NCBI RefSeq assembly: GCF_019649055.1
Contig: NW_026570291.1
Location: forward strand, 1 to 64,000
From: Paramacrobiotus metropolitanus
Taxonomy: Eukaryota > Tardigrada > Eutardigrada > Parachela > Macrobiotidae
Direction: 5' to 3'
DNA length: 64,000 bases
The notes beneath the pieces were generated by a model. That model saw only the letters and a list, made by a program, of their open reading frames with translations, searched no databases and was not told the origin of the DNA. Each line of letters starts with the position of its first letter. The stretch's first letter is position 1. Positions 1-64,000 of this stretch are shown here, one piece after another. Both the position numbers and the translations under genes were made by a program.

Positions 1-748
1 CCTCTTTACTATATGTATGGCGGGTTCGTGAAAAAAGCCTCGGTGGTTCCCCGCATGTCGGTTTCCCAAAACCACACCAACCGTGGTGGGCAAAATTCCC
101 GGACCGGGTTCTAAAAAACGGACCCACCATACTGTTTGTATGGCGGGTTCGTGAAAAATGCCCCGGTGGTTCCCCGCATGTCGGTTCCCAAAAACCACAC
201 CAACCGGGGTGAGCAAAATTCCCGGACCGGGTTCTAAAAAGCGGACCCACCATACTGTTTGTATGGCGGGTTCGTGAAAAAAGCCCGTGGGTTCCCCGAA
301 TGTCGGTTCCCCAAAAACGCACCAACCGGGGCGGGCAAAATTCCGGGACCGGGATCTATAAAACGGGCCCTCCATACTATATGTATGGCGGGTTCGTGAA
401 AAATGCCCCGGTTGTTCCCCGCATGTCGGTTCCCAAAAACCACACCAACCGGAGTGGGCAAAATTCCCGGACTGGGTTCTAAAAAACAGACCCACCATAC
501 TGTTTGTATGGCGGGTTCGTGAAAAATGCTCCGGTGGTTCCCCGCATGTCGGTTCCCAAAAACCACACCAACCGGGGCGGCCAAAGTTCCCGGACCGGGA
601 TCTATAAAACGGGCCCTCCATACTATATGTATGGCGGGTTCGTGAAAAAAGCCTCGGTGGTTCCCCGCATGTCAGTTCCCCAAAACCACACCAACCGGGG
701 TGGGGTAAATTCCCGGACCGGGATCTAAAAAACGGACCCACCATACTG
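1..748. repeat. 123-bp tandem array with a hairpin in every unit
   Basis: Units start near 6, 128, 251, 373, 496, 619 and 742, a period of 122-123 bp, and the array runs off the left edge. Each unit begins with CCATAC-5 nt-GTATGG, a perfect 6-bp stem. The loop is either TGTTT (128, 251, 496) or TATAT (373, 619; the first, edge copy also has TATAT), so two unit types are interleaved. The last copy is decayed (GAATGG). Each unit also carries the near-palindrome CCCGGACCGGG. The array lies directly upstream of the retroelement promoter and shares its GC-rich style, so it probably belongs to the LTR or 5' leader. No copy of it exists at the 3' side within the window. Confidence 0.9.
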
Positions 749-1440
749 TTTGAATGGCGGGTTCGTGAAAAAGGCCAACGGTTCCCATCCCCATCTGATC
801 GCCGCCAGCCAGAACGGTCTGGTCTCTTCTCTCTATTTTGCGGGCAGAAAGCCTCGGCAGACCCTTCTCCTGCGCGTGGACGGAACGCTCCTCGCGGAAA
901 ACGACCCTCGGACAGACTTGCCCGGGTTGATTAGCGGTTCCCGCGGATCCCCGGACGGAACGGACGGTACGGACCCAGCGGACCCTCGCACCTTCATCAA
1001 TCGGGGTCGACTTTGCCGTAAGTGGCACCCGCAACTTTACCAGCGCGGGATTCACCGGATCGACAGGCGGATTCACGTGGACTTACCCGGTAAATAGGGT
1101 CGACTGGCCCTCGGTAAGCCTCGTAGAGCCTCTAAAGACCCGATATAGCCGGGCAACTTTCCTTTTCACCGGACCAAAAGTAGTTTTGGCCGGCTAAAAC
1201 TTATTTTTACCCGGAAAAACGGGCTTAAAAACATCTTTTTAGGGTAAAAACAGGGTTAGCTAGCCTTACTAGGCCGGACCCTCGAGCCTCGGGGTAGACC
1301 CTCTGAGCCTCGGTTAACAACCTTTCTAAATTTACGAAAAATTACGGGAGTTAATTTCCCCCGGCTAGATTAATTTTTGGTCGGTGAAAAATAATTTTTC
1401 ATAATTTTTCCGGAATTTTCGCCGATTTTCCCACGGCAAA
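749..1440 (+). other. Retroelement 5' region, non-coding
   Basis: GC-rich sequence between the tandem array and the promoter. Short open frames on both strands here show no family features and overlap each other, so I do not call a gene. Short stem-loops occur, for example CCCG-GAAAAA-CGGG near 1210. A good 5' splice donor string, GTAAGT, occurs near 1018 and could serve a spliced mRNA if transcription starts upstream. Confidence 0.5.
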
Positions 1441-1800
1441 AATAATTAATTCAAATTAAAAATTAATTGTGACGTCACGACGGCCGATTTACCATATTAA
1501 AATCTGACCAATCAGGATAACGGGGAGATTCCCTATGTTATAAGCCCGTAGTGAGTCACTGTTTTTTGGATTTTCGCACGCGGCGCGCAGAATCGTGACG
1601 TAGGCGATCATCTGCAAGACCACTTAGTGGCGTGTGACGTCATAGCGGTCAGTGCTGTAGTATAGGACGTACGTAAACAGTACCCTGTATTGACAACAGT
1701 ACTGAGTTGCAAGTAGCACAAGCACACCCACACCATCACCCCACCGGACCTCTGCCCCCCCCCCCTCACCGGACCTTAGCCCCCCCACCGGGCCCTTGGA
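1441..1800 (+). promoter_or_regulatory. Putative LTR promoter (CRE, CCAAT, TATA-like, AP-1)
   Basis: Seen: perfect CRE palindromes TGACGTCA at 1470-1477 and 1635-1642, a related TGACGTAG at 1596-1603, a CCAATCAG box at 1508-1515, a TATA-like TTATAAG at 1538-1544 and an AP-1-type TGAGTCA at 1552-1558. The order CRE, CCAAT, TATA is that of a RNA polymerase II core promoter and predicts a start near 1570. This would give a leader of about 350 nt before the Gag-like ATG at 1922. The region is locally AT-rich inside a GC-rich element, as is common for U3. Inferred from motif content only. The exact LTR borders could not be set because no matching 3' LTR was found. Confidence 0.55.
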
Positions 1801-1897
1801 CCTTCAACAGGCAAAAAGCCTCATCAACTTCGGACAAGTCTCCAATAGGGATAGTCTGACTTTTTGGCCGAAGGGACAACCCGGAGGCTACTTCAAA

Positions 1898-1910
1898 GCT
1901 CCAATAGAGC
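1898..1910 (+). repeat. CAATA-loop stem-loop, stem GCTC/GAGC
   Basis: GCTC-CAATA-GAGC, 4-bp stem, in the extended Gag-like frame just before its ATG. Confidence 0.75.
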
Positions 1911-1921
1911 CACCACCGAAG

Positions 1922-3751
1922 ATGGCCGGTCGAGATAACCCGTACGAACGGAAGTTTGACCAAGGCTACGCCCGACGTGACAATGCAGGCGGGTACACCT
2001 TCCGTCATGCAGGCCCGGGTAACGACCCTCACTCGTCGAACTCCAACCGATCGAGTAAGTCCGGCAAATCCAACCAATCGACCAAATCAGCCAAGGAGAA
2101 GCGAGATACGCGGATCCTTGCGGACGACTTCACCCAATCGCCGGAGGATAGCTTCGAGGACGCACACGACCGGACGTTCCTCGAGCTACCACAGGCTGAG
2201 CCGGAGGTTCTGCATGACCGAATAGGTCAAACTGCGAACTCCGAGCCTGCGGCTGGACTTGTGCACCCAATAGGTGCCTCGCCAGTCTTCTTCCAGGCCA
2301 TCACCCCGGACCATGGAGCCTCGAGCCCGGTGCTAAGTAGCTCCGAGGTGTCACCGGACATGGGTGACCCTGTGCAGCCCCAACATGGCAGCATGGCTGG
2401 ACTGAAACCGAGGCAAGGCCAGATGAGCCCGAGCCAAACGAAGGGTACGGTACCACCGACCCGGGGGGTGACCCACAAGGCGGGTTCACCGACTAAGTCC
2501 CCACCGACCCTGGCTCAAAGCCCCAAACCAACGGGCAACAACCCAAAATTGACGTCGCCGGACCCGAAACGACCCTCGGGGACTCCGAAGGCGACCACAC
2601 CGGACCCGAGGACCCTCACCGGGACTTCAAGTCGGACTTCAAACTCATCGAAGCCGACCTCGGAGACATCCAAATCTTCAACGGGAAGGTTGCAGTCGGC
2701 TAGAACCTCGAACACCGAGGCTCGAGCCTCGGACGTCGAGGCTCGGACCCCTAACACCGGGGCCCGAACTCCGACCCAACGGGTTGGAACACCCAAGACC
2801 CGGCCGGCAACCCCCACTTCCTCGGCTAAGAAAGCCGTTTCCCCGGTCAAATTCCGGATTTCGTCGGTTGCAACCTCCACGGGCGAGGTTGAGGGTTCGG
2901 TTACCGAGGTTAACTTAACCTCGGCTGGCGGACCGTCATCCCCGAAACCCAAAACCCCCGGTAGTGAACCTACTCCAACCCGAGCCAGCCGGATCGAAGC
3001 CTCACAAGCCGCACGTAAGTCGAAATCGGCTTCACCGAAGGTTGCAAAACCAACCCCGGACCTTCCGGCCACACCACCGATGTTCGAACCCCCGAACCTC
3101 GGGGCTGAAAAGACTCCATCACCGACCGACGACGTCTTCGACGCAACGGTGTTACCCAATAAGGTGACCGAGCGTTCGGACAGCAGAAAGGGCTTCAGGT
3201 TTCCGTCACCGAAGCAACATCCAGGCTCACACATCGGAGCCTCGGACTACACACCTCGGCGGTACCTGACAAAGACCCCTCCGGAGAAGATCGGCAACCC
3301 ACAGGTCCTCCGTAAACGGATATACGAGCTGCAAAACCATCTCTTGGCCGGACAGAGCATCGTCGAATCGACGGAGAATGTTTTGTCCCAGACGGTAGCA
3401 TCGCGTGAGCAGGAGCGCAAGAGGCTCACTGACGAACTCGAACGTGCGAACACCGTCATTGATGACCTAACTCAAGAGATCGAACGGTTAGAGGCCCAGT
3501 TGCAAGTAACTGAGGAGCCCTGCCGTCATGAACAGGCCGAAGTCACCAGGCTCCAGGACATGCTGGAGCAGTCTCGGGCCGAAGTGGCCACCCTGCGCGA
3601 ATACTTGGAGCAGCGGCTACTGGCCCTCGGCTACTCCGAGGCCGGCTCGGCGGAAGTCCATAAGATGTTCGACCGGGTGGACGAGTACCGCGAGGAGAAC
3701 CATCACCTCAACAGGGCATTATCGGCCTGGAGGGGGAGATCGACGAACTAA
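1922..3751 (+). CDS. Gag-like ORF, N-terminal part (low complexity plus coiled coil)
   Basis: An open frame of about 610 codons from an ATG with good context (A at -3, G at +4). The frame is also open upstream to about 1796, without another ATG. The first 480 residues are rich in Ser, Thr, Pro and Lys. The last 150 (nt about 3280-3740) have the heptad look of a long coiled coil, rich in Glu, Arg, Leu and Gln. The frame ends in a TAA at 3749-3751. The coiled coil continues without loss of pattern in the next frame (-1) from about 3712, so a 1-nt deletion at about 3690-3712 has split a longer protein. It stands first in the element, before the capsid-like part, as Gag proteins do. No specific family recognised for this part. 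Confidence 0.7.
   Translation: MAGRDNPYERKFDQGYARRDNAGGYTFRHAGPGNDPHSSNSNRSSKSGKSNQSTKSAKEKRDTRILADDFTQSPEDSFEDAHDRTFLELPQAEPEVLHDRIGQTANSEPAAGLVHPIGASPVFFQAITPDHGASSPVLSSSEVSPDMGDPVQPQHGSMAGLKPRQGQMSPSQTKGTVPPTRGVTHKAGSPTKSPPTLAQSPKPTGNNPKLTSPDPKRPSGTPKATTPDPRTLTGTSSRTSNSSKPTSETSKSSTGRLQSARTSNTEARASDVEARTPNTGARTPTQRVGTPKTRPATPTSSAKKAVSPVKFRISSVATSTGEVEGSVTEVNLTSAGGPSSPKPKTPGSEPTPTRASRIEASQAARKSKSASPKVAKPTPDLPATPPMFEPPNLGAEKTPSPTDDVFDATVLPNKVTERSDSRKGFRFPSPKQHPGSHIGASDYTPRRYLTKTPPEKIGNPQVLRKRIYELQNHLLAGQSIVESTENVLSQTVASREQERKRLTDELERANTVIDDLTQEIERLEAQLQVTEEPCRHEQAEVTRLQDMLEQSRAEVATLREYLEQRLLALGYSEAGSAEVHKMFDRVDEYREENHHLNRALSAWRGRSTN
2216..2228 (+). repeat. Variant stem-loop, loop GAATA, stem GACC/GGTC
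   Basis: GACC-GAATA-GGTC, one loop base differs from the family form. It lies inside the Gag-like frame. Confidence 0.6.
2263..2277 (+). repeat. CAATA-loop stem-loop, stem GCACC/GGTGC
   Basis: 5-bp perfect stem around CAATA, inside the Gag-like frame, 34 nt after the preceding variant. Confidence 0.8.
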
Positions 3752-4812
3752 ATTCGGAACTCGACTTCCTCCGGACGGCCTACGCGAACCTCCGAGAGAA
3801 CCAGAATGACCCGGAGGGTACATCCGTAGACCTTCGGCTATGCCAGGCCCAACTTGGCCAGCAGATCCTCGCCCTCACCACCCATCTCCAGAACGAGACA
3901 GCCCGGTTCGAACAGGCTCGCGTTGAGAATCTCGCAGTCATCGAGGCTTAACGATCCCGCATCACACAGCTAGAGTCCGAGAAGACCCAACTGCAGATAG
4001 ACCAGGACCGTCTCCTAAAGTACCAACAGGAACTCTACGACTTCACCACGGATGTAACCAACAAGTACACCGGCCTGTGCGACAAGTACAATCAGCTGGC
4101 CCAGGAACGAGAAGACTTGGGCATCGAAGTCGCGTGCCTGAAGGAGGAAAAGACCTACCTCGAGGACTCCATAACCGAACAACCCCCGTCCTACCGGACT
4201 ACCCAAGAGCAGGACAAACGTCAGCAGATTGATGACTACCTGCGTCGAGACAACCCCTTGCTGAACCCAACAGGTCAAACGGGGGCTCTCGAGAGTCAAA
4301 TCTACCAGGTTGGAATGCTTAGGAACGAACCTTCGGTTGGACCCATACCGAGGCCGCCGTTGGTACCGACAGCCCCGGAGCCGGAACGAAACACTTCGAC
4401 GGCTACCCCCAATGCACCGACCCAGTCAACCACCACAACGACCACGGCCTACGGAGGAACATCTACAACAACGATGTTCTCAACCGGAACAAGGCCCGTA
4501 GCATCGACCTCAACCGGACAGGACGACCCCCGAGCCTCGAACCCTCAAGGCCCGGACCCCCGAGGCTCGAACCCCCGAGCCCCGGTAAACGGATCTGGCA
4601 TGGGACTCCGACCGCCGACGAACGTTTCGACGGGAGGCTCACAGCCTAATTCGGGGAATTCCAACCGGGACCGACAACGTTCGGGCTCCCAGAACACGTA
4701 CCCGCCGAGGATCGAAGTTCAAACTGTATCGGCGGGGCAGCGCAATTGGGCTGACCCGGTACGCCCCGGTTATCCGGATAACGCACCACAGCAGCCTCGG
4801 CCAGACAACTGT

Positions 4813-4825
4813 GACCCAATAGGTC
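4813..4825 (+). repeat. CAATA-loop stem-loop, stem GACC/GGTC
   Basis: 4-bp stem around CAATA in the Pro-rich Gag region. A second site near 4884 has the same loop and a 3-bp stem. Confidence 0.75.
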
Positions 4826-6819
4826 CGGTTGGCCCCGGCGCTGTTGGCAACGGACCCTATCAGCCTCGGCAAGGCAACATGAACCCAATAGGTCCGGTGC
4901 CCCAGGCCGACCAATATGTGGTTATACCACCGGGGATGTGGCTTGACCACAACAGAGTCCTTCAGAGGATGCCAGGGTATGTGGCACCGAACCAACCGCC
5001 GAACCAAGGGTATGGAGCGCAGAATCCCCCGCCCGGACCTGGACAGCCCCAGCCGGCACCCCCTGGTAACCCATACCCTCAACCCCAACCACAGCCCTAC
5101 CCACCTCAACCCGCCCCGGCTGCGCAGCAAGCGGCCTACCCGGTGGCTTGGAACCCTCCGGTAGCCCAACAGGCAATGCCGGTGGTCCAACCCCGTCAAA
5201 CCCCACCACCCGATGAGCAAGACAATGCTCAAGCCCGACAGGAAGGCTACGAGGAAGGCCGGCGCCGATACGAAGAACGGAATAACCGGATCTTGGCTCG
5301 GAAAAATCGGGCAGAGTTGCCGAAGTTCAACGGCGACGGGGCCAAGGTGGAAGGCTGGATCACAAAGATCCGGCGAATCTATCGCTCGGAGGCTGACGGC
5401 GTCGCAATGACAGACGTAGCCTTCATGACGGAGCTGGAGGGCGCCCTAACTGGACAAGCCCTGGAGTGGTACCAGAACCAGTCAACTCTGGAACCTGAAG
5501 AAAACGGATGGACCGTCGACTACTGGCTGCAGCAATTTGCGGCCCGGTTCATGGACCCAGACAAACAGGTCACGGCAGTCGCGGACATCACTACCAGAAA
5601 GTACATGCTGGGGCAAGAGACCCCCGAGCAGTACTATGACGCCATCATAAACCTCAAGCAACGAGGCAACCTCACCGACGAACTGGCAGTCTTCTACCTG
5701 CGGACGAATGTCACGGAGCCAATCCTTCGGGCAGCTCTGGACGTCCGGATGCCGAAGACGACGCGTGAGTTCCGGGACTACGCACGGGACTTCACCCGGG
5801 GCAAGCCGATGTATCAGGTAGTTAAAGGTGGCAATTCCACCAACTACATCACCGTCAGGACGGCGACTCCCGTTCCTGTGACCCAACCGGCTCCCGGATA
5901 CATCCAACCTAACTCGCCAGGTTACCAGAATGTGCAACCGGGGCTTCACCGACAGAGCCCTCCGGCGACACCACCTCCTCAGGCCCGTGGTCAGATCGAA
6001 CAGACTTGGGCGGCAATGGCGGCGATGAACCTGAATGGTGCCCCAACAGGGACCATGGTCACGCCGCCTGCCTATGGGAACAGTGGCCAACCGAGCTAGC
6101 CTCGGAGCCCTGGCTACGGCCAACCCCAGGGCCAGGGTTACTTCGGCTATGGCCAGCCCCAACAGGGCTACAGCCAGCCTCGGAGCCCCGGCTACGGCCA
6201 GCCCCAACAGGGCTACGGCCAGAACTCCGGCTACGGCCAACCTCAGAACCAGGGGTATGGCTTCGGAAGTGGATATGGACGCGGTGGAGCCCCACAATAT
6301 GGTGGCTCCGGCGGAAGACGTGGCGGCGGGAATCGCGGCCGCGGAATCTTCGGCAACCGCGCGTTTGGAGGCGGCCAGCCTCAGAACGTGCAACGGCAGC
6401 CTCGGACACCACAGCAAGAGGCTTGCCAGCAGGCAACCTACGTTGATCGGATGGAAGCTAAGTTCTTCCAGTGGACCCAGGACGGAATATTTTCCTGCGG
6501 TCACTGCCTATGGGGCAACCACAACCAAGCGAGTTGTGGCTATGCCAACCTCCGGCTGGAAGACAACCCGAACCGGAGATGGTACCTGGACTGGAGGTAC
6601 CGGTACGATAATGGATGGCCATTAGGTTCGGCGAATCAGAACTACCCGAACATCGTACCACCCCCGCGCCCCCGTCAGCAGAATGCCGGCGGATTCGGCG
6701 GCCAAGGCAGCCCTAACCGGCAGCCTGGCCAAGGAAATGGAGGGAACCCACAGAATGGTGGTCGACCCCCATTGGCAACCCCGCCATCAGCCCAACCGCC
6801 GCAACTGCCGCCGTCCCCG

Positions 6820-6834
6820 GCCCCCAATAGGGGC
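6820..6834 (+). repeat. CAATA-loop stem-loop, stem GCCCC/GGGGC
   Basis: 5-bp perfect stem around CAATA, 51 nt upstream of the frameshift heptamer. Confidence 0.8.
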
Positions 6835-6884
6835 TCGGGCGGATACCAACCGGTAGTTGGCGGGCCTGTCCCGGGTACATCCCA

Positions 6885-6952
6885 GGGAAACGCCTAAGGT
6901 CGATGAGTTCCGGTGACTCATTCGACCTTTGTCATCCAAGAGAACCACCGGA
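6885..6952 (+). promoter_or_regulatory. Programmed -1 frameshift signal: slippery heptamer plus pseudoknot
   Basis: Seen: the heptamer G GGA AAC at 6885-6891 is in the correct Gag phase (CAG GGA AAC GCC TAA). A stem follows after a 4-nt spacer: 6896-6908 pairs with 6916-6929 over 13 bp with one bulged T. The 7-nt loop TCCGGTG (6909-6915) is fully complementary to CACCGGA at 6946-6952, which allows an H-type pseudoknot. A -1 slip moves exactly from the Gag frame to the Pol frame and skips the Gag TAA. GGGAAAC is a known retroviral -1 slip site. An ATG at 6903 also opens the Pol frame, so reinitiation is the alternative. Confidence 0.85.
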
Positions 6953-7640
6953 TAAGGATAACCCCACTAACCGGAACAACCCTTTGGACACAACTCGGAA
7001 CCTCAACGAGGACTTGGCCTCCGCAACGGTCAGCGAGTCCGCTAGATTCTTAGCGGCGGGGACGGTAGCCCAACTAGGCATCGAACATCCCCGGTTCGGA
7101 TACTCGGAGAATCGACCCAAACCTCGCCACGCCGATAATGCGGCTCCCGGACCAGAACCGGTACCTGGGAGGATCGGCCAAGGAACTTGGATCCGATCGG
7201 CAACCGGGACACAGAACGTGCCCGGACCCCCAGGCCCAGAAGGTGAAGCCGGGGACGTCGGCCGGAGAAACCGGACCCGACCAGCCGGGACGAGAAACGT
7301 CACCAGGCTGCCCGGAAGGCTCATTGCCCAACTAGGCATTACGAGCCACGGGCTAAGCGGAGAATCGGGACGCCGACCCGCAACCTCACAGGACGCCAGA
7401 ATGACGCCTGAACCGTCCTTGGTAGGCCAACCAGGTAGACGGCCGGAGGCTCCGACCGACGAAGTAACGGAGTACTTCGAAGACTGGGAAGCAGTACCTC
7501 TGGAGGCACAGGTACCCGCCTACTGTCTGCAGCAGGAAGCGGACCTCTTCCAGCGACAACCGGCACGAACTGTAACCGGATCGCGTACGTTCTTCAACAT
7601 GCGATATAACCTCTCAACCATATGAGAAGGTCAACCATCC

Positions 7641-8267
7641 ATGGAAGAACGGATAACAAGCCGGATATACCCGGTGGAAACCGCCGAATCGTTGATGGAC
7701 GGAGTAGCTAACCGGCCAGAGGCGAGTCACTCGGTTATGGAAGTTCCATCCGGGCTACCAGGCTCATTAGCCCCGGCAAAACGACTAAGTCCACACCGAC
7801 CCTCGGAAGTCAACCCACAAGATGGAGTAGACCTACCGAAGCTGGACAGGACCTCATTACCACCGCGTGTAGACACCAACGGTGTCCCCGGCGGATCAAC
7901 GACGACCTTAATCCCAGTCGAAGTGACTATTCGGGAAGTAACGATTCAACCGTTACAATCCACCGGACGACCGAAAGTGGTCCGGGAATGGACACATGAA
8001 GTTCAAATTGGACCGGTCACAACCGCGGCCATGCTGGACACCGGAGCCGAAACATCCCTAATAGAGGAGCGTTTCTGCCGGACCAACAACCTTAAACTTG
8101 AATCCCTGGGGTACTTCACCAAAATACTCGGTGTTGGCGGACAAGTCGCCTTCATGGTAACCCATTGTTGCACCGTACCGGCGACCTTGCAAGGGTCCAC
8201 CAGTCCCCATACCTTCCACGTCCAACCTAATAACTCGGACGTTCCTGTACTTCTTGGATGCGACTAA
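7641..8267 (+). CDS. Retropepsin-like aspartic protease segment of Pol
   Basis: The catalytic DTGA motif is encoded at 8037-8048 (MLDTGAETSLI), preceded by a beta-strand-like VQIGPV stretch. The segment ends with PVLLGCD, which matches the C-terminal (V/I)LG.D element of Gypsy proteases, and is cut by TAA 8265-8267 directly after. In full elements the next residues would be a Trp/Phe-Leu pair. Here an LHSKF stretch continues in frame after the stop. The protease matures Gag and Pol inside particles and works as a homodimer. A run of about 110 residues before the domain is unassigned. Confidence 0.85.
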   Translation: MEERITSRIYPVETAESLMDGVANRPEASHSVMEVPSGLPGSLAPAKRLSPHRPSEVNPQDGVDLPKLDRTSLPPRVDTNGVPGGSTTTLIPVEVTIREVTIQPLQSTGRPKVVREWTHEVQIGPVTTAAMLDTGAETSLIEERFCRTNNLKLESLGYFTKILGVGGQVAFMVTHCCTVPATLQGSTSPHTFHVQPNNSDVPVLLGCD

Positions 8268-8342
8268 CTGCATTCCAAGTTTGTCTTCACCCGGGCGCCA
8301 ACGACCCCCAATGAGGGTCAGCGGAACACATCTTCGGGTGTA

Positions 8343-9290
8343 GTGCAGCCTATCCCGATACCAGAGGCACCGGGCACGGCAGCGAATGAGGCTCGGATAA
8401 ATCGGCTTGATCACCTGATGAACCCCGGACCCCCGACCTGCCCGCAATGCTCGAACACCGAACGAAGCCTCGTAACGGAGCTGCAAATTCATAACGCCAT
8501 CGAACAATACTTGGCGAAAGTACGGGCGACCCGATTGGAACCAGTCCGAGGGATACTAAAGGCTATCCCGATACCAGAGGCATCGGCCTCTGGTATACTC
8601 AACCAAAGGTACCGAACCTGGTTTTCCGGCATCCGACACCTCCTTGAAACCCGGACGGTCGGAATAAGACTCGCACTCGACCGAGTCGGCGCAAGGACGG
8701 ATGATCAGATCCGAGCCGCAAGGGAGGAATGCCAAGAGGTAATCAACCTAACCGAAGCCTTAGAAGAAGAGATTATCGAATGGGAAGAAGAGAGGATTGC
8801 ACTCCACGCACAATTTGTGGAACACAAGCTTCCCATACCGGCAATACTGGAAATCCAGTCCCATGAATTGGGCCGACGCCTTAAGTGGCACTTTTGGGAT
8901 CCTTACCACTTCGGTACCCTGGATACTGCCTCATTCTGGAGTCGATACGGCGAAGACACCCGTATAACTAGGGTCGTGCCGGACTCTGAACCTCCGATCG
9001 AGCCTTGTAACTGGCACCAGGCCAAGAAAGTAAGGCTAGCCGAGACCGTGCACCCACAAAATGGGGGCCGCCTAGCTAACATACGGGAACATGCCCCGGA
9101 TCAACAGTACATGGCCTTGGAATGCCCGATCTGCCACGAAAACAACAGAGCGATCGTCCAAGCCCTCAGAACTCGGAATGAAGAAGTCTGGGAGCATGGT
9201 AGGCCATTATATCCCGGACCTCCCGAACCGGGAAGGTGGGAAGGACCGACTCAGCAGACCCCAATTAGGGTTACTGACGGTCTACTTTGA
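8343..9290 (+). CDS. Pol insert of unknown function with two CPxC motifs
   Basis: A 315-codon segment between protease and the acidic linker, in the Pol frame. It holds two spaced cysteine pairs, CPQC near residue 36 and CPIC near residue 260. Each is followed by a run of similar length that contains a charged helix, which suggests a split or duplicated zinc-binding unit. The middle (residues 90-170) is helical and Glu-rich. A short peptide, PIPIPEAP/AIPIPEAS, occurs twice, near residues 3 and 74, as does its DNA. It ends at TGA 9288-9290, with Pol-like sequence continuing in frame. I do not recognise the family. Gypsy Pols usually go from protease to RT with little in between. Confidence 0.6.
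   Translation: MQPIPIPEAPGTAANEARINRLDHLMNPGPPTCPQCSNTERSLVTELQIHNAIEQYLAKVRATRLEPVRGILKAIPIPEASASGILNQRYRTWFSGIRHLLETRTVGIRLALDRVGARTDDQIRAAREECQEVINLTEALEEEIIEWEEERIALHAQFVEHKLPIPAILEIQSHELGRRLKWHFWDPYHFGTLDTASFWSRYGEDTRITRVVPDSEPPIEPCNWHQAKKVRLAETVHPQNGGRLANIREHAPDQQYMALECPICHENNRAIVQALRTRNEEVWEHGRPLYPGPPEPGRWEGPTQQTPIRVTDGLL
8571..8596 (+). repeat. 11-bp perfect hairpin inside Pol
   Basis: An 11-bp perfect stem with the 4-nt loop ATCG, built around CCAGAGGC/GCCTCTGG. It sits at the second of two copies of a 20-bp direct repeat; the first copy, near 8350, lacks the second arm. Confidence 0.7.
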
Positions 9291-9341
9291 CCATCCGCCG
9301 GAACAGCGGAGGAAGGCGAAGCCGACGAGTTTGGAGATTGA

Positions 9342-10545
9342 GACTCGGAAGCCTCGGATGTACAGAGCACAAGTGATTCACCGGACACTGACTTCGATAA
9401 TGAGCCATCTGACCCTCCAGACAACAACTCATCGGATACCTGCGATGACGACGACGATAACGATATCGGCTTCGACCCTTCGGTTCTATGGGTAGGAATT
9501 GACACACCCCCGGACGAACCCCCAAAAGGTGGATCGTCCGGCAACGAACCTTCAAAGGAAGCCCAGCAACCCCAGAACGGAGGCTCGGGCCAACGACGGG
9601 CTGAGTTAACCGCAATTACGGTTTCTCACCCGGCTGACAGCCCAGCAACCTCGGCTACGTCCAGTGACGCGGCCCTAGAACAGGACCCTAATACCTCCGA
9701 AGCTGAATCCTCGGAAGCCAGCCCCACGTACGACGTCCGTGCGGCGGGACCACGGGTATCTCAGACCGACGACGAACAGATTGCCCAACAGGCGACACTC
9801 GTCGGAGGTAACCCCGTTGAACCCGATAAAAATACAAGTCCAGACGGAGCCTCGGCTAAACCGAAGGCAGCCTCGGTACGACAGACTAAGTCCGAGAGGA
9901 CCGTCTATAACCCATGGAAACGGGTACGGAGGCCGAAGCCAATAGCCATAGGCCCAACCGTCAACCGTCTTCAGCTCTATACCGAGGATAAAGACGAAGA
10001 CCGACCGCCCGTATTCGTTGAGAACAAGTGTACCCTACCACCCTTCTCAACCTGTGCCGTACTGGTGCGGACCCTCAACAGCATGGCCCCTCACCGGGAT
10101 ATCCATTTCGAATCTTTCCGGCGGAAGCATTCCGGAGTTCGGCCGATCGAAGACACTATTGAGATCCGACCAACTTGCGATACCGCATGGATCAAGGTCC
10201 AGAACGCGACCGAGTACAATCAGGTACTACGAAGAGGTGCGAAGATCGGATACATGCACTACAGCGACACTTATGGATTTGAACCCGACAATGAAGGGAT
10301 TGAATGGGAAATCCCAATGGGAGTAGCCCGAGTCTCACAACATGGAGACCGGCCATACAGCTTACCAAGGACGACACAATATGATGCCACTACGGTACGG
10401 ACTTAACAGAAGGTCCAGCTGCTTCCCAGGGCTATCGTCGAAGTCACGGTAACCCTCGACATAGAAGTTGACCCCGCTAAGAAGAAGTATCTAATGTACC
10501 TCGGCTCGGAGGAAGCCTTAGCGGAAGGTATCGAGATGAAGGATG
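9342..10545 (+). CDS. Pol: acidic linker and duplicated pre-RT domain
   Basis: After TGA 9339 the frame runs through an Asp/Ser-rich linker (9342-9960). It then enters a domain starting TLPPFS near 10,030, with strands and an N.TEY...L.RG.KIGY pattern (to about 10,265). This is the small beta-rich domain that precedes RT in many Gypsy Pols. After TAA 10404-10406 a second copy seems to start (LLPRAIVEVTV, 10,418-10,450). It stops near 10,545, where sequence jumps to RNase H. The second copy should have led into RT. Similarity of the two copies is by eye only. Confidence 0.55.
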
Positions 10546-10844
10546 GTCCCGTAGCATTCGCCAGCCGAGTTCTCCACGGAGCCGAGAAAAACTACGGAGT
10601 CACCTAATGGGAATGCCTAGCCGTAGTTTGGGCCGTCCAGAAGTTCAAACACTTTATTTATCATGGACCCTTCACCGTCATAACGGACCATCGAGCCTTA
10701 CAGAACCTGATGCGCTGTGAGTCCACTAGACCCGGCATCAACCCCCGGTTAACTCGGTGGGCTTTGGCTCTGCAAGGCAAGGACATCACCATCGAGTACA
10801 AACCTGGAGTCTTCTGCGACAACGCGGATGCTCTGTCTCGGTAG
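10546..10844 (+). pseudogene. RNase H domain remnant lacking its start
   Basis: The strings VAFASRVL, EKNYGVT, ECLAVVWAV, TDHRAL and NADALSR are the conserved blocks of the Gypsy RNase H that removes RNA from the RNA/DNA hybrid. The first block with the first catalytic Asp (DAS type) is absent. TAA 10605-10607 stands just before the WEC motif, and TAG 10842-10844 follows LSR. The Glu of ECLA, the Asp of TDH and the Asp of NAD remain. The missing N-terminus is part of the same deletion that removed RT. Confidence 0.85.
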
Positions 10845-11360
10845 CCCCTTGAACGACCCGACGATAACGACCCTCACAAAGAGTTGGACCAGGTACCCAA
10901 CTTTGAAGACTTCAAGGATGAGATCCGAATAAGGTCTCTCCGGGTACAAAGACATGAAATCAAGGAGAAGAGCCGAAAACATCCGGACCTCATACTCGAG
11001 CCCGGAGGCTGGACGGATGAGGCTAAAATTAAGTCTCTTCGAGTGGCAGCTGAATGGAAGCAGACCACAAATATGCGTCGCCCCGTTCCAAAAGCAACTC
11101 CGCTGTCCGGATGCAAGGTCATCTCGGACTGGAATGACCTGTCTACCCCATATGTACGGGTAATCAACGTAGTCGTACCGGACGACCCGGGCTCACAAGG
11201 CGAGTCGAGGGTCGGAACCGCAAAGGTACGGACTACCGAGGTTATCGGACCGGAGGCTCCGGGTTCACAAAGCGAACCCGAGGACGAAGAAGAGAAGCCG
11301 ATGGAGTCCAACAAGGAGTTACGCAGACTGCAACTCCGGGACCCTCACCTCCGGAATTAG
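10845..11360 (+). CDS. Pol linker between RNase H and integrase
   Basis: About 170 codons in the Pol frame, rich in charged residues with several Pro/Gly turns, bounded by TAG 10842 and TAG 11358. No domain recognised. A 32-residue motif (VVPDDPGSQ... / VIGPEAPGSQ...) occurs twice in degenerate form near 11,173 and 11,243. After the second stop the frame continues into the integrase N-terminal region. Confidence 0.5.
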   Translation, partial: PLERPDDNDPHKELDQVPNFEDFKDEIRIRSLRVQRHEIKEKSRKHPDLILEPGGWTDEAKIKSLRVAAEWKQTTNMRRPVPKATPLSGCKVISDWNDLSTPYVRVINVVVPDDPGSQGESRVGTAKVRTTEVIGPEAPGSQSEPEDEEEKPMESNKELRRLQLRDPHLRN

Positions 11361-11408
11361 ATTGATGAACTGGAAAACCAGGACCAGCTCGACCATAAAT
11401 CCCCACTG

Positions 11409-13304
11409 TTGGAACATTACCAGATGAGCGGAGGTCTATTGTACCGGTTGACCACCCACAACACTAAGTTGGAACGACGGTTCGTGGTCCCGCTCTTCAT
11501 GCGAAAAGGCATCATCCGAGCACTTCACGACGGAAAAACCGGTAATCACTTCGGCCGCGTGAAGACGTTGGAGGCAGCGAAGCTTCGGTACTACTGGGAC
11601 CGGATGCTATCCGACGTCCATGACTATGTGGATAACTGCCCCCGGTGTACCTTGGTGAACAAGCCCCGGACTAAACCACCCGGTAAACTCCAGAAGATGG
11701 AAGTAGGTGAGCCATGGTTCCGAGTCTACGCGGACTTTAAAGAACCTTTACCTCGGACTGAGTCGAAAGGCTACCAGTACATCGCGGTCGTCACCGACCA
11801 GTTCACCATAGCCCGAGCAACGAAGACTAACTCGGCAAAGGTGTTCGAAAAGTTCTTTGTAGAGGATGTCGTCCTGAAATACGGCATACCGACCCACATT
11901 CACACCGACCAAGGATCTCACTTCACGGCTAAGACCTTCGCCAAAGTAGCTAGAATCTTCGGGATCAAGCATACTTTCGGAACGGCCTACCACCCAGAGG
12001 GTCAAGGCCAAGTCGAGCGTTCCATGCAGACGATCTGGGACGGAATTCGGAAGGAATGCGACGCCAAGGATGGTCACCGATGGCACCGGAACCTACAGTA
12101 CGTAGTGTGCGGAATCAACTGAGCGAAACATGCGACCACCGGGTTCTCACCCTACTACATGCTGTACGGACGTGAGATGACCATACCCCAGGACGTCATC
12201 ACCGGAACCAACGCACCGGAACATTACACCGACAAGGAGCAATACATCAGAAGGATGAAGGAACGGCTCCATAGGGCTCTAGACATTGAGAAGACGAACA
12301 TCGATGAAGCCTTCGAAAAAGCTGCCGAACTCTACAACAAGAAGAAGTCGACACCGGACTTCCAGAAGAGAGACTTAGTCTTGGTAGAGTATCCCAATAA
12401 GGATCCTACCAGGAAGGAACGGTACGACGGAGTATGGACGGTGCTCAACTATAAAGGACCCAACAACCTTTGGCTCCGCAACGTCGAAACCGGAAAGGAA
12501 GATGTTGTCGCCGTGGATAGATGTAAACATCATCCAAGCAACAAGCGTCGGCGGATTACCCGATCTTATGGCCAGAAGAAAGCCGAGGTAACCCCGGGTA
12601 ACAGCCTTGCAACGGTGCCGTACCCCCATGAGGGTCAGCCCGCTCGCAATACCCGGGCCCGAAAGGCTAACTTAGCCGAAGAAGAGCCGAAGGGACCGGC
12701 AAAGGAGCCTCAGAAACCGGACTTAACGTCGGTTCAGGACCCCAATAAGGGTCCGTCCGACAAACCAGGTCCGGAGGAACTTCCTAAACCGAAACCAAAA
12801 CGTGGCCGACCGAGGAAAAAGCCCCCGTCGGACTTCGAGACACCAGCCCTGCAGGAATTGCAGAAGCAGGCTGTGAGAGAGGATGAACCTGAGGCTGTCC
12901 CGGAGAAGCCTGTGGACTTAGCCGGATCATCCGAGGCTAACCCGAAGAAGTCAGTGGACTTAGCCGCAAAACCCGAGGCCGACCCAATTAAGCCTAAGGA
13001 GCCTAAGGCACCGAAAGAGAAGCCGGCAAAACCGAAGAAACCGGTGAAGAAGCGACCCGACACGCCGGTCCCGGCTGTATCAACCAGTATTGCGGTTGAA
13101 CCTCCGGCTCCGAAACGGAAGTACGGGACGGTCAAGAAGCCTAAGTTAACGAGGTACTTGAAGAAGCTCAAGTGGCCGAAGATGAAGCACACAAGGATAT
13201 CCTCGACAGGATCACTGAAGGACGGGCAGAACCGGTCAAATCGACCAAACCCGCAAAGAAGCCCAAAACACCAAAACCCACCACACCACAAACATAGGCC
13301 ATAG
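11409..13304 (+). pseudogene. Integrase with HHCC, D,D(35)E core, GPY/F-like region and AT-hook tail
   Basis: The N-terminal zinc finger is visible as H-x6-H and C-P-R-C (11,526-11,655). Catalytic Asp 11733-11735, Asp 11907-11909 (HTDQGS) and Glu 12015-12017 (GQVER) give 57- and 35-residue gaps, the D,D(35)E spacing. TGA 12120-12122 interrupts just before the conserved GFSPYYMLYGR block. A GPNNLWLRN segment near 12,455 fits the GPY/F region that contacts host chromatin. The tail (12,560-13,304) is very basic and Pro-rich and has an AT-hook core, KRGRPRKK, at about 12,799-12,822, suggesting minor-groove DNA binding. The true end appears to be TAG 13302-13304. Confidence 0.92.
12737..12754 (+). 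repeat. CAATAA-loop stem-loop, stem GGACCC/GGGTCC
   Basis: 6-bp perfect stem with a loop one base longer (CAATAA), in the integrase tail coding region. Confidence 0.8.
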
Positions 13305-13470
13305 TTAACTTAGAATAAGTTAGGGCTTAGCTAGGACATAGTTCAGAATGGACCTTTGGTGTCGGAATGGGACCTCTTCAGTTGTGCATGGAATCTTCAG
13401 TTGAACTTATTTGGCCTTATCAGAATGCTAACGAGCCGTATCTCCTTTATCCCAACAGCCTCTCATAACG
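13305..13470 (+). promoter_or_regulatory. Pol-ORF C gap with candidate 3' splice site
   Basis: This 166-nt gap is AT-richer than its surroundings and non-coding. A pyrimidine-rich run ending CCCAACAG (AG at 13457-13458) stands 12 nt before the ATG of ORF C, the arrangement of a 3' splice acceptor for a subgenomic mRNA, as env-type ORFs use. The donor is unknown; GTAAGT near 1018 and GTAAAC near 1672 are candidates. Confidence 0.45.
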
Positions 13471-13797
13471 ATGTCTGACCGACGACGAGACCCTCCATCG
13501 AGCGGATTGAACAGCAGCCGACGCGACACCCGACGAACTCAGCCGTACCCGCACGACCGATCGGGCTCCCGAGCTGAAACGCGTTCGGCCACCCAAACCC
13601 CCATCCCACAGGTAACGAACCCGCATGCGAACATAGCGGCAGATTCTTTGGCAGGTTTAACGGTCGGGTCACGGATGGTCACTCAACCCCGGACGATCCC
13701 CCTCCAGACCTTGCCACCGGGCACTATGCTCGATGAAACCGGACTTTTGGTGAATGTGAGCGCGGCCACCGGTCAGAACGTACCGGCAGTACCGATC

Positions 13798-13810
13798 GAC
13801 CCAATAGGTC
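13798..13810 (+). repeat. CAATA-loop stem-loop in ORF C, stem GACC/GGTC
   Basis: 4-bp stem around CAATA, in the Pro/Met-rich N-terminus of ORF C. Confidence 0.75.
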
Positions 13811-13906
13811 AGATCCGCCCGCCACTTCTACCGGGACCATTCATCCCCGGACCAGTTATGCCACCGACGCTACCCTACATTCCAAATACGGTAACGAGCA
13901 TCCAGC

Positions 13907-13923
13907 CGGCCCCAATAGGGCCG
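13907..13923 (+). repeat. CAATA-loop stem-loop, stem CGGCCC/GGGCCG
   Basis: 6-bp perfect stem around CAATA, 96 nt after the previous one, in ORF C. Confidence 0.85.
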
Positions 13924-14617
13924 CTGATGACTCAAGCCGGGATGAATCCCATGCCGAACCAAATGTTCGCCATGTTCACCCAATGGTGCAACCAGATGGG
14001 TATGAACCAGCCACAAGGCGGCGCGGTCAACCCTCTGATGGGATACCCCATAGTCACTGGACCAATTGGAGCCTCGCAGCAGCCGACTTTACCGGCGGCG
14101 CCACGTCAGGACGGCACAAATATGCCTCCGGTGGTATCAGCGACGGCTCAGCCGGAACGTCAACGGACGCCATCCCCGTCCACTCGATACTACGAGGACG
14201 GAATGAAGGCTTTTTCAGTCCACATGCTGAAACGACCGAAGCCTCCGACATCATCGGCGGAGGCAGCCCCGGCACAATCAACGTCCGGACCCTCGATGGC
14301 CGGACCTTCCACAGCCAGACCTTCGGCAGCCGCAATCACGGTTGAACCGATCTCGGCCACATCCTCGGTCGGATCGCGAAGACAGATCCGACCCTCGGAA
14401 GAACTCACACTGGGTCTTATGGAAGCTGAAAGCGAATGGACCCTCGTCCAGCGCAAGATAGAAGCTCTCAAGTTGAGCGACCCTAACATTGCGCAATAAT
14501 TGACCCGATTGAACTCGGAAATGAAAGTGCTGGAGCAATACATCCAGGATACCCGGGCCGTACTCAAAGCCCGGAAGTCAACCTCCGAGACCCCAGCTTC
14601 GGAGAGAGGGCAAGACC

Positions 14618-17239
14618 CCAACAACCGCAACTACGGGGGCTTCGGCTGGATCGACTAACCCTCCTCCCCACCCTTCACAGACCGAAATAAACGCCCTAAT
14701 CGGACATACCGAAGCCTTAATCGAACAAATGCAGGATCGGAGACTACTCCAGGTTGAAGCCTCGGGCGATAAACCGAGACGCGACCTAAAGAATTGGACC
14801 GATGTTTTGACCATGGGAATTGAAGTACTTCGGAAGTTGGCGGCTCAAACCCCATTAATAGGGGACCAACTCCAGCTACTCCGAGCCTATTACAGGACCT
14901 TAGACTCCCAGATGTGGGAGGCCTCCGATTACTATTGGACCTTGAAAGCCCGACAGTTAACCCCCGGGACTTCAGCCTCGGAAAGAGGGCCAGCCTTAGC
15001 AACCGCAACTACGGGGGCTTCGGCTGGATCGACCAACCCTCCCCCCAACCCCTCGATGACCGAAGTACATGCGTTGCTCGAACACACCGAAGCTCTCGTG
15101 AAACGAATGCGAGAGCAGATACGAGCCGAAGGATTGGAAAACCCGGCGTCCGACCGGACGTGGGTCAGCTCTTTGAACCTCGGAGCCGAAGTACTCCGGA
15201 AACGGTTATCACGGACCCCTCTAACAGAAGAGCAACTGGATCTAATCCACGGTCAATACTGGGTCCTCAAAGCTCTGACCGAAGAGGCTCGAAACGAACA
15301 CCCCCTGGCACCCCCGAGAACGGTGGACAACGTGCCTGGATTGACGAGCCGAGGGACAGAACGGGGATCAGCCGTCGCAACCACAAGTATGGGGGCCTCG
15401 GCTGGAACAACAAGAACCCCGGACACCCGAGAAGCAAGCCCAACACGGCTACAGGTTCACGCAACCTTGAGGGAGGCGGACGACTTAGCGGTGCGACTCA
15501 ACCGTGAGCACCAGGAAACCTTACCGACCGACCCTCGGCACTTGGACCAGGAATTGGCCATCAACCGTATCATCCATGATTCCTACATGCTCCGACGGTC
15601 AATCGAAGTTACTAACTTCACCCCGCAGCAGATTCAGCAGTCCCGGCAAGCATTCCGGAACCTGCGTAGGATCATTGATGATAACCAAAACCCGGCATCA
15701 CCGACCCCACGTGACGTAGCCAAGTCAGATGTGTTCGTGGCTATCCGTAGAACTCGGCAGCAAGGACTTGTGCTTTTAGCGGAACTGCGTCGGCGCCGAG
15801 ACCGGTACCCTTTCGAGTCTGCACAGTGGGCAGAGGCAGGAGCACTCATCATTGAGACCCAATTGAAGCTCGGAGAAATCGAACGCCCTACCCACGACAG
15901 AATCCCAGCAGACGTCCGCGACAGATGGACCCTGGAGGGTGCAGTGGCATACGTGGAGCAACAGATAGCGGCTTTCAACCTAACTGAGGGAGCCGGACCA
16001 GAAGGGCAACAACCAAGCCCCGCTACCCGCCAGGCGTACGACCGAGCCGGAGACAGAAGGGCACTCTGGGAAAGAGTCAACCGAGTGACGAGGCTCAGCG
16101 ACAACGTCATAACGATGTTGATAAGACGCCGTGAACAGGCCTACAGCCTCAACGGACAAGAGGCTGCCCGACGAGTTTCCGACCTAATTACCGAGGTCAA
16201 CCGGGAGTCTGCGGACATTGCAGGTCTCATCTGGGAAGGGATCCCAACAGGACCCTGGGAAACTCGCGAGCTCCCGAGACTCTTATCCTCCATCGAGCGA
16301 CGTGCCGACAGCTACGGCATAGTCCTCTCCGACGACTCATCAAACCGGCCTGATGAAGCTGAAGCCAGACTCTGGAAGTGGCAAGAGATCAGAAAGACCT
16401 TAGAAAAGGGTCACACGCTCCTCTCCACCTTAGAACAAAGAAACAAGTGGGAGGGCAAGCCCTACCTTGACACGGACCGTGAACAAGCCAAGTTCCTGAA
16501 CGACGGGAACAATTTGACGTGTAACCTCCGTCAAGTGGCCAGACTCACCGAGGCTGGAATGCCAACAGCACCGGCCGACATCCGTGAGTTGGATGCGCTA
16601 CTTGGATACCTCGGTAGACGCATCGCCGAAGAAGGCGACCTGGACTCGGATGAATACTCGGAATACAGTCCGAGTCGGAGCCGTAGCCGAGATGGGGAAC
16701 CAACAGTGACCCCCGGCCCTGGCTCACACCGAAGCGTATCACCAATGTCAGAACCTCCGTCACCGATACCCTCACCGGACATCGAGATGTTCGATGACCC
16801 ACCGGAAATGGACTTCGGTATCACTATAACTACCGAAGAATTGAGGAGGGACTTAGCTGAAACCGAGCTAACAGCGGACCTTCTGACCCAGCGGATTGCT
16901 ACGCTGCAACACGGCGATGCGACTCTGCAGACCATCACCGAACAGCGCGACATGGCTCGTGGACATGCCGAGAAACTCCGGAAGAAGTTAGAGGAAAGAA
17001 GCCACAAGGAGGCTCAACCTCGGACCCCCGGGCCTCAACAGGCTAAACCATCGGGGCTTCCTCAACCTCGGACCCCCGGACCCTTGAGGGTCAACCCATC
17101 TGAGCCACCTCAACTCCAACCAGCCCCGACGGAACAGGAGATCCAAGCTCTCCGCGACGACATAGCCCTTAACGAAGGCTATGTCCGGGACTTAGCCGCT
17201 CAGGCTAACCAACTGGAGGATCGGCCCAGAGGAAGCTGA
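14618..17239 (+). CDS. ORF C, part 2: tandem helical modules
   Basis: Open for over 830 codons (ATG 14729; the frame is used from about 14,618). It contains a linker of type ASERG...ATTGASAGST and a helical module of about 85 residues, seen at about 14,690-14,970, 15,060-15,300 and, more diverged, 15,450-15,680. The best match is (H)TEAL(I/V), then EVLRK...TPL...QL. Further helical segments follow, then an acidic SR-like run (16,640-16,700), a coiled coil (16,820-17,010) and Pro-rich repeats. The frame ends in TGA 17237-17239, but coiled-coil sequence goes on in frame 1 from 17,221, so a 1-nt deletion near 17,220 is likely. Function unknown. Confidence 0.7.
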   Translation, partial: PTTATTGASAGSTNPPPHPSQTEINALIGHTEALIEQMQDRRLLQVEASGDKPRRDLKNWTDVLTMGIEVLRKLAAQTPLIGDQLQLLRAYYRTLDSQMWEASDYYWTLKARQLTPGTSASERGPALATATTGASAGSTNPPPNPSMTEVHALLEHTEALVKRMREQIRAEGLENPASDRTWVSSLNLGAEVLRKRLSRTPLTEEQLDLIHGQYWVLKALTEEARNEHPLAPPRTVDNVPGLTSRGTERGSAVATTSMGASAGTTRTPDTREASPTRLQVHATLREADDLAVRLNREHQETLPTDPRHLDQELAINRIIHDSYMLRRSIEVTNFTPQQIQQSRQAFRNLRRIIDDNQNPASPTPRDVAKSDVFVAIRRTRQQGLVLLAELRRRRDRYPFESAQWAEAGALIIETQLKLGEIERPTHDRIPADVRDRWTLEGAVAYVEQQIAAFNLTEGAGPEGQQPSPATRQAYDRAGDRRALWERVNRVTRLSDNVITMLIRRREQAYSLNGQEAARRVSDLITEVNRESADIAGLIWEGIPTGPWETRELPRLLSSIERRADSYGIVLSDDSSNRPDEAEARLWKWQEIRKTLEKGHTLLSTLEQRNKWEGKPYLDTDREQAKFLNDGNNLTCNLRQVARLTEAGMPTAPADIRELDALLGYLGRRIAEEGDLDSDEYSEYSPSRSRSRDGEPTVTPGPGSHRSVSPMSEPPSPIPSPDIEMFDDPPEMDFGITITTEELRRDLAETELTADLLTQRIATLQHGDATLQTITEQRDMARGHAEKLRKKLEERSHKEAQPRTPGPQQAKPSGLPQPRTPGPLRVNPSEPPQLQPAPTEQEIQALRDDIALNEGYVRDLAAQANQLEDRPRGS

Positions 17240-18066
17240 AGGAGCGGATCCAAGACCAACACCGGGTAGCCACAATGGACCTGGAGAGCCTGAAAGCTGA
17301 CTTAGATGTGGCACTTGCAAAAAGGAAGCATGAGGAAGAGAGCCGCAAAACGGTTCCACCTCAGCCTCCGGCCACCCAGCCGACCCAAGCCTCTGCAACC
17401 CAGGCAACTCAGCCTCCGGCTACTCCGCCGACTCAAACCCCCGCAAATCTACCGCAACAACCGGAACGGCCGGTAGCGCCCCAACAGGTCGCACCGACTC
17501 AGCGTCTTTCACCCCGCTCAATGGTGAGGGCGATGGAAAACATATCGGACCCGGGAGTCCTGCCGCCCGATGCTCAACCCTACATAGTTGAAGCCGTGAC
17601 TCGGGCCAATAATATCTTGACTGAGATGCGGACTCGCCGAGGTTTCTGTGACCGTCATAGCGCGGAATTCTTTAAACTGGATGGTGACATCACCGGAGTT
17701 GAAAACCATACCCGGGCAACTCGGATACTTCTACACCCGGAAACCCCGAAACACCAGTACAGCCAGGCTCAGCTGCAATCATGCGTGCTCTGGTTATCGG
17801 GCTTCATCCGGGATTACGAAGAAGAAAGACGAGCCAGAGAACGGCGAGAGGCAGACCGAGCCTCCAAGGATCAGTCTCGGATTCGGCAGATCGAACCCCC
17901 AGAGCAGGGTACATGTGACCAATCAACCCGGAGACCGACCATTAAGCCACCTTCGACGGCTACTACACCGTCAGGAAATTGGCCACTGGCAGTACCCGGA
18001 ATGAAGGAAACCATTCGGCGAGCACTTCAGCGAGCCGAGGATGCCAGCCACGAGATGCATGCTTAA
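17221..18066 (+). CDS. ORF C, part 3: coiled coil and Pro/Gln linker
   Basis: This continues part 2 after the frameshift. It begins with a Lys/Glu/Arg coiled coil (17,221-17,350), then a Pro/Gln/Ala-rich run, then a helical domain of about 150 residues with many charged residues. TAA 18064-18066 breaks it. The same frame opens directly into the next part, with no frame change, so the stop is a point mutation and not a gene end. No family recognised. Confidence 0.65.
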   Translation, partial: SAQRKLKERIQDQHRVATMDLESLKADLDVALAKRKHEEESRKTVPPQPPATQPTQASATQATQPPATPPTQTPANLPQQPERPVAPQQVAPTQRLSPRSMVRAMENISDPGVLPPDAQPYIVEAVTRANNILTEMRTRRGFCDRHSAEFFKLDGDITGVENHTRATRILLHPETPKHQYSQAQLQSCVLWLSGFIRDYEEERRARERREADRASKDQSRIRQIEPPEQGTCDQSTRRPTIKPPSTATTPSGNWPLAVPGMKETIRRALQRAEDASHEMHA

Positions 18067-21000
18067 CTGCATGCCATGAACGCCTGGGACCCTAGGGCGG
18101 CAAGGCTCGACGTTGACACCAACACTTTGGATACGAGCCGGAAGACCATTGCTACCATACTTACCCTATCGGCAGCGAGATCTTCGGACACTGAGGAGAC
18201 CCTAATACAGGCGCTGCAAGACATTAAGCGGATCACCGAGGGTTACTATCGTAACAAGCGACGTGAAGCTGCGGAGCGTAAGGCCCAAAAGGCTAAGCCA
18301 CCTGCTGGACCAGTCACGCCGCCCGGTGAACCCATGGATGTTCCACCCTTAGAAGGCGAAGAACAGAACCTCGAACCCTCCACAGCGGAACGGGAAGCTT
18401 ATGCTCGGACACGGGACTTAACCCCGGACCCACCGAGTACGAGTAAGGCACCGAGGCCAACGACGTTGCCGGTACCCCCAATAGGCGGTTCGGTTCGGCC
18501 AAAACGAACGGAACAGGTGCTCGTCATCCGACGTCCGACAGAACAGTCCGATGACCCGGAGAGAACCCCGGATGGTAGGGCTATTCATCAGCCTGGGGGC
18601 CCAGATTCGCCTAAGTTCGCGAGGAAGCCTCGGTCTAAGGACAGGGATGAGGACAGAGGCCCGAAACGGAAGCTGTTCTCATCACCACCGAGACAAGTCC
18701 GGACCCTCGAACAGGTCCGAGAGATTGTGATGCGGGAAACAACTTCAGACCCATCGAAGCCCCGTCAAAAGGTACGACCGACGCCGGGTGAGAGCCACAA
18801 GACGGCCCCCCAGCCTTATTTAGTACTGCGGGCGATCCAACCGGACTTAACCGCAACGGAACGGGAAGCCTTAGCCTACCACAACCAACTGGTGGACCAG
18901 GTGAAGCAGGCTGAATTCTACCGGATCATCCAAGAAGGTGAACTCACCGGTGGACAACTTGAAATGAAAATGTCGTCAAGAGATCGGAACCGCATAACCC
19001 AGAAGATCCTAGACTTCGCGGCCGATCGTGACACCATCATACGAAGACTTATGGCCGTCCGGAGCGGCATGCAGGTACTTCGGACACAGAAGTTACCGAG
19101 GGTGGTTTTGGACTATGTCCAGCTGTTACGGAACCCGAGGATCAACCCGGCCGTATACATCCCCGAACCACCCCTGGAGGAAGGCCAACCTAGAATCGAC
19201 CTCATTCCGGAAATCGACCCCGACAACTCGGGAGGTAACGATGATGACCCTAACGTCTACGGCGCGGAGGATAGCGAAGAGGAGCGACAGTGGCAACAAG
19301 CCCTGTTAAACGACCTTCGGTCAACATCAAGGCTCTCGACCGAGCCTCGGTCAACTAGTGGAAGAAGCAGGTCTCCGGTGAAGCAGGTGTCTCCAACTAG
19401 GGCTCTGTCTCAACCGAACCGGTTACCCAGTATGACCCCTATTCAGCCTCCGCCACCGAGGTTTTCTCCGAAACGGACCCCTCGGCAAGCCTCCCAAGAA
19501 CGGATGGACACTTCTTCTCCGGCAAAACTGGAGATAGCGGTAAAAGAGCCGGGCATCACAGCATCGATGTCAACCTCGGTGCCAGACATAGCCGCCGAAG
19601 TGACGGTCGAAAGTCAGGTACAACCGGCTGTGCAGCCCCAATTAGGGCCCGCGGTTAGTAACCAGACCCACCGTCAGTACCATGACGACCCGGCCATGGA
19701 CTCCATAAAGGACCTGACCATAACCGAAAGGGACGATTGCATCAATCGGGCCGCGAGCGCGGAGCGTAATTACTATAACGCCCTCAAGAGTCGCCGCGAC
19801 AACTTGCTCGACAACGACTCTAACGAGACTATTCGTGAGTACCATAACCTGACCGAACGGACGAAGGAAATTGTGCAGCAGATGGGCGATGACTATCGGA
19901 AGAAGCGAGCCTCCGGAGAAATTCCGGCACCGCACCCCATCGCACCTTCCCCAATTAGCGGACAAATAGCCTCGAAGGCCACGGTACCCCAAAAGGCGTC
20001 CGTGGTCCCGTCAAAGAGGATGGTTGACCCTAAACGGCAGCCATCAGTAGAGATCGAGGACGAGGAGATGCCGGCATTTAGCGGCTCCGTGGTCCATTCG
20101 GTCAATTCCACTACTGTACGCAAAAAGCGTGAGGCTAATAAGTCGACTTCAAAGAAGGAATCTCCGAACCGACTGCCTAAGAAACCTCGCGGCGGCGGAG
20201 ACACCGATGTCTCGGATGTAGAAGTTCGCCGTAACAAGGGCCGAAGAAAGGTCCAACCCGAGCTACCATCCTCGGATAGCGAACCTGACACAACATCGAG
20301 CCGACAGGAACCCGACAAGAATCGGGGGCCTAGGCCTGAGTTGAAACCCGGCCAAAGTGTCGAAGGTTGGATCAACGAAATCCGGAACTGGGCCGAAGGG
20401 AAGCCTCCAAAAGAGGCACCCAAGGTCAAGAAGGAGAAGAAGGAGTCACAAGGAGACTCCTCGCTTCCACCATTTCTCCAGCGGATGGTTGACAACATCC
20501 AGCAAAGGGACCGGGACTCAGAACGCTCAGTATCCCCGGAGATTGAAATGGAAGAAACTCCAATCAAGCGAAAGCTCAATGAATCGGACCAGCTGGAACC
20601 AGGCTCGGCCAAACATCTAGCCGAGGGTCCCCATGAAGAAATGTGGGACTACCATGCTGACACCGACGAGTCTGATCTGCCAGCCCCGGATAACATCCGT
20701 AACAGGCTGACAGATAGACAACCTGGAGAGCCGGAACCGACCTTCTCCAAGGCGATCTTTAAGGAGGACGTCCGGCGGATTATCACCACAGCTGACACGG
20801 AACGCAGAGACGTCTACCAGGCCCTAGTGGAGAAGCTCACCGAAGAATACCGGGTAGAGCGAGGCAATTTCCTGACCGCACAATTCATGCGGAAGATAGT
20901 CAGCTGGATCCAGGACGAATGTATGGCTTTCATACTCCACCGATCCTGGGACCGAATGGGCGAACTGGTGCTTCCGAAACCACCATCAAAGCTAAGTCAG

Positions 21001-21579
21001 AAGGAAACACCGGAACAGCGGATAGTCAGGGCCATCGGTTATTATCGGAACCCAAGAGGTACCACTCGCCTCCAGATTGCCCGGTTCCTTAATAAGATGT
21101 ACACCTACGGCGATAAACCGAAAGGCGAGGCCGAGATCGAAGACATCATGAGGGAAGTAAACCCCACCCTCGAGGCCATGGTACTACGGAGGGAACTGCA
21201 AACTACTAACGCACAGCGCAGAGTCCACCTTCGGTATACCGTACCAAACTTCATCCCCGAAAAGAACCGGAGGGAGCAGAAGCTTCGGATGTCGTACCTC
21301 CACACGAAGAAGTACGACCCAGAAGGAGCTGAAGTCCAAGTCAGACCGGACGAAGACCCCGCACCTCAGGCCAAAGTATGGCTGGATCTGGCCAGATCAA
21401 CGGCAGCCTCCTCAGGCAGCAGATTCCCTATTGAACGACCAAGAGCCCCGGGCGACTTGCAAAGGTCTGCTTCGGCCGACCATGATCTCAGCGAGGAAGA
21501 CAACCTGCAGATCGTACCTAACCACGACTTTGTTACGACCAAACAACCTGTCTTTCGATCCGAGCAGATTGCTCGATAA
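18067..21579 (+). CDS. ORF C, part 4: large C-terminal part with possible winged-helix domain
   Basis: Open for 1167 codons from ATG 18076, same frame as part 3, ending at TAA 21577-21579. Low-complexity Pro/Ser/Arg/Glu tracts alternate with helical blocks (18,800-19,130 and 19,700-19,910) and several basic, nuclear-signal-like clusters (for example near 20,135 and 20,230). The last folded block (nt about 20,740-21,290) has a pattern RIVRAIGYY...RGTT...IARFLNKMY...L.R.ELQ..., reminiscent of a winged helix such as the linker-histone globular domain. This is a weak similarity judged by eye. The stop lies inside a repeat that recurs 184 bp downstream. The role in the element is unknown; binding nucleic acid is plausible. 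Confidence 0.7.
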   Translation: MHAMNAWDPRAARLDVDTNTLDTSRKTIATILTLSAARSSDTEETLIQALQDIKRITEGYYRNKRREAAERKAQKAKPPAGPVTPPGEPMDVPPLEGEEQNLEPSTAEREAYARTRDLTPDPPSTSKAPRPTTLPVPPIGGSVRPKRTEQVLVIRRPTEQSDDPERTPDGRAIHQPGGPDSPKFARKPRSKDRDEDRGPKRKLFSSPPRQVRTLEQVREIVMRETTSDPSKPRQKVRPTPGESHKTAPQPYLVLRAIQPDLTATEREALAYHNQLVDQVKQAEFYRIIQEGELTGGQLEMKMSSRDRNRITQKILDFAADRDTIIRRLMAVRSGMQVLRTQKLPRVVLDYVQLLRNPRINPAVYIPEPPLEEGQPRIDLIPEIDPDNSGGNDDDPNVYGAEDSEEERQWQQALLNDLRSTSRLSTEPRSTSGRSRSPVKQVSPTRALSQPNRLPSMTPIQPPPPRFSPKRTPRQASQERMDTSSPAKLEIAVKEPGITASMSTSVPDIAAEVTVESQVQPAVQPQLGPAVSNQTHRQYHDDPAMDSIKDLTITERDDCINRAASAERNYYNALKSRRDNLLDNDSNETIREYHNLTERTKEIVQQMGDDYRKKRASGEIPAPHPIAPSPISGQIASKATVPQKASVVPSKRMVDPKRQPSVEIEDEEMPAFSGSVVHSVNSTTVRKKREANKSTSKKESPNRLPKKPRGGGDTDVSDVEVRRNKGRRKVQPELPSSDSEPDTTSSRQEPDKNRGPRPELKPGQSVEGWINEIRNWAEGKPPKEAPKVKKEKKESQGDSSLPPFLQRMVDNIQQRDRDSERSVSPEIEMEETPIKRKLNESDQLEPGSAKHLAEGPHEEMWDYHADTDESDLPAPDNIRNRLTDRQPGEPEPTFSKAIFKEDVRRIITTADTERRDVYQALVEKLTEEYRVERGNFLTAQFMRKIVSWIQDECMAFILHRSWDRMGELVLPKPPSKLSQKETPEQRIVRAIGYYRNPRGTTRLQIARFLNKMYTYGDKPKGEAEIEDIMREVNPTLEAMVLRRELQTTNAQRRVHLRYTVPNFIPEKNRREQKLRMSYLHTKKYDPEGAEVQVRPDEDPAPQAKVWLDLARSTAASSGSRFPIERPRAPGDLQRSASADHDLSEEDNLQIVPNHDFVTTKQPVFRSEQIAR

Positions 21580-21632
21580 CTCACCGGACCCTAAAGGCTC
21601 CGGGGTATGAGGCCCAATAGGCCTCCACCTGC
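21554..21632 (+). repeat. Direct repeat, first copy, spanning the ORF C stop
   Basis: This 79-bp stretch recurs at 21,738-21,816 with about ten differences. It includes TTCGATCCGAGCAGATTG, CCGGACCCTAAAGGCTCCGG and a CAATA stem-loop. A short inverted copy of its start lies near 21,891. Confidence 0.85.
21609..21625 (+). repeat. CAATA-loop stem-loop, stem GAGGCC/GGCCTC
   Basis: 6-bp perfect stem around CAATA, 30 nt after the ORF C stop. The copy in the next direct repeat (near 21,793-21,809) has a base change that breaks one pair. Confidence 0.85.
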
Positions 21633-21737
21633 AGAAGGATCCAAACCTTGTCATCACATAGGAACTTCCGTTCCTATATCTTACATAGCTCCAATCCATT
21701 GCCGAACAACGGCAGCTGAAGTAAAGTGGGAACCTTC

Positions 21738-21816
21738 TTCGATCCGAGCAGATTGTCGGATACCTTACCGGACCCTAAAGGCTCCGGGGTTCGAGGTCCA
21801 ATAGGCCTCCACCTGC
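21738..21816 (+). repeat. Direct repeat, second copy
   Basis: Second copy of the 79-bp repeat, offset 184 bp, wholly in the non-coding 3' region. The stem-loop inside has one unpaired position. Confidence 0.85.
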
Positions 21817-21966
21817 GGCATGAAAAATTCTAAGTTCCGTCCCTCCGACGTGGGGAGCGATATCACCTACATCGCGGGAACGGAAATACCTCGGATCGAA
21901 AGACAGAGTCCAAAGAAGTGGACCTGACTGGACTTCACCTCATGAAAGGCTCAACAACTACCTTGC

Positions 21967-21981
21967 GAACCCAATAGGTTC
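21967..21981 (+). repeat. CAATA-loop stem-loop, stem GAACC/GGTTC
   Basis: 5-bp perfect stem around CAATA in the non-coding 3' region. A GCC/GGC stem-loop with loop CAGTTA follows at about 21,993. Confidence 0.8.
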
Positions 21982-22163
21982 CGAGGCAAGTGCCCAGTTA
22001 GGCCTGAAGAACCTTTAGGCCCTGGCCAGAGTGGGTTTGGCCGACAGGGAACCTGACCACTCTTGCCAGGACCACCAAAAGATGGATCTCACCTCACCCT
22101 CCGGAAATGGACGGTTTGAAGCGGAGACGCACATGGCACATGAATCCTCGATAGCTTCCCCGT

Positions 22164-22178
22164 GAACCCAATAGGTTC
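22164..22178 (+). repeat. CAATA-loop stem-loop, second GAACC/GGTTC stem
   Basis: 5-bp perfect stem around CAATA in the 3' region. A short GCC/GGC one with the same loop follows near 22,189. Confidence 0.8.
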
Positions 22179-23074
22179 CAGGGAAGGTGCCCAATAGGCC
22201 GCCAGAAAGTTAGCGGAGCCTGATCCCCCCCCGGACGACTAAGGCAGAACTTAGACCTCGTCGTCAGTAGAGGATAACCGAACCGGCAACCCTCGGACTA
22301 CCGTAGTTCCGGAAGAGAAGCCTCCTAAACCACGCTAGTCCGGACCTTCGCACGAAAGGCGGTTTCTCCGCGCAGATCAGGATGACCTGCTGCTCTGCAC
22401 GGATAACCCACCCCGGCAGAAGAGCGTGGAATCGACCCTTAGATGGATCCCTCGGACAGACCCGATAAGTACGAGTTCAATCTGAACCGTACCGGACGTC
22501 TCCCCAGGCTTCCCCTGGATGAACACGGACGGAATGTTCCGGTCTCCGGCGACAATGACAGGAGGCGAACCGAGCCAAATACCGAGGGGATGCAACCGAA
22601 CTAGAGGGTTAGCCGACCCCCGACGGTTAGCTGGCTCCAGCTGGATCAGCGACTCCGCCGACCTGCTATCCCCGGAGCAAAAAGGGAACATCATAGGGCG
22701 TGGTAGAATCCCGACCCGCCATCGACTTAGGGAGAAGACCCCAATAGGGATACCCCGACGTCCAACCCTCCAACCCTCTGACCCTCGGACCCGAAGGGTC
22801 AAACCTGAAGGAAACCATAGTTCACTGGGATAACTCGCACGAATAGCGGCTGGTTAATGGCGAACTGTGCAAACACTGGTCGTCGGTGATCAGCCCCTCC
22901 GGCAGAAGGATCCTGGAGGCTAACCCTGGATGGAATGTGAACCATGGAACGTCATATCGGGACGAATCGTACGAATAGCGACTGGACAGGCACAACTGCG
23001 CAAAACACAGTTGTCCCTGTTCAGGTCCCTCCGACAGAGGACTCCCAGCTGATTAGTTCCGTAACTTGGACCGT

Positions 23075-23091
23075 AGAGCCCAATAGGCTCT
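23075..23091 (+). repeat. CAATA-loop stem-loop, stem AGAGCC/GGCTCT
   Basis: 6-bp perfect stem around CAATA in the 3' region. Confidence 0.85.
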
Positions 23092-23457
23092 TACCCCTGA
23101 ATCTTACTAGCCCTGACCTCGTGGACATAGGCAGCGAAAACGTCCTATATCAGCAAGGCCCTGGTGACAGCCTCATCATCGGACCCTTCGCACGTAAGAA
23201 GGTTATCCAGGGGCTCCCAGCATGACTTGCTGGGCACTCCTGTATAAACCCAGCCGGCTGAAGGACCCGGTGGTTACCCCGGACACGGAGGCTGCCCCGG
23301 ATAGCGACTTCATCTTATCGGTGAGACCCTCGGTAGAGTTGCCCAATAGGCGATCTACACCGCGAATAAGGGTTTTGCCGAGATGGAGCGACCATCAGAC
23401 CGAGGCCAACCCACCCTCGGACTTCAACCCTCGAAGTCCGGAACCCACCCTTTCCGA

Positions 23458-23474
23458 GTTACCCAATGGGTAAC
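23458..23474 (+). repeat. Related stem-loop, stem GTTACCC/GGGTAAC, loop AAT
   Basis: 7-bp perfect stem. The core reads CCCAATGGG, so the loop is AAT and not CAATA. Confidence 0.75.
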
Positions 23475-23617
23475 CACGAATGGACTTGGGATTTTAACCG
23501 GACGGAACACCCAGCAAATCGCAGAATTGCGATTTATCAGCACAGCCGAGGGTTGAACTCCCGACCCCCGGGCTCGGACCCTCGGACCCTTTGAATCCCG
23601 GCGATCATCCTCTCCGA

Positions 23618-23634
23618 GTCACCCAATAGGTGAC
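23618..23634 (+). repeat. CAATA-loop stem-loop, stem GTCACC/GGTGAC
   Basis: 6-bp perfect stem around CAATA in the 3' region. Confidence 0.85.
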
Positions 23635-23930
23635 GGGAGACGAATTTAGGATTTTCAGCCGAGCGGAACGTCATTATACCCACTTAACAGCGCAGCCGAG
23701 GGTACGACCCGGAATCTAACTCGAGTACCGAGGCCCGAGTGCCAATGGACTTAGACTCAGCAACCGAGGCTGAGCTTGGACTCTGATTTCGCAACCGGAG
23801 CTGACCCTCGGTTACCGAGGCTACCATCGGACTTCAGGATCTTGAAGCCAACCGGATACAGGGTCGGACTCGCGCACAGAGACCATGCCATCGACCATTC
23901 AACCCTATGGAAACCAGGCATTAACCGGTC

Positions 23931-23953
23931 CTTGTTGCCCAATAGGCGACAGG
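23931..23953 (+). repeat. CAATA-loop stem-loop with 9-bp stem including two G-T pairs
   Basis: CTTGTTGCC pairs with GGCGACAGG around CAATA. The two non-Watson-Crick positions are both G-T pairs, which fold in RNA. A shorter copy with TTGCC/GGCGA is near 23,340. Confidence 0.8.
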
Positions 23954-24440
23954 ACATAACATAACGGTTTTGCCCGGATCAAACCTCGGATCACTGGACT
24001 TCCCGGAGGATCCACCGATCAATGGGCCCAAAAGGTCTTATACTGCACCCAGAGGGGGTACCTTATGGTATTCGCGAATGCGACAGTGCCTCTCCATCCA
24101 CTTTACCCGATGAACCCCGGCTAGACGTAAGTACGACCCGTCTTACCCGGCTGAGAAGGTTCCGGTTGACCTTTTACCGGAGGATCCCGGTCGGAAAGTG
24201 TGTTTCACGCCCGTTTCACACCCGACAATGGAGATCCATACCTTTTACCCGAAGTCAAAAGGGTCGATCCTTTGACCCTCGAGGGTCGAACCCCCGACCC
24301 TCGGTGAATCGAACCGGTACCATTGGGTATCCCAAGAACCGATGCCTCGGACCTAGATGACCGGACTTCTAGTTGACTGGAGCCCCCGTGAGCGAACGAG
24401 CTCTAGTCGGAATGAGTACCCGGACCAAAGCCCCGGACCA

Positions 24441-25060
24441 AAGACTTTGAGTTTACTTTTTCTAATCTCGAAATGATGTTCTCAATTTTATTGATCTTTT
24501 CATTAACCTGCTCACCAGGAATTGTGATGTTATTTTTACTAGAGAGAGAGAGACAGATGGAATAATACTTTATTTTTTTGCTTTTTCGCCGTTACGGACA
24601 CGACCAACAGACGCCTACACCGGTCCAACAACACCACCGACCGACCTTCGGATTTCGGCCGTGAGTTGTATCGCCACCACGGATCCGGAGGAGAACGCGG
24701 CAGCGAGACACCTTCGTCATCGGACACCACCGAGGCGCAGCCACCGACCCCAATAGGGTCGTGTGCGGAGCGGGCACTGGAGCGGTATGAGGCCGGTCCT
24801 TCGCAGGGGCTCGGACCAGAGGCATGTTGGGCCAGTCGCTATGGCAGCCTACGAGCAGGCAGCCAGCGACAGTCCCGCTTCCGGTGTGCTGACTCACACC
24901 GAGTCGCACTCGCTGTCGAGCGCTAGATCGGCCTTGACTCAGGCAGCTTTCCGCCCAGCCTTACGTCTCGGCCAATCATCGGCCTCGATGTAGGCGGAGC
25001 CACTCCCCACTTCCACATCTCGGCCTACCAGCGTTCGTTCGCTCGTGTTGGATCAGCCCA
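24441..25060. other. AT-rich break (to about 24,600), then a last GC-rich block
   Basis: The first 160 bp are AT-rich host-like sequence with an AGAGAGAGAGAG run near 24,541. From about 24,600 to 25,060 GC-rich sequence returns and carries a CAATA stem-loop, so it is probably a displaced piece of the same retroelement or a relative. Short frames overlap on both strands and show no domain. Confidence 0.5.
24745..24761 (+). repeat. CAATA-loop stem-loop, stem CGACCC/GGGTCG
   Basis: 6-bp perfect stem around CAATA. It lies beyond the AT-rich break at 24,440-24,600, which ties the GC-rich block there to the retroelement. Confidence 0.8.
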
Positions 25061-25326
25061 GTGCCGCATTAGGCTTTTTCCCATGCTTTCGGCTCGATGT
25101 GCCGTTCACTTTGTTCACTAGCAGATCATTCAATGTACTTTCACGATCCTGCTCGCACTGAGCCTTTGTGTTTTGGTTCTGTACTTTATTGCTATCCACA
25201 ATAAAGCCTTCTCTCACTATCGTGAGCCTTTGTTCGCCAGCTGTCACATTGATTGAAACATAACAATATGAAAATAACATAAATACAGAGATAACAAAAT
25301 TACAAAAATAGCCTTATCAAAACAAA
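25061..25326. other. AT-rich spacer
   Basis: Composition changes to AT-rich. I see no gene, repeat or structured element before the MITE. Confidence 0.5.
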
Positions 25327-25328
25327 TA

Positions 25329-25921
25329 CTTCGAATGCTGCCTTATATGGGCTCCCCTTATATTACTCTCCCTTATCTGGGCTCCCGGCTAGTTGGCAAT
25401 ACCCGTCAAATTAAATTTATCGGATTTATAGCAGAACCCTTTTCTACTTCTTTCAACCGGATTTACAAGTGAGCACACCAAAGAATTCCGAAATTTCACA
25501 TCCGAATTATATTTATATATGTTATCTGTATAATAATATTTTTCATTAGTTTCAACCGGATTTGCCAATGAACAAACTGAAAAATGCCGAAATTTTATAT
25601 CACATTATTTTTTCAAGGGGTTTTTAGTGCATTTAAGCGGGCGACGTTTAGAAAGATTTTGACAAATTTTGAATTTTAAAAGATTTTGAATCTGTCGTTG
25701 ATGCAACCTGATGCACTTTGAAACAAACTAAATGCTACAAAAGTACTGGCAAAATAAGTATTTTTAATAAATCAAAATTTTCAGTCAGGCATAACACTGA
25801 TAACAGCTGCGAAAGTGTGAGTAATAACGTAACCGCCCATGTAGGGGGTTGCTCATATTGCCCGGGAGCCCAGATAAGGGAAAGTAATATAAGGGGAGCC
25901 CATATAAGGCAGCATTCGAAG
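25329..25921. mobile_element. 593-bp MITE with about 60-bp inverted ends and TA duplication
   Basis: The left end CTTCGAATGCTGCC... and the right end are inverted copies over about 60 bp, with one mismatch seen. The dinucleotide TA flanks both ends (25,327-25,328 and 25,922-25,923). A TA duplication with long inverted ends is typical of Tc1/mariner-type non-autonomous elements. Inside are two direct copies of a CAACCGGATTT-led stretch (near 25,457 and 25,552). No transposase frame. Confidence 0.85.
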
Positions 25922-25923
25922 TA

Positions 25924-26825
25924 TACCTTTTCTCAAAACCACTAACTTCTGTTATTAGTCCAAACTTCCGCCATCTGTTCCTAACTTGAGCAATTTTTAT
26001 TCCCCCACTAACCAGTAATATCATAATAGTATGATTACTGGAACTTACTATTAAACTATCATTTCCTGACAACCAATACAACTAACAAGATTACTAGCTT
26101 TACACGCCTTTAAAACAGCTCCAAACCTCACAATCATATCTCACAACAAGAGATTTTATAAACTAACTTCCAAACAACCAACTCACCAACTAATTTCCAA
26201 CCGCACTCCAAATTCCTTTATATACCCAAAACACACTATGCTCGACAAAACCACCAATACAAGAAAAATGTCAACCCACTGCATTCTAATTCTCCCAATC
26301 AAAAACCATTACGTCAGAAAACCGCAAAAGCGGGCCCATTTATAATAGCGAACCCAACTCGACGATATACCTTACGGTAGTACTATATCTGAGTATATGC
26401 TAAGACTAGACAAGAAGTAAAATTACATATTGAGCCAGAGAACCCATGACTCATATAGTACTAACGACTGCATAGCAGTCTTCCGTACACTCGTGCAGCA
26501 AGCAGCTCGCCTGGCGGAAAAGATGGAAATGAGCAAAGTGTTGGACTGATTGTACTGGGCTGCAGCTGTGACATCAACAGTACTGTTGATTGTCGTGCTC
26601 CATCATACTAATACAAATTGGATGAATTAATCAGGGTCTGATTGACTGAAAAAACGCAGCATTAAGGTAATGTTGTGATTTGTATTCAAAATTAATATAC
26701 CATGTCATGGCGTATTTATTTTTTCCGTTGACTGTGCTGTGGAAACTGTGCTTGTTTTGTTTTCCGGTAGAACGCACTGGAGGGCAGCTAGGTGAACCAA
26801 TGAGGCAGTGCAGTTCATTTAGCTA
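25924..26825. other. AT-rich intergenic sequence
   Basis: No frame with coding character and no repeat seen by eye. A few pyrimidine-poor CAA/ACC-rich stretches near 26,100-26,330. Confidence 0.5.
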
Positions 26826-27548
26826 AGGCCTCGTCCCCAATCTGTAGCGTATCTCGTTACGATACAGCACCGTAGCTAATTTCGCTGCAGTACAGAAATG
26901 GGACACTCCTTGGTGCGCGCCACCAAGGTACATACAGTAGAGGCTTTGCATATCGAAACTGGGCTCGCTATCGAAACTGGGTTTCCTGTATCGAATCCTC
27001 AGCTTTGGCCCCATATCGCTGTATTTGCGTCCCATCGCTCCGATCGCATATCGCACTGTTTACCAGTTTTTATGTGTGGTGAAAAATTCCAAGTTTGTTT
27101 GAGGATTTTTGATTCTTGGGTTGATTTCGTATGTGCATTTAACTGAGATTTTAAAATGAAATGAAAATAGAAACGATATGGAGCGTATGCATCTTTAATG
27201 TTCATTAAAAATAAATAACTCTCGAGAAAAAAATATCGCCACATTAACATAATATCCAAAAACTCACTCATCTGCAAAAAGATCCCAGGGAAAGCCACTT
27301 CTGGAGGTGGCTTCGCGTACTGTATCGTTTTTCTTTGTATTTCAGGGTATGCGTAAAAAACGCGCGTAAAATTTTTGGCTGATATGGGACGCGGGGTTGG
27401 TACGGGATTTGAGATACGGTTCGCAGGATACCGTATCAGAGAGTTATGAATACGGGACGCATTAGGATACGGGGCATACCCCGTCCCTTATCTTTTCACG
27501 GGTAATGAGGTACGCGAAGCGATTCGCTACAGATTGGGGGCGAGGCCT
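26826..27548. mobile_element. Non-autonomous inverted-repeat element, 723 bp
   Basis: The ends AGGCCTCG(T/C)CCCCAATC... are inverted copies over 24 bp with one mismatch, and looser similarity runs further in. Nothing inside codes for a transposase. No clear target duplication was found (flanks GCTA and AAGT), so the class is open. Confidence 0.65.
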
Positions 27549-28086
27549 AAGTGTTTTGACAGTGTGCTAGTGGCAAATTTGTTTTAATTTAAAATTGCAG
27601 CAGTGTTGCAATTTGTGCAAGAGATTCAGGAGTCCTGAGTTTCTGAAGATCTGGTGAGCTTGAGTCTGGAAGTTTACACTTGTAGTGGGGGTAAGTTGCC
27701 CTGGGAGAATGAATTTGGTGATTGTGCGTGTTGAAGGCATTCAGTTCTGATGCTTTCGTGTGGCCTATCTGGAGTTCTTGGATGGACTGTCTGATGGATG
27801 ATGCGTGTCGATGACTGTATGACTGGAGGAAGGTTGGATAGATTCGTGGATCGGGACGTACGCTAGGGGACGTGCGGTGGACTGACATTCTCGCTCTGGA
27901 ACGCACCAACGATGGAGTTCCTCGCGTTGGCGTCTGGATTCTGCTTGGAATGCGTGAAGGATCCACGGAGCGATGATAGTTTTGCTTTTGATTTCGTTTA
28001 CTTGGTGTTTAGTTTAATTAGTGCTAATTATTGTTTTTTATGCTTTTGATTAACGCTGTCGTTAATTCGTATGCAGGGGGGGGGTG
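27549..28086. other. Unassigned sequence upstream of a G10 tract
   Basis: A 125-codon minus-strand frame (27,589-27,966) is rich in Ser, Arg and Pro and has no recognisable domain; I do not call it. The block ends in GCAGGGGGGGGGGTG, which resembles a polypurine tract before an LTR. Confidence 0.4.
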
Positions 28087-28340
28087 ACATAATTGGTATT
28101 ATGTTGTGCGAGTTACGGTGAGCATGTACGTGTGTTCCATGGTGTACTACAGTACTAGCGATGATGTATTGTATTATTTTGTATCCGTGTTCTTATCGGT
28201 AGCCTCCGATCAGAAGCTGCGCTTCGTCGTCGGCTAGCATTCGTCGGCGTCGTTACGGTGTGACTGAGTTGGAGTGAACATCAATAAGATTAAAGTAACT
28301 AACATCATTGTGGTCCTGTTGGTGTTTGTGTTGTGAGTGA
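28087..28340 (+). mobile_element. Possible solo LTR edge after a polypurine tract
   Basis: After the G10 tract the sequence begins TGACATAATTGG, as an LTR would after its polypurine tract. CAATAAGATT near 28,281 could be a poly(A) signal variant. No partner LTR or internal genes are visible, so this is only a candidate. Confidence 0.25.
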
Positions 28341-28365
28341 CCTTCGTTGGGGGAAAGGCCACTGC

Positions 28366-29029
28366 GACATTTCGCCGCGGACAATTAGTCGGAAGACTTT
28401 TGGTCGCAGACATTTCACGGCAAGACAATCTCGCCGCGCGACGTTTCGTCGCAGGACATCTCGTCGGTAGGACTTTACGCCGCAAGACTTTTGGTCGTAT
28501 GGCCGTTTCGATGCAAGGAAATTTCGCCGCAAGGATATCTAGCCGAAGCGACATTTCGCCTGCCAGATAAATGATCTATTAAGCTCTATAAAAGAGTTTA
28601 AAAACCTAACAAACCTAAGAAGCCTAAGAAGCCTAAGAAACCTAAGAACAAGTTTAAAAAACCTAAGAAACCTAAGAACAAATTTAAGAAACCTGAGAAA
28701 CCAGAGAAAATCTAAGAAAGCATAATAAGACCTAAGAAAGTTTAAGAGAGACTAAGAGAACCTAAGAGAAACTGAGAACAAGCCTAAGAAAACTGAAAAG
28801 CTATTGAGAATTAAGCGCGGTAAATTTATTTTGCGGCGATTAGTCGCATCGTTCGAAAAGTCCCAAGACGAATTGTCCGCGACCAGACGCCTTGCGTCGA
28901 AATGACGCAAAGGTAAAATGTCTCAAAGCATAGTGTCCCAAATCGAAGTGTCCCAGCGTCCGAATGTCCGGCGGCCAAATTTCTTCGCGGCGAGAAGTCG
29001 CGCGTCGAGTATGATTGCGGCGAAATGTC
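28366..29029. mobile_element. Element with inverted 15-bp repeat arrays around a CCTAAGAAA array
   Basis: 28,366-28,560 is a degenerate array of about 15-bp units of the type GACATTTCGTCGCAA. 28,831-29,029 is the same kind of array in reverse orientation. Between them lies a (CCTAAGAAA)n-like tract, the reverse complement of the TTTCTTAGG array found in family B. Inverted ends made of short tandem repeats are also seen in the MULE at 59.6-62.4 kb. No transposase and no clear target duplication. Confidence 0.6.
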
Positions 29030-30198
29030 ACACTCCCAAATGTACGGGTGCGGGGGGAAAGCAGTAGTGTGTACCTAGGCGGAAGTTACTGTGTTGGTAT
29101 TCCTGTAGTGTCTGTGGTGAGAGAGTGTGTTTGTGACATCTGTTGTCTACGGAAGTAGGCAACAGAACAACACCAATCTCCAGAGTTTCTTCTCTGCTGA
29201 CTGCGGTCAGGTTGCTCGTAGTACACGCGGTTGGTTCGTGTATTAAGTCAACCGCCTCAGGTGGCTCGATTAACATTACGGGTCAATTGGACTTAGCTCA
29301 AGCTACATTTTTGCTAACTAGCGGCTGTGGCTTTGTTTGAACCGCATTAAAAAAATTGTTTAAAGATATTCCAATGAAATTATTGGATGAAATGTACACG
29401 AAAAAACTGATATTATGCGAAACAGAAACAGTAACATATAGAAATATCTGTATGCCGAAATGTCCCTATGCCGAAATAGTCGGACACGCACAGGACAAAC
29501 ACAATTGGTCATCGGTGTCTGCTAAACATCATAGCATGGCGTGAAAGTTTAGGTTCCTCACTCCTCAGTAATCCGATTGTTCCGATCTCCTCTCGACATC
29601 CATCGTTAAGTTTCAAGATTGAAAACGGCAAGACATGCGCACAATAGTTTAGGCAGAAGGTCATTTAGTTCCCAACATCACAGGCGCTTCAGATAATTAC
29701 TGGGTTACATCCCATGTTTTTGAAATTTTTATTGTGAAATAGCCCAAACCCAGTATTCGGGACCTTTCGGGTATTAATGTAGTGAATTAAATTTGTGCGT
29801 GATTGAGTCGTGCTCTGACTCATACTGACTGCCACCGAGAGCGGCCATTACCTCGGCCATTGCCTACTATTACAGTTATGAATGCTCTATTTTTTAAAAA
29901 TTTCATATTTTTAGTTTCATAACTTATATGGGAACGACAGAACATTCCTACCAACCCTTCACTTCGCTTTTGAGCAGCTCGAGTACGGATCTAACTTTTC
30001 TGATCTTTCATTGCGTGCACAAAACCTATGTTAAACCGCTCATTCAAGGCGGTAGACACCTCTTGTGGCTTGCTCTGTCGCCCGCACGCAGGTGGCTAAG
30101 CCACTTGTGCCGCGCTATTACGCTGCTTACTACGTTATTACTACTGCTTACTTCGTTTTGCGCTATTACTACTGCTTACTTCGTTTTGTAGCCAATTA
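29030..30198. other. AT-rich intergenic sequence
   Basis: Several short frames occur (for example 29,356-29,544 and 29,928-30,191), but none shows a domain or codon pattern. I see no gene here. Confidence 0.5.
30113..30189. repeat. Short tandem repeat of about 27 bp
   Basis: Units of the type CGCTATTACTACTGCTTACT followed by TCGTTTTG, about 2.7 copies. Confidence 0.75.
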
Positions 30199-31653
30199 TC
30201 TCCTCTAAAAATGTAAGTGATTGGATTTTGGCGACCTGTTTCTGGATTTTGTAACAGTGTGATGTTAGGTTGGTGAAGTGAGGAAATTGGTATCGTCGAA
30301 CGCTTTAAAATTCATTTTAAAATCATCTGTTTGTGGTCGCCGAAATTCGCTGCTTACGTTTGTGGAGGACAGTATGCTACACCAGCTGAGGCCAGTTTTG
30401 GCATGATTAGGTATTGTTTGTAACAGAAGTGTATTAAAATGTGTGTTTTTCTACTTTTTTAAATTTTAAAGTTTAAAATGCACCATTACGAATCTCACTA
30501 TCGTGAATGCGGTAAAGAAAAAATATCCTATTTAATAGCACTTTCACTTATGGCGTTACTATCATTCTACGATCACCAGTTTAACTGAAAGTGAAGAACT
30601 TTTACGTATTTATTATAAATCAGTCCCCCTTAAAATTGACTGACTGTATTTAATTTTTAATAACAGTTACAGATTTAGAAGCACATTTGAGTATTTCTAG
30701 ACTATTACCCGAAGGCGGAGCCGCAGGCGACGCCGAGCTGCAGCGCGAGCGGAGCTAGCGGAGCAGCAAGCGAGACTCCCAGTTTCGGGATATAAAAAGT
30801 ATGAATAAAACAGTTCCCAGTGTGGCAGTGTCCGAAATGGTTCAAAATTTGCTCCGGATGCGGGTACCTGTAATCTATGTGTGCGCAAAAAAGAAATAAA
30901 AATCTGAAAATATGATCTGAATACCACTTAAATTAGTGTTTACCACTTATTATGAATTGAAAACTTAAAATAAATTTTAACTTAATTTGATAGCAGAAAA
31001 GTTAGTACACCGATTACCATAATTTTACGTTGTTCGGTAAGTGACCGTCAATAACTGTTACGGAGCGATCAATTTAAAATTCAAACTCTGTGCTCTGTGC
31101 GTCTGTGGTAAAGTTATCGAAAAATAGTATTTCTTCTGCGCTTTTATCAAAGGCATTCAAAACGCATGTCCTTTGAGGCCTAACCAAAAAACGTTGCTAT
31201 ACGGGCAGCTTTGAATATAACGTGCAATTTGGCAACGAGAATACAATTTACGGAAAACAGGAATTGATGCTGTTTCCGGTAAGTGCGATTCAAACATCCG
31301 TGACAAGAAGTGGGGGAGGTGATGGTTGGACGTTTTGCAACTTTTTGTAACAAGGGATGGGGGTCCGAAGGGTTTTCATACGCTGCAGACCGACAACATA
31401 GAAAACAATGAAAAAATTTAAATCATTTTATGTATGATAGATTTGAACATTTAAAATGTAAACATGCAGTTTAAACAAAATATCATTTAATCCGAATTAA
31501 GCGTAACATTTATTGTAAAAATCAAGCACGGAAGTATAAGAATACGTTAAGAAATAACCTAAAAATGGTCTTTAAATCACGTCAGTAAGGTAAATTATTT
31601 GTACAATAAGTAGTTCATTCATTCTTCCGCGCAATTTGCGCGGGGTCTGCTAG
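30199..31653 (+). mobile_element. Non-autonomous Helitron (3' end clear, 5' end tentative)
   Basis: The 3' end shows the rolling-circle signature: the palindrome CCGCGCAATTTGCGCGG (from 31,627), a short spacer and CTAG at 31,650-31,653 followed by T. Helitrons end in a hairpin plus CTRR and insert between A and T. A matching TC start after A is at 30,199 (TCTCCTCTAAAAATG), chosen only on that rule. No Rep/helicase frame lies inside. The 3' end recurs at 37,226-37,229 as part of a segmental copy. Confidence 0.6.
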
Positions 31654-34600
31654 TTATCATAATATTATCATAATATTATACATGGCAAATGCGCCATCCT
31701 TGCTCTCGATTCAACGTGGAGCCGTACTGAACTCCGGTCCAGTGGCGGTATTGGCACTGGCTGGTCCGTAGAGACTATGGATAGCCATGATGGTCAGTGG
31801 ACCGAGATGCATCTCCGGCAATGCCGACTCCATGGCCACATGCGCTTCGTCATTCTCGTCAGCGTCGTCGTCGCCCAACTCCACAGGCAGATGCCATGCA
31901 GGATTGCTTGGCTCAGTTCTGCAAGTGCAGTACAGTCGTGCTTGTAAATTAGTAGTCTGCGATTTACGTGTAAGTTGAAAGTATGGACTCTGGAGGCGCA
32001 AGTCAATCGAACGCATTGAACTGCGGTTAATGAGAAAAATGCGCAAACGCGATCCGCCACACAGTGGCAGAAAAAACAAATTACCAACCAGTTAGAGGGT
32101 ATGTGGCGTGCGGTACAGTTACTGATTTTTGACTTCTGCTGCACTTCGATAAGCCTGTCATTCCGGAATCCCTTTGACTTCTGTACTACAAAGTATTATA
32201 TTCCGGCAGCCAGCTAGTTGAAAATGCAGCATGGGCAACCGCCCGCGTTGGCGACTGCACGATTATCATCTGCTCGCGATTTAACTGATTTTCGAATTTT
32301 TATTGGCCGGCGCAGCATCTCTACGTACAGATGCACGCTCCATTATCAACTATGCAGATGCTATGCAGATGCTATACTGCATTATACCCCTGGACCACCC
32401 GCACTAGGCGTCGGCTTTATTGATGTCAAAGGAACCTGCTCGCTGTTCAGCGCAGCGCGTGCAATGCCCAGCAGGAATTTGACACTATCGCTGCCTTTTC
32501 AAACGCTCATCATGTTATCGGGCTGGAGAGATCTGGAGAAGGCAGATTCTCGGCTTTTTTAAAGCAGCGTATTAGTATGGCAATTATTAACGGCAATGCA
32601 GCAGCAGTTTTAGGAACTTTACCGGGAAAGAATAAAACTGTTGATAGTAGTGATTCTGGTTGTCTTTTTTTAATTCTTGATTGTGCAATGCCGGTAGTAG
32701 TGATATGACTAATTATGAGTGAGAGTAATTATGAGTAATTATATTCAGATAGTTTTAAAATAAAACGAAAACTAGCAGCCGAGGCACAAACGAAAGAAAC
32801 TTTAATGGCGAAAGGTCAACATTTGAAAAACCGGGCACCAGATATTGGCCTGATCGACCTCAACTCATAAAAAAATGCAAACTGCTAACGTAATATTATA
32901 TAATGCCGGCTTGATGCCCGCTTGATGACTAGTCACCAAACTGAATGCATAAACAGGTAAATCTCAACAGACACAAACGCAAGTTGACTGCAGAGGCGAT
33001 CTATTGTCTTATACTGAAGGCGATCTATTGTCTTATATTCCTATAAAACTAACTCTTTTCAAACAAATTCCTAACTGCTAGTGAAGTACTGCTACCTCAA
33101 AATATACAGTCATAACTGCTAACTATGAAATCATAACTACTTCCTCCTTGAATACACTGCAACATCTGAATTTTAAACTAGTCTATTTGCCCAGTCGTAA
33201 TCCAATATTCATCCGTGCTCAGCTTGTTATATGAATACTATACATCTCTTGCAGGTTTTCTGCCTCTTCTCTTTGTTCGCTATGATCTCAGCTCCCACTC
33301 ATCCAATTTTCTCGCTTTAAAATGTTCTGGGAACCGCTCGGCCTGGCGGGTGATCTAAGATTAATCGTTGTTTGCTATATGCAGAAGCTCAAGCCCAGTG
33401 GTCACTTGAAAGCTTGTTACCATGGATGCCATAGGGCTAACATGGGCTAGTCTGTTACCACGGTCATTACACTCTATGCTCAATTAGCTCAAACATGAAA
33501 CAGCTTTGGATTCGCCTCTGCGTTTTCTTATACTTGTAGTACAGATACTTCGCTTGATCACTGTCGCACCTTGCGGCACAGTGCACTGAGCTGTATCAAC
33601 AGTTTGCTCAATCTATCACATACAGCAGCCCAGTTCACTAAACAGTATTACTACGACGTAATTCTACGACTTCTAGTAACAAAAAATCTTTACTCACGTA
33701 TTTACAGTACCTAGTCGTAAGCCAATATTCATCCGTGCTCAGCTTGTTATCTACATCCGTAACCACGTATACACGATTGATAATGTAACCAATGTTTTGG
33801 CGAACGGCTGAACCGATTTCGACGCGGCCAAGTGCGTTAAATTCGTCTCAACGGCGCGAATGTTCTTACGCTATTGCGCCACCGATACGCCCCAAGAGGG
33901 AAGGAGTAGCCCCAAAAAACAAATTGTTGCCATGGGCCCCATAGACATACATGGTAAACGCATTGTCTGTTTGCGGACCGTTCGGAAAAACCGAGACAGA
34001 CCGCGGCCTTCGGCATCGGCACGTTACAAGGGATTGAAAATTTAAGAAACATGTGCGAAAATTAATCGCAGTCAATCCCACCAGCGTGATCGGTATACCT
34101 CGTATTCTTTCATATACGATATTTTTTAGGTTTCTTAGGTTTCTTAGCTTTTCTTAGGTATTCTCAGGTTTCTTAGGTATTCTTAGGTGTTCTTAGGTTT
34201 CTCAGGTGTTCTTAGGTTTCTTAGGTTTCTTAGGTTTTTTAGATTTCTTTGGTTTCTTAGGCTTTCTTAGATTTTCTCTTTCTTAAATTTCGTAGTTTTC
34301 TTAGCGGCTTGGACAAATGCAATCAACCGTTGCGAAGTGTGCATTTCGTAACAAACTTGCACCGCAAAACTTTGTGTACGGATGTAGATCCCGTAAACTG
34401 GTTATATGAATACTATACATCTCTTGCAGGTTTTCTGCCTCTCCTCTTTGTTCGCTATGATCTCAGCTCCCACTCATCCGATTTTCTCGCTTTAAAATGT
34501 TTTGGGAACCGCTCGATCTGGCGGGTGATCTACGACTAATCGTTGTTTGCTACATGCACAACCTCAAGCCCAGTGGTCACTCGAAAGCTTGTTACCATGG

Positions 34601-36794
34601 AGGCCATAGGGCTAACATGGGCTAGTCTGTTACCACGGTCACATTACACTGTACTGAGTGTACTTACTCAATTAGCTCAAACATAAAACAGCTTTGGCTG
34701 CGGCTCTGCGGTTCCTGTGTTCCATGGCCTGACTGAATGACACTTCGTTGGCTACAGTTGCTATTACAGTTTCGCAAGTTTAGCAGAATATACAGAAAAA
34801 CAGCAGCCGAGCCACAAAACGACACAAACCCTTTCAACAAAGGTTAACAATCTAAGAACTGAACACTAGTAGATACTGGACTGATAGACTCCGTTTGCAA
34901 AAGTAATAACCGACAATGACAGCAAGCGTCCACAGGTTAGCTAATCACTAAGCCAAAAGACAGGAAAAGGAAAAATTCAGCTGATACAACCGCAAGTTGA
35001 CCGCAGAGCATTCCCTGTCATTCGTTAAATCCGATAAACTGAACAAAATCTGCTTTCTTATACAAAAACCAACTGTTTTCAAACAAAAAAAATAACTGTT
35101 ACTGCTTGCTCGAATACGCTGCAACGTATGAATTTCAAACTACTTTATTTGCCCAGTCGTAAGCCAATATTCATCCGTGCTCAGCTTGTTAACTACATCC
35201 GTAACAACCGTGACAGAGTAAGGTTAAAAAACCTATGTTTGGGAGAACGGGTAGGCCGATTTCAACGCGGTCAAGTGCGCCAGAACCGCTGCAACGACGC
35301 GGTGGATGTTACGCTATTACCGAGGCGATGCGCCCCTAGGGGCAAAAAGGGGACCGGAAAGGAAAGTTGTTACCATGAGCCTCCATCGACATACATGGAC
35401 AAGTTGTTCCCATGTGCGTAAATGACACGACACGCCTCGACCAGCGGCCTCGATGCGAACAAAAACAAAATTTATTAATCACCAAAAGCCGACGCCGATA
35501 AATTGGTTACGGATGTAGTCCTCCGTAAACTGGTTATCTACATCCGTAACCACGTATACACGATTGATAATGTAGCCAATGTTTGGGCGAACGGCTGAAC
35601 CGATTTCGACGCGGCCAAGTGCGTTAAATTCGTCTTAACGGCGCGAATGTTCTTACGCTATTGCGCCATCGATACGCCCCAAAAGGAAGGAGTAGCAACA
35701 AAAACAAATTGTTGCCATGGGCCCCATAGACATACATGGTAAATGCATTGTCTGTTCGCGGACCGTTCGGAAAAACGAGACAGACCGCGGCCTTCGGCAT
35801 CGGCACGTTACAAAGTATCGAAAATTTAAGAAACATGTGCAAAGTTGATCGCAGTCAATCCCACCAGCGTGATCGGTATACCTTGTATTCTTTCCTATGT
35901 GATATTTCTTAGATATCTTAGGTTTCTTAGGTTTTCTTAGGTTTCTTAGATTTTCTTAGGTATTCTCAGGTTTCTTAGGTATTCTGAGGTTTCTCAGGTT
36001 TCTTAGGTTTCTTAGGTTTCTTGGGTTTCTTATGTAGTTTTCACAAGTAGGATAAGCCCAGTGGTCACTCAATGGCTTGTTGCCATGGATGCCATAGGGC
36101 TGACATACGCTTGTCTGTCACCACGGAAAATTAGGGTTTAACAAGAAACAGCTCTGTCCGCCTCTGCGTTTTTGTGGACCAAATACCGAGTGAACGAATG
36201 ATTCAGTTAGTTTTAGAATAAATGCAAAATAGCAGCCGAGGCACAAACGAAAAAAATTTAATGGCGAAAGGTCAACATTTGAAGAACCGGGCATCAGATA
36301 TCGGCCTGATCGACCTCAACTCATAAGAAAAAGTGCAGACTGCTAACGTACTCGTAATAATTATGTAATGCCAGTAAGCGTCCGCCTGTTGACTAGTCAC
36401 CGAACTAAATGCAGGAACACGAAAAATTTGAGCTGATACAAACGCAAGTTGACCACAGATCATTCCCCGTCACCAGTTAAATCTAATAATGCGATCTGTT
36501 GTCTTATACTCGTACTAAAATTAACTCGTTTCAAACAAATTCATAACTGCTATTGAATGACTACTGCTTCCTCGAGGCACGAATACAGCCATAACTGCTA
36601 ACTATGAAATCATAACTACTGTCTTCTCGAACACACTGCAACTTTTGAAATTTAAACTAGTCTATTTGCCCAGTCGTAAGCCAATATTCATCCGTGCTCA
36701 TCTTGTTAACTACATCCGTAACAACCGTGACAGAGTAAGGTTAAAAAACCTATGTTTGGGAGAACGGGTAGGCCGATTTCAACGCGGTCAAGTG
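31433..36794. repeat. Segmental duplication, copy 1
   Basis: Runs from TATGATAG at 31,433 through the Helitron end, a 1.5-kb spacer and four array units. It matches 37,013-41,831 throughout, except for one extra A unit (33,230-33,749) and many 1-5 nt indels. After 36,794 two partial B pieces of about 115 bp lead to the start of copy 2. Confidence 0.9.
31654..33229. other. Spacer between Helitron end and array (also 37,230-38,784)
   Basis: Unclassified 1.55-kb sequence present twice. A frame readable in the second copy (37,982-38,251) has a regular-looking helical stretch (KQRISMAIINGNAAAV). The first copy has indels in the same place. I cannot assign it and treat it as a possible gene remnant. 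The rest shows nothing. Confidence 0.45.
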
Positions 36795-37012
36795 TTAAAT
36801 TCGTCTCAACGGCGCGAATGTTCTTACGCTATTGCCACCGATACGCCCCAAGAGGGAAGGAGTAAAAAAACAAATTGCCCAAAAAAACAAATTGTTGCCA
36901 TGGCCCGCGGTCAAGTGTTAAACCGTCTCAACGGCGCGAATGTTCTTACGCTTACGCCACCGATACGCCCCAAGAGGGAAGGAGTAGCCCAAAAAACAAA
37001 TTGTTGCCATGG

Positions 37013-40000
37013 TATGATAGATTTGAACATTTAAAATGTAAACATGCAGTTTAAACAAAATATCATTTAATCCGAATTAAGCGTAACATTTATTGTAAAA
37101 TCAAGCACGGAAGTATAAGAATACGTTAAGAAATAACCTAAAATGGTCTTTAAATCACGTCAATGGGTAAATTATTTGTACAATAAGTAGTTCATTCATT
37201 CTTCCGCGCAATTTGCGCGGGTCTGCTAGTTATCATAATATTATCATAATATTATACATGGCAAATGCGCCATCCTTGCTCTCGATTCAACGTGGAGCCG
37301 TACTGAACTCCGGTCCAGTGGCGGTATTGGCACTGGCTGGTCCGTAGAGACTATGGATAGCCATGATGGTCAGTGGACCGAGATGCATCTCCGGCAATGC
37401 CGACTTATGGCCACATGCGCTTCGTCATTCTCGTCAGCGTCGTCGTCGCCCAACTCCACAGGCAGATGCCATGCAGGATTGCTTGGCTCAGTTCTGCAAG
37501 TGCAGTACAGTCGTGCTTGTAAATTAGTAGTCTGCGATTTACGTGTAAGTTGAAAGTATGGACTCTGGAGGCGCAAGTCAATCGAACGCATTGAACTGCG
37601 GTTAATGAGAAAAATGCGCAACGCGATCCGCCACAGTGCAGAAAAACAAATTACCAACCAGTTAGAGGGTATGTGGCGTGCGGCAGTTACTGATTTTTGA
37701 CTTCTGCTGCACTTCGATAAGCCTGTCATTCCGGAATCCCGACTTCTGTACTACAGTATTATATTCCGGCAGCCAGCTAGTTGAAAATGCAGCATGGGCA
37801 ACCGCCCGCGTTGGCGACTGCACGATTATCATCTGCTCGCGATTTAACTGATTTTCGAATTTTTATTGGCCGGCGCAGCATCTCTACGTACAGATGCACG
37901 CTCCATTATCAACTATGCAGATGCTATGCAGATGCTATACTGCATTATACCCTGGACCACCCGCACTAGGCGTCGGCTTTATTGATGTCAGCGAACCTGC
38001 TCGCTGTTCATAGCGCGTGCAATACCCAGCAGGAATTTGACACTATCGCTGCCTTTTCAAACGCTCATCATGTTATCGGGCTGAGAGATCTGGAGAAGGC
38101 AGATTCTCGGCTTTTAAAGCAGCGTATTAGTATGGCAATTATTAACGGCAATGCAGCAGCAGTTTTAGGAACTTTACCGGGAAAGAATAAAACTGTTGAT
38201 AGTAGTGATTCTGGTTGTCTTTTAATTAATTTGATTGTGCAATGCCGGTAGTAGTGATATGACTAATTATGAGTGAGAGTAATTATGAGTAATTATATTC
38301 AGATAGTTTTAAAATAAAACGAAAACTAGCAGCCGAGGCACAAACGAAAGAAACTTTAATGGCGAAAGGTCAACATTTGAAAAACCGGGCACCAGATATT
38401 GGCCTGATCGACCTCAACTCATAAAGAAAAAAATGCAAACTAACGTAATATTATATAATGCCGGCTTGATGCCCGCTTGATGACTAGTCACCAAACTGAA
38501 TGCATAAACAGGTAAATCTCAACAGACACAAACGCAAGTTGACTGCAGAGGCGATCTATTGTCTTATACTGAAGGCGATCTATTGTCTTATATTCCTATA
38601 AAACTAACTCTTTTCAAACAAATTCCTAACTGCTAGTGAAGTACTGCTACCTCAAAATATACAGTCATAACTGCTAACTATGAAATCATAACTACTTCCT
38701 CCTTGAATACACTGCAACATCTGAATTTTAAACTAGTCTATTTGCCCAGTCGTAATCCAATATTCATCCGTGCTCAGCTTGTTATCTACATCCGTAACCA
38801 CGTATACACGATTGATAATGTAACCAATGTTTTGGCGAACGGCTGAACCGATTTCGACGCGGCCAAGTGCGTTAAATTCGTCTCAACGGCGCGAATGTTC
38901 TTACGCTATTGCGCCACCGATACGCCCCAAGAGGGAAGGAGTAGCCCCAAAAAACAAATTGTTGCCATGGGCCCCCATAGACATACATGGTAAACGCATT
39001 GTCTGTTTGCGGACCGTTCGGAAAAACCGAGACAGACCGCGGCCTTCGGCATCGGCACGTTACAAGGGATTGAAAATTTAAGAAACATGTGCGAAAATTA
39101 ATCGCAGTCAATCCCACCAGCGTGATCGGTATACCTCGTATTCTTTCATATACGATATTTTTTAGGTTTCTTAGGTTTCTTAGCTTTTCTTAGGTATTCT
39201 CAGGTTTCTTAGGTATTCTTAGGTGTTCTTAGGTTTCTCAGGTGTTCTTAGGTTTCTTAGGTTTCTTAGGTTTTTTAGATTTCTTTGGTTTCTTAGGCTT
39301 TCTTAGATTTTCTCTTTCTTAAATTTCGTAGTTTTCTTAGCGGCTTGGACAAATGCAATCAACCGTTGCGAAGTGTGCATTTCGTAACAAACTTGCACCG
39401 CAAAACTTTGTGTACGGATGTAGATCCCGTAAACTGGTTATATGAATACTATACATCTCTTGCAGGTTTTCTGCCTCTCCTCTTTGTTCGCTATGATCTC
39501 AGCTCCCACTCATCCGATTTTCTCGCTTTAAAATGTTTTGGGAACCGCTCGATCTGGCGGGTGATCTACGACTAATCGTTGTTTGCTACATGCACAACCT
39601 CAAGCCCAGTGGTCACTGAAAGCTTGTTACCATGGAGGCCATAGGGCTAACATGGGCTAGTCTGTTACCACGGTCACATTACACTGTACTGAGTGTACTT
39701 ACTCAATTAGCTCAAACATAAAACAGCTTTGGCTGCGGCTCTGCGGTTCCTGTGTTCCATGGCCTGACTGAATGACACTTCGTTGGCTACAGTTGCTATT
39801 ACAGTTTCGCAAGTTTAGCAGAATATACAGAAAAACAGCAGCCGAGCCACAAAACGACACAAACCCTTTCAACAAAGGTTAACAATCTAAGAACTGAACA
39901 CTAGTAGATACTGGACTGATAGACTCCGTTTGCAAAAGTAATAACCGACAATGACAGCAAGCGTCCACAGGTTAGCTAATCACTAAGCCAAAAGACAGGA

Positions 40001-41831
40001 AAAGGAAAATTCAGCTGATACAACCGCAAGTTGACCGCAGAGCATTCCTGTCATTCGTTAAATCCGATAAACTGAACAAAATCTGCTTTCTTATACAAAA
40101 CCAACTGTTTTCAAACAAAAAAATAACTGTTACTGCTTGCTCGAATACGCTGCAACGTATGAATTTCAAACTACTTTATTTGCCCAGTCGTAAGCCAATA
40201 TTCATCCGTGCTCAGCTTGTTAACTACATCCGTAACAACCGTGACAGAGTAAGGTTAAAAAACCTATGTTTGGGAGAACGGGTAGGCCGATTTCAACGCG
40301 GTCAAGTGCGCCAGAACCGCTGCAACGACGCGGTGGATGTTGCTATTACCGAGGGCGATGCGCCCCTAGGGGCAAAAGGGGACCGGAAAGGAAAGTTGTT
40401 ACCATGGGCCTCCATCGACATACATGGACAAGTTGTTCCCATGTGCGTAAATGACACGACACGCCTCGACCAGCGGCCTCGATGCGAACAAAAACAAAAT
40501 TTATTAATCACCAAAAGCCGACGCCGATAAATTGGTTACGGATGTAGTCCTCCGTAAACTGGTTATCTACATCCGTAACCACGTATACACGATTGATAAT
40601 GTAGCCAATGTTTGGGCGAACGGCTGAACCGATTTCGACGCGGCCAAGTGCGTTAAATTCGTCTTAACGGCGCGAATGTTCTTACGCTATTGCGCCATCG
40701 ATACGCCCCAAAAGGGAAGGAGTAGCAACAAAAAACAAATTGTTGCCATGGGCCCCCATAGACATACATGGTAAATGCATTGTCTGTTCGCGGACCGTTC
40801 GGAAAAACCGAGACAGACCGCGGCCTTCGGCATCGGCACGTTACAAAGTATCGAAAATTTAAGAAACATGTGCAAAAGTTGATCGCAGTCAATCCCACCA
40901 GCGTGATCGGTATACCTTGTATTCTTTCCTATACGATATTTCTTAGATATCTTAGGTTTCTTAGGTTTTCTTAGGTTTCTTAGATTTTCTTAGGTATTCT
41001 CAGGTTTCTTAGGTATTCTGAGGTTTCTCAGGTTTCTTAGGTTTCTTAGGTTTCTTGGGTTTCTTATGTAGTTTTCACAAGTAGGATAAGCCCAGTGGTC
41101 ACTCAATGGCTTGTTGCCATGGATGCCATAGGGCTGACATACGCTTGTCTGTCACCACGGGAAAATTAGGGTTTAACAAGAAACAGCTCTGGCTTCGCCT
41201 CTGCGTTTTTTGTGGACCAAATACCGAGTGAACGAATGATTCAGTTAGTTTTAGAATAAATGCAAAATAGCAGCCGAGGCACAAACGAAAAAAATTTAAT
41301 GGCGAAAGGTCAACATTTGAAGAACTGGCATCAGATATCGGCCTGATCGACCTCAACTCATAAGAAAAAGTGCAGACTGCTAACGTACTCGTAATAATTA
41401 TGTAATGCCAGTAAGCGTCCGCCTGTTGACTAGTCACCGAACTAAATGCAGGAACACGAAAAATTTGAGCTGATACAAACGCAAGTTGACCACAGATCAT
41501 TCCCCGTCACCAGTTAAATCTAATAATGCGATCTGTTGTCTTATACTCGTACTAAAATTAACTCGTTTCAAACAAATTCATAACTGCTATTGAATGACTA
41601 CTGCTTCCTCGAGGCTCGAATACAGCCATAACTGCTAACTATGAAATCATAACTACTGTCTTCTCGAACACACTGCAACTTTTGAAATTTAAACTAGTCT
41701 ATTTGCCCAGTCGTAAGCCAATATTCATCCGTGCTCATCTTGTTAACTACATCCGTAACAACCGTGACAGAGTAAGGTTAAAAAACCTATGTTTGGGAGA
41801 ACGGGTAGGCCGATTTCAACGCGGTCAAGTG
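37013..41831. repeat. Segmental duplication, copy 2
   Basis: Tandem copy of the previous segment, beginning with the truncated Helitron (CTAG at 37,226-37,229). It lacks the A unit found at 33,230 in copy 1. Differences seen are mostly small indels at homopolymers and short direct repeats, in both directions. Confidence 0.9.
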
Positions 41832-44043
41832 CGCCAGAACCGCTGCAACGACGCGGTGGATGTTACGCTATTACCGAGACGATGCGCCTCGAGGGGAAAA
41901 AAGGGGACCGGAAAGGAAAGTTGTTACCATGGGCCTCCATAGACATACATGGACAAGTTGTTCCCATGTGCATAAATGACACGACACCCCTCGGCCAGCG
42001 GCCTCGATGCGAACAAAAACAAAATTAATTAATCACCAAAAGCCGACGCCGATAAATTGGTTACGGATGTAGTCCTTCGTAAACTGGTTATCTACATCCG
42101 TAACCACGTATACACGATTGATAATGTAGCCAATGTTTGGGCGAACGGCTGGACCGATTTCGACGCGGCCAAGTGCGTTAGATTCATCTCAACAGCGCAA
42201 AAGTTCTTACGCTATTGCGCCATCGATACGCCCCAAGGAGAAAGTCGGGGCCCCCAAAAACAAACTGTTGCCATGGGCCCCCATAGACTAACATAAGCTA
42301 ATGCAGAACGACAGAGACAGACCGCGCTCTTCGCCATCGCTTCACTAATAATTCGTGGAAAACTGTGAAAAACGCTACAAAGTATTATAGGTTTTCTTAG
42401 ATTTCTATGGATTTTTGGTTTTTTTAGGTTTCTTAGTTTTCTTAGACTAACAATTTATGAAAAATTGTAGAATCGCAACAAAATAAACATAAAAATACGA
42501 TTTCTTAGCTTTTTTAGACTTCTTAGACTTCTGAGGTTTCTTAGCTTTCTTAGACTGCTTAGTTTTCTTAGGTTTTCTTAGGTTTCTTAGGTTTCTTAGG
42601 TTTCTTAGGTTTCCCAGGTTATCTCAGATTTCTTAAATTTACTTATTTTTTTTTGCGGTCGGATCATCTGATCCGAAGTGTGCACTGCGTAAGAATCGTC
42701 CGCCACAACTTTATGTACGGATGTAGATTCCGCAAACTGGTTATCTACATCCGTAACCACTTATACACGATTGATAAAGTAGCCAATGTTTGGGCGAACG
42801 GCTGAACCGATTTCGACGCGGCCAAGTGCGTTAAATTCGTCTCAACGGCGCGAATGTTCTACGCTATTGCGACATCGATACGCCCTAAAAGGAAGGAGTA
42901 GCCCCAAAAACAACCATTATAACCCCATAGACATAAATGGTAAATGCATTGTCTTTTCGCGGACCGTTCGGAAAACCAAGACAGACCGCGGCCTCGGCAT
43001 TGGCACGTTACAAAGTATTGAAAATTTAAGAAACATGTGCAAAATTAATCGCAGTCAATCCCACCAGCGTGATCGGTATACCTCGTATTCTTTCGTATAC
43101 GATATTTCTTAGGTTTCTTAGGTTTCTTAGGTTTCTTAGGTTTCTTAGGTTTCTTAGGTTTCTTAGGTTTTCTTAGGTTTCTTAGGTTTCTTAGGTTTTC
43201 TTAGGTTTTCTTAGGTATTCTCAGGTTTTCTTAGGTATTCTTAGGTATTCTTAGGTTTCTCAGGTTTCTTAAGTTTCTTAGATTTCTTGGGTTTCTTTGT
43301 TTTCTTAGGTTTCTTAGGCTTTCTTAGGGTTTCTCAAGTTTTCTTAGATTTTCTGTTTCATGGTTTTCGTAGTTTTCTTAGCGGCTGGGACCAATGCAAT
43401 CAACCGTTGCGAAGTGTGCATCGCGTAACAAACTTGCGCCGCAAAAGTTTGTGTACGGATGTAGATCCCGTAAACTGGTTATATGAATACTAAACATCTC
43501 TTGCAGGTGTTCGGCCTCTTTTCGTTGTCCCGAGTGATCTCAGCTCCCACTGAACCAATTTTCTTACTTTAAAATATTCTAGAATCTATTCAGGGCGGTG
43601 GGTGTTGTGCGGCTAATGACCTTTTGCTGTTGTGAAATTCCTAAGGACAGTGGTCACTCAAAAGCTTGTTACCATGGATGCCATAGGGTTAATATGAGCT
43701 GGTCTGTTACCACGGGCATGTTATACTTTACTTCATCGTGCATATTGTACAGATACTTATGTAAGTACTGCAATTGCACAAGAAACAACTTTGGCTTCGC
43801 CTCTGCGCTTCTTGTGGTTAACTGACGGAAAACCTGCATTAATAATTATTTCAGTCAGTTCATAATTTGATATAGTGTCCTTTTAGATTTTGATGAGATC
43901 TGAAATAAGTCGAAAACACATCACGCTTTTCTAGTATTTCACTTTGTCACTGTCGCACCTTGGGGCCCAGTGCCCTTTGCTGTAGCAACAGTTCGGTAAA
44001 TCTCTCACCTAAAGCAACCCAGTTCACTAAACAGTGCTGTACT

Positions 44044-44177
44044 GTTACCCTGCACTTGCCGAAATTTCGTACAGTGTGCGCAGTTAAATGCTCTAAGCCG
44101 TCTGTGTGAAACGTGATAGGAATCGTACAATGTACGCCTGGCTGCACTAGTGAAACTTTCGGCAAGTGCAGGGTAAC
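44044..44177. mobile_element. 134-bp MITE inside an A unit
   Basis: 21-bp perfect inverted ends beginning GTTACCCTGCACTTGCC (44,044-44,064 and 44,157-44,177). Related A units (for example near 46,105) lack it at the same site, so it is an insertion. ACAGT occurs on both sides as a possible target duplication. Confidence 0.8.
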
Positions 44178-46204
44178 ACAGTAATACTACGACCTACCAA
44201 AAATCCTAACTCACTTATTTTCAGTACGCAGTACCGAGTCGTAAGCCAATATTCATCCGTGCTCAGCTTGTTATATGAATACTAAACATCTCTTGCAGAC
44301 CTTCGGGCTCTCATGATTGTAACGCGTGATCTCCGCTTCTACTCAATCGATTTTTCTGCTTTAAATTGCAGAAGAATCCTCCCAGTGCGGGGAGTGTTCT
44401 TAGACCCTTGACCTTTCTCCTTCGCGATCGCGGTAGGCCCAGTGGTCACTTAAAAGCTTGTTACCATGGATGCCATAGGGCTAAGATGGGCAGCTCTCTT
44501 GCCACGGGCATGATAAATTTGAACAAGAAAAATTTTTGGCTTAGCCTCTGCGTTTCTTGTGCTCCCCTGGCTGAGTGAACACTTAACAAATCGCTTCACC
44601 CACTGGCCACTGATAAGCCACTACCGTAGCTTTTCAAATTCAGTAGAATTCAGTAGAAAAAGCAGAAGCTTAGCAGCTAAGCCATGAACCAAAAAACTTT
44701 ATGGGCAAAAGGTCAATACTCCACGATTCTGACCACAGCCATCTTGAATAAGTAGCTTTCTGGCCTTGCCATTCTGACTTTGCAACACAATCCAACACAT
44801 GAAGATACGACGTAATTTTAAAATTTAATAGTCGTAAGCCAATATTCATCCATGCTCATCTTGTTATCTACATCCGTAACCACGTATACACGATTGACAA
44901 TGTAGCCAGTGTTTGGGCGAACGGCTGAACCGATTTGGACGCGGCCAAGTGCGTGAAATTCGTCTCAACGGCGCGAATGTTCTTACGCTATTGCGCCATC
45001 GATACGCCCCAAAAGGGAAGGAGTAGCCCCAGAAAACAAATTGTTGCCATGGCCCCCCATAGACATACATGGTAAATACATTGTCTGTTTGCGGACCGTT
45101 CGGAAAAACCGAGACAGACCGCGGCCTTCGGCATCGGCACGTTACAAAGTATTGAAAATTTAAGAAACACAAGCAAAAATTAATCGCAGTCAATCCCACC
45201 AGCGTGATCGGTATACCTCGTATTCTTTCATTTACGATATTTCTTAGGTTTCTTAGGTTTCTTAGGTTTCTTAGATTTCTTAGGTTTCTTAGGTTTCTTA
45301 GGTTTCTTAGGTTTTCTTAGGTTTCTTAGGTTTCTTAGGTTTTCTTAGGTTTTCTTAGGTATTCTCAGGTTTCTTAGGTTTCTTAGGTTTCTTAGATTTC
45401 TTGGATTTCTTTGTTTTCTTTGTTTTCTTAGGATTCTTAGGCTTCCTTATGGTTTCTGAAGTTTTCTTAGATTTTCTCTTTCTTAGTTTTCGTAGTTTTC
45501 TTGGCGGCTGGGACAAATGCAATCAACCGTTGCGAAGTGTGCATTGCGTAACAAACGTGCGCCGCAAAAGTTGTGTACGGATGTAGATCCCGAAAACTGG
45601 TTATATGAATACTAAACATCTCTTGCAGAGGTTCGGCCTCTCTTCATTGTCCCGGGTGATCTCAGCTCCTGATAAACCGATTTTCATGCTTTAACATATT
45701 CTAGAATCCTTTCAGGGCGGTGGGTGTTGTGAGACTAATGACCTTTTACTATTTTAAGAATTCTCAGGCCGGTGGTCACTCAAAAGCTTGTTACCATGGT
45801 TGCCATAGGGCTAACATGAGCTGACCTGTTACCACGGGCACGTTATACTGCACTTGCACAAGAAACAGTTTGGCTTCGCCTGTTTTTCTTGTGGTTAACC
45901 GACGGAAACCGTGCTTATGTCAATCAATTCATAATTTGATATTGGATCTTTTTAGATTTTGATAAGATCTGAAATGAAGTCGAAAAGCACATTACCGTTT
46001 TCTAGTATTTCACTTGATTCACTGTCGCACCTTGCGGCCCAATGCACTGAGCTGTATCAACAGCTCGGTCAATCTTTCACATAATTATAGCAGCCCTGTT
46101 CACTAAACAGTAATACTACGACGTAATTCTACGACTTCGAGTAACAAAAAATCCTAACTCACTTATTTACGGTACCTAGTCGTAAGCCAATATTCATCCG
46201 TGCT

Positions 46205-47015
46205 CAGCTAGTTATATGAATACTATACATCTCTTGCAGGTTTTCTGCCTCTCCTCTTTGTTCGCTATGATCTCAGCTCCCACTCATCCAATTTTCTCGC
46301 TTTAAAATGTTCTGGAAACCGCTCGGTCTGGCGGGTGATCTAAGACTAATCATTGTTTGCTATATGCAAAACCTCAAGCCCAGTGGTCACTCGAAAGCTT
46401 GTTACCATGGAGGCCATAGGGCTAACATGGGCTAGTCTGTTACCACGATCACATTACACTGTACTTACTCAATCAGCTAAAACATGAAACAGCTTTGGCT
46501 GCGCCTCTGCGTTTCCTATGTTCCGTGGGCTGTCTGAACGACACTTCGTTGGCTACACTTCGTTGGCTACAGTTGCTATTACAGTTTCATGAGTTTAGCA
46601 GAATAAACAGAAAAACAGCGGCCGAGCCACAAAACGACACAAACTCTATCAACAAAGGTCATCAATCTAAGAACTGAACATTAGTAGATACTGGACTGAT
46701 AGACCCCGTTTGCTAAAGTAATAACCGACAATGACAGTAAGCGTCCACAGGTTGGCTAATCACTAAGCCAAACGATAAGAAAAGGAAAAATTTAGCTGAT
46801 ACAACCGCAGACCGCAAAGCATTCCCTGTCATTTGTTAAATCCGATAAACTGAACAAAATCTGTTTTCTTATACAAAAACCAACTGTTTTCAAACAAAAA
46901 AAATAATTGTTACTGCTTTCTCGAAAACGCTTCAACGTATGAATTTTAAACTAATTTATTTGCCCAGTCGTAAGCCAATATTCATCCGTGCTCATCTTGT
47001 TATCTACATCCGTAA
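46205..47015. repeat. Near-identical 0.8-kb segment, also at 54,458-55,266
   Basis: The A unit and the start of the next B unit match the second place almost base for base, much closer than other units match. This indicates a recent exchange or duplication within the array. Confidence 0.85.
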
Positions 47016-50000
47016 CCTCTTATACATGCTTAGCACATGTTCGCGATGATCGGGCAAACGGCTGGGCCGATTTCGACGCGGCCAAGTGCGTTAAATTCGT
47101 CTCAACGGCGAGAATGTTCTTACGCTACTGCGTAATCGATATGCCCCAAAAGTGAAGGAGTAGCCCCAAAAAACAAATTGTTGCCATGGGCCCCAATAGA
47201 CATATGTACATGGTAAATGCATTGTCTGTTCGCGGACAGTTCAGAAAAACCGAGGCAGACCGCGGCCTTCGGCATCGGCACGTTACAAAGTATTGAAAAT
47301 TTAAGAAACATGTGCAAAAATTAATCGCAGTCAATCCCACCAGCGTGATTGCTATACCTCGTATTCTGTCATTCTGTCATATACGATATTTCTTAGATAT
47401 CTTAGGTTTCTTAGGTTTCTTAGATTTCTTAGGCTTCTTAGGTTTCTTAGGAAGTCTTAGGTATTCTTAGGTTTCTCAGGCTTCTTAGGTTTTCTTAGGT
47501 TATTCTTAGGTTATTCTTTCTTACGTTTCGTAGATTTCTTAAATTTCTTAGATTTCTTAGGTTTCTTAGGTTTCTTTGATTCTTAGGTTTCTTAGGTTAT
47601 TCTTTCTTACGTTTTTAAGCTTTTTACAATTCTTACGCTTATAAAAGTTTTTGAGTACAGAAGATTGTTATGTTTCTTTAAATAAAAATTTTCGAAACTA
47701 ATGTACGCCACAACAATTCGTACGGATGTAGATCCCGTAAACTGGTTATATGAATACTAAACATCTCTTGCAGGTGTTCGGCCTCTCCTCATTGTCACGC
47801 ATGATCTCAGCTCCTGCTGAACCGTTTTTCTTGTTTTAAAATGTTCTAGAATCCTCTCATGGCGGTGGGTGTTTCGAGACTAATGGCTTTTTGCTGTTAT
47901 AAGAAACCAAAGGACAGTGGTCTCCCAAAAGCTTGTTACCATGGATGACATAGGGCTAACATGAGCTGGTCTGTTGCCAGGGGCACGTTATACTGCACTT
48001 GCACAAGAAACAGCTTTGGCCTATGCGTTTCTTGTGGCTAACTGACGGTAAACCTGGACTATTTCAAACAATTTTAATTTAATTTGTTTGATATGATATC
48101 TTTTCAGATTTTTATGTGACCGAAATGAAGTCAAAAAGCACATTATCGTTTTCTGGTATTTCACTTGGTCATTGGCGCACCTTGCGGCCAATGCACCGAA
48201 CTGTAGCAACAGTTCAGTCTCTCACCTCTAGCATCCCAGTTCACTAAACAGTAATGCTACGACTAACCAAAAATCCTAATTCACTTATTTACAGTACGTA
48301 GTCGTAAGCCAATATTCATCCGTGCTCAGCTTGTTATATGAATACTAAACATCTCTTGCAGACCTCTCCTGATTGTAACGCGTGATCTCCGCTTCTACTC
48401 AGTCGATTTTTCTGCTTCAAATTGCACAAGAATCCCCCCAGTGTGGGGAGTGTTCTTAGACTCTTGACCTTTCGCCATCGCGATCGCGGTAGGCCCACTG
48501 GTCACTTAAAAGCTTGTTACCATGGATGCCATAGGGCTAAGATGGGCAGCTCTGTTGCCACGGGCATGACAAATTTGAACAAGAAAAATTTTCGGCTTCG
48601 CCTCTGCGTTTCTTGTGCTCCCCTGGCTGAGTAAACACTTAACAAATTATTTCGCCTACTGATAAACCACTACAATAGCTTCTCAGATTCAGTAGAATTC
48701 AGCAGAATAAGCAGAAACTTAGCAGCCGAGCCACGAACCAAAACACTTTAGGGCAGAAGGTCAATACTCCACGATTCTCACCGCCGGCAACCATCCTGAA
48801 TAAGTAGCTGTCTGGCTTTGCCATTCTGACTTTGCAACACAATCCAACACATGAAGATACGACGTAATTTTAATAAATAGTCGTAAGCCAATATTCATCC
48901 ATGCTCATCTTGTTATATGAATACTATACATCTCTTGCAGGTTTTCTGCCTCTCCTCTTTGTTCGCTATGATCTCAGCTCCCACTCATCCAATTTTCTCG
49001 CTTTAAAATGTTCTGGACACCGCTCGGTCTGGCGGGTGATCTAAGACTAATCGTTGTTTGCTATATGCAAAACCTCAAGCCCAGTGGTCACTCGAAAGCT
49101 TGTTACCATGGAGGCCATAGAGCTAACATGGGCTAGTCTGTTAGCACGGTCACATTACACTGTACTCAATCAGCTCAAATAGCTCTTACTCAATCAGCTC
49201 AAACATGAAACAGCTTTGGCTGCGCCTCTGCGTTTCCTATGTTCCGTGGGCTGACTGAACGACACTTCGTTGGCTACACTTCGTTGGCTACAGTTGCTAT
49301 TACAGTTTCGCGAGTTTAGCAGAATAAACAGAAAAACAGCAGCCGAGCCACAAAACGACAAACTCTATCAACAAAGGTCAACAATCTAAGAACTGAACAT
49401 TAGTAGATACTGGACTGATAGACCCCGTTTGCTTAAGTAATACCCGACAATGACAGCAGGCGTCCACAGGTTGGCTAATCACTAAGCCAAACGATAAGAA
49501 AAGAAAAAATTCAGCTGATACAACCGCAGCTAGTTGACCGCAAAGCATTCCCTGTCCTTTGTTAAATCCGATAAACTGAACAAAATCTGTTTTCTTATAC
49601 AAAAACCAACTGTTTTCAAACAAAAAATAATAATTGTTATTGCTTTCTCGAAAACGCTGCAACGTATGAATTTTAAACTAATTTATTTGCCCAGTCGTAA
49701 GCCAATATTCATCCGTGCTCATCTTGTTATCTACATCCGTAACCACGTATACACGATTGATAATGTCGCTAATGTTTGGGCGAACGGCTGAACCGATTTC
49801 GACGCGGCCAAGTGCGTTAAATTCGTCTCAACGGCGCGAATGTTCTTACGCTATTGCGGCATCGATACGCTCCAAAAGGGAAGGAGTAGCCCCAAAAAAC
49901 AAATTGTTGCTATGGGCCCCCATAGACATACGTGGTAAATGCATTGTCTGTTCGCGGACCGTTCGGAAAAACCGAGACAGACCGCGGCCTTCGGCATCGG

Positions 50001-50344
50001 CACGTTACAAAGTATTGAAAATTTAAGAAACATGTGCAAAAATTATTCGCAGTCAATCCCACCAGCGTGATCGGTACATCCTCGTATTCTTTGATATACG
50101 ATATTTCTTAGATATCTTAGGTTTCTTAGGTTTCTTAGGCTTCTTAGGTTTCTTAAGTTTCTTAGGTTTTCTTAGGTTTCGTAGGTTTCTTAGGTATTCT
50201 TAGGTTTCTCAGGTTTCTTAGGCTTTCTTAGGGTTTCTCAAGTTTTCTTAGATTTTCTCTTTCTTAGATTTCGTAGTTTTCTTAACGGCTGGGACCAATG
50301 CGATCAACCGTCGCGAAGTGTCCATTCCGTAACGAACGTGCGCC

Positions 50345-51190
50345 GCAAAAGTTTGTGTACGGATGTAGATCCCGTAAACTGGTTATATGAATACTATACA
50401 TCTCTTGCAGGTTTTCTGCCTCTCCTCTTTGTTCGCTATGATCTCAGCTCCCACTCATCCGATTTTCTCGCTTTAAAATGTTTTGGGAACCGCTCGATCT
50501 GGCGGGTAATCTACGACTAATCGTTGTTTGCTACATGCACAACCTCAAGCCCAGTGGTCACTCGAAAGCTTGTTACCATGGAGGCCATAGGGCTAACATG
50601 GGCTAGTCTGTTACCACGGTCACATTACACTGTACTGAGTGTACTTACTCAATTAGCTCAAACATAAAACAGCTTTGGCTGCGGCTCTGCGGTTCCTGTG
50701 TTCCATGGCCTGACTGAATGACACTTCGTTGGCTACAGTTGCTATTACAGTTTCGCAAGTTTAGCAGAATATACAGAAAAACAGCAGCCGAGCCACAAAA
50801 CGACACAAACCCTTTCAACAAAGGTTAACAATCTAAGAACTGAACACTAGTAGATACTGGACTGATAGACTCCGTTTGCAAAAGTAATAACCGACAATGA
50901 CAGCAAGCGTCCACAGGTTAGCTAATCACTAAGCCAAAAGACAGGAAAAGGAAAAATTCAGCTGATACAACCGCAAGTTGACCGCAGAGCATTCCCTGTC
51001 ATTCGTTAAATCCGATAAACTGAACAAAATCTGCTTTCTTATACAAAAACCAACTGTTTTCAAACAAAAAAAATAACTGTTACTGCTTGCTCGAATACGC
51101 TGCAACGTATGAATTTCAAACTACTTTATTTGCCCAGTCGTAAGCCAATATTCATCCGTGCTCAGCTTGTTAACTACATCCGTAACAGCC
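50345..51190. repeat. Recent copy of 34,370-35,210
   Basis: Nearly identical to the A unit of both segmental copies (34,405 and 39,441), so this unit type has spread to a third place about 11 kb away. Confidence 0.85.
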
Positions 51191-52852
51191 ATGACGGCCT
51201 TTGCTAAGAAAATTATGTTTGGACGAACGGGTAAGCCGATTTTGACGCGGTAAAGTGCGCCAGAATCGTCGCAACGAAGCGGGTGATGTTGCGCTATTGC
51301 CGACCCGATGCGCTTCAAGGGGGGAGCACGGCCCTCAAAAAACAATTTGTTGCCATGGGCCTGCAAGTCTCGCCTTCCGACCTCGCTCCAAACCGGTTAA
51401 CATAAAGTATAGGCACACGGGTTGCATCAGCATTATTTGCACGGCAGATCGGCCCTCTCGGCCTCGGCTCGAAAAATATTAGGAAAAATACCTCAGAACT
51501 GTACCGTAACAACCGTGACGTTCAAACCTAAAAAAGCAATGTTTGGCTGAACGGGTAGGCAGATTTTGACGCGGTCAAAAATGGCAGAATCGCCGCAACG
51601 ACGTTATGTTTGTTATATTTTCTTACGTTTTCTTTCCACAATATTTTCGAAACAAATGCACCCCAAAACTGGGTACGGATGTAGTCCTCCGTAAACTGGT
51701 TATCTACATCCGTAACCTCTTATACATGCTAAGCAGACGACCACGATGATCGGGCGAACGGATGGTCCGGTTTTGACGCGGTAACGTGCGCCGGAATCGT
51801 CGCAACGTTGCGAGTGACATAGGGACACTGCGAATATTGTGCGCCTCAAGAGGGCAAAACAGCCCCCAAAAAACGACTTGTTGCTATGGGCCACCATAGA
51901 CATACATGAGCTAACGCAGAGCGACAAAGACAAATCGCGCCTTTCGGCCTCGCTTTGCTAACAATTCATGCAACAATTGTAAATGCGCAACAAAATACCA
52001 TTATGAGCCTGGCGTTTCAAAATACCTAATCCTCTTAGGTTCTGTTTACTAAGCTTTCTTAGATGTCTTCGAATTCCTTGATTGCTTGGGTTTCTTAGGT
52101 TTCTTAGGTTTCTTAGGTTTCTTAGGTTTCTTAGGTTTCTTAGGTTTCTTAGGTTTCTTAGGTTTCTTAGATTTCTTAGGTTTCTTAGGTTTCTTTGGTT
52201 CTTAGGCTTATTAGGTCTCTTAGGTTCCTTATGTTTCTGAGGATTCTTAGAGTTTCTTAGGTTTCCTCAGATTTAATATATTTTCAGTTTTCTTGAGCGG
52301 CCGGAATTAAGCTGGGGCGAAAGTTCGAAACTAATATGCGGCACGAAAGTCATGTACGGATGTAGATCCCGTAAACTGGTTATATGAATACTATACATCT
52401 CTTGCAGGTTTTCTGCCTCTCCTCTTTGTTCGCTATGATCTCAGCTCCCACTTATCCAATTTTCTCGCTTTAAAATGTTCTGGAAACCGCTCGGCCTGGT
52501 GGGTGATCTAAGACTAATCGTTGTTTGCTATATGCAGAACCTCAAGCCCAGTGGTCACTTGAAAGCTTGTTACCATGGATGCCATAGGGCTAACATGGGC
52601 TAGTCTGTTACCACGGTCACAGTACACAGTATGTAGTATGTACTCAATTAGCACAAACATGAAACAGCTTTGGCTTCGCCTCTGCGTTTCTTGCAGTATT
52701 TCACTTGATCACTGTGACACTGTCGCACCTTGCGGCCCAATGCACTGAGCTGTATCAACAGTTCGGTCAATCTCGCAGCCCAGTTCACAATACTACGACC
52801 AAGGTGGATAGTAACTATCCGGTCACAGTCGCATCACAATTAACTGTTAATT

Positions 52853-52895
52853 GCCAGTCGCATCACAATTAACTGTTAATTGTGATGCGACTGGC
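52853..52895. repeat. 43-bp perfect palindrome
   Basis: Two 21-bp arms around a single T, starting GCCAGTCGCATCACAATT. A direct copy of one arm and the centre precedes it at 52,826-52,852. It lies at the left edge of an inverted-repeat element. Confidence 0.9.
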
Positions 52896-53507
52896 TAAAA
52901 CTTGCTGCATGAAAATTCAGTACTTTTCGGCATGTTTGCGTCAAAGGCATCAAGTTGTAATTATTAAGAGCCCAAACGTATGGCACGGCCTACAGCCTCA
53001 ACCGCTCCGAATTCTTCAAAACGGATTGCACATTCTCTTATTAGTTTTTCATTCTCTCCATGCTCGTTAGCGATTTGATTTGAAAATATGATTTTTGCAT
53101 AAGTCGATTTATGAATATGAGTGAGCCTCATATAAGTCGTTGCAGCAGTCGGAGTGAGTGAAACTGCAGGGCGCAGACAGACTGCCGCTAGCCCGCTGCC
53201 TGCCTGGCCTCTATGTATACATGTCCGATTCAAACCACTTTCATACTACTGTACTCGACTCAGATGTTTTTTGGAATTTCAAAAAACAAATTGCAGATTC
53301 AGAATCAGCGAAAAATTTTACTGTGACTTTCAGTGTGCGAAAAGTTTATAGCCCTTATGGATCGTCCGCAAATCACTGCCATACGTTTACAACTTCATGG
53401 CCGTTTCGGCCAATTGTATTTCTTTTGTCTTTCAAGAAACTTTAACGAGGTGTGACGGCAAAAAAAGTACTGAATTTTGCCACGTTTAGTCACATCACCA
53501 GTACACA
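52883..53507. mobile_element. Inverted-repeat element remnant between array units
   Basis: AAAATTCAGTACTTTT near 52,912 and its inverse AAAGTACTGAATTTT near 53,466 face each other. Looser similarity (GTGATG.GACT..) extends both ends outwards. Short frames inside overlap on both strands and show no domain. The array resumes after it with an A-type end at about 53,580. Confidence 0.6.
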
Positions 53508-56500
53508 CCTATTCACTTTGTTCCGACGTAATTCTGCGACAACTAGCAACAACAAATCCTAACTCACTTATTAACAGTACCTAGTCGTAAGCCAATATTC
53601 ATCCGTGCTCAGCTTGTTATATGAATACTGTACATCTCTTGCAGGTTTTCGGCCTCTCCTCTTTGTTACCTATGTTCTTAGCTTCGATTTAATCTTAAAT
53701 TAAATCTTAAATTTAAAGCTGAGCCGATTTTGCAGCTTTAAATTTTCACTGAATCCTTTCAAAACGTAGAGTAAAACAGAGCTAGTGGTTTTTTGACTCT
53801 CACAAGTAGGGTAAGCCCAGTGGTCACTAAAAGGCTTGTTGCCATGGATGCCATAGGGCTAACATGCGCTTGTCTGTCACCACGGGCAAATTTGGGTTTA
53901 ACAAGAAACAGCTTCGGCTTCGCCTCTGCGTTTCTTGTGGACTACATACCGAGTGAACGAATGATTCGGTTAGTTATAGAATAAAATGAAAACTAGCAGC
54001 CGAGGAAAAAACGAAACAAACTTTAAGGGCGAAAGGTCAACATTTGAAGAACCAGGCATCAGGTATTGGCCTGATCAACCTCAGCTCATAAAAAAGTGCA
54101 AACTGCTAACGTAATATATAATGCCAGTAAACGTCCGCTTGTTGACTGGTCACCAATCTAAATGCAGAAACAGGAAAAACTTCAGCTGATACAAACGCTA
54201 GTTGACCGCAGAGCATACCCTGTCACCAGTTATACCTAATAAACCGAAGGCGATCTGTTGTCTTATAATCGTAATAAAACTAACTGGCTTCAAACAAATT
54301 CATAACTGCTATTAAAAAATTAGCTACTGCTTCCTCGAATACAGGAATAACTGCTAACTATGAAATCATAACTACTGTCTCCTCGAACACAATGCAACTT
54401 TTGAATTTTAAACTAGTGTATTTGCCCAGTCGTAAGCCAATATTCATCCGTGCTCATCTTGTTATATGAATACTATACATCTCTTGCAGGTTTTCTGCCT
54501 CTCCTCTTTGTTCGCTATGATCTCAGCTCCCACTCATCCAATTTTCTCGCTTTAAAATGTTCTGGAAACCGCTCGGTCTGGCGGGTGATCTAAGACTAAT
54601 CATTGTTTGCTATATGCAAAACCTCAAGCCCAGTGGTCACTCGAAAGCTTGTTACCATGGAGGCCATAGGGCTAACATGGGCTAGTCTGTTACCACGATC
54701 ACATTACACTGTACTTACTCAATCAGCTAAAACATGAAACAGCTTTGGCTGCGCCTCTGCGTTTCCTATGTTCCGTGGGCTGTCTGAACGACACTTCGTT
54801 GGCTACACTTCGTTGGCTACAGTTGCTATTACAGTTTCGCGAGTTTAGCAGAATAAACAGAAAAACAGCGGCCGAGCCACAAAACGACACAAACTCTATC
54901 AACAAAGGTCATCAATCTAAGAACTGAACATTAGTAGATACTGGACTGATAGACCCCGTTTGCTAAAGTAATAACCGACAATGACAGCAAGCGTCCACAG
55001 GTTGGCTAATCACTAAGCCAAACGATAAGAAAAGGAAAAATTTAGCTGATACAACCGCAGACCGCAAAGCATTCCCTGTCATTTGTTAAATCCGATAAAC
55101 TGAACAAAATCTGTTTTCTTATACAAAAACCAACTGTTTTCAAACAAAAAAAATAATTGTTACTGCTTTCTCGAAAACGCTTCAACGTATGAATTTTAAA
55201 CTAATTTATTTGCCCAGTCGTAAGCCAATATTCATCCGTGCTCATCTTGTTATCTACATCCCTAACCTTTTATACATGCTTAGCACATGTTCGCGATGAT
55301 CGGGCGAATGGCTGAACCGATTTCGACGCGGCCAAGTGCGTTAAATTCGTCTCAACGGCGCGAATGTTCTTACGCTATTGCGCCATCGATACGCCCCAAA
55401 AGGGAAGGAGTAGCCCCAAAAAACAAATTGTTGCCATGGGCCCCCATAGATATACATGGTAAATACATTGTCTGTTTGCGGACCGTTCGGAAAAACCGAG
55501 ACAGACCGCGGTCTTCGGCATCGGCACGTTACAAAGTATTGAAAATTTAAGAAACATATGCAAAAATTAATCGCAGTCAATCCCACCAGCGTGATCGGTA
55601 TACCTCGTATTCTTTCATGTACGATATTTCTTAGATATCTTAGGTTTCTTAGGTTTTCTTAGGTATTCTCAGGTTTCTTAGGTGTTTTTAGGTATTCTTA
55701 GGGTTTCTCAAGTTTTCTTAGATTTTCTCTTTCCTAAATTTCGTAGTTTTCTTAGCGGCTGAGACCAATGCGATCAACCGTTGCGAAGTGTGCATTTCGT
55801 CACAAACTTGTGCCGCAAAAGTTTGTGTACGGATGTAGATCCCGTAAACTGGTTATATGAATACTAAACATCTCTTGCAGACCTTCGGCCTCTCCTGATT
55901 GTAACGCATGATCTCACGCTTCTACTCAATCGATTTTTCTGCTTCAAATTGCACAAGAATCCTCCCAGTGCGGGGAGTGTTCTTAGACTACTGACCTTTC
56001 GCCATCGCGATAGCGGTAGGCCCAGTGGTCACTGAAGATCTTGTTACCATGGATGCCATAGGGCTAAGATGGGCAGCTCTGTTGCCACGGGCATGATAAA
56101 TTTGAAGAAGAAAAATTTTTGGCTTCGCCTCTGCGTTTCTTGTGCTCCCCTGGCTGAGTGAACACTTAACTAATCACTTCGCCCACTGATAAGCCACCAC
56201 AATAAGATTCAGTAGAATTCAGTAGAATAAGCAGAAACTTAGCAGCTGAGCCATGAACCAAAAAAAACTTTAGGGGCAAAATGGCAATACGATCCTTCAC
56301 GATTCTCACCGCAGGCAACCATCCTGAATAAGTAGCTGTCTGTGTCTGCCATTATGACTTTGCACCGCAATCCAACACATGAAGATACGACGTAATTTTA
56401 AATAGTCGTAAGCCACTATTCATCCGTGCTCAGCTTGTTATATGAATACTAAACATCTCTAGCAGGTGTTCGGCCTCTCTTCATTGTCCCGGGTGATCTC

Positions 56501-57183
56501 AGCTCCTGATAAACCGATTTTCATGCTTTAAAATATTCTAGAATCCTTTCAGGGCGGTGGGTGTTGTGAGACTAACGACCTTTTGCTGTTTTAAGAATTC
56601 TCAGGCCGGTGGTCACTCAAAAGCTTGTTACCATGGATGCCATAGGGCTAACATGAGCTGGCCTGTTACCACGGGCACGTCATACCGCACTTGCACAAAA
56701 AAAGTTTGGCTTCGCCTCTGTGTTGCTTGTGGTTAACCGACGGAAACCGCTTATTTCAATCAGTCCATAATTTGATATTGAATCTTTTTAGATTTTGGTA
56801 AGATCTGAAATGAAGTCGAAAAGCACATTACCGTTTTCTAGTATTTCACTTGATTCACTATCGCACCTTGCGGCCCAGTGCACTGAGCTGCATCAGCAGT
56901 TCGGTCAATCTCTCACATAATTTTAGCAGCCCAGTTCACTAAACAGTACGCATTACTACGACGTAATTTTACGACTTCGAGTAACAAAAAATCCTAACTC
57001 ACTTATTTTACAGTACCTAGTCGTAAGCCAATATTCATCCGTGCTCAGCTTGTTATCTACATCCGTAACCACGTATACACGATTGATAATGTAGCCAAAG
57101 TTTGGGCGAACGGCTGAACCGATTTCGACGCGGCAAAGTGCGTCAAGTTCGTCTCAACGGCGCGAATGTTCTTACGCTATTGC

Positions 57184-57238
57184 GGTTTTTCCGAACGGTC
57201 CGCAAACATTGTCTGTTTGCGGACCGTTCGGAAAAACC
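57184..57238. repeat. 25-bp arm hairpin made by an inverted copy within a B unit
   Basis: 57,184-57,208 is the exact inverse of 57,214-57,238, with a 5-nt loop. The right arm is normal B sequence. The left arm replaces the roughly 110 bp that other B units have here. Confidence 0.95.
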
Positions 57239-57802
57239 GAGACAGACCGCGTCCTTCGGCATCGGCACGGTACAAAGTATTGAAAATTTAAGTAACATGT
57301 GCAAAAATCAATCGCAGTCAATCCCACCGGCGTGATCGATATATCTCGTATTCATTCATATACAATATTTCGTAGATTTTTTAGGTTTATTAGATTCCTT
57401 AGCTTTCTTAGGTTTCTTAGATTTTGTTAGGGTTTCTGAGGTTTTTTTAGGTTTTCTTCTTTCTTAAATTTCGTAATTTCCTTAACGGCTGGGATCGATG
57501 CGATCAACCGTTGCGAAGTGTGCATTGCGTAACAAACTGGCGTCCACAAAAGGTTGTGTACGGATGTAGATCCCGTAAACTGGTTATATGAATACTGTAC
57601 AGCTCTTGCAGGTTTTCGGCCTCTCCTCTTTGTTACCTATGTTCTCAGCTTCCAATGAGCCGATATTGCAGCTTTAAATTTGACAGACTAACTCAGTACT
57701 CGGGAAAGGCATTGGCGACGTGACCAGATTGCATTAGGTTGCAGTAGATGACTCCTAGAATCCTAGTTAGTATTGGTCAATGGAATTTGTAAAGTGTCAG
57801 AC

Positions 57803-58803
57803 TTACAGGGCTAGTATCATTTTGACCACTGCCCAGTAGCGGTGGGCTTCCCCCATCGGCAACGAGCGCCAGTACTCCAGCATGACCTTTACGTTATCTC
57901 CCATGTCGGCGGACACTGCTGGCGCCACGGCAGCTTCCACCGCCTGCATGACCGCGCCTAGGTTAGTGTCAGTGTCACGGGAAGCGTCCAGGCGGACCTC
58001 GGGAACCGTGATATCCACTGCACGCGCTCTCTCCAGCCAAGCGTACGTGTGGGGCAAGCGCGGCTCCAGCAGGTTCCTTCCAATGAACCGGCCGAAAACA
58101 TCCCGCATGACGTAGTCGCGGACAATCAACCGGCGACACATAACCAGCAACGGGCTCAGCCAGTGCAGCGGACTAATTAACGCGATGCCGACGGGGTCGT
58201 CAGCGCGCGGATCCAACAAGGGCCTGGCACGCGTGAAGCGCCAGTTGGCGTTAATCTCGCCTTGGACGACACACTGCTGCAGGACGAGGCACAGCCCCGA
58301 CCTGGCAACGAACATGGGCAGCATGTAGCTCAGAATAATAAGATCCGCGTTAGCGCTGCTAACAGGCACCGGTGCCATACCCGGCATCCAGTGGCGCAGC
58401 GCTAGTGTCTGAAGGTCGTCGGTCAAGCAGCGGAAGAGCGCGTTACCCAGGCGGAACATATCATCTGCCAAGCTGGCGCTGGTTGGACGCAGCGAGAAAT
58501 CATAGGTCACGTGCTGGCGCAGTGCCGGCCGCGTGGTCAACAGAGCGTTCCATGCTGGACAGACCCTACACAAGGTTCGGATGAACTGCAGTGCCAAGTG
58601 TGGACTGTACTCGTACTGTACCTTCGTAGTCTGGCCATGGTCAGCATGTCTACGTGCTCCAGAATGGCCTCGATGATGTCCAGCGGCAAGGCGACAAAAC
58701 CAACATCTTCCTCCGCATTTAAATCTATCAGATCCAGGTCAAATAAGTTATTATACCATTAACACTTCGTTGACTGCCAGTTTTGAGCAAGGTCTACTTT
58801 CAT
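57803..58803 (-). CDS. F-box-type protein, two or more exons
   Basis: A 56-nt GT-AG intron at 58,566-58,621 joins two frames. Together they give LPLDIIEAILEHVDMLTMAR, then LRRVCPAWNALL, the L-P-x-E-I-L...R.V...W pattern of an F-box, which docks substrate adaptors to SCF ubiquitin ligases. The following 240 residues are helical and unassigned; no repeats such as WD40 or LRR are seen. The frame is open from 58,758. An ATG lies further up at 58,801-58,803 in the same frame, but a TAA at 58,759-58,761 stands between, possibly inside a tiny 39-nt intron or because the true first exon lies elsewhere. The stop near 57,803 overlaps a strong donor, GTAAGT, so more exons may follow. Confidence 0.65.
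58566..58621 (-). other. 56-nt intron of the F-box gene
   Basis: Begins GTACAG at 58,621 and ends GTGTAG at 58,566 on the minus strand. Removing it restores both the reading frame and the F-box pattern. Confidence 0.75.
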
Positions 58804-59176
58804 GTTCTAAGACACCACAAGCACACGATTGGTCAGCAAGTTTTTCTGCCCAATGGTTCGTTTTGTTTTAATAGTGTTTAAACAATGCCATGAAGTGAGA
58901 AAACAAAAGGAACCGAGCAATAAAATGTGCGCGATTTGCTTGTGATGAAAGAGAAGGCACACAGATACAGCCTGGCCACGCCAAATTCGTACAGTTGCAT
59001 AAATTAAATTCAAATACGAGTAATTTTGTTCGTCATTATGTTTTTCTTTTAACACTTTTCCAGTGCAACTTTTTACTGCGGATCCAGGCTGAGCTCGGGT
59101 TGAAATCATGATTTCATGCATTTCATATTTCATGTTTCATTTCATGATCATGCGGACTCTCCCGTGAAATATGAAT
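58804..59176. other. AT-rich intergenic sequence
   Basis: A 108-codon minus-strand frame shows no domain, and I see no gene. From about 59,095 the sequence turns into ATGAAAT-type repeats. Confidence 0.5.
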
Positions 59177-59217
59177 AGGAAATGAAATGAAACGTGAAAT
59201 GAAAGAAATCGTGAAAT
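59177..59217. repeat. Left arm of an outer inverted repeat around the MULE
   Basis: AGGAAATGAAATGAAACGTG and what follows is matched in reverse at 62,548-62,592 over about 40 bp with a few differences. The pair encloses the MULE and its target duplications. Confidence 0.8.
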
Positions 59218-60090
59218 CACCTGAAATACGATGATACCGCATGAAATTAACGTGTTTCATAAAATTTTGTGGTAAAAAATTAAAAAACCTGGCACAGATT
59301 TGACTGCTTTTGGTGCAAACGCGATGTATTCAGCGGTATTAGCGAGTATATTTAACTGTTTCTAATGCGATCGTCGGATATCCGCAGATGGCAACACCAG
59401 AAGCCCCGATGGTACTTATCGTTAGTGAATCTTACTTCGCTTCCTGCTTATAACAGCTAGGTACCGCAAAATTTTATGCACTTACAGCAAATAGGAAGAT
59501 AAATCCTTTTGGAACGGTATGTTTAACACAGTTACTGCAGAATCTCTAAAAATAAAATAAAACCAAAAGCGTGATGTTTCAACTCTTACTTACCGCGGCG
59601 CCCTATCATTTTGGCCACCATTCATTTTGGCCACCGTTCATTTTGGCCACCGTTCATTTTGGCCACCATTCATTTTGGCCACCGTTCATTTTGTCCACCA
59701 TTCATTTTGGCCACCGTTCATTTCGGCCACCATTCATTTCGGCTTATTTTTTTCGATATTTAAGTAATTAAGTGCAGTTAGATTGTACATGTATTTAGTA
59801 CGTATTTAATTGCTTAATAATGGCCGTATTCAATTGTTTAATAATGGTAACAACGAAATATTATAACATTCGTGATAAGTTGTACTCACATTATAATCGC
59901 GTACAAATTGTACATAGCATAATTACTAGTGAAAAAGCAACGAGCAAAAGAAACTAACAGAAAGTGGAAATTATAAACGCTACCCAATAACATATACTGG
60001 CAACCCCGATATAATCATATACGTATATGCAAATACGCGGGACACTTAACTGTACACAATATGTAATATTAATAGGTCACACAAAACAAA

Positions 60091-61763
60091 TTACAATGGT
60101 TCACCCCGTTTTCCTAGCAGTATTTCCAGGTTTGTAGCCACCGATCTCAAGTAGTCCGCACTGTCCATCTGTCCGTAGCTCAAAGCGACTTTCTTAAGGC
60201 GCCTGGTGACCTCAACATACTTTTTCTTCTGCTTTGGTTCCGCACCTGCCATTCGCACCGCAACTTCCGTTTGCTGGTGTGAAATTTCCCGTGCCAGAAG
60301 GTCATGAAATGCATATATGCCAGGATGATCTTTATTCACAGCATCTGAAAAGGCGCGATGCCACGCTTCGAGGCGGTTGGTAGTGCGATGAACATCGTTT
60401 TCCAGTCTATCCCAACAGCTCCAGAATTCCACTGGAAACAGAGGTTTAGTGGCGATGCATTTGTTCGTTGGAATTAAAATTGCGGTATGCCCAATGTATG
60501 TCGTTCGTAAATAATCAATGAAAGCATCGCCTTGCTTGAACGGAAATTCTGGTATCTTTAACAGCTCCGCCAGAACGCGCTAAACATCCCTGACCGGAAC
60601 AAATGCAAGCGCAAACAGCATGCGACAGGACAGGCTAAATTCAGGGTCAGTTGCATAAGCGGGTCCCAGTCCCAGGTTGCCAAGCTTTCGGTAAACACAC
60701 TGACCAAAATGAAAGTTGCAACCTGCAAAAATATTATGTACTAATTAACTAATACTTTAAATAACAATTTATTACAGCGTTTGCGTGCACGATGGTAAAT
60801 TTAAAATTATTGATAATTTTCATGGTTTATTTGTGATTTATAGTAATAATCCTATTAATTAGTAAGTACGAGTATATAGTGTAATATAGTTCATGATATT
60901 TATTACTATATTTTGCCATCTGTACCTCGTAATTTCGAATCCGGAAAAACCGCCCGAAATGCGATGATCGATGACTGCTCAAAATCCATGATCATATATT
61001 CAGGACCAAACGTACCCTGTCCACTTTTTCCCACCAACTTGTCACGAATAATGTTGAAAAAGCGGCGGTATGTGAGCTCGCACTTATTTGGTAGCAATCC
61101 GTAGATCAGGGGAACCGTTGATCCGCATACATTGCCGTGGACGGTGTACAGCTGCGTAAAGATAGGCGGGCTCACGCTGAATGTTCCATCGCTGAGCCAG
61201 ACAGCAGAATTCGCCAGATGATCAAAGCATTTGGGACCACCAAAAACAATAATTCGGTGCTCATCTTCCCGTCCAGTGTCGGCAACAAGTATCGACTCCC
61301 CACGCGCATTTTCTTTTAAAAAATAACTTTCATCAATATCAGCCAGGGTGTTTATGCGTGTCCCAGGTACACCTGCAGCTTTCCTCTGGCGTACAATGGT
61401 TTGGGCAAGGGCATCATACGATGTCATTTGAACAGCAACAATCAGCGGGATATCAGCGCGAACTTCATCAATTATTTGACGTGGTCTTTCTAGCGTTGTG
61501 GCTGCACGGGCTTTCAGCACTTGTCTTGCGGAATTCGCATTGACTTTCACAACGTCGGGAGCGTGGGAATGATGGTCGCGCTCAGTTACTTTGCCATTAA
61601 CGTAAAACAGCCGGGCCTTACAACGAGTCTTATCTCTGCAACGCCAGGTTTGACAGTCTTCCGTTTTAACATCAGCACGTTTCCACGCTTCGATGTATTC
61701 GTACCCGTTATGGATCAAAACCTTCCCTTTACGATTAGTCACAGAAAACGTTACTTCGGCCAT
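60091..61763 (-). pseudogene. FLYWCH-MULE transposase gene, two exons, one in-frame stop
   Basis: Exon 1 (61,763-60,926) starts at an ATG. It encodes a FLYWCH zinc finger at residues about 5-68 (GYEYIEAW, WRC, RCKAR, H-S-H) and the first half of a MULE transposase: Asp in WLSDGTF and Asp in IMDFEQ. A 203-nt intron (60,923 donor side 60,925 to 60,723, GTACAG...TTTGCAG) leads to exon 2 (60,722-60,091), which continues GCNFHFGQCVYRKL. It later has NRLEAWHR with the expected third acidic residue, completing the DDE set. TAG 60,580-60,582 breaks exon 2 before that Glu. The transposase cuts and pastes the element by binding its ends. As read, this copy would give a protein lacking the third catalytic residue. 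Confidence 0.88.
60723..60925 (-). other. 203-nt intron of the MULE gene
   Basis: GTACAG donor at 60,925 and TTTTTGCAG acceptor at 60,723 on the minus strand. It is AT-rich, and its removal restores the conserved transposase block around FHFGQC. Confidence 0.85.
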
Positions 61764-62547
61764 TATTTTTGTAAAGACAGATAAATATTACAGTACAAAA
61801 AACAGAAAAATCGTAGAATGGTTTTTCTTTTCAGTTGTTCGCATTGCAATTAATATAAACTGAACGGTCGAGTCGGTTCGAATCACTTATCACGGCGATC
61901 ACGTAGACTGATGTACAGCATCAAAATCGAACTCTACCTGAGTCATTCGGCGCCATAATTGTGTACAGCTAACTTTTTAACCCGTTTTAAATTCGAATCA
62001 CCTAATAATTATGCAACCCTAATACTGCGGATATTTAAACTGCACTGTACTTAACTGCGTTTATTTGCCATAATTATAGTGCTTACTTAACACAGTGCAG
62101 TTATTAAGTGCAGTATTTGCGTAATAATTGCAATTTGCAAGCTACTAGCAAGTGCAGAGACCTACGTATTACGCTATACAATGGTTACAAGTCATAACCC
62201 ATAATAATATCAATAATTTATAATAACCAATAGAAAAATTATAACGCAGCAACGGCCTCATACTCCTTCTTAAAAGTAAGTACTATATAAATACTGGTTT
62301 ACTGAATACGTACATAATTACTGGATACGGGTGGCCAAAGTGAATGGTGGCCAAAATGTATGGTGGCCAAAATGTATGGTGGCCAAAATGAATGGACACG
62401 CTTACCGCGGTTTTGCGGTTTACCATATTTTGTACTCTCGGACCGTTTTTTTGTGAGTGGTGGCAGTTATATAACTTGATGCCTGAACGATATTATTAAA
62501 GTGTGATAATTAATATTATTAAAATAATTAATTTTTTAAATAATTTG

Positions 62548-62592
62548 ATTCACGTTTCATTTCTTTTCATTTCACGTTTCATTTCATTTCCT
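62548..62592. repeat. Right arm of the outer inverted repeat
   Basis: TTCATTTCACGTTTCATTTC and flanks, the inverse of 59,177-59,217. Marks the right part of the element that received the MULE. Confidence 0.8.
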
Positions 62593-62632
62593 TTCAAAAC
62601 TGGGTTTGAACCTCATGAATTGCAACCCTAGT

Positions 62633-64000
62633 TGAAACACCTTCGCTGAAAACGCGGTTGCCTAGCGCACAGACGTGGAAGATTCGAAGTTGACCGTTTT
62701 CATGTTGAAACATGGGTCAAATGACATAATTTTAATGCCAAGCTATCTACCATACAGGCGGGAAGATGCAAATGACGGACAACTGGAAAAAAAATCTTAC
62801 AGAGCAATGACTGAAAATTGTAATGATTGATATCAAAATTGTGGTGGTGCGAAGCGTATCGGGTTTTTTTGTGGGAATGGAAAACCCGAAGTAGACGCAT
62901 AGTCATCTGTCAAAAAGATTTGATCAAGATTGGACACCTACGACCGTTCACGGCTGTACGGCGAGCGCCCCAAAAAGGGCGCCTTACAATGACGATGCCC
63001 CACTGCCCACAGGTTTGCTGCAAAGGTCACGTAGTCTTGGCAGAAATCGGGTTGTGTTAGACACCACCCGCAAGAGCACTCGTTGGCAAACACCATGAAA
63101 TTTACTAGTCTAGGCTAGCAGAGGTGTTGAATTTTTAAAAGAACTGTGGAATGGTCGATGGACCCCAAAACAGATGGGTCGAATCGCCTTTCGAAGCTGG
63201 TCCGTTCTGGTTTCGATTTCACTGTAATTATTTTGTTTTCAGCGTAAAAACTAAAATGCAAAAGTTGCTGGACACACGCGCTGACCATACAAAAATATAA
63301 TATGATTTTAATTCTTGACGGGTGACGTGTGGTAATTTTTTGGAAAAAGTGTCTGAACTTGGCGGGGCCAGGCTACTCTGTATATTGTACTTAACCGTAT
63401 ATGGGAGCACCGCTATGCGGTATGCTCACCTGAGCAGCTGCGCTGCGTCTCCTCGGCTGCTCTAGTTGTCTTCGATGTATGCCGTTTTGGCGAAAGGGAA
63501 TCAATGGGCAACCTTCTCAAACTTCCCTGTGCTTCCGATTTTTTGTTGGTCAACAGCACAACATGCATAGCTAAAAATTTACCAGTAGCAACCGAACATT
63601 ATTTTAGTACAAAGGCTGATTTTCTCGAAACCGTTCACTCACGCAGCAGGACGGTGAGAACCTACGACTGCGCATGTCCCAAAAGGATGGTGACTTACAC
63701 CATCTCGATTCTGGACTTCTGGTAGCACCGGGTGGGTCAAAAGCAATGCTATCAAAAACTAGACCCCTTTTCACTCACTTAGCCAACACGTTTTGTCAAA
63801 AAATTATTGTTTTCGAAATTTGCTGCTGAATTAATAAAGGTCACTTCTGGTGTGAGTAACCGTGCTAGGAGACGAAATATTAATGTGATGCGCTTTGGTA
63901 TCATTCGTTGCTTCCCATGGCCACCTATCTAAGGAAATGAGAGAAGAGCCAAAGAATCGCTTAGGGACTCACCTAAAGGCATATCGGCATTGATTTGCGG
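62633..64000. other. Intergenic sequence, nothing assigned
   Basis: Frames of 60-77 codons on both strands (for example 62,827-63,060 and 63,504-63,725) lack domains. No repeat, RNA gene or promoter could be supported. Confidence 0.5.

Follow-up and report, generated by a model that had tools for sequence, protein, structure and literature searches.

Why would one stretch of tardigrade DNA carry, on a single strand, a series of small stem-loops that share a loop and differ in their stems? The window analysed here, 64,000 nucleotides from Paramacrobiotus metropolitanus, came to our attention through an earlier note that described thirteen hairpins with the loop CAATA and proposed an RNA-level role for them, possibly as dispersed packaging or Gag-binding signals. 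We find that the hairpins lie on the sense strand, keep an invariant loop on covarying stems, exceed the number expected by chance and have loops that are specific to the family of element that carries them.

The host element

The window holds most of one giant LTR retroelement, other copies of which are 25-32 kb long. Its LTRs are paired and have TG...CA ends; in three other copies the LTR portion by itself is found again 25-32 kb upstream of the 3' end, and the 5' LTR is absent from the window because the contig starts inside the element. The main features are as follows.

6394..6657, + strand: nucleocapsid-like domain with a CX2CX4HX4C zinc knuckle, motif found by eye, without a Pfam match; proposed loop reader
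7626..8267, + strand: ORF with a retroviral-type aspartic protease domain (PF13975)
11361..12122, + strand: ORF with integrase zinc-binding and core domains (PF17921, PF00665)
13432..21579, + strand: post-integrase ORFs in four pieces, without recognised domains (ORF list, domain scan)
24825..25248, + strand: 3' LTR, TG...CA, 424 bp (repeat mapping among copies)

By its domains, the element appears to be Ty3/gypsy-like, with a protease and an integrase that both match Pfam and a zinc knuckle recognised by its invariant spacing. No reverse transcriptase domain was found in the 14 ORF pieces scanned, and the interval at 10.4-11.4 kb leaves little room for one in this copy. Protein searches gave a single match for the gag capsid, from the same species, and no homolog for the protein of the last ORF; the C-terminal 325 residues of the post-integrase ORFs have relatives in sister families.

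Hairpins in the window

The hairpin sites are listed below; those without further comment were found by the pattern scan and in copies.

1838..1852, + strand: CAATA hairpin using G-U pairs, in the first long ORF, whose position suggests gag; 6/16 fetched copies have CAATA on 5 pairs, several others a six-base CAATTA loop
1898..1910, + strand: CAATA hairpin gctc/gagc, first long ORF; outer pair varies GC/AU/GU among copies
2215..2229, + strand: variant loop GAATA, stem tgacc/ggtca; CAATA in 15/16 other copies, compensatory GC/AU change
2263..2277, + strand: CAATA hairpin gcacc/ggtgc; in other copies CAATA 13/16, CAACA 3/16
4813..4825, + strand: CAATA hairpin gacc/ggtc, in gag
6820..6834, + strand: CAATA hairpin gcccc/ggggc, on the 3' side of the zinc knuckle; codon frame (PNR) differs from P-I-G sites
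13798..13810, + strand: CAATA hairpin gacc/ggtc, in the post-integrase ORF; three diverged copies have ggcc/ggcc
13907..13923, + strand: CAATA hairpin cggccc/gggccg
21609..21625, + strand: CAATA hairpin gaggcc/ggcctc, first of the 3' noncoding cluster
21793..21809, + strand: CAATA hairpin gaggtc/ggcctc (G-U)
21967..21981, + strand: CAATA hairpin gaacc/ggttc
22164..22178, + strand: CAATA hairpin gaacc/ggttc
23075..23091, + strand: CAATA hairpin agagcc/ggctct
23338..23354, + strand: CAATA hairpin gttgcc/ggcgat (G-U)
23458..23474, + strand: variant loop CAATG, stem gttacc/ggtaac (pattern scan)
23618..23634, + strand: CAATA hairpin gtcacc/ggtgac
23931..23953, + strand: CAATA hairpin, 9-bp stem including G-U; inner pair A-U for G-C in 5/35 aligned copies
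24745..24761, + strand: CAATA hairpin cgaccc/gggtcg, 63 bases before the 3' LTR; copies vary little

The count of thirteen held up: 12 CAATA hairpins with at least 4 Watson-Crick pairs lie on the + strand at 1,898-24,761, and the thirteenth, at 23,931-23,953, needs G-U pairs. With G-U pairs permitted, positions 1-24,800 contain 17. The stems are not all different, as had been stated, since GACC and GAACC each occur twice. No Watson-Crick CAATA hairpin was found on the minus strand of the whole window, in agreement with the claim that the sites are always sense; a weak minus-strand G-U site at 43,743 and an additional + strand site at 60,057 (taca/tgta) both fall outside the element. The bare word CAATA is also strand-biased (35 sense versus 7 antisense), and stems form on the sense occurrences only.

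Chance and base composition can be ruled out as the source of this excess. Dinucleotide shuffles of positions 1-24,800 (60 in all) gave a mean of 0.1 CAATA hairpins and a maximum of 1, against the 12 observed; the runner-up five-base loops were seen 3 times in the real sequence, and no five-base loop occurred more than 4 times in any shuffle. Within the 14 ORF pieces, 500 synonymous-codon shuffles gave a mean of 0.11 and a maximum of 2 against 6 observed. Several coding hairpins encode P-I-G, and these amino acids are conserved as well; a P-I-G motif as the sole cause is ruled out by the synonymous shuffles and by the use of a second codon frame, that of the PNR site at 6820..6834. A known Rfam structure is likewise excluded, the covariance-model search of window positions 1-26,000 having returned no match at E<=1.

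Both coding and noncoding parts carry hairpins, as the earlier note had said: most are in the 3' noncoding region, and others lie in gag and in one post-integrase ORF. They are clustered, with the 3' noncoding region as the main cluster, and not evenly dispersed. The protease-integrase stretch has none, leaving a gap in Watson-Crick CAATA hairpins from 6,835 to 13,797. The same gap is seen elsewhere: of 20 loci examined around integrase, two have hairpins, 3 in total, and in two copies whose 5' LTR was mapped, hairpins are absent over ~8 kb, between 6.5 and 14.8 kb from the 5' end. The RNA is thus not spanned by hairpins.

Conservation and covariation among copies

Copies that are ~75% identical mostly retain the hairpins, with compensatory changes in the stems, so that the two arms do change together, as had been claimed. 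The gag set comprises 17 sequences and 27 pairs. Of its cells, 90.2% are paired and 21 are double changes; shuffles give 8.7, with none of 500 reaching the observed count, and slid comparisons give 0-2. Three of five covariation measures in this gag set lie above every shuffle, and two fail against the shuffles, namely both-side-change pairs (94/500) and further pair types (498/500). When 24 sites are pooled, 196 of 1,852 cells are unpaired, and there are 60 double and 69 single pair-keeping changes. These site counts refer to copies passing flank filters, and the pairwise rows omit bases inserted in a copy, with the result that a CAATTA loop at 1838 shows up in them as CAATA.

The loop is often lost at some sites (it is present at site 4817 in 9/17 rows and at 13802 in 5/10), partly because the script also picked up paralogous stretches. 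Among 12 fetched pieces covering the 13,798 site, whose stem is gacc/ggtc in close copies, seven have a CAATA hairpin, one has CAACA and four have none.

The strand bias extends to 40 three-prime-region loci, where 288 hairpins are sense and none is antisense, with at least 2 per locus; palindromic sites acting at the DNA level are thereby ruled out. Ranking all five-base loops without prior choice puts CAATA first, with 243 hairpins (stem at least 5) against 23 for the next loop. There are 25 distinct stems among the hairpins. The two stem positions next to the loop are almost always CC/GG, and the closing pair is C-G in 378 of 414 hairpins with a CAATA or CAACA loop. An outer helix continues past a small internal loop in 26 of 55 dissimilar sites (shuffled mean 10.2), 55 being an upper count of mutually dissimilar contexts (<60% ungapped identity, which indels can inflate). 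A few stems of at least 12 bp (L042, L057) depart from the short-stem rule.

Genome-wide, CCCAATAGG occurs 1,360 times against 710 for the reversed word, and GGCCCAATAGGCC 106 times against 11. Taken together, the sense bias, the invariant loop, the covarying stems and the presence of both coding and noncoding sites strongly support the RNA-level role that had been proposed. Of the outcomes that the earlier note named as fatal to its claim, neither antisense parity nor a lack of compensatory change was observed.

Sister families have other loops

Our loop comparison covers pieces from families A, B1 and B2; family L114, with a nucleocapsid domain ~54% identical, lies outside this sample. Hairpins with CAAYA loops and stems of at least 5 number 259 sense and 0 antisense in the A 3' loci, versus 0 and 0 in the B pieces. 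The loop of B2 is CAYRNAA, found in 20 of 23 seven-base-loop hairpins; with stems of at least 5, B2 has 20 such hairpins on the sense strand and 0 on the antisense strand, whereas each A set has 0 on either, and the B2 test pattern GACCACANAAGTC has 345 sites genome-wide versus 38 for its control. B2 carries a second loop class, AGAAM. The loop of B1 is probably ACANA. In L112, 3 of 5 seven-base-loop hairpins deviate from CAYRNAA, and no loop class was detected in the B1 piece L109. A single universal loop for all sampled families is ruled out, and the occurrence of different loops in sister families of one genome argues for a reader encoded by the element rather than by the host.

What may read the loops

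We suggest that a protein of the element, most plausibly the zinc knuckle of Gag, reads the hairpins as sites on the sense-strand RNA, for packaging or assembly, a proposal to which we give an even chance. The same five-base loop, CAAYA, would be displayed on a stem mostly 4-6 bp long whose outer sequence is free. The gag and 3' noncoding sites would jointly tag the full-length RNA of the element itself, so that it is packaged or assembled into particles, with the dense 3' clustering giving higher avidity. Both the reader's identity and the packaging role are what we infer from comparing sequences. The packaging and Gag-binding idea of the earlier note thus survives as the best hypothesis, helped by the differing sister loops, in a form where the sites cluster in gag and at the 3' end and do not cover the whole RNA.

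The candidate reader is an 88-aa nucleocapsid domain in which CX2CX4HX4C is invariant in 6/6 aligned sequences. It is 52-57% identical between families, and the residues between the zinc ligands differ. Its structure model is weak (pLDDT 68.5) and matched no solved fold, nor was one matched by sequence. With other loops in sister families, each Gag would favour its own RNA. We tentatively extend this to a loop code, which we think somewhat more likely wrong than right, in which each family's loop (CAAYA, CAYRNAA, perhaps ACANA with AGAAM) would be read by a co-evolved Gag zinc knuckle, preventing cross-packaging. The second B2 loop, AGAAM, has no simple explanation by one Gag with one knuckle.

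An unlikely but serious alternative is that another protein of the element, from the large ORFs at 13.4-21.6 kb, reads the loops for RNA export, translation control or localisation, in a multi-site system similar to Rev/RRE or to 3' UTR localisation. The sites are densest in the 3' noncoding region, which would be part of every mRNA ending in the 3' LTR, unexplained ORFs take up 8 kb of the element, and family-specific loops suit any element-encoded reader; however, no RNA-binding domain is recognised in these ORFs, in contrast to the conserved zinc knuckle of Gag, and hairpins are present in gag and the post-integrase ORF too.

It is improbable that a host RNA-binding protein reads the loops (for decay escape, localisation or translation) and that the elements multiplied a host site. 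The 3' noncoding cluster does look like a regulatory 3' UTR, and short loop-specific hairpins are common targets of cellular readers such as SLBP, IRP and Smaug, but the loops differ among families of one host, and on contig C1, 50 of the 57 CCCAATAGG words fall inside three elements that make up 1.7% of the contig. We consider equally improbable a base-pairing partner in place of a protein, through kissing, dimerisation or a small RNA: an invariant loop on free stems would suit it, and a G in the partner would tolerate the C/U alternation at loop position 4, but CAAUA is not self-complementary, and 165 kb of copies contain no sense-strand hairpin with a complementary loop. We regard it as most improbable that neutral duplication, base composition or protein motifs such as P-I-G produced the hairpins as a side effect, for although some 3' sites lie inside duplicated blocks and the P-I-G residues are conserved, the compensatory changes, the dissimilar contexts, the shuffles and the site in another frame speak against it.

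Comparison with known systems

In RNA viruses, as described in the available parts of the sources, dispersed packaging signals have a common loop motif without a common stem, and the capsid-forming protein binds them or is proposed to (PMC5431903, PMC7612645, PMC6281560); examples are the GxUxUxxU loops of human parechovirus (PMC5431903) and the RGAG loops of hepatitis B virus (PMC7612645, PMC6281560). The tardigrade element is similar in having many stem-loops on one sense RNA, with one loop on differing stems that show compensatory change (in three of the five measures). It differs in lacking a spread over the whole RNA, in that its hairpins belong to animal LTR retroelements and are concentrated in gag and in the 3' noncoding region, in that protein binding is putative here, and in having a stricter loop that differs between sister families.

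RNA phages also have small hairpins along the genome that are bound by coat protein. The tardigrade hairpins resemble the coat-operator hairpins of MS2 (PMC4751978, consulted in excerpt) in being small and placed along an RNA, with coat-type binding putative in our case. Unlike those operators, they show no single-base-bulge rule and have CAAYA or CAYRNAA loops, and roughly half of the dissimilar sites carry the outer helix described above. In the iron-responsive element (IRE; CAGUGN) and Smaug elements (CNGG), the loop sequence is fixed and the stem free. The tardigrade hairpins share this arrangement; their loops differ in sequence, are tied to the element and are family-specific.

Most known retroviral and Ty packaging regions are found close to the 5' end and are not known to comprise tens of near-identical loops. 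As with retroviral psi, the hairpins bound by Gag nucleocapsid and the Ty1/Ty3 packaging regions, a Gag-derived nucleocapsid would, in our proposal, recognise its own RNA; the available parts of the sources describe no repeated conserved-loop hairpins there (PMC4974528, PMC11381356). We found no earlier report of family-specific loop hairpins in retroelements in the literature searched, including the available parts of PMC8472981, PMC5431903, PMC4974528 and PMC11381356, a scope with most subscription journals outside it.

These elements bear on how a retroelement's Gag chooses its own RNA among the transcripts of a cell. The best-known Gag RNA-recognition signals are complex 5' regions. Here the putative signal is a very simple one, repeated many times, and it varies from one sister family of the genome to another, so its specificity can be tested directly in vitro, loops against knuckle domains. 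If our proposal is true, it would extend the idea of dispersed signals, argued for viruses in the sources available, to an LTR retroelement of a cellular genome, and would do so on strong evolutionary evidence.

Layout and relatives of the element

The first 25.2 kb of the window are occupied by an LTR retroelement, laid out as follows:

6.39-6.66 kb: zinc-knuckle domain, recognised by motif, without a Pfam match
7.6-8.3 kb: aspartic protease
11.4-12.1 kb: integrase
13.4-21.6 kb: large ORFs without recognised domains
21.6-24.8 kb: noncoding stretch
24,825-25,248: 3' LTR of 424 bp with TG...CA ends

The 5' LTR is absent because the window starts inside the element; in other copies, on contigs C50, C1 and C68, the LTR stretch also precedes the 3' end, by 25-32 kb. 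At the contig start (window 1-899), within the element's 5' part, lies a tandem array with a unit of ~123 bases. The scanned ORFs gave no reverse transcriptase domain, there is little space between the protease-linker ORF and the integrase (window 10,400-11,400), and the enzyme seems to be missing from the window copy. Shortly beyond the 3' LTR, a 70-base inverted repeat, 94% complementary (25,319-25,388 and 25,862-25,931), is perhaps a small DNA transposon.

Among named proteins, the integrase has seven matches: five come from Paramacrobiotus metropolitanus itself, at 45-94% identity, and two further ones are weak. Across the genome (170 Mb), at least 40 places match the integrase piece, 40 out of 318 candidates having been scored.

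CAATA hairpins in the window and in other copies

On the sense strand of the window element, 12 CAATA loops are closed by at least four Watson-Crick pairs (1,898-24,761), or 17 when G-U pairs are also counted, compared with a mean of 0.1 in dinucleotide shuffles (n = 60). CAATA leads the ranking of five-base loops with 12, the runner-up having 3, and the ORF pieces hold six CAATA hairpins against 0.11 in synonymous shuffles (n = 500).

Other copies of the element, which together with it form family A, carry the same hairpins. Over 40 loci of the 3' region (165 kb), 288 Watson-Crick CAATA hairpins were found on the sense strand and none on the antisense strand, with at least two at every locus. 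A blind ranking of loops on stems of at least five pairs placed CAATA first with 243, the next five-base loop having 23 and the loop complementary to CAATA none.

Stem anatomy was described on the 3', gag and 13-kb pieces of family A plus the window. There, CAATA occurs on 25 distinct five-base stems and CAACA on 10, and each remaining loop on at most 11, once CCAATAG, a seven-base reading of these very sites, is set aside. Of 414 hairpins, 378 close with a C-G pair, 391 have C-G as the second pair, and 376 have stems of 4-6 pairs. At 26 of 55 dissimilar sites an additional outer helix follows past a small, often asymmetric loop, compared with a mean of 10.2 and a maximum of 17 in 200 controls with shuffled partners.

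Covariation of the stems

Gag copies with flank identity of only 70-88% mostly retain the hairpins, the loop occasionally being CAACA or CAATTA. Across 17 aligned gag sequences and 27 named pairs, 90.2% of cells are paired, and two-sided changes occupy 21 cells compared with 8.7 in shuffles, none of 500 shuffles being equally high. With the partners offset by 1-3 columns, only 25-35% of cells paired and 0-2 double changes remained. In the same alignment, neither the number of pairs with any double change (94/500) nor that of further pair types (498/500) was above shuffles.

When 24 sites were pooled with our own script, 1,656 of 1,852 cells were paired and 196 unpaired; the paired cells included 69 one-sided and 60 two-sided changes. 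At site 13,798, close copies have gacc/ggtc and three diverged copies ggcc/ggcc, the hairpin being absent from 4 of 12 pieces; at site 23,931, A-U replaces the inner G-C in 5 of 35 copies.

Distribution along the element and the genome

Genome-wide counts are 1,360 for the word CCCAATAGG and 710 for its reversed form, and 106 against 11 for GGCCCAATAGGCC. On contig C1, 50 of 57 CCCAATAGG words (counted as words, not as checked hairpins) lie inside three elements making up 1.7% of the contig; for the first and the third element, one of the two ends is an estimate. In the two C1 elements with a mapped 5' LTR, these words occur, counting from the 5' end, at 1.6-6.5 kb (gag), at 14.8-19 kb (after the integrase) and, densely, at 21.9-24.8 kb; the 8-kb stretch from 6.5 to 14.8 kb has none. 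This gap is matched in the window, where no Watson-Crick CAATA hairpin falls within 6,835-13,797, and is in line with the integrase-region pieces, 18 of 20 of which lack CAATA hairpins; the two exceptional loci seem to carry 3'-type sequence, judged partly by their hairpins.

Other loops in sister families

The C-terminal domain of the last ORF marks many more copies at ~40-50% identity, from whose identity bands we made our own assignment to sister families B1 and B2. In nine family-B pieces (22.7 kb), no CAAYA hairpin with at least five pairs was found. Instead, 20 of 23 B2 hairpins with seven-base loops and at least five pairs have CAYRNAA, with none antisense and an average of 0-0.01 in 100 shuffles per locus. 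The pattern was derived on three loci (L108, L110 and L111; 14/14) and then tried on L112 and L113 (6/9). Its genome-wide test word, GACCACANAAGTC, matched 345 sites and its reversed control 38, many of the 345 that were listed being clustered on one strand (e.g. six in 2.6 kb, C3:3,021,836-3,024,372). CAYRNAA hairpins are absent from every family-A set.

B1 has ACANA loops in nine hairpins, which represent three sites in three related copies, and none in the B1 piece L109. AGAAM loops are present in both B2 and B1, including one array in B2:

L110 offsets 1474-1538, sense strand: five consecutive AGAAM hairpins with five different stems at exact 16-base spacing

The same five hairpins recur in L113 and three of them in L112. 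All four loop classes with at least five pairs are absent from window 33,000-57,700, a region dense in interspersed repeats, with numerous copies of 300 bases and with long runs of the TTCTTAGG type.

A candidate reader of the loops

The zinc knuckle is the only RNA-binding-type motif recognised in the element. An 88-residue nucleocapsid-like (NC) domain around CX2CX4HX4C was scored at 150 places (of 495 candidates in the genome). The alignment of six NC sequences, from family A and several other groups, shows no variation in any of the four zinc ligands and differences at the residues between them; the predicted structure of the domain is a weak model. A further family, on C31, C8, C151 and other contigs, has ~54% NC-domain identity and may be young, going by its many equal-score copies.

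Interpretation

The sequence makes it close to certain that the hairpins are conserved RNA structures of the sense strand, with both loop and pairing under selection. They would work in a like manner to dispersed packaging signals, but lack the even spread usual for those signals. We do not class them as such because of this uneven spread, and because binding, the defining feature of the class, is a prediction for these hairpins. Since the loops are family-specific within one host, we infer that their reader is encoded by the element. The most likely candidate for this reader, at about even odds, is Gag, with packaging as the purpose.
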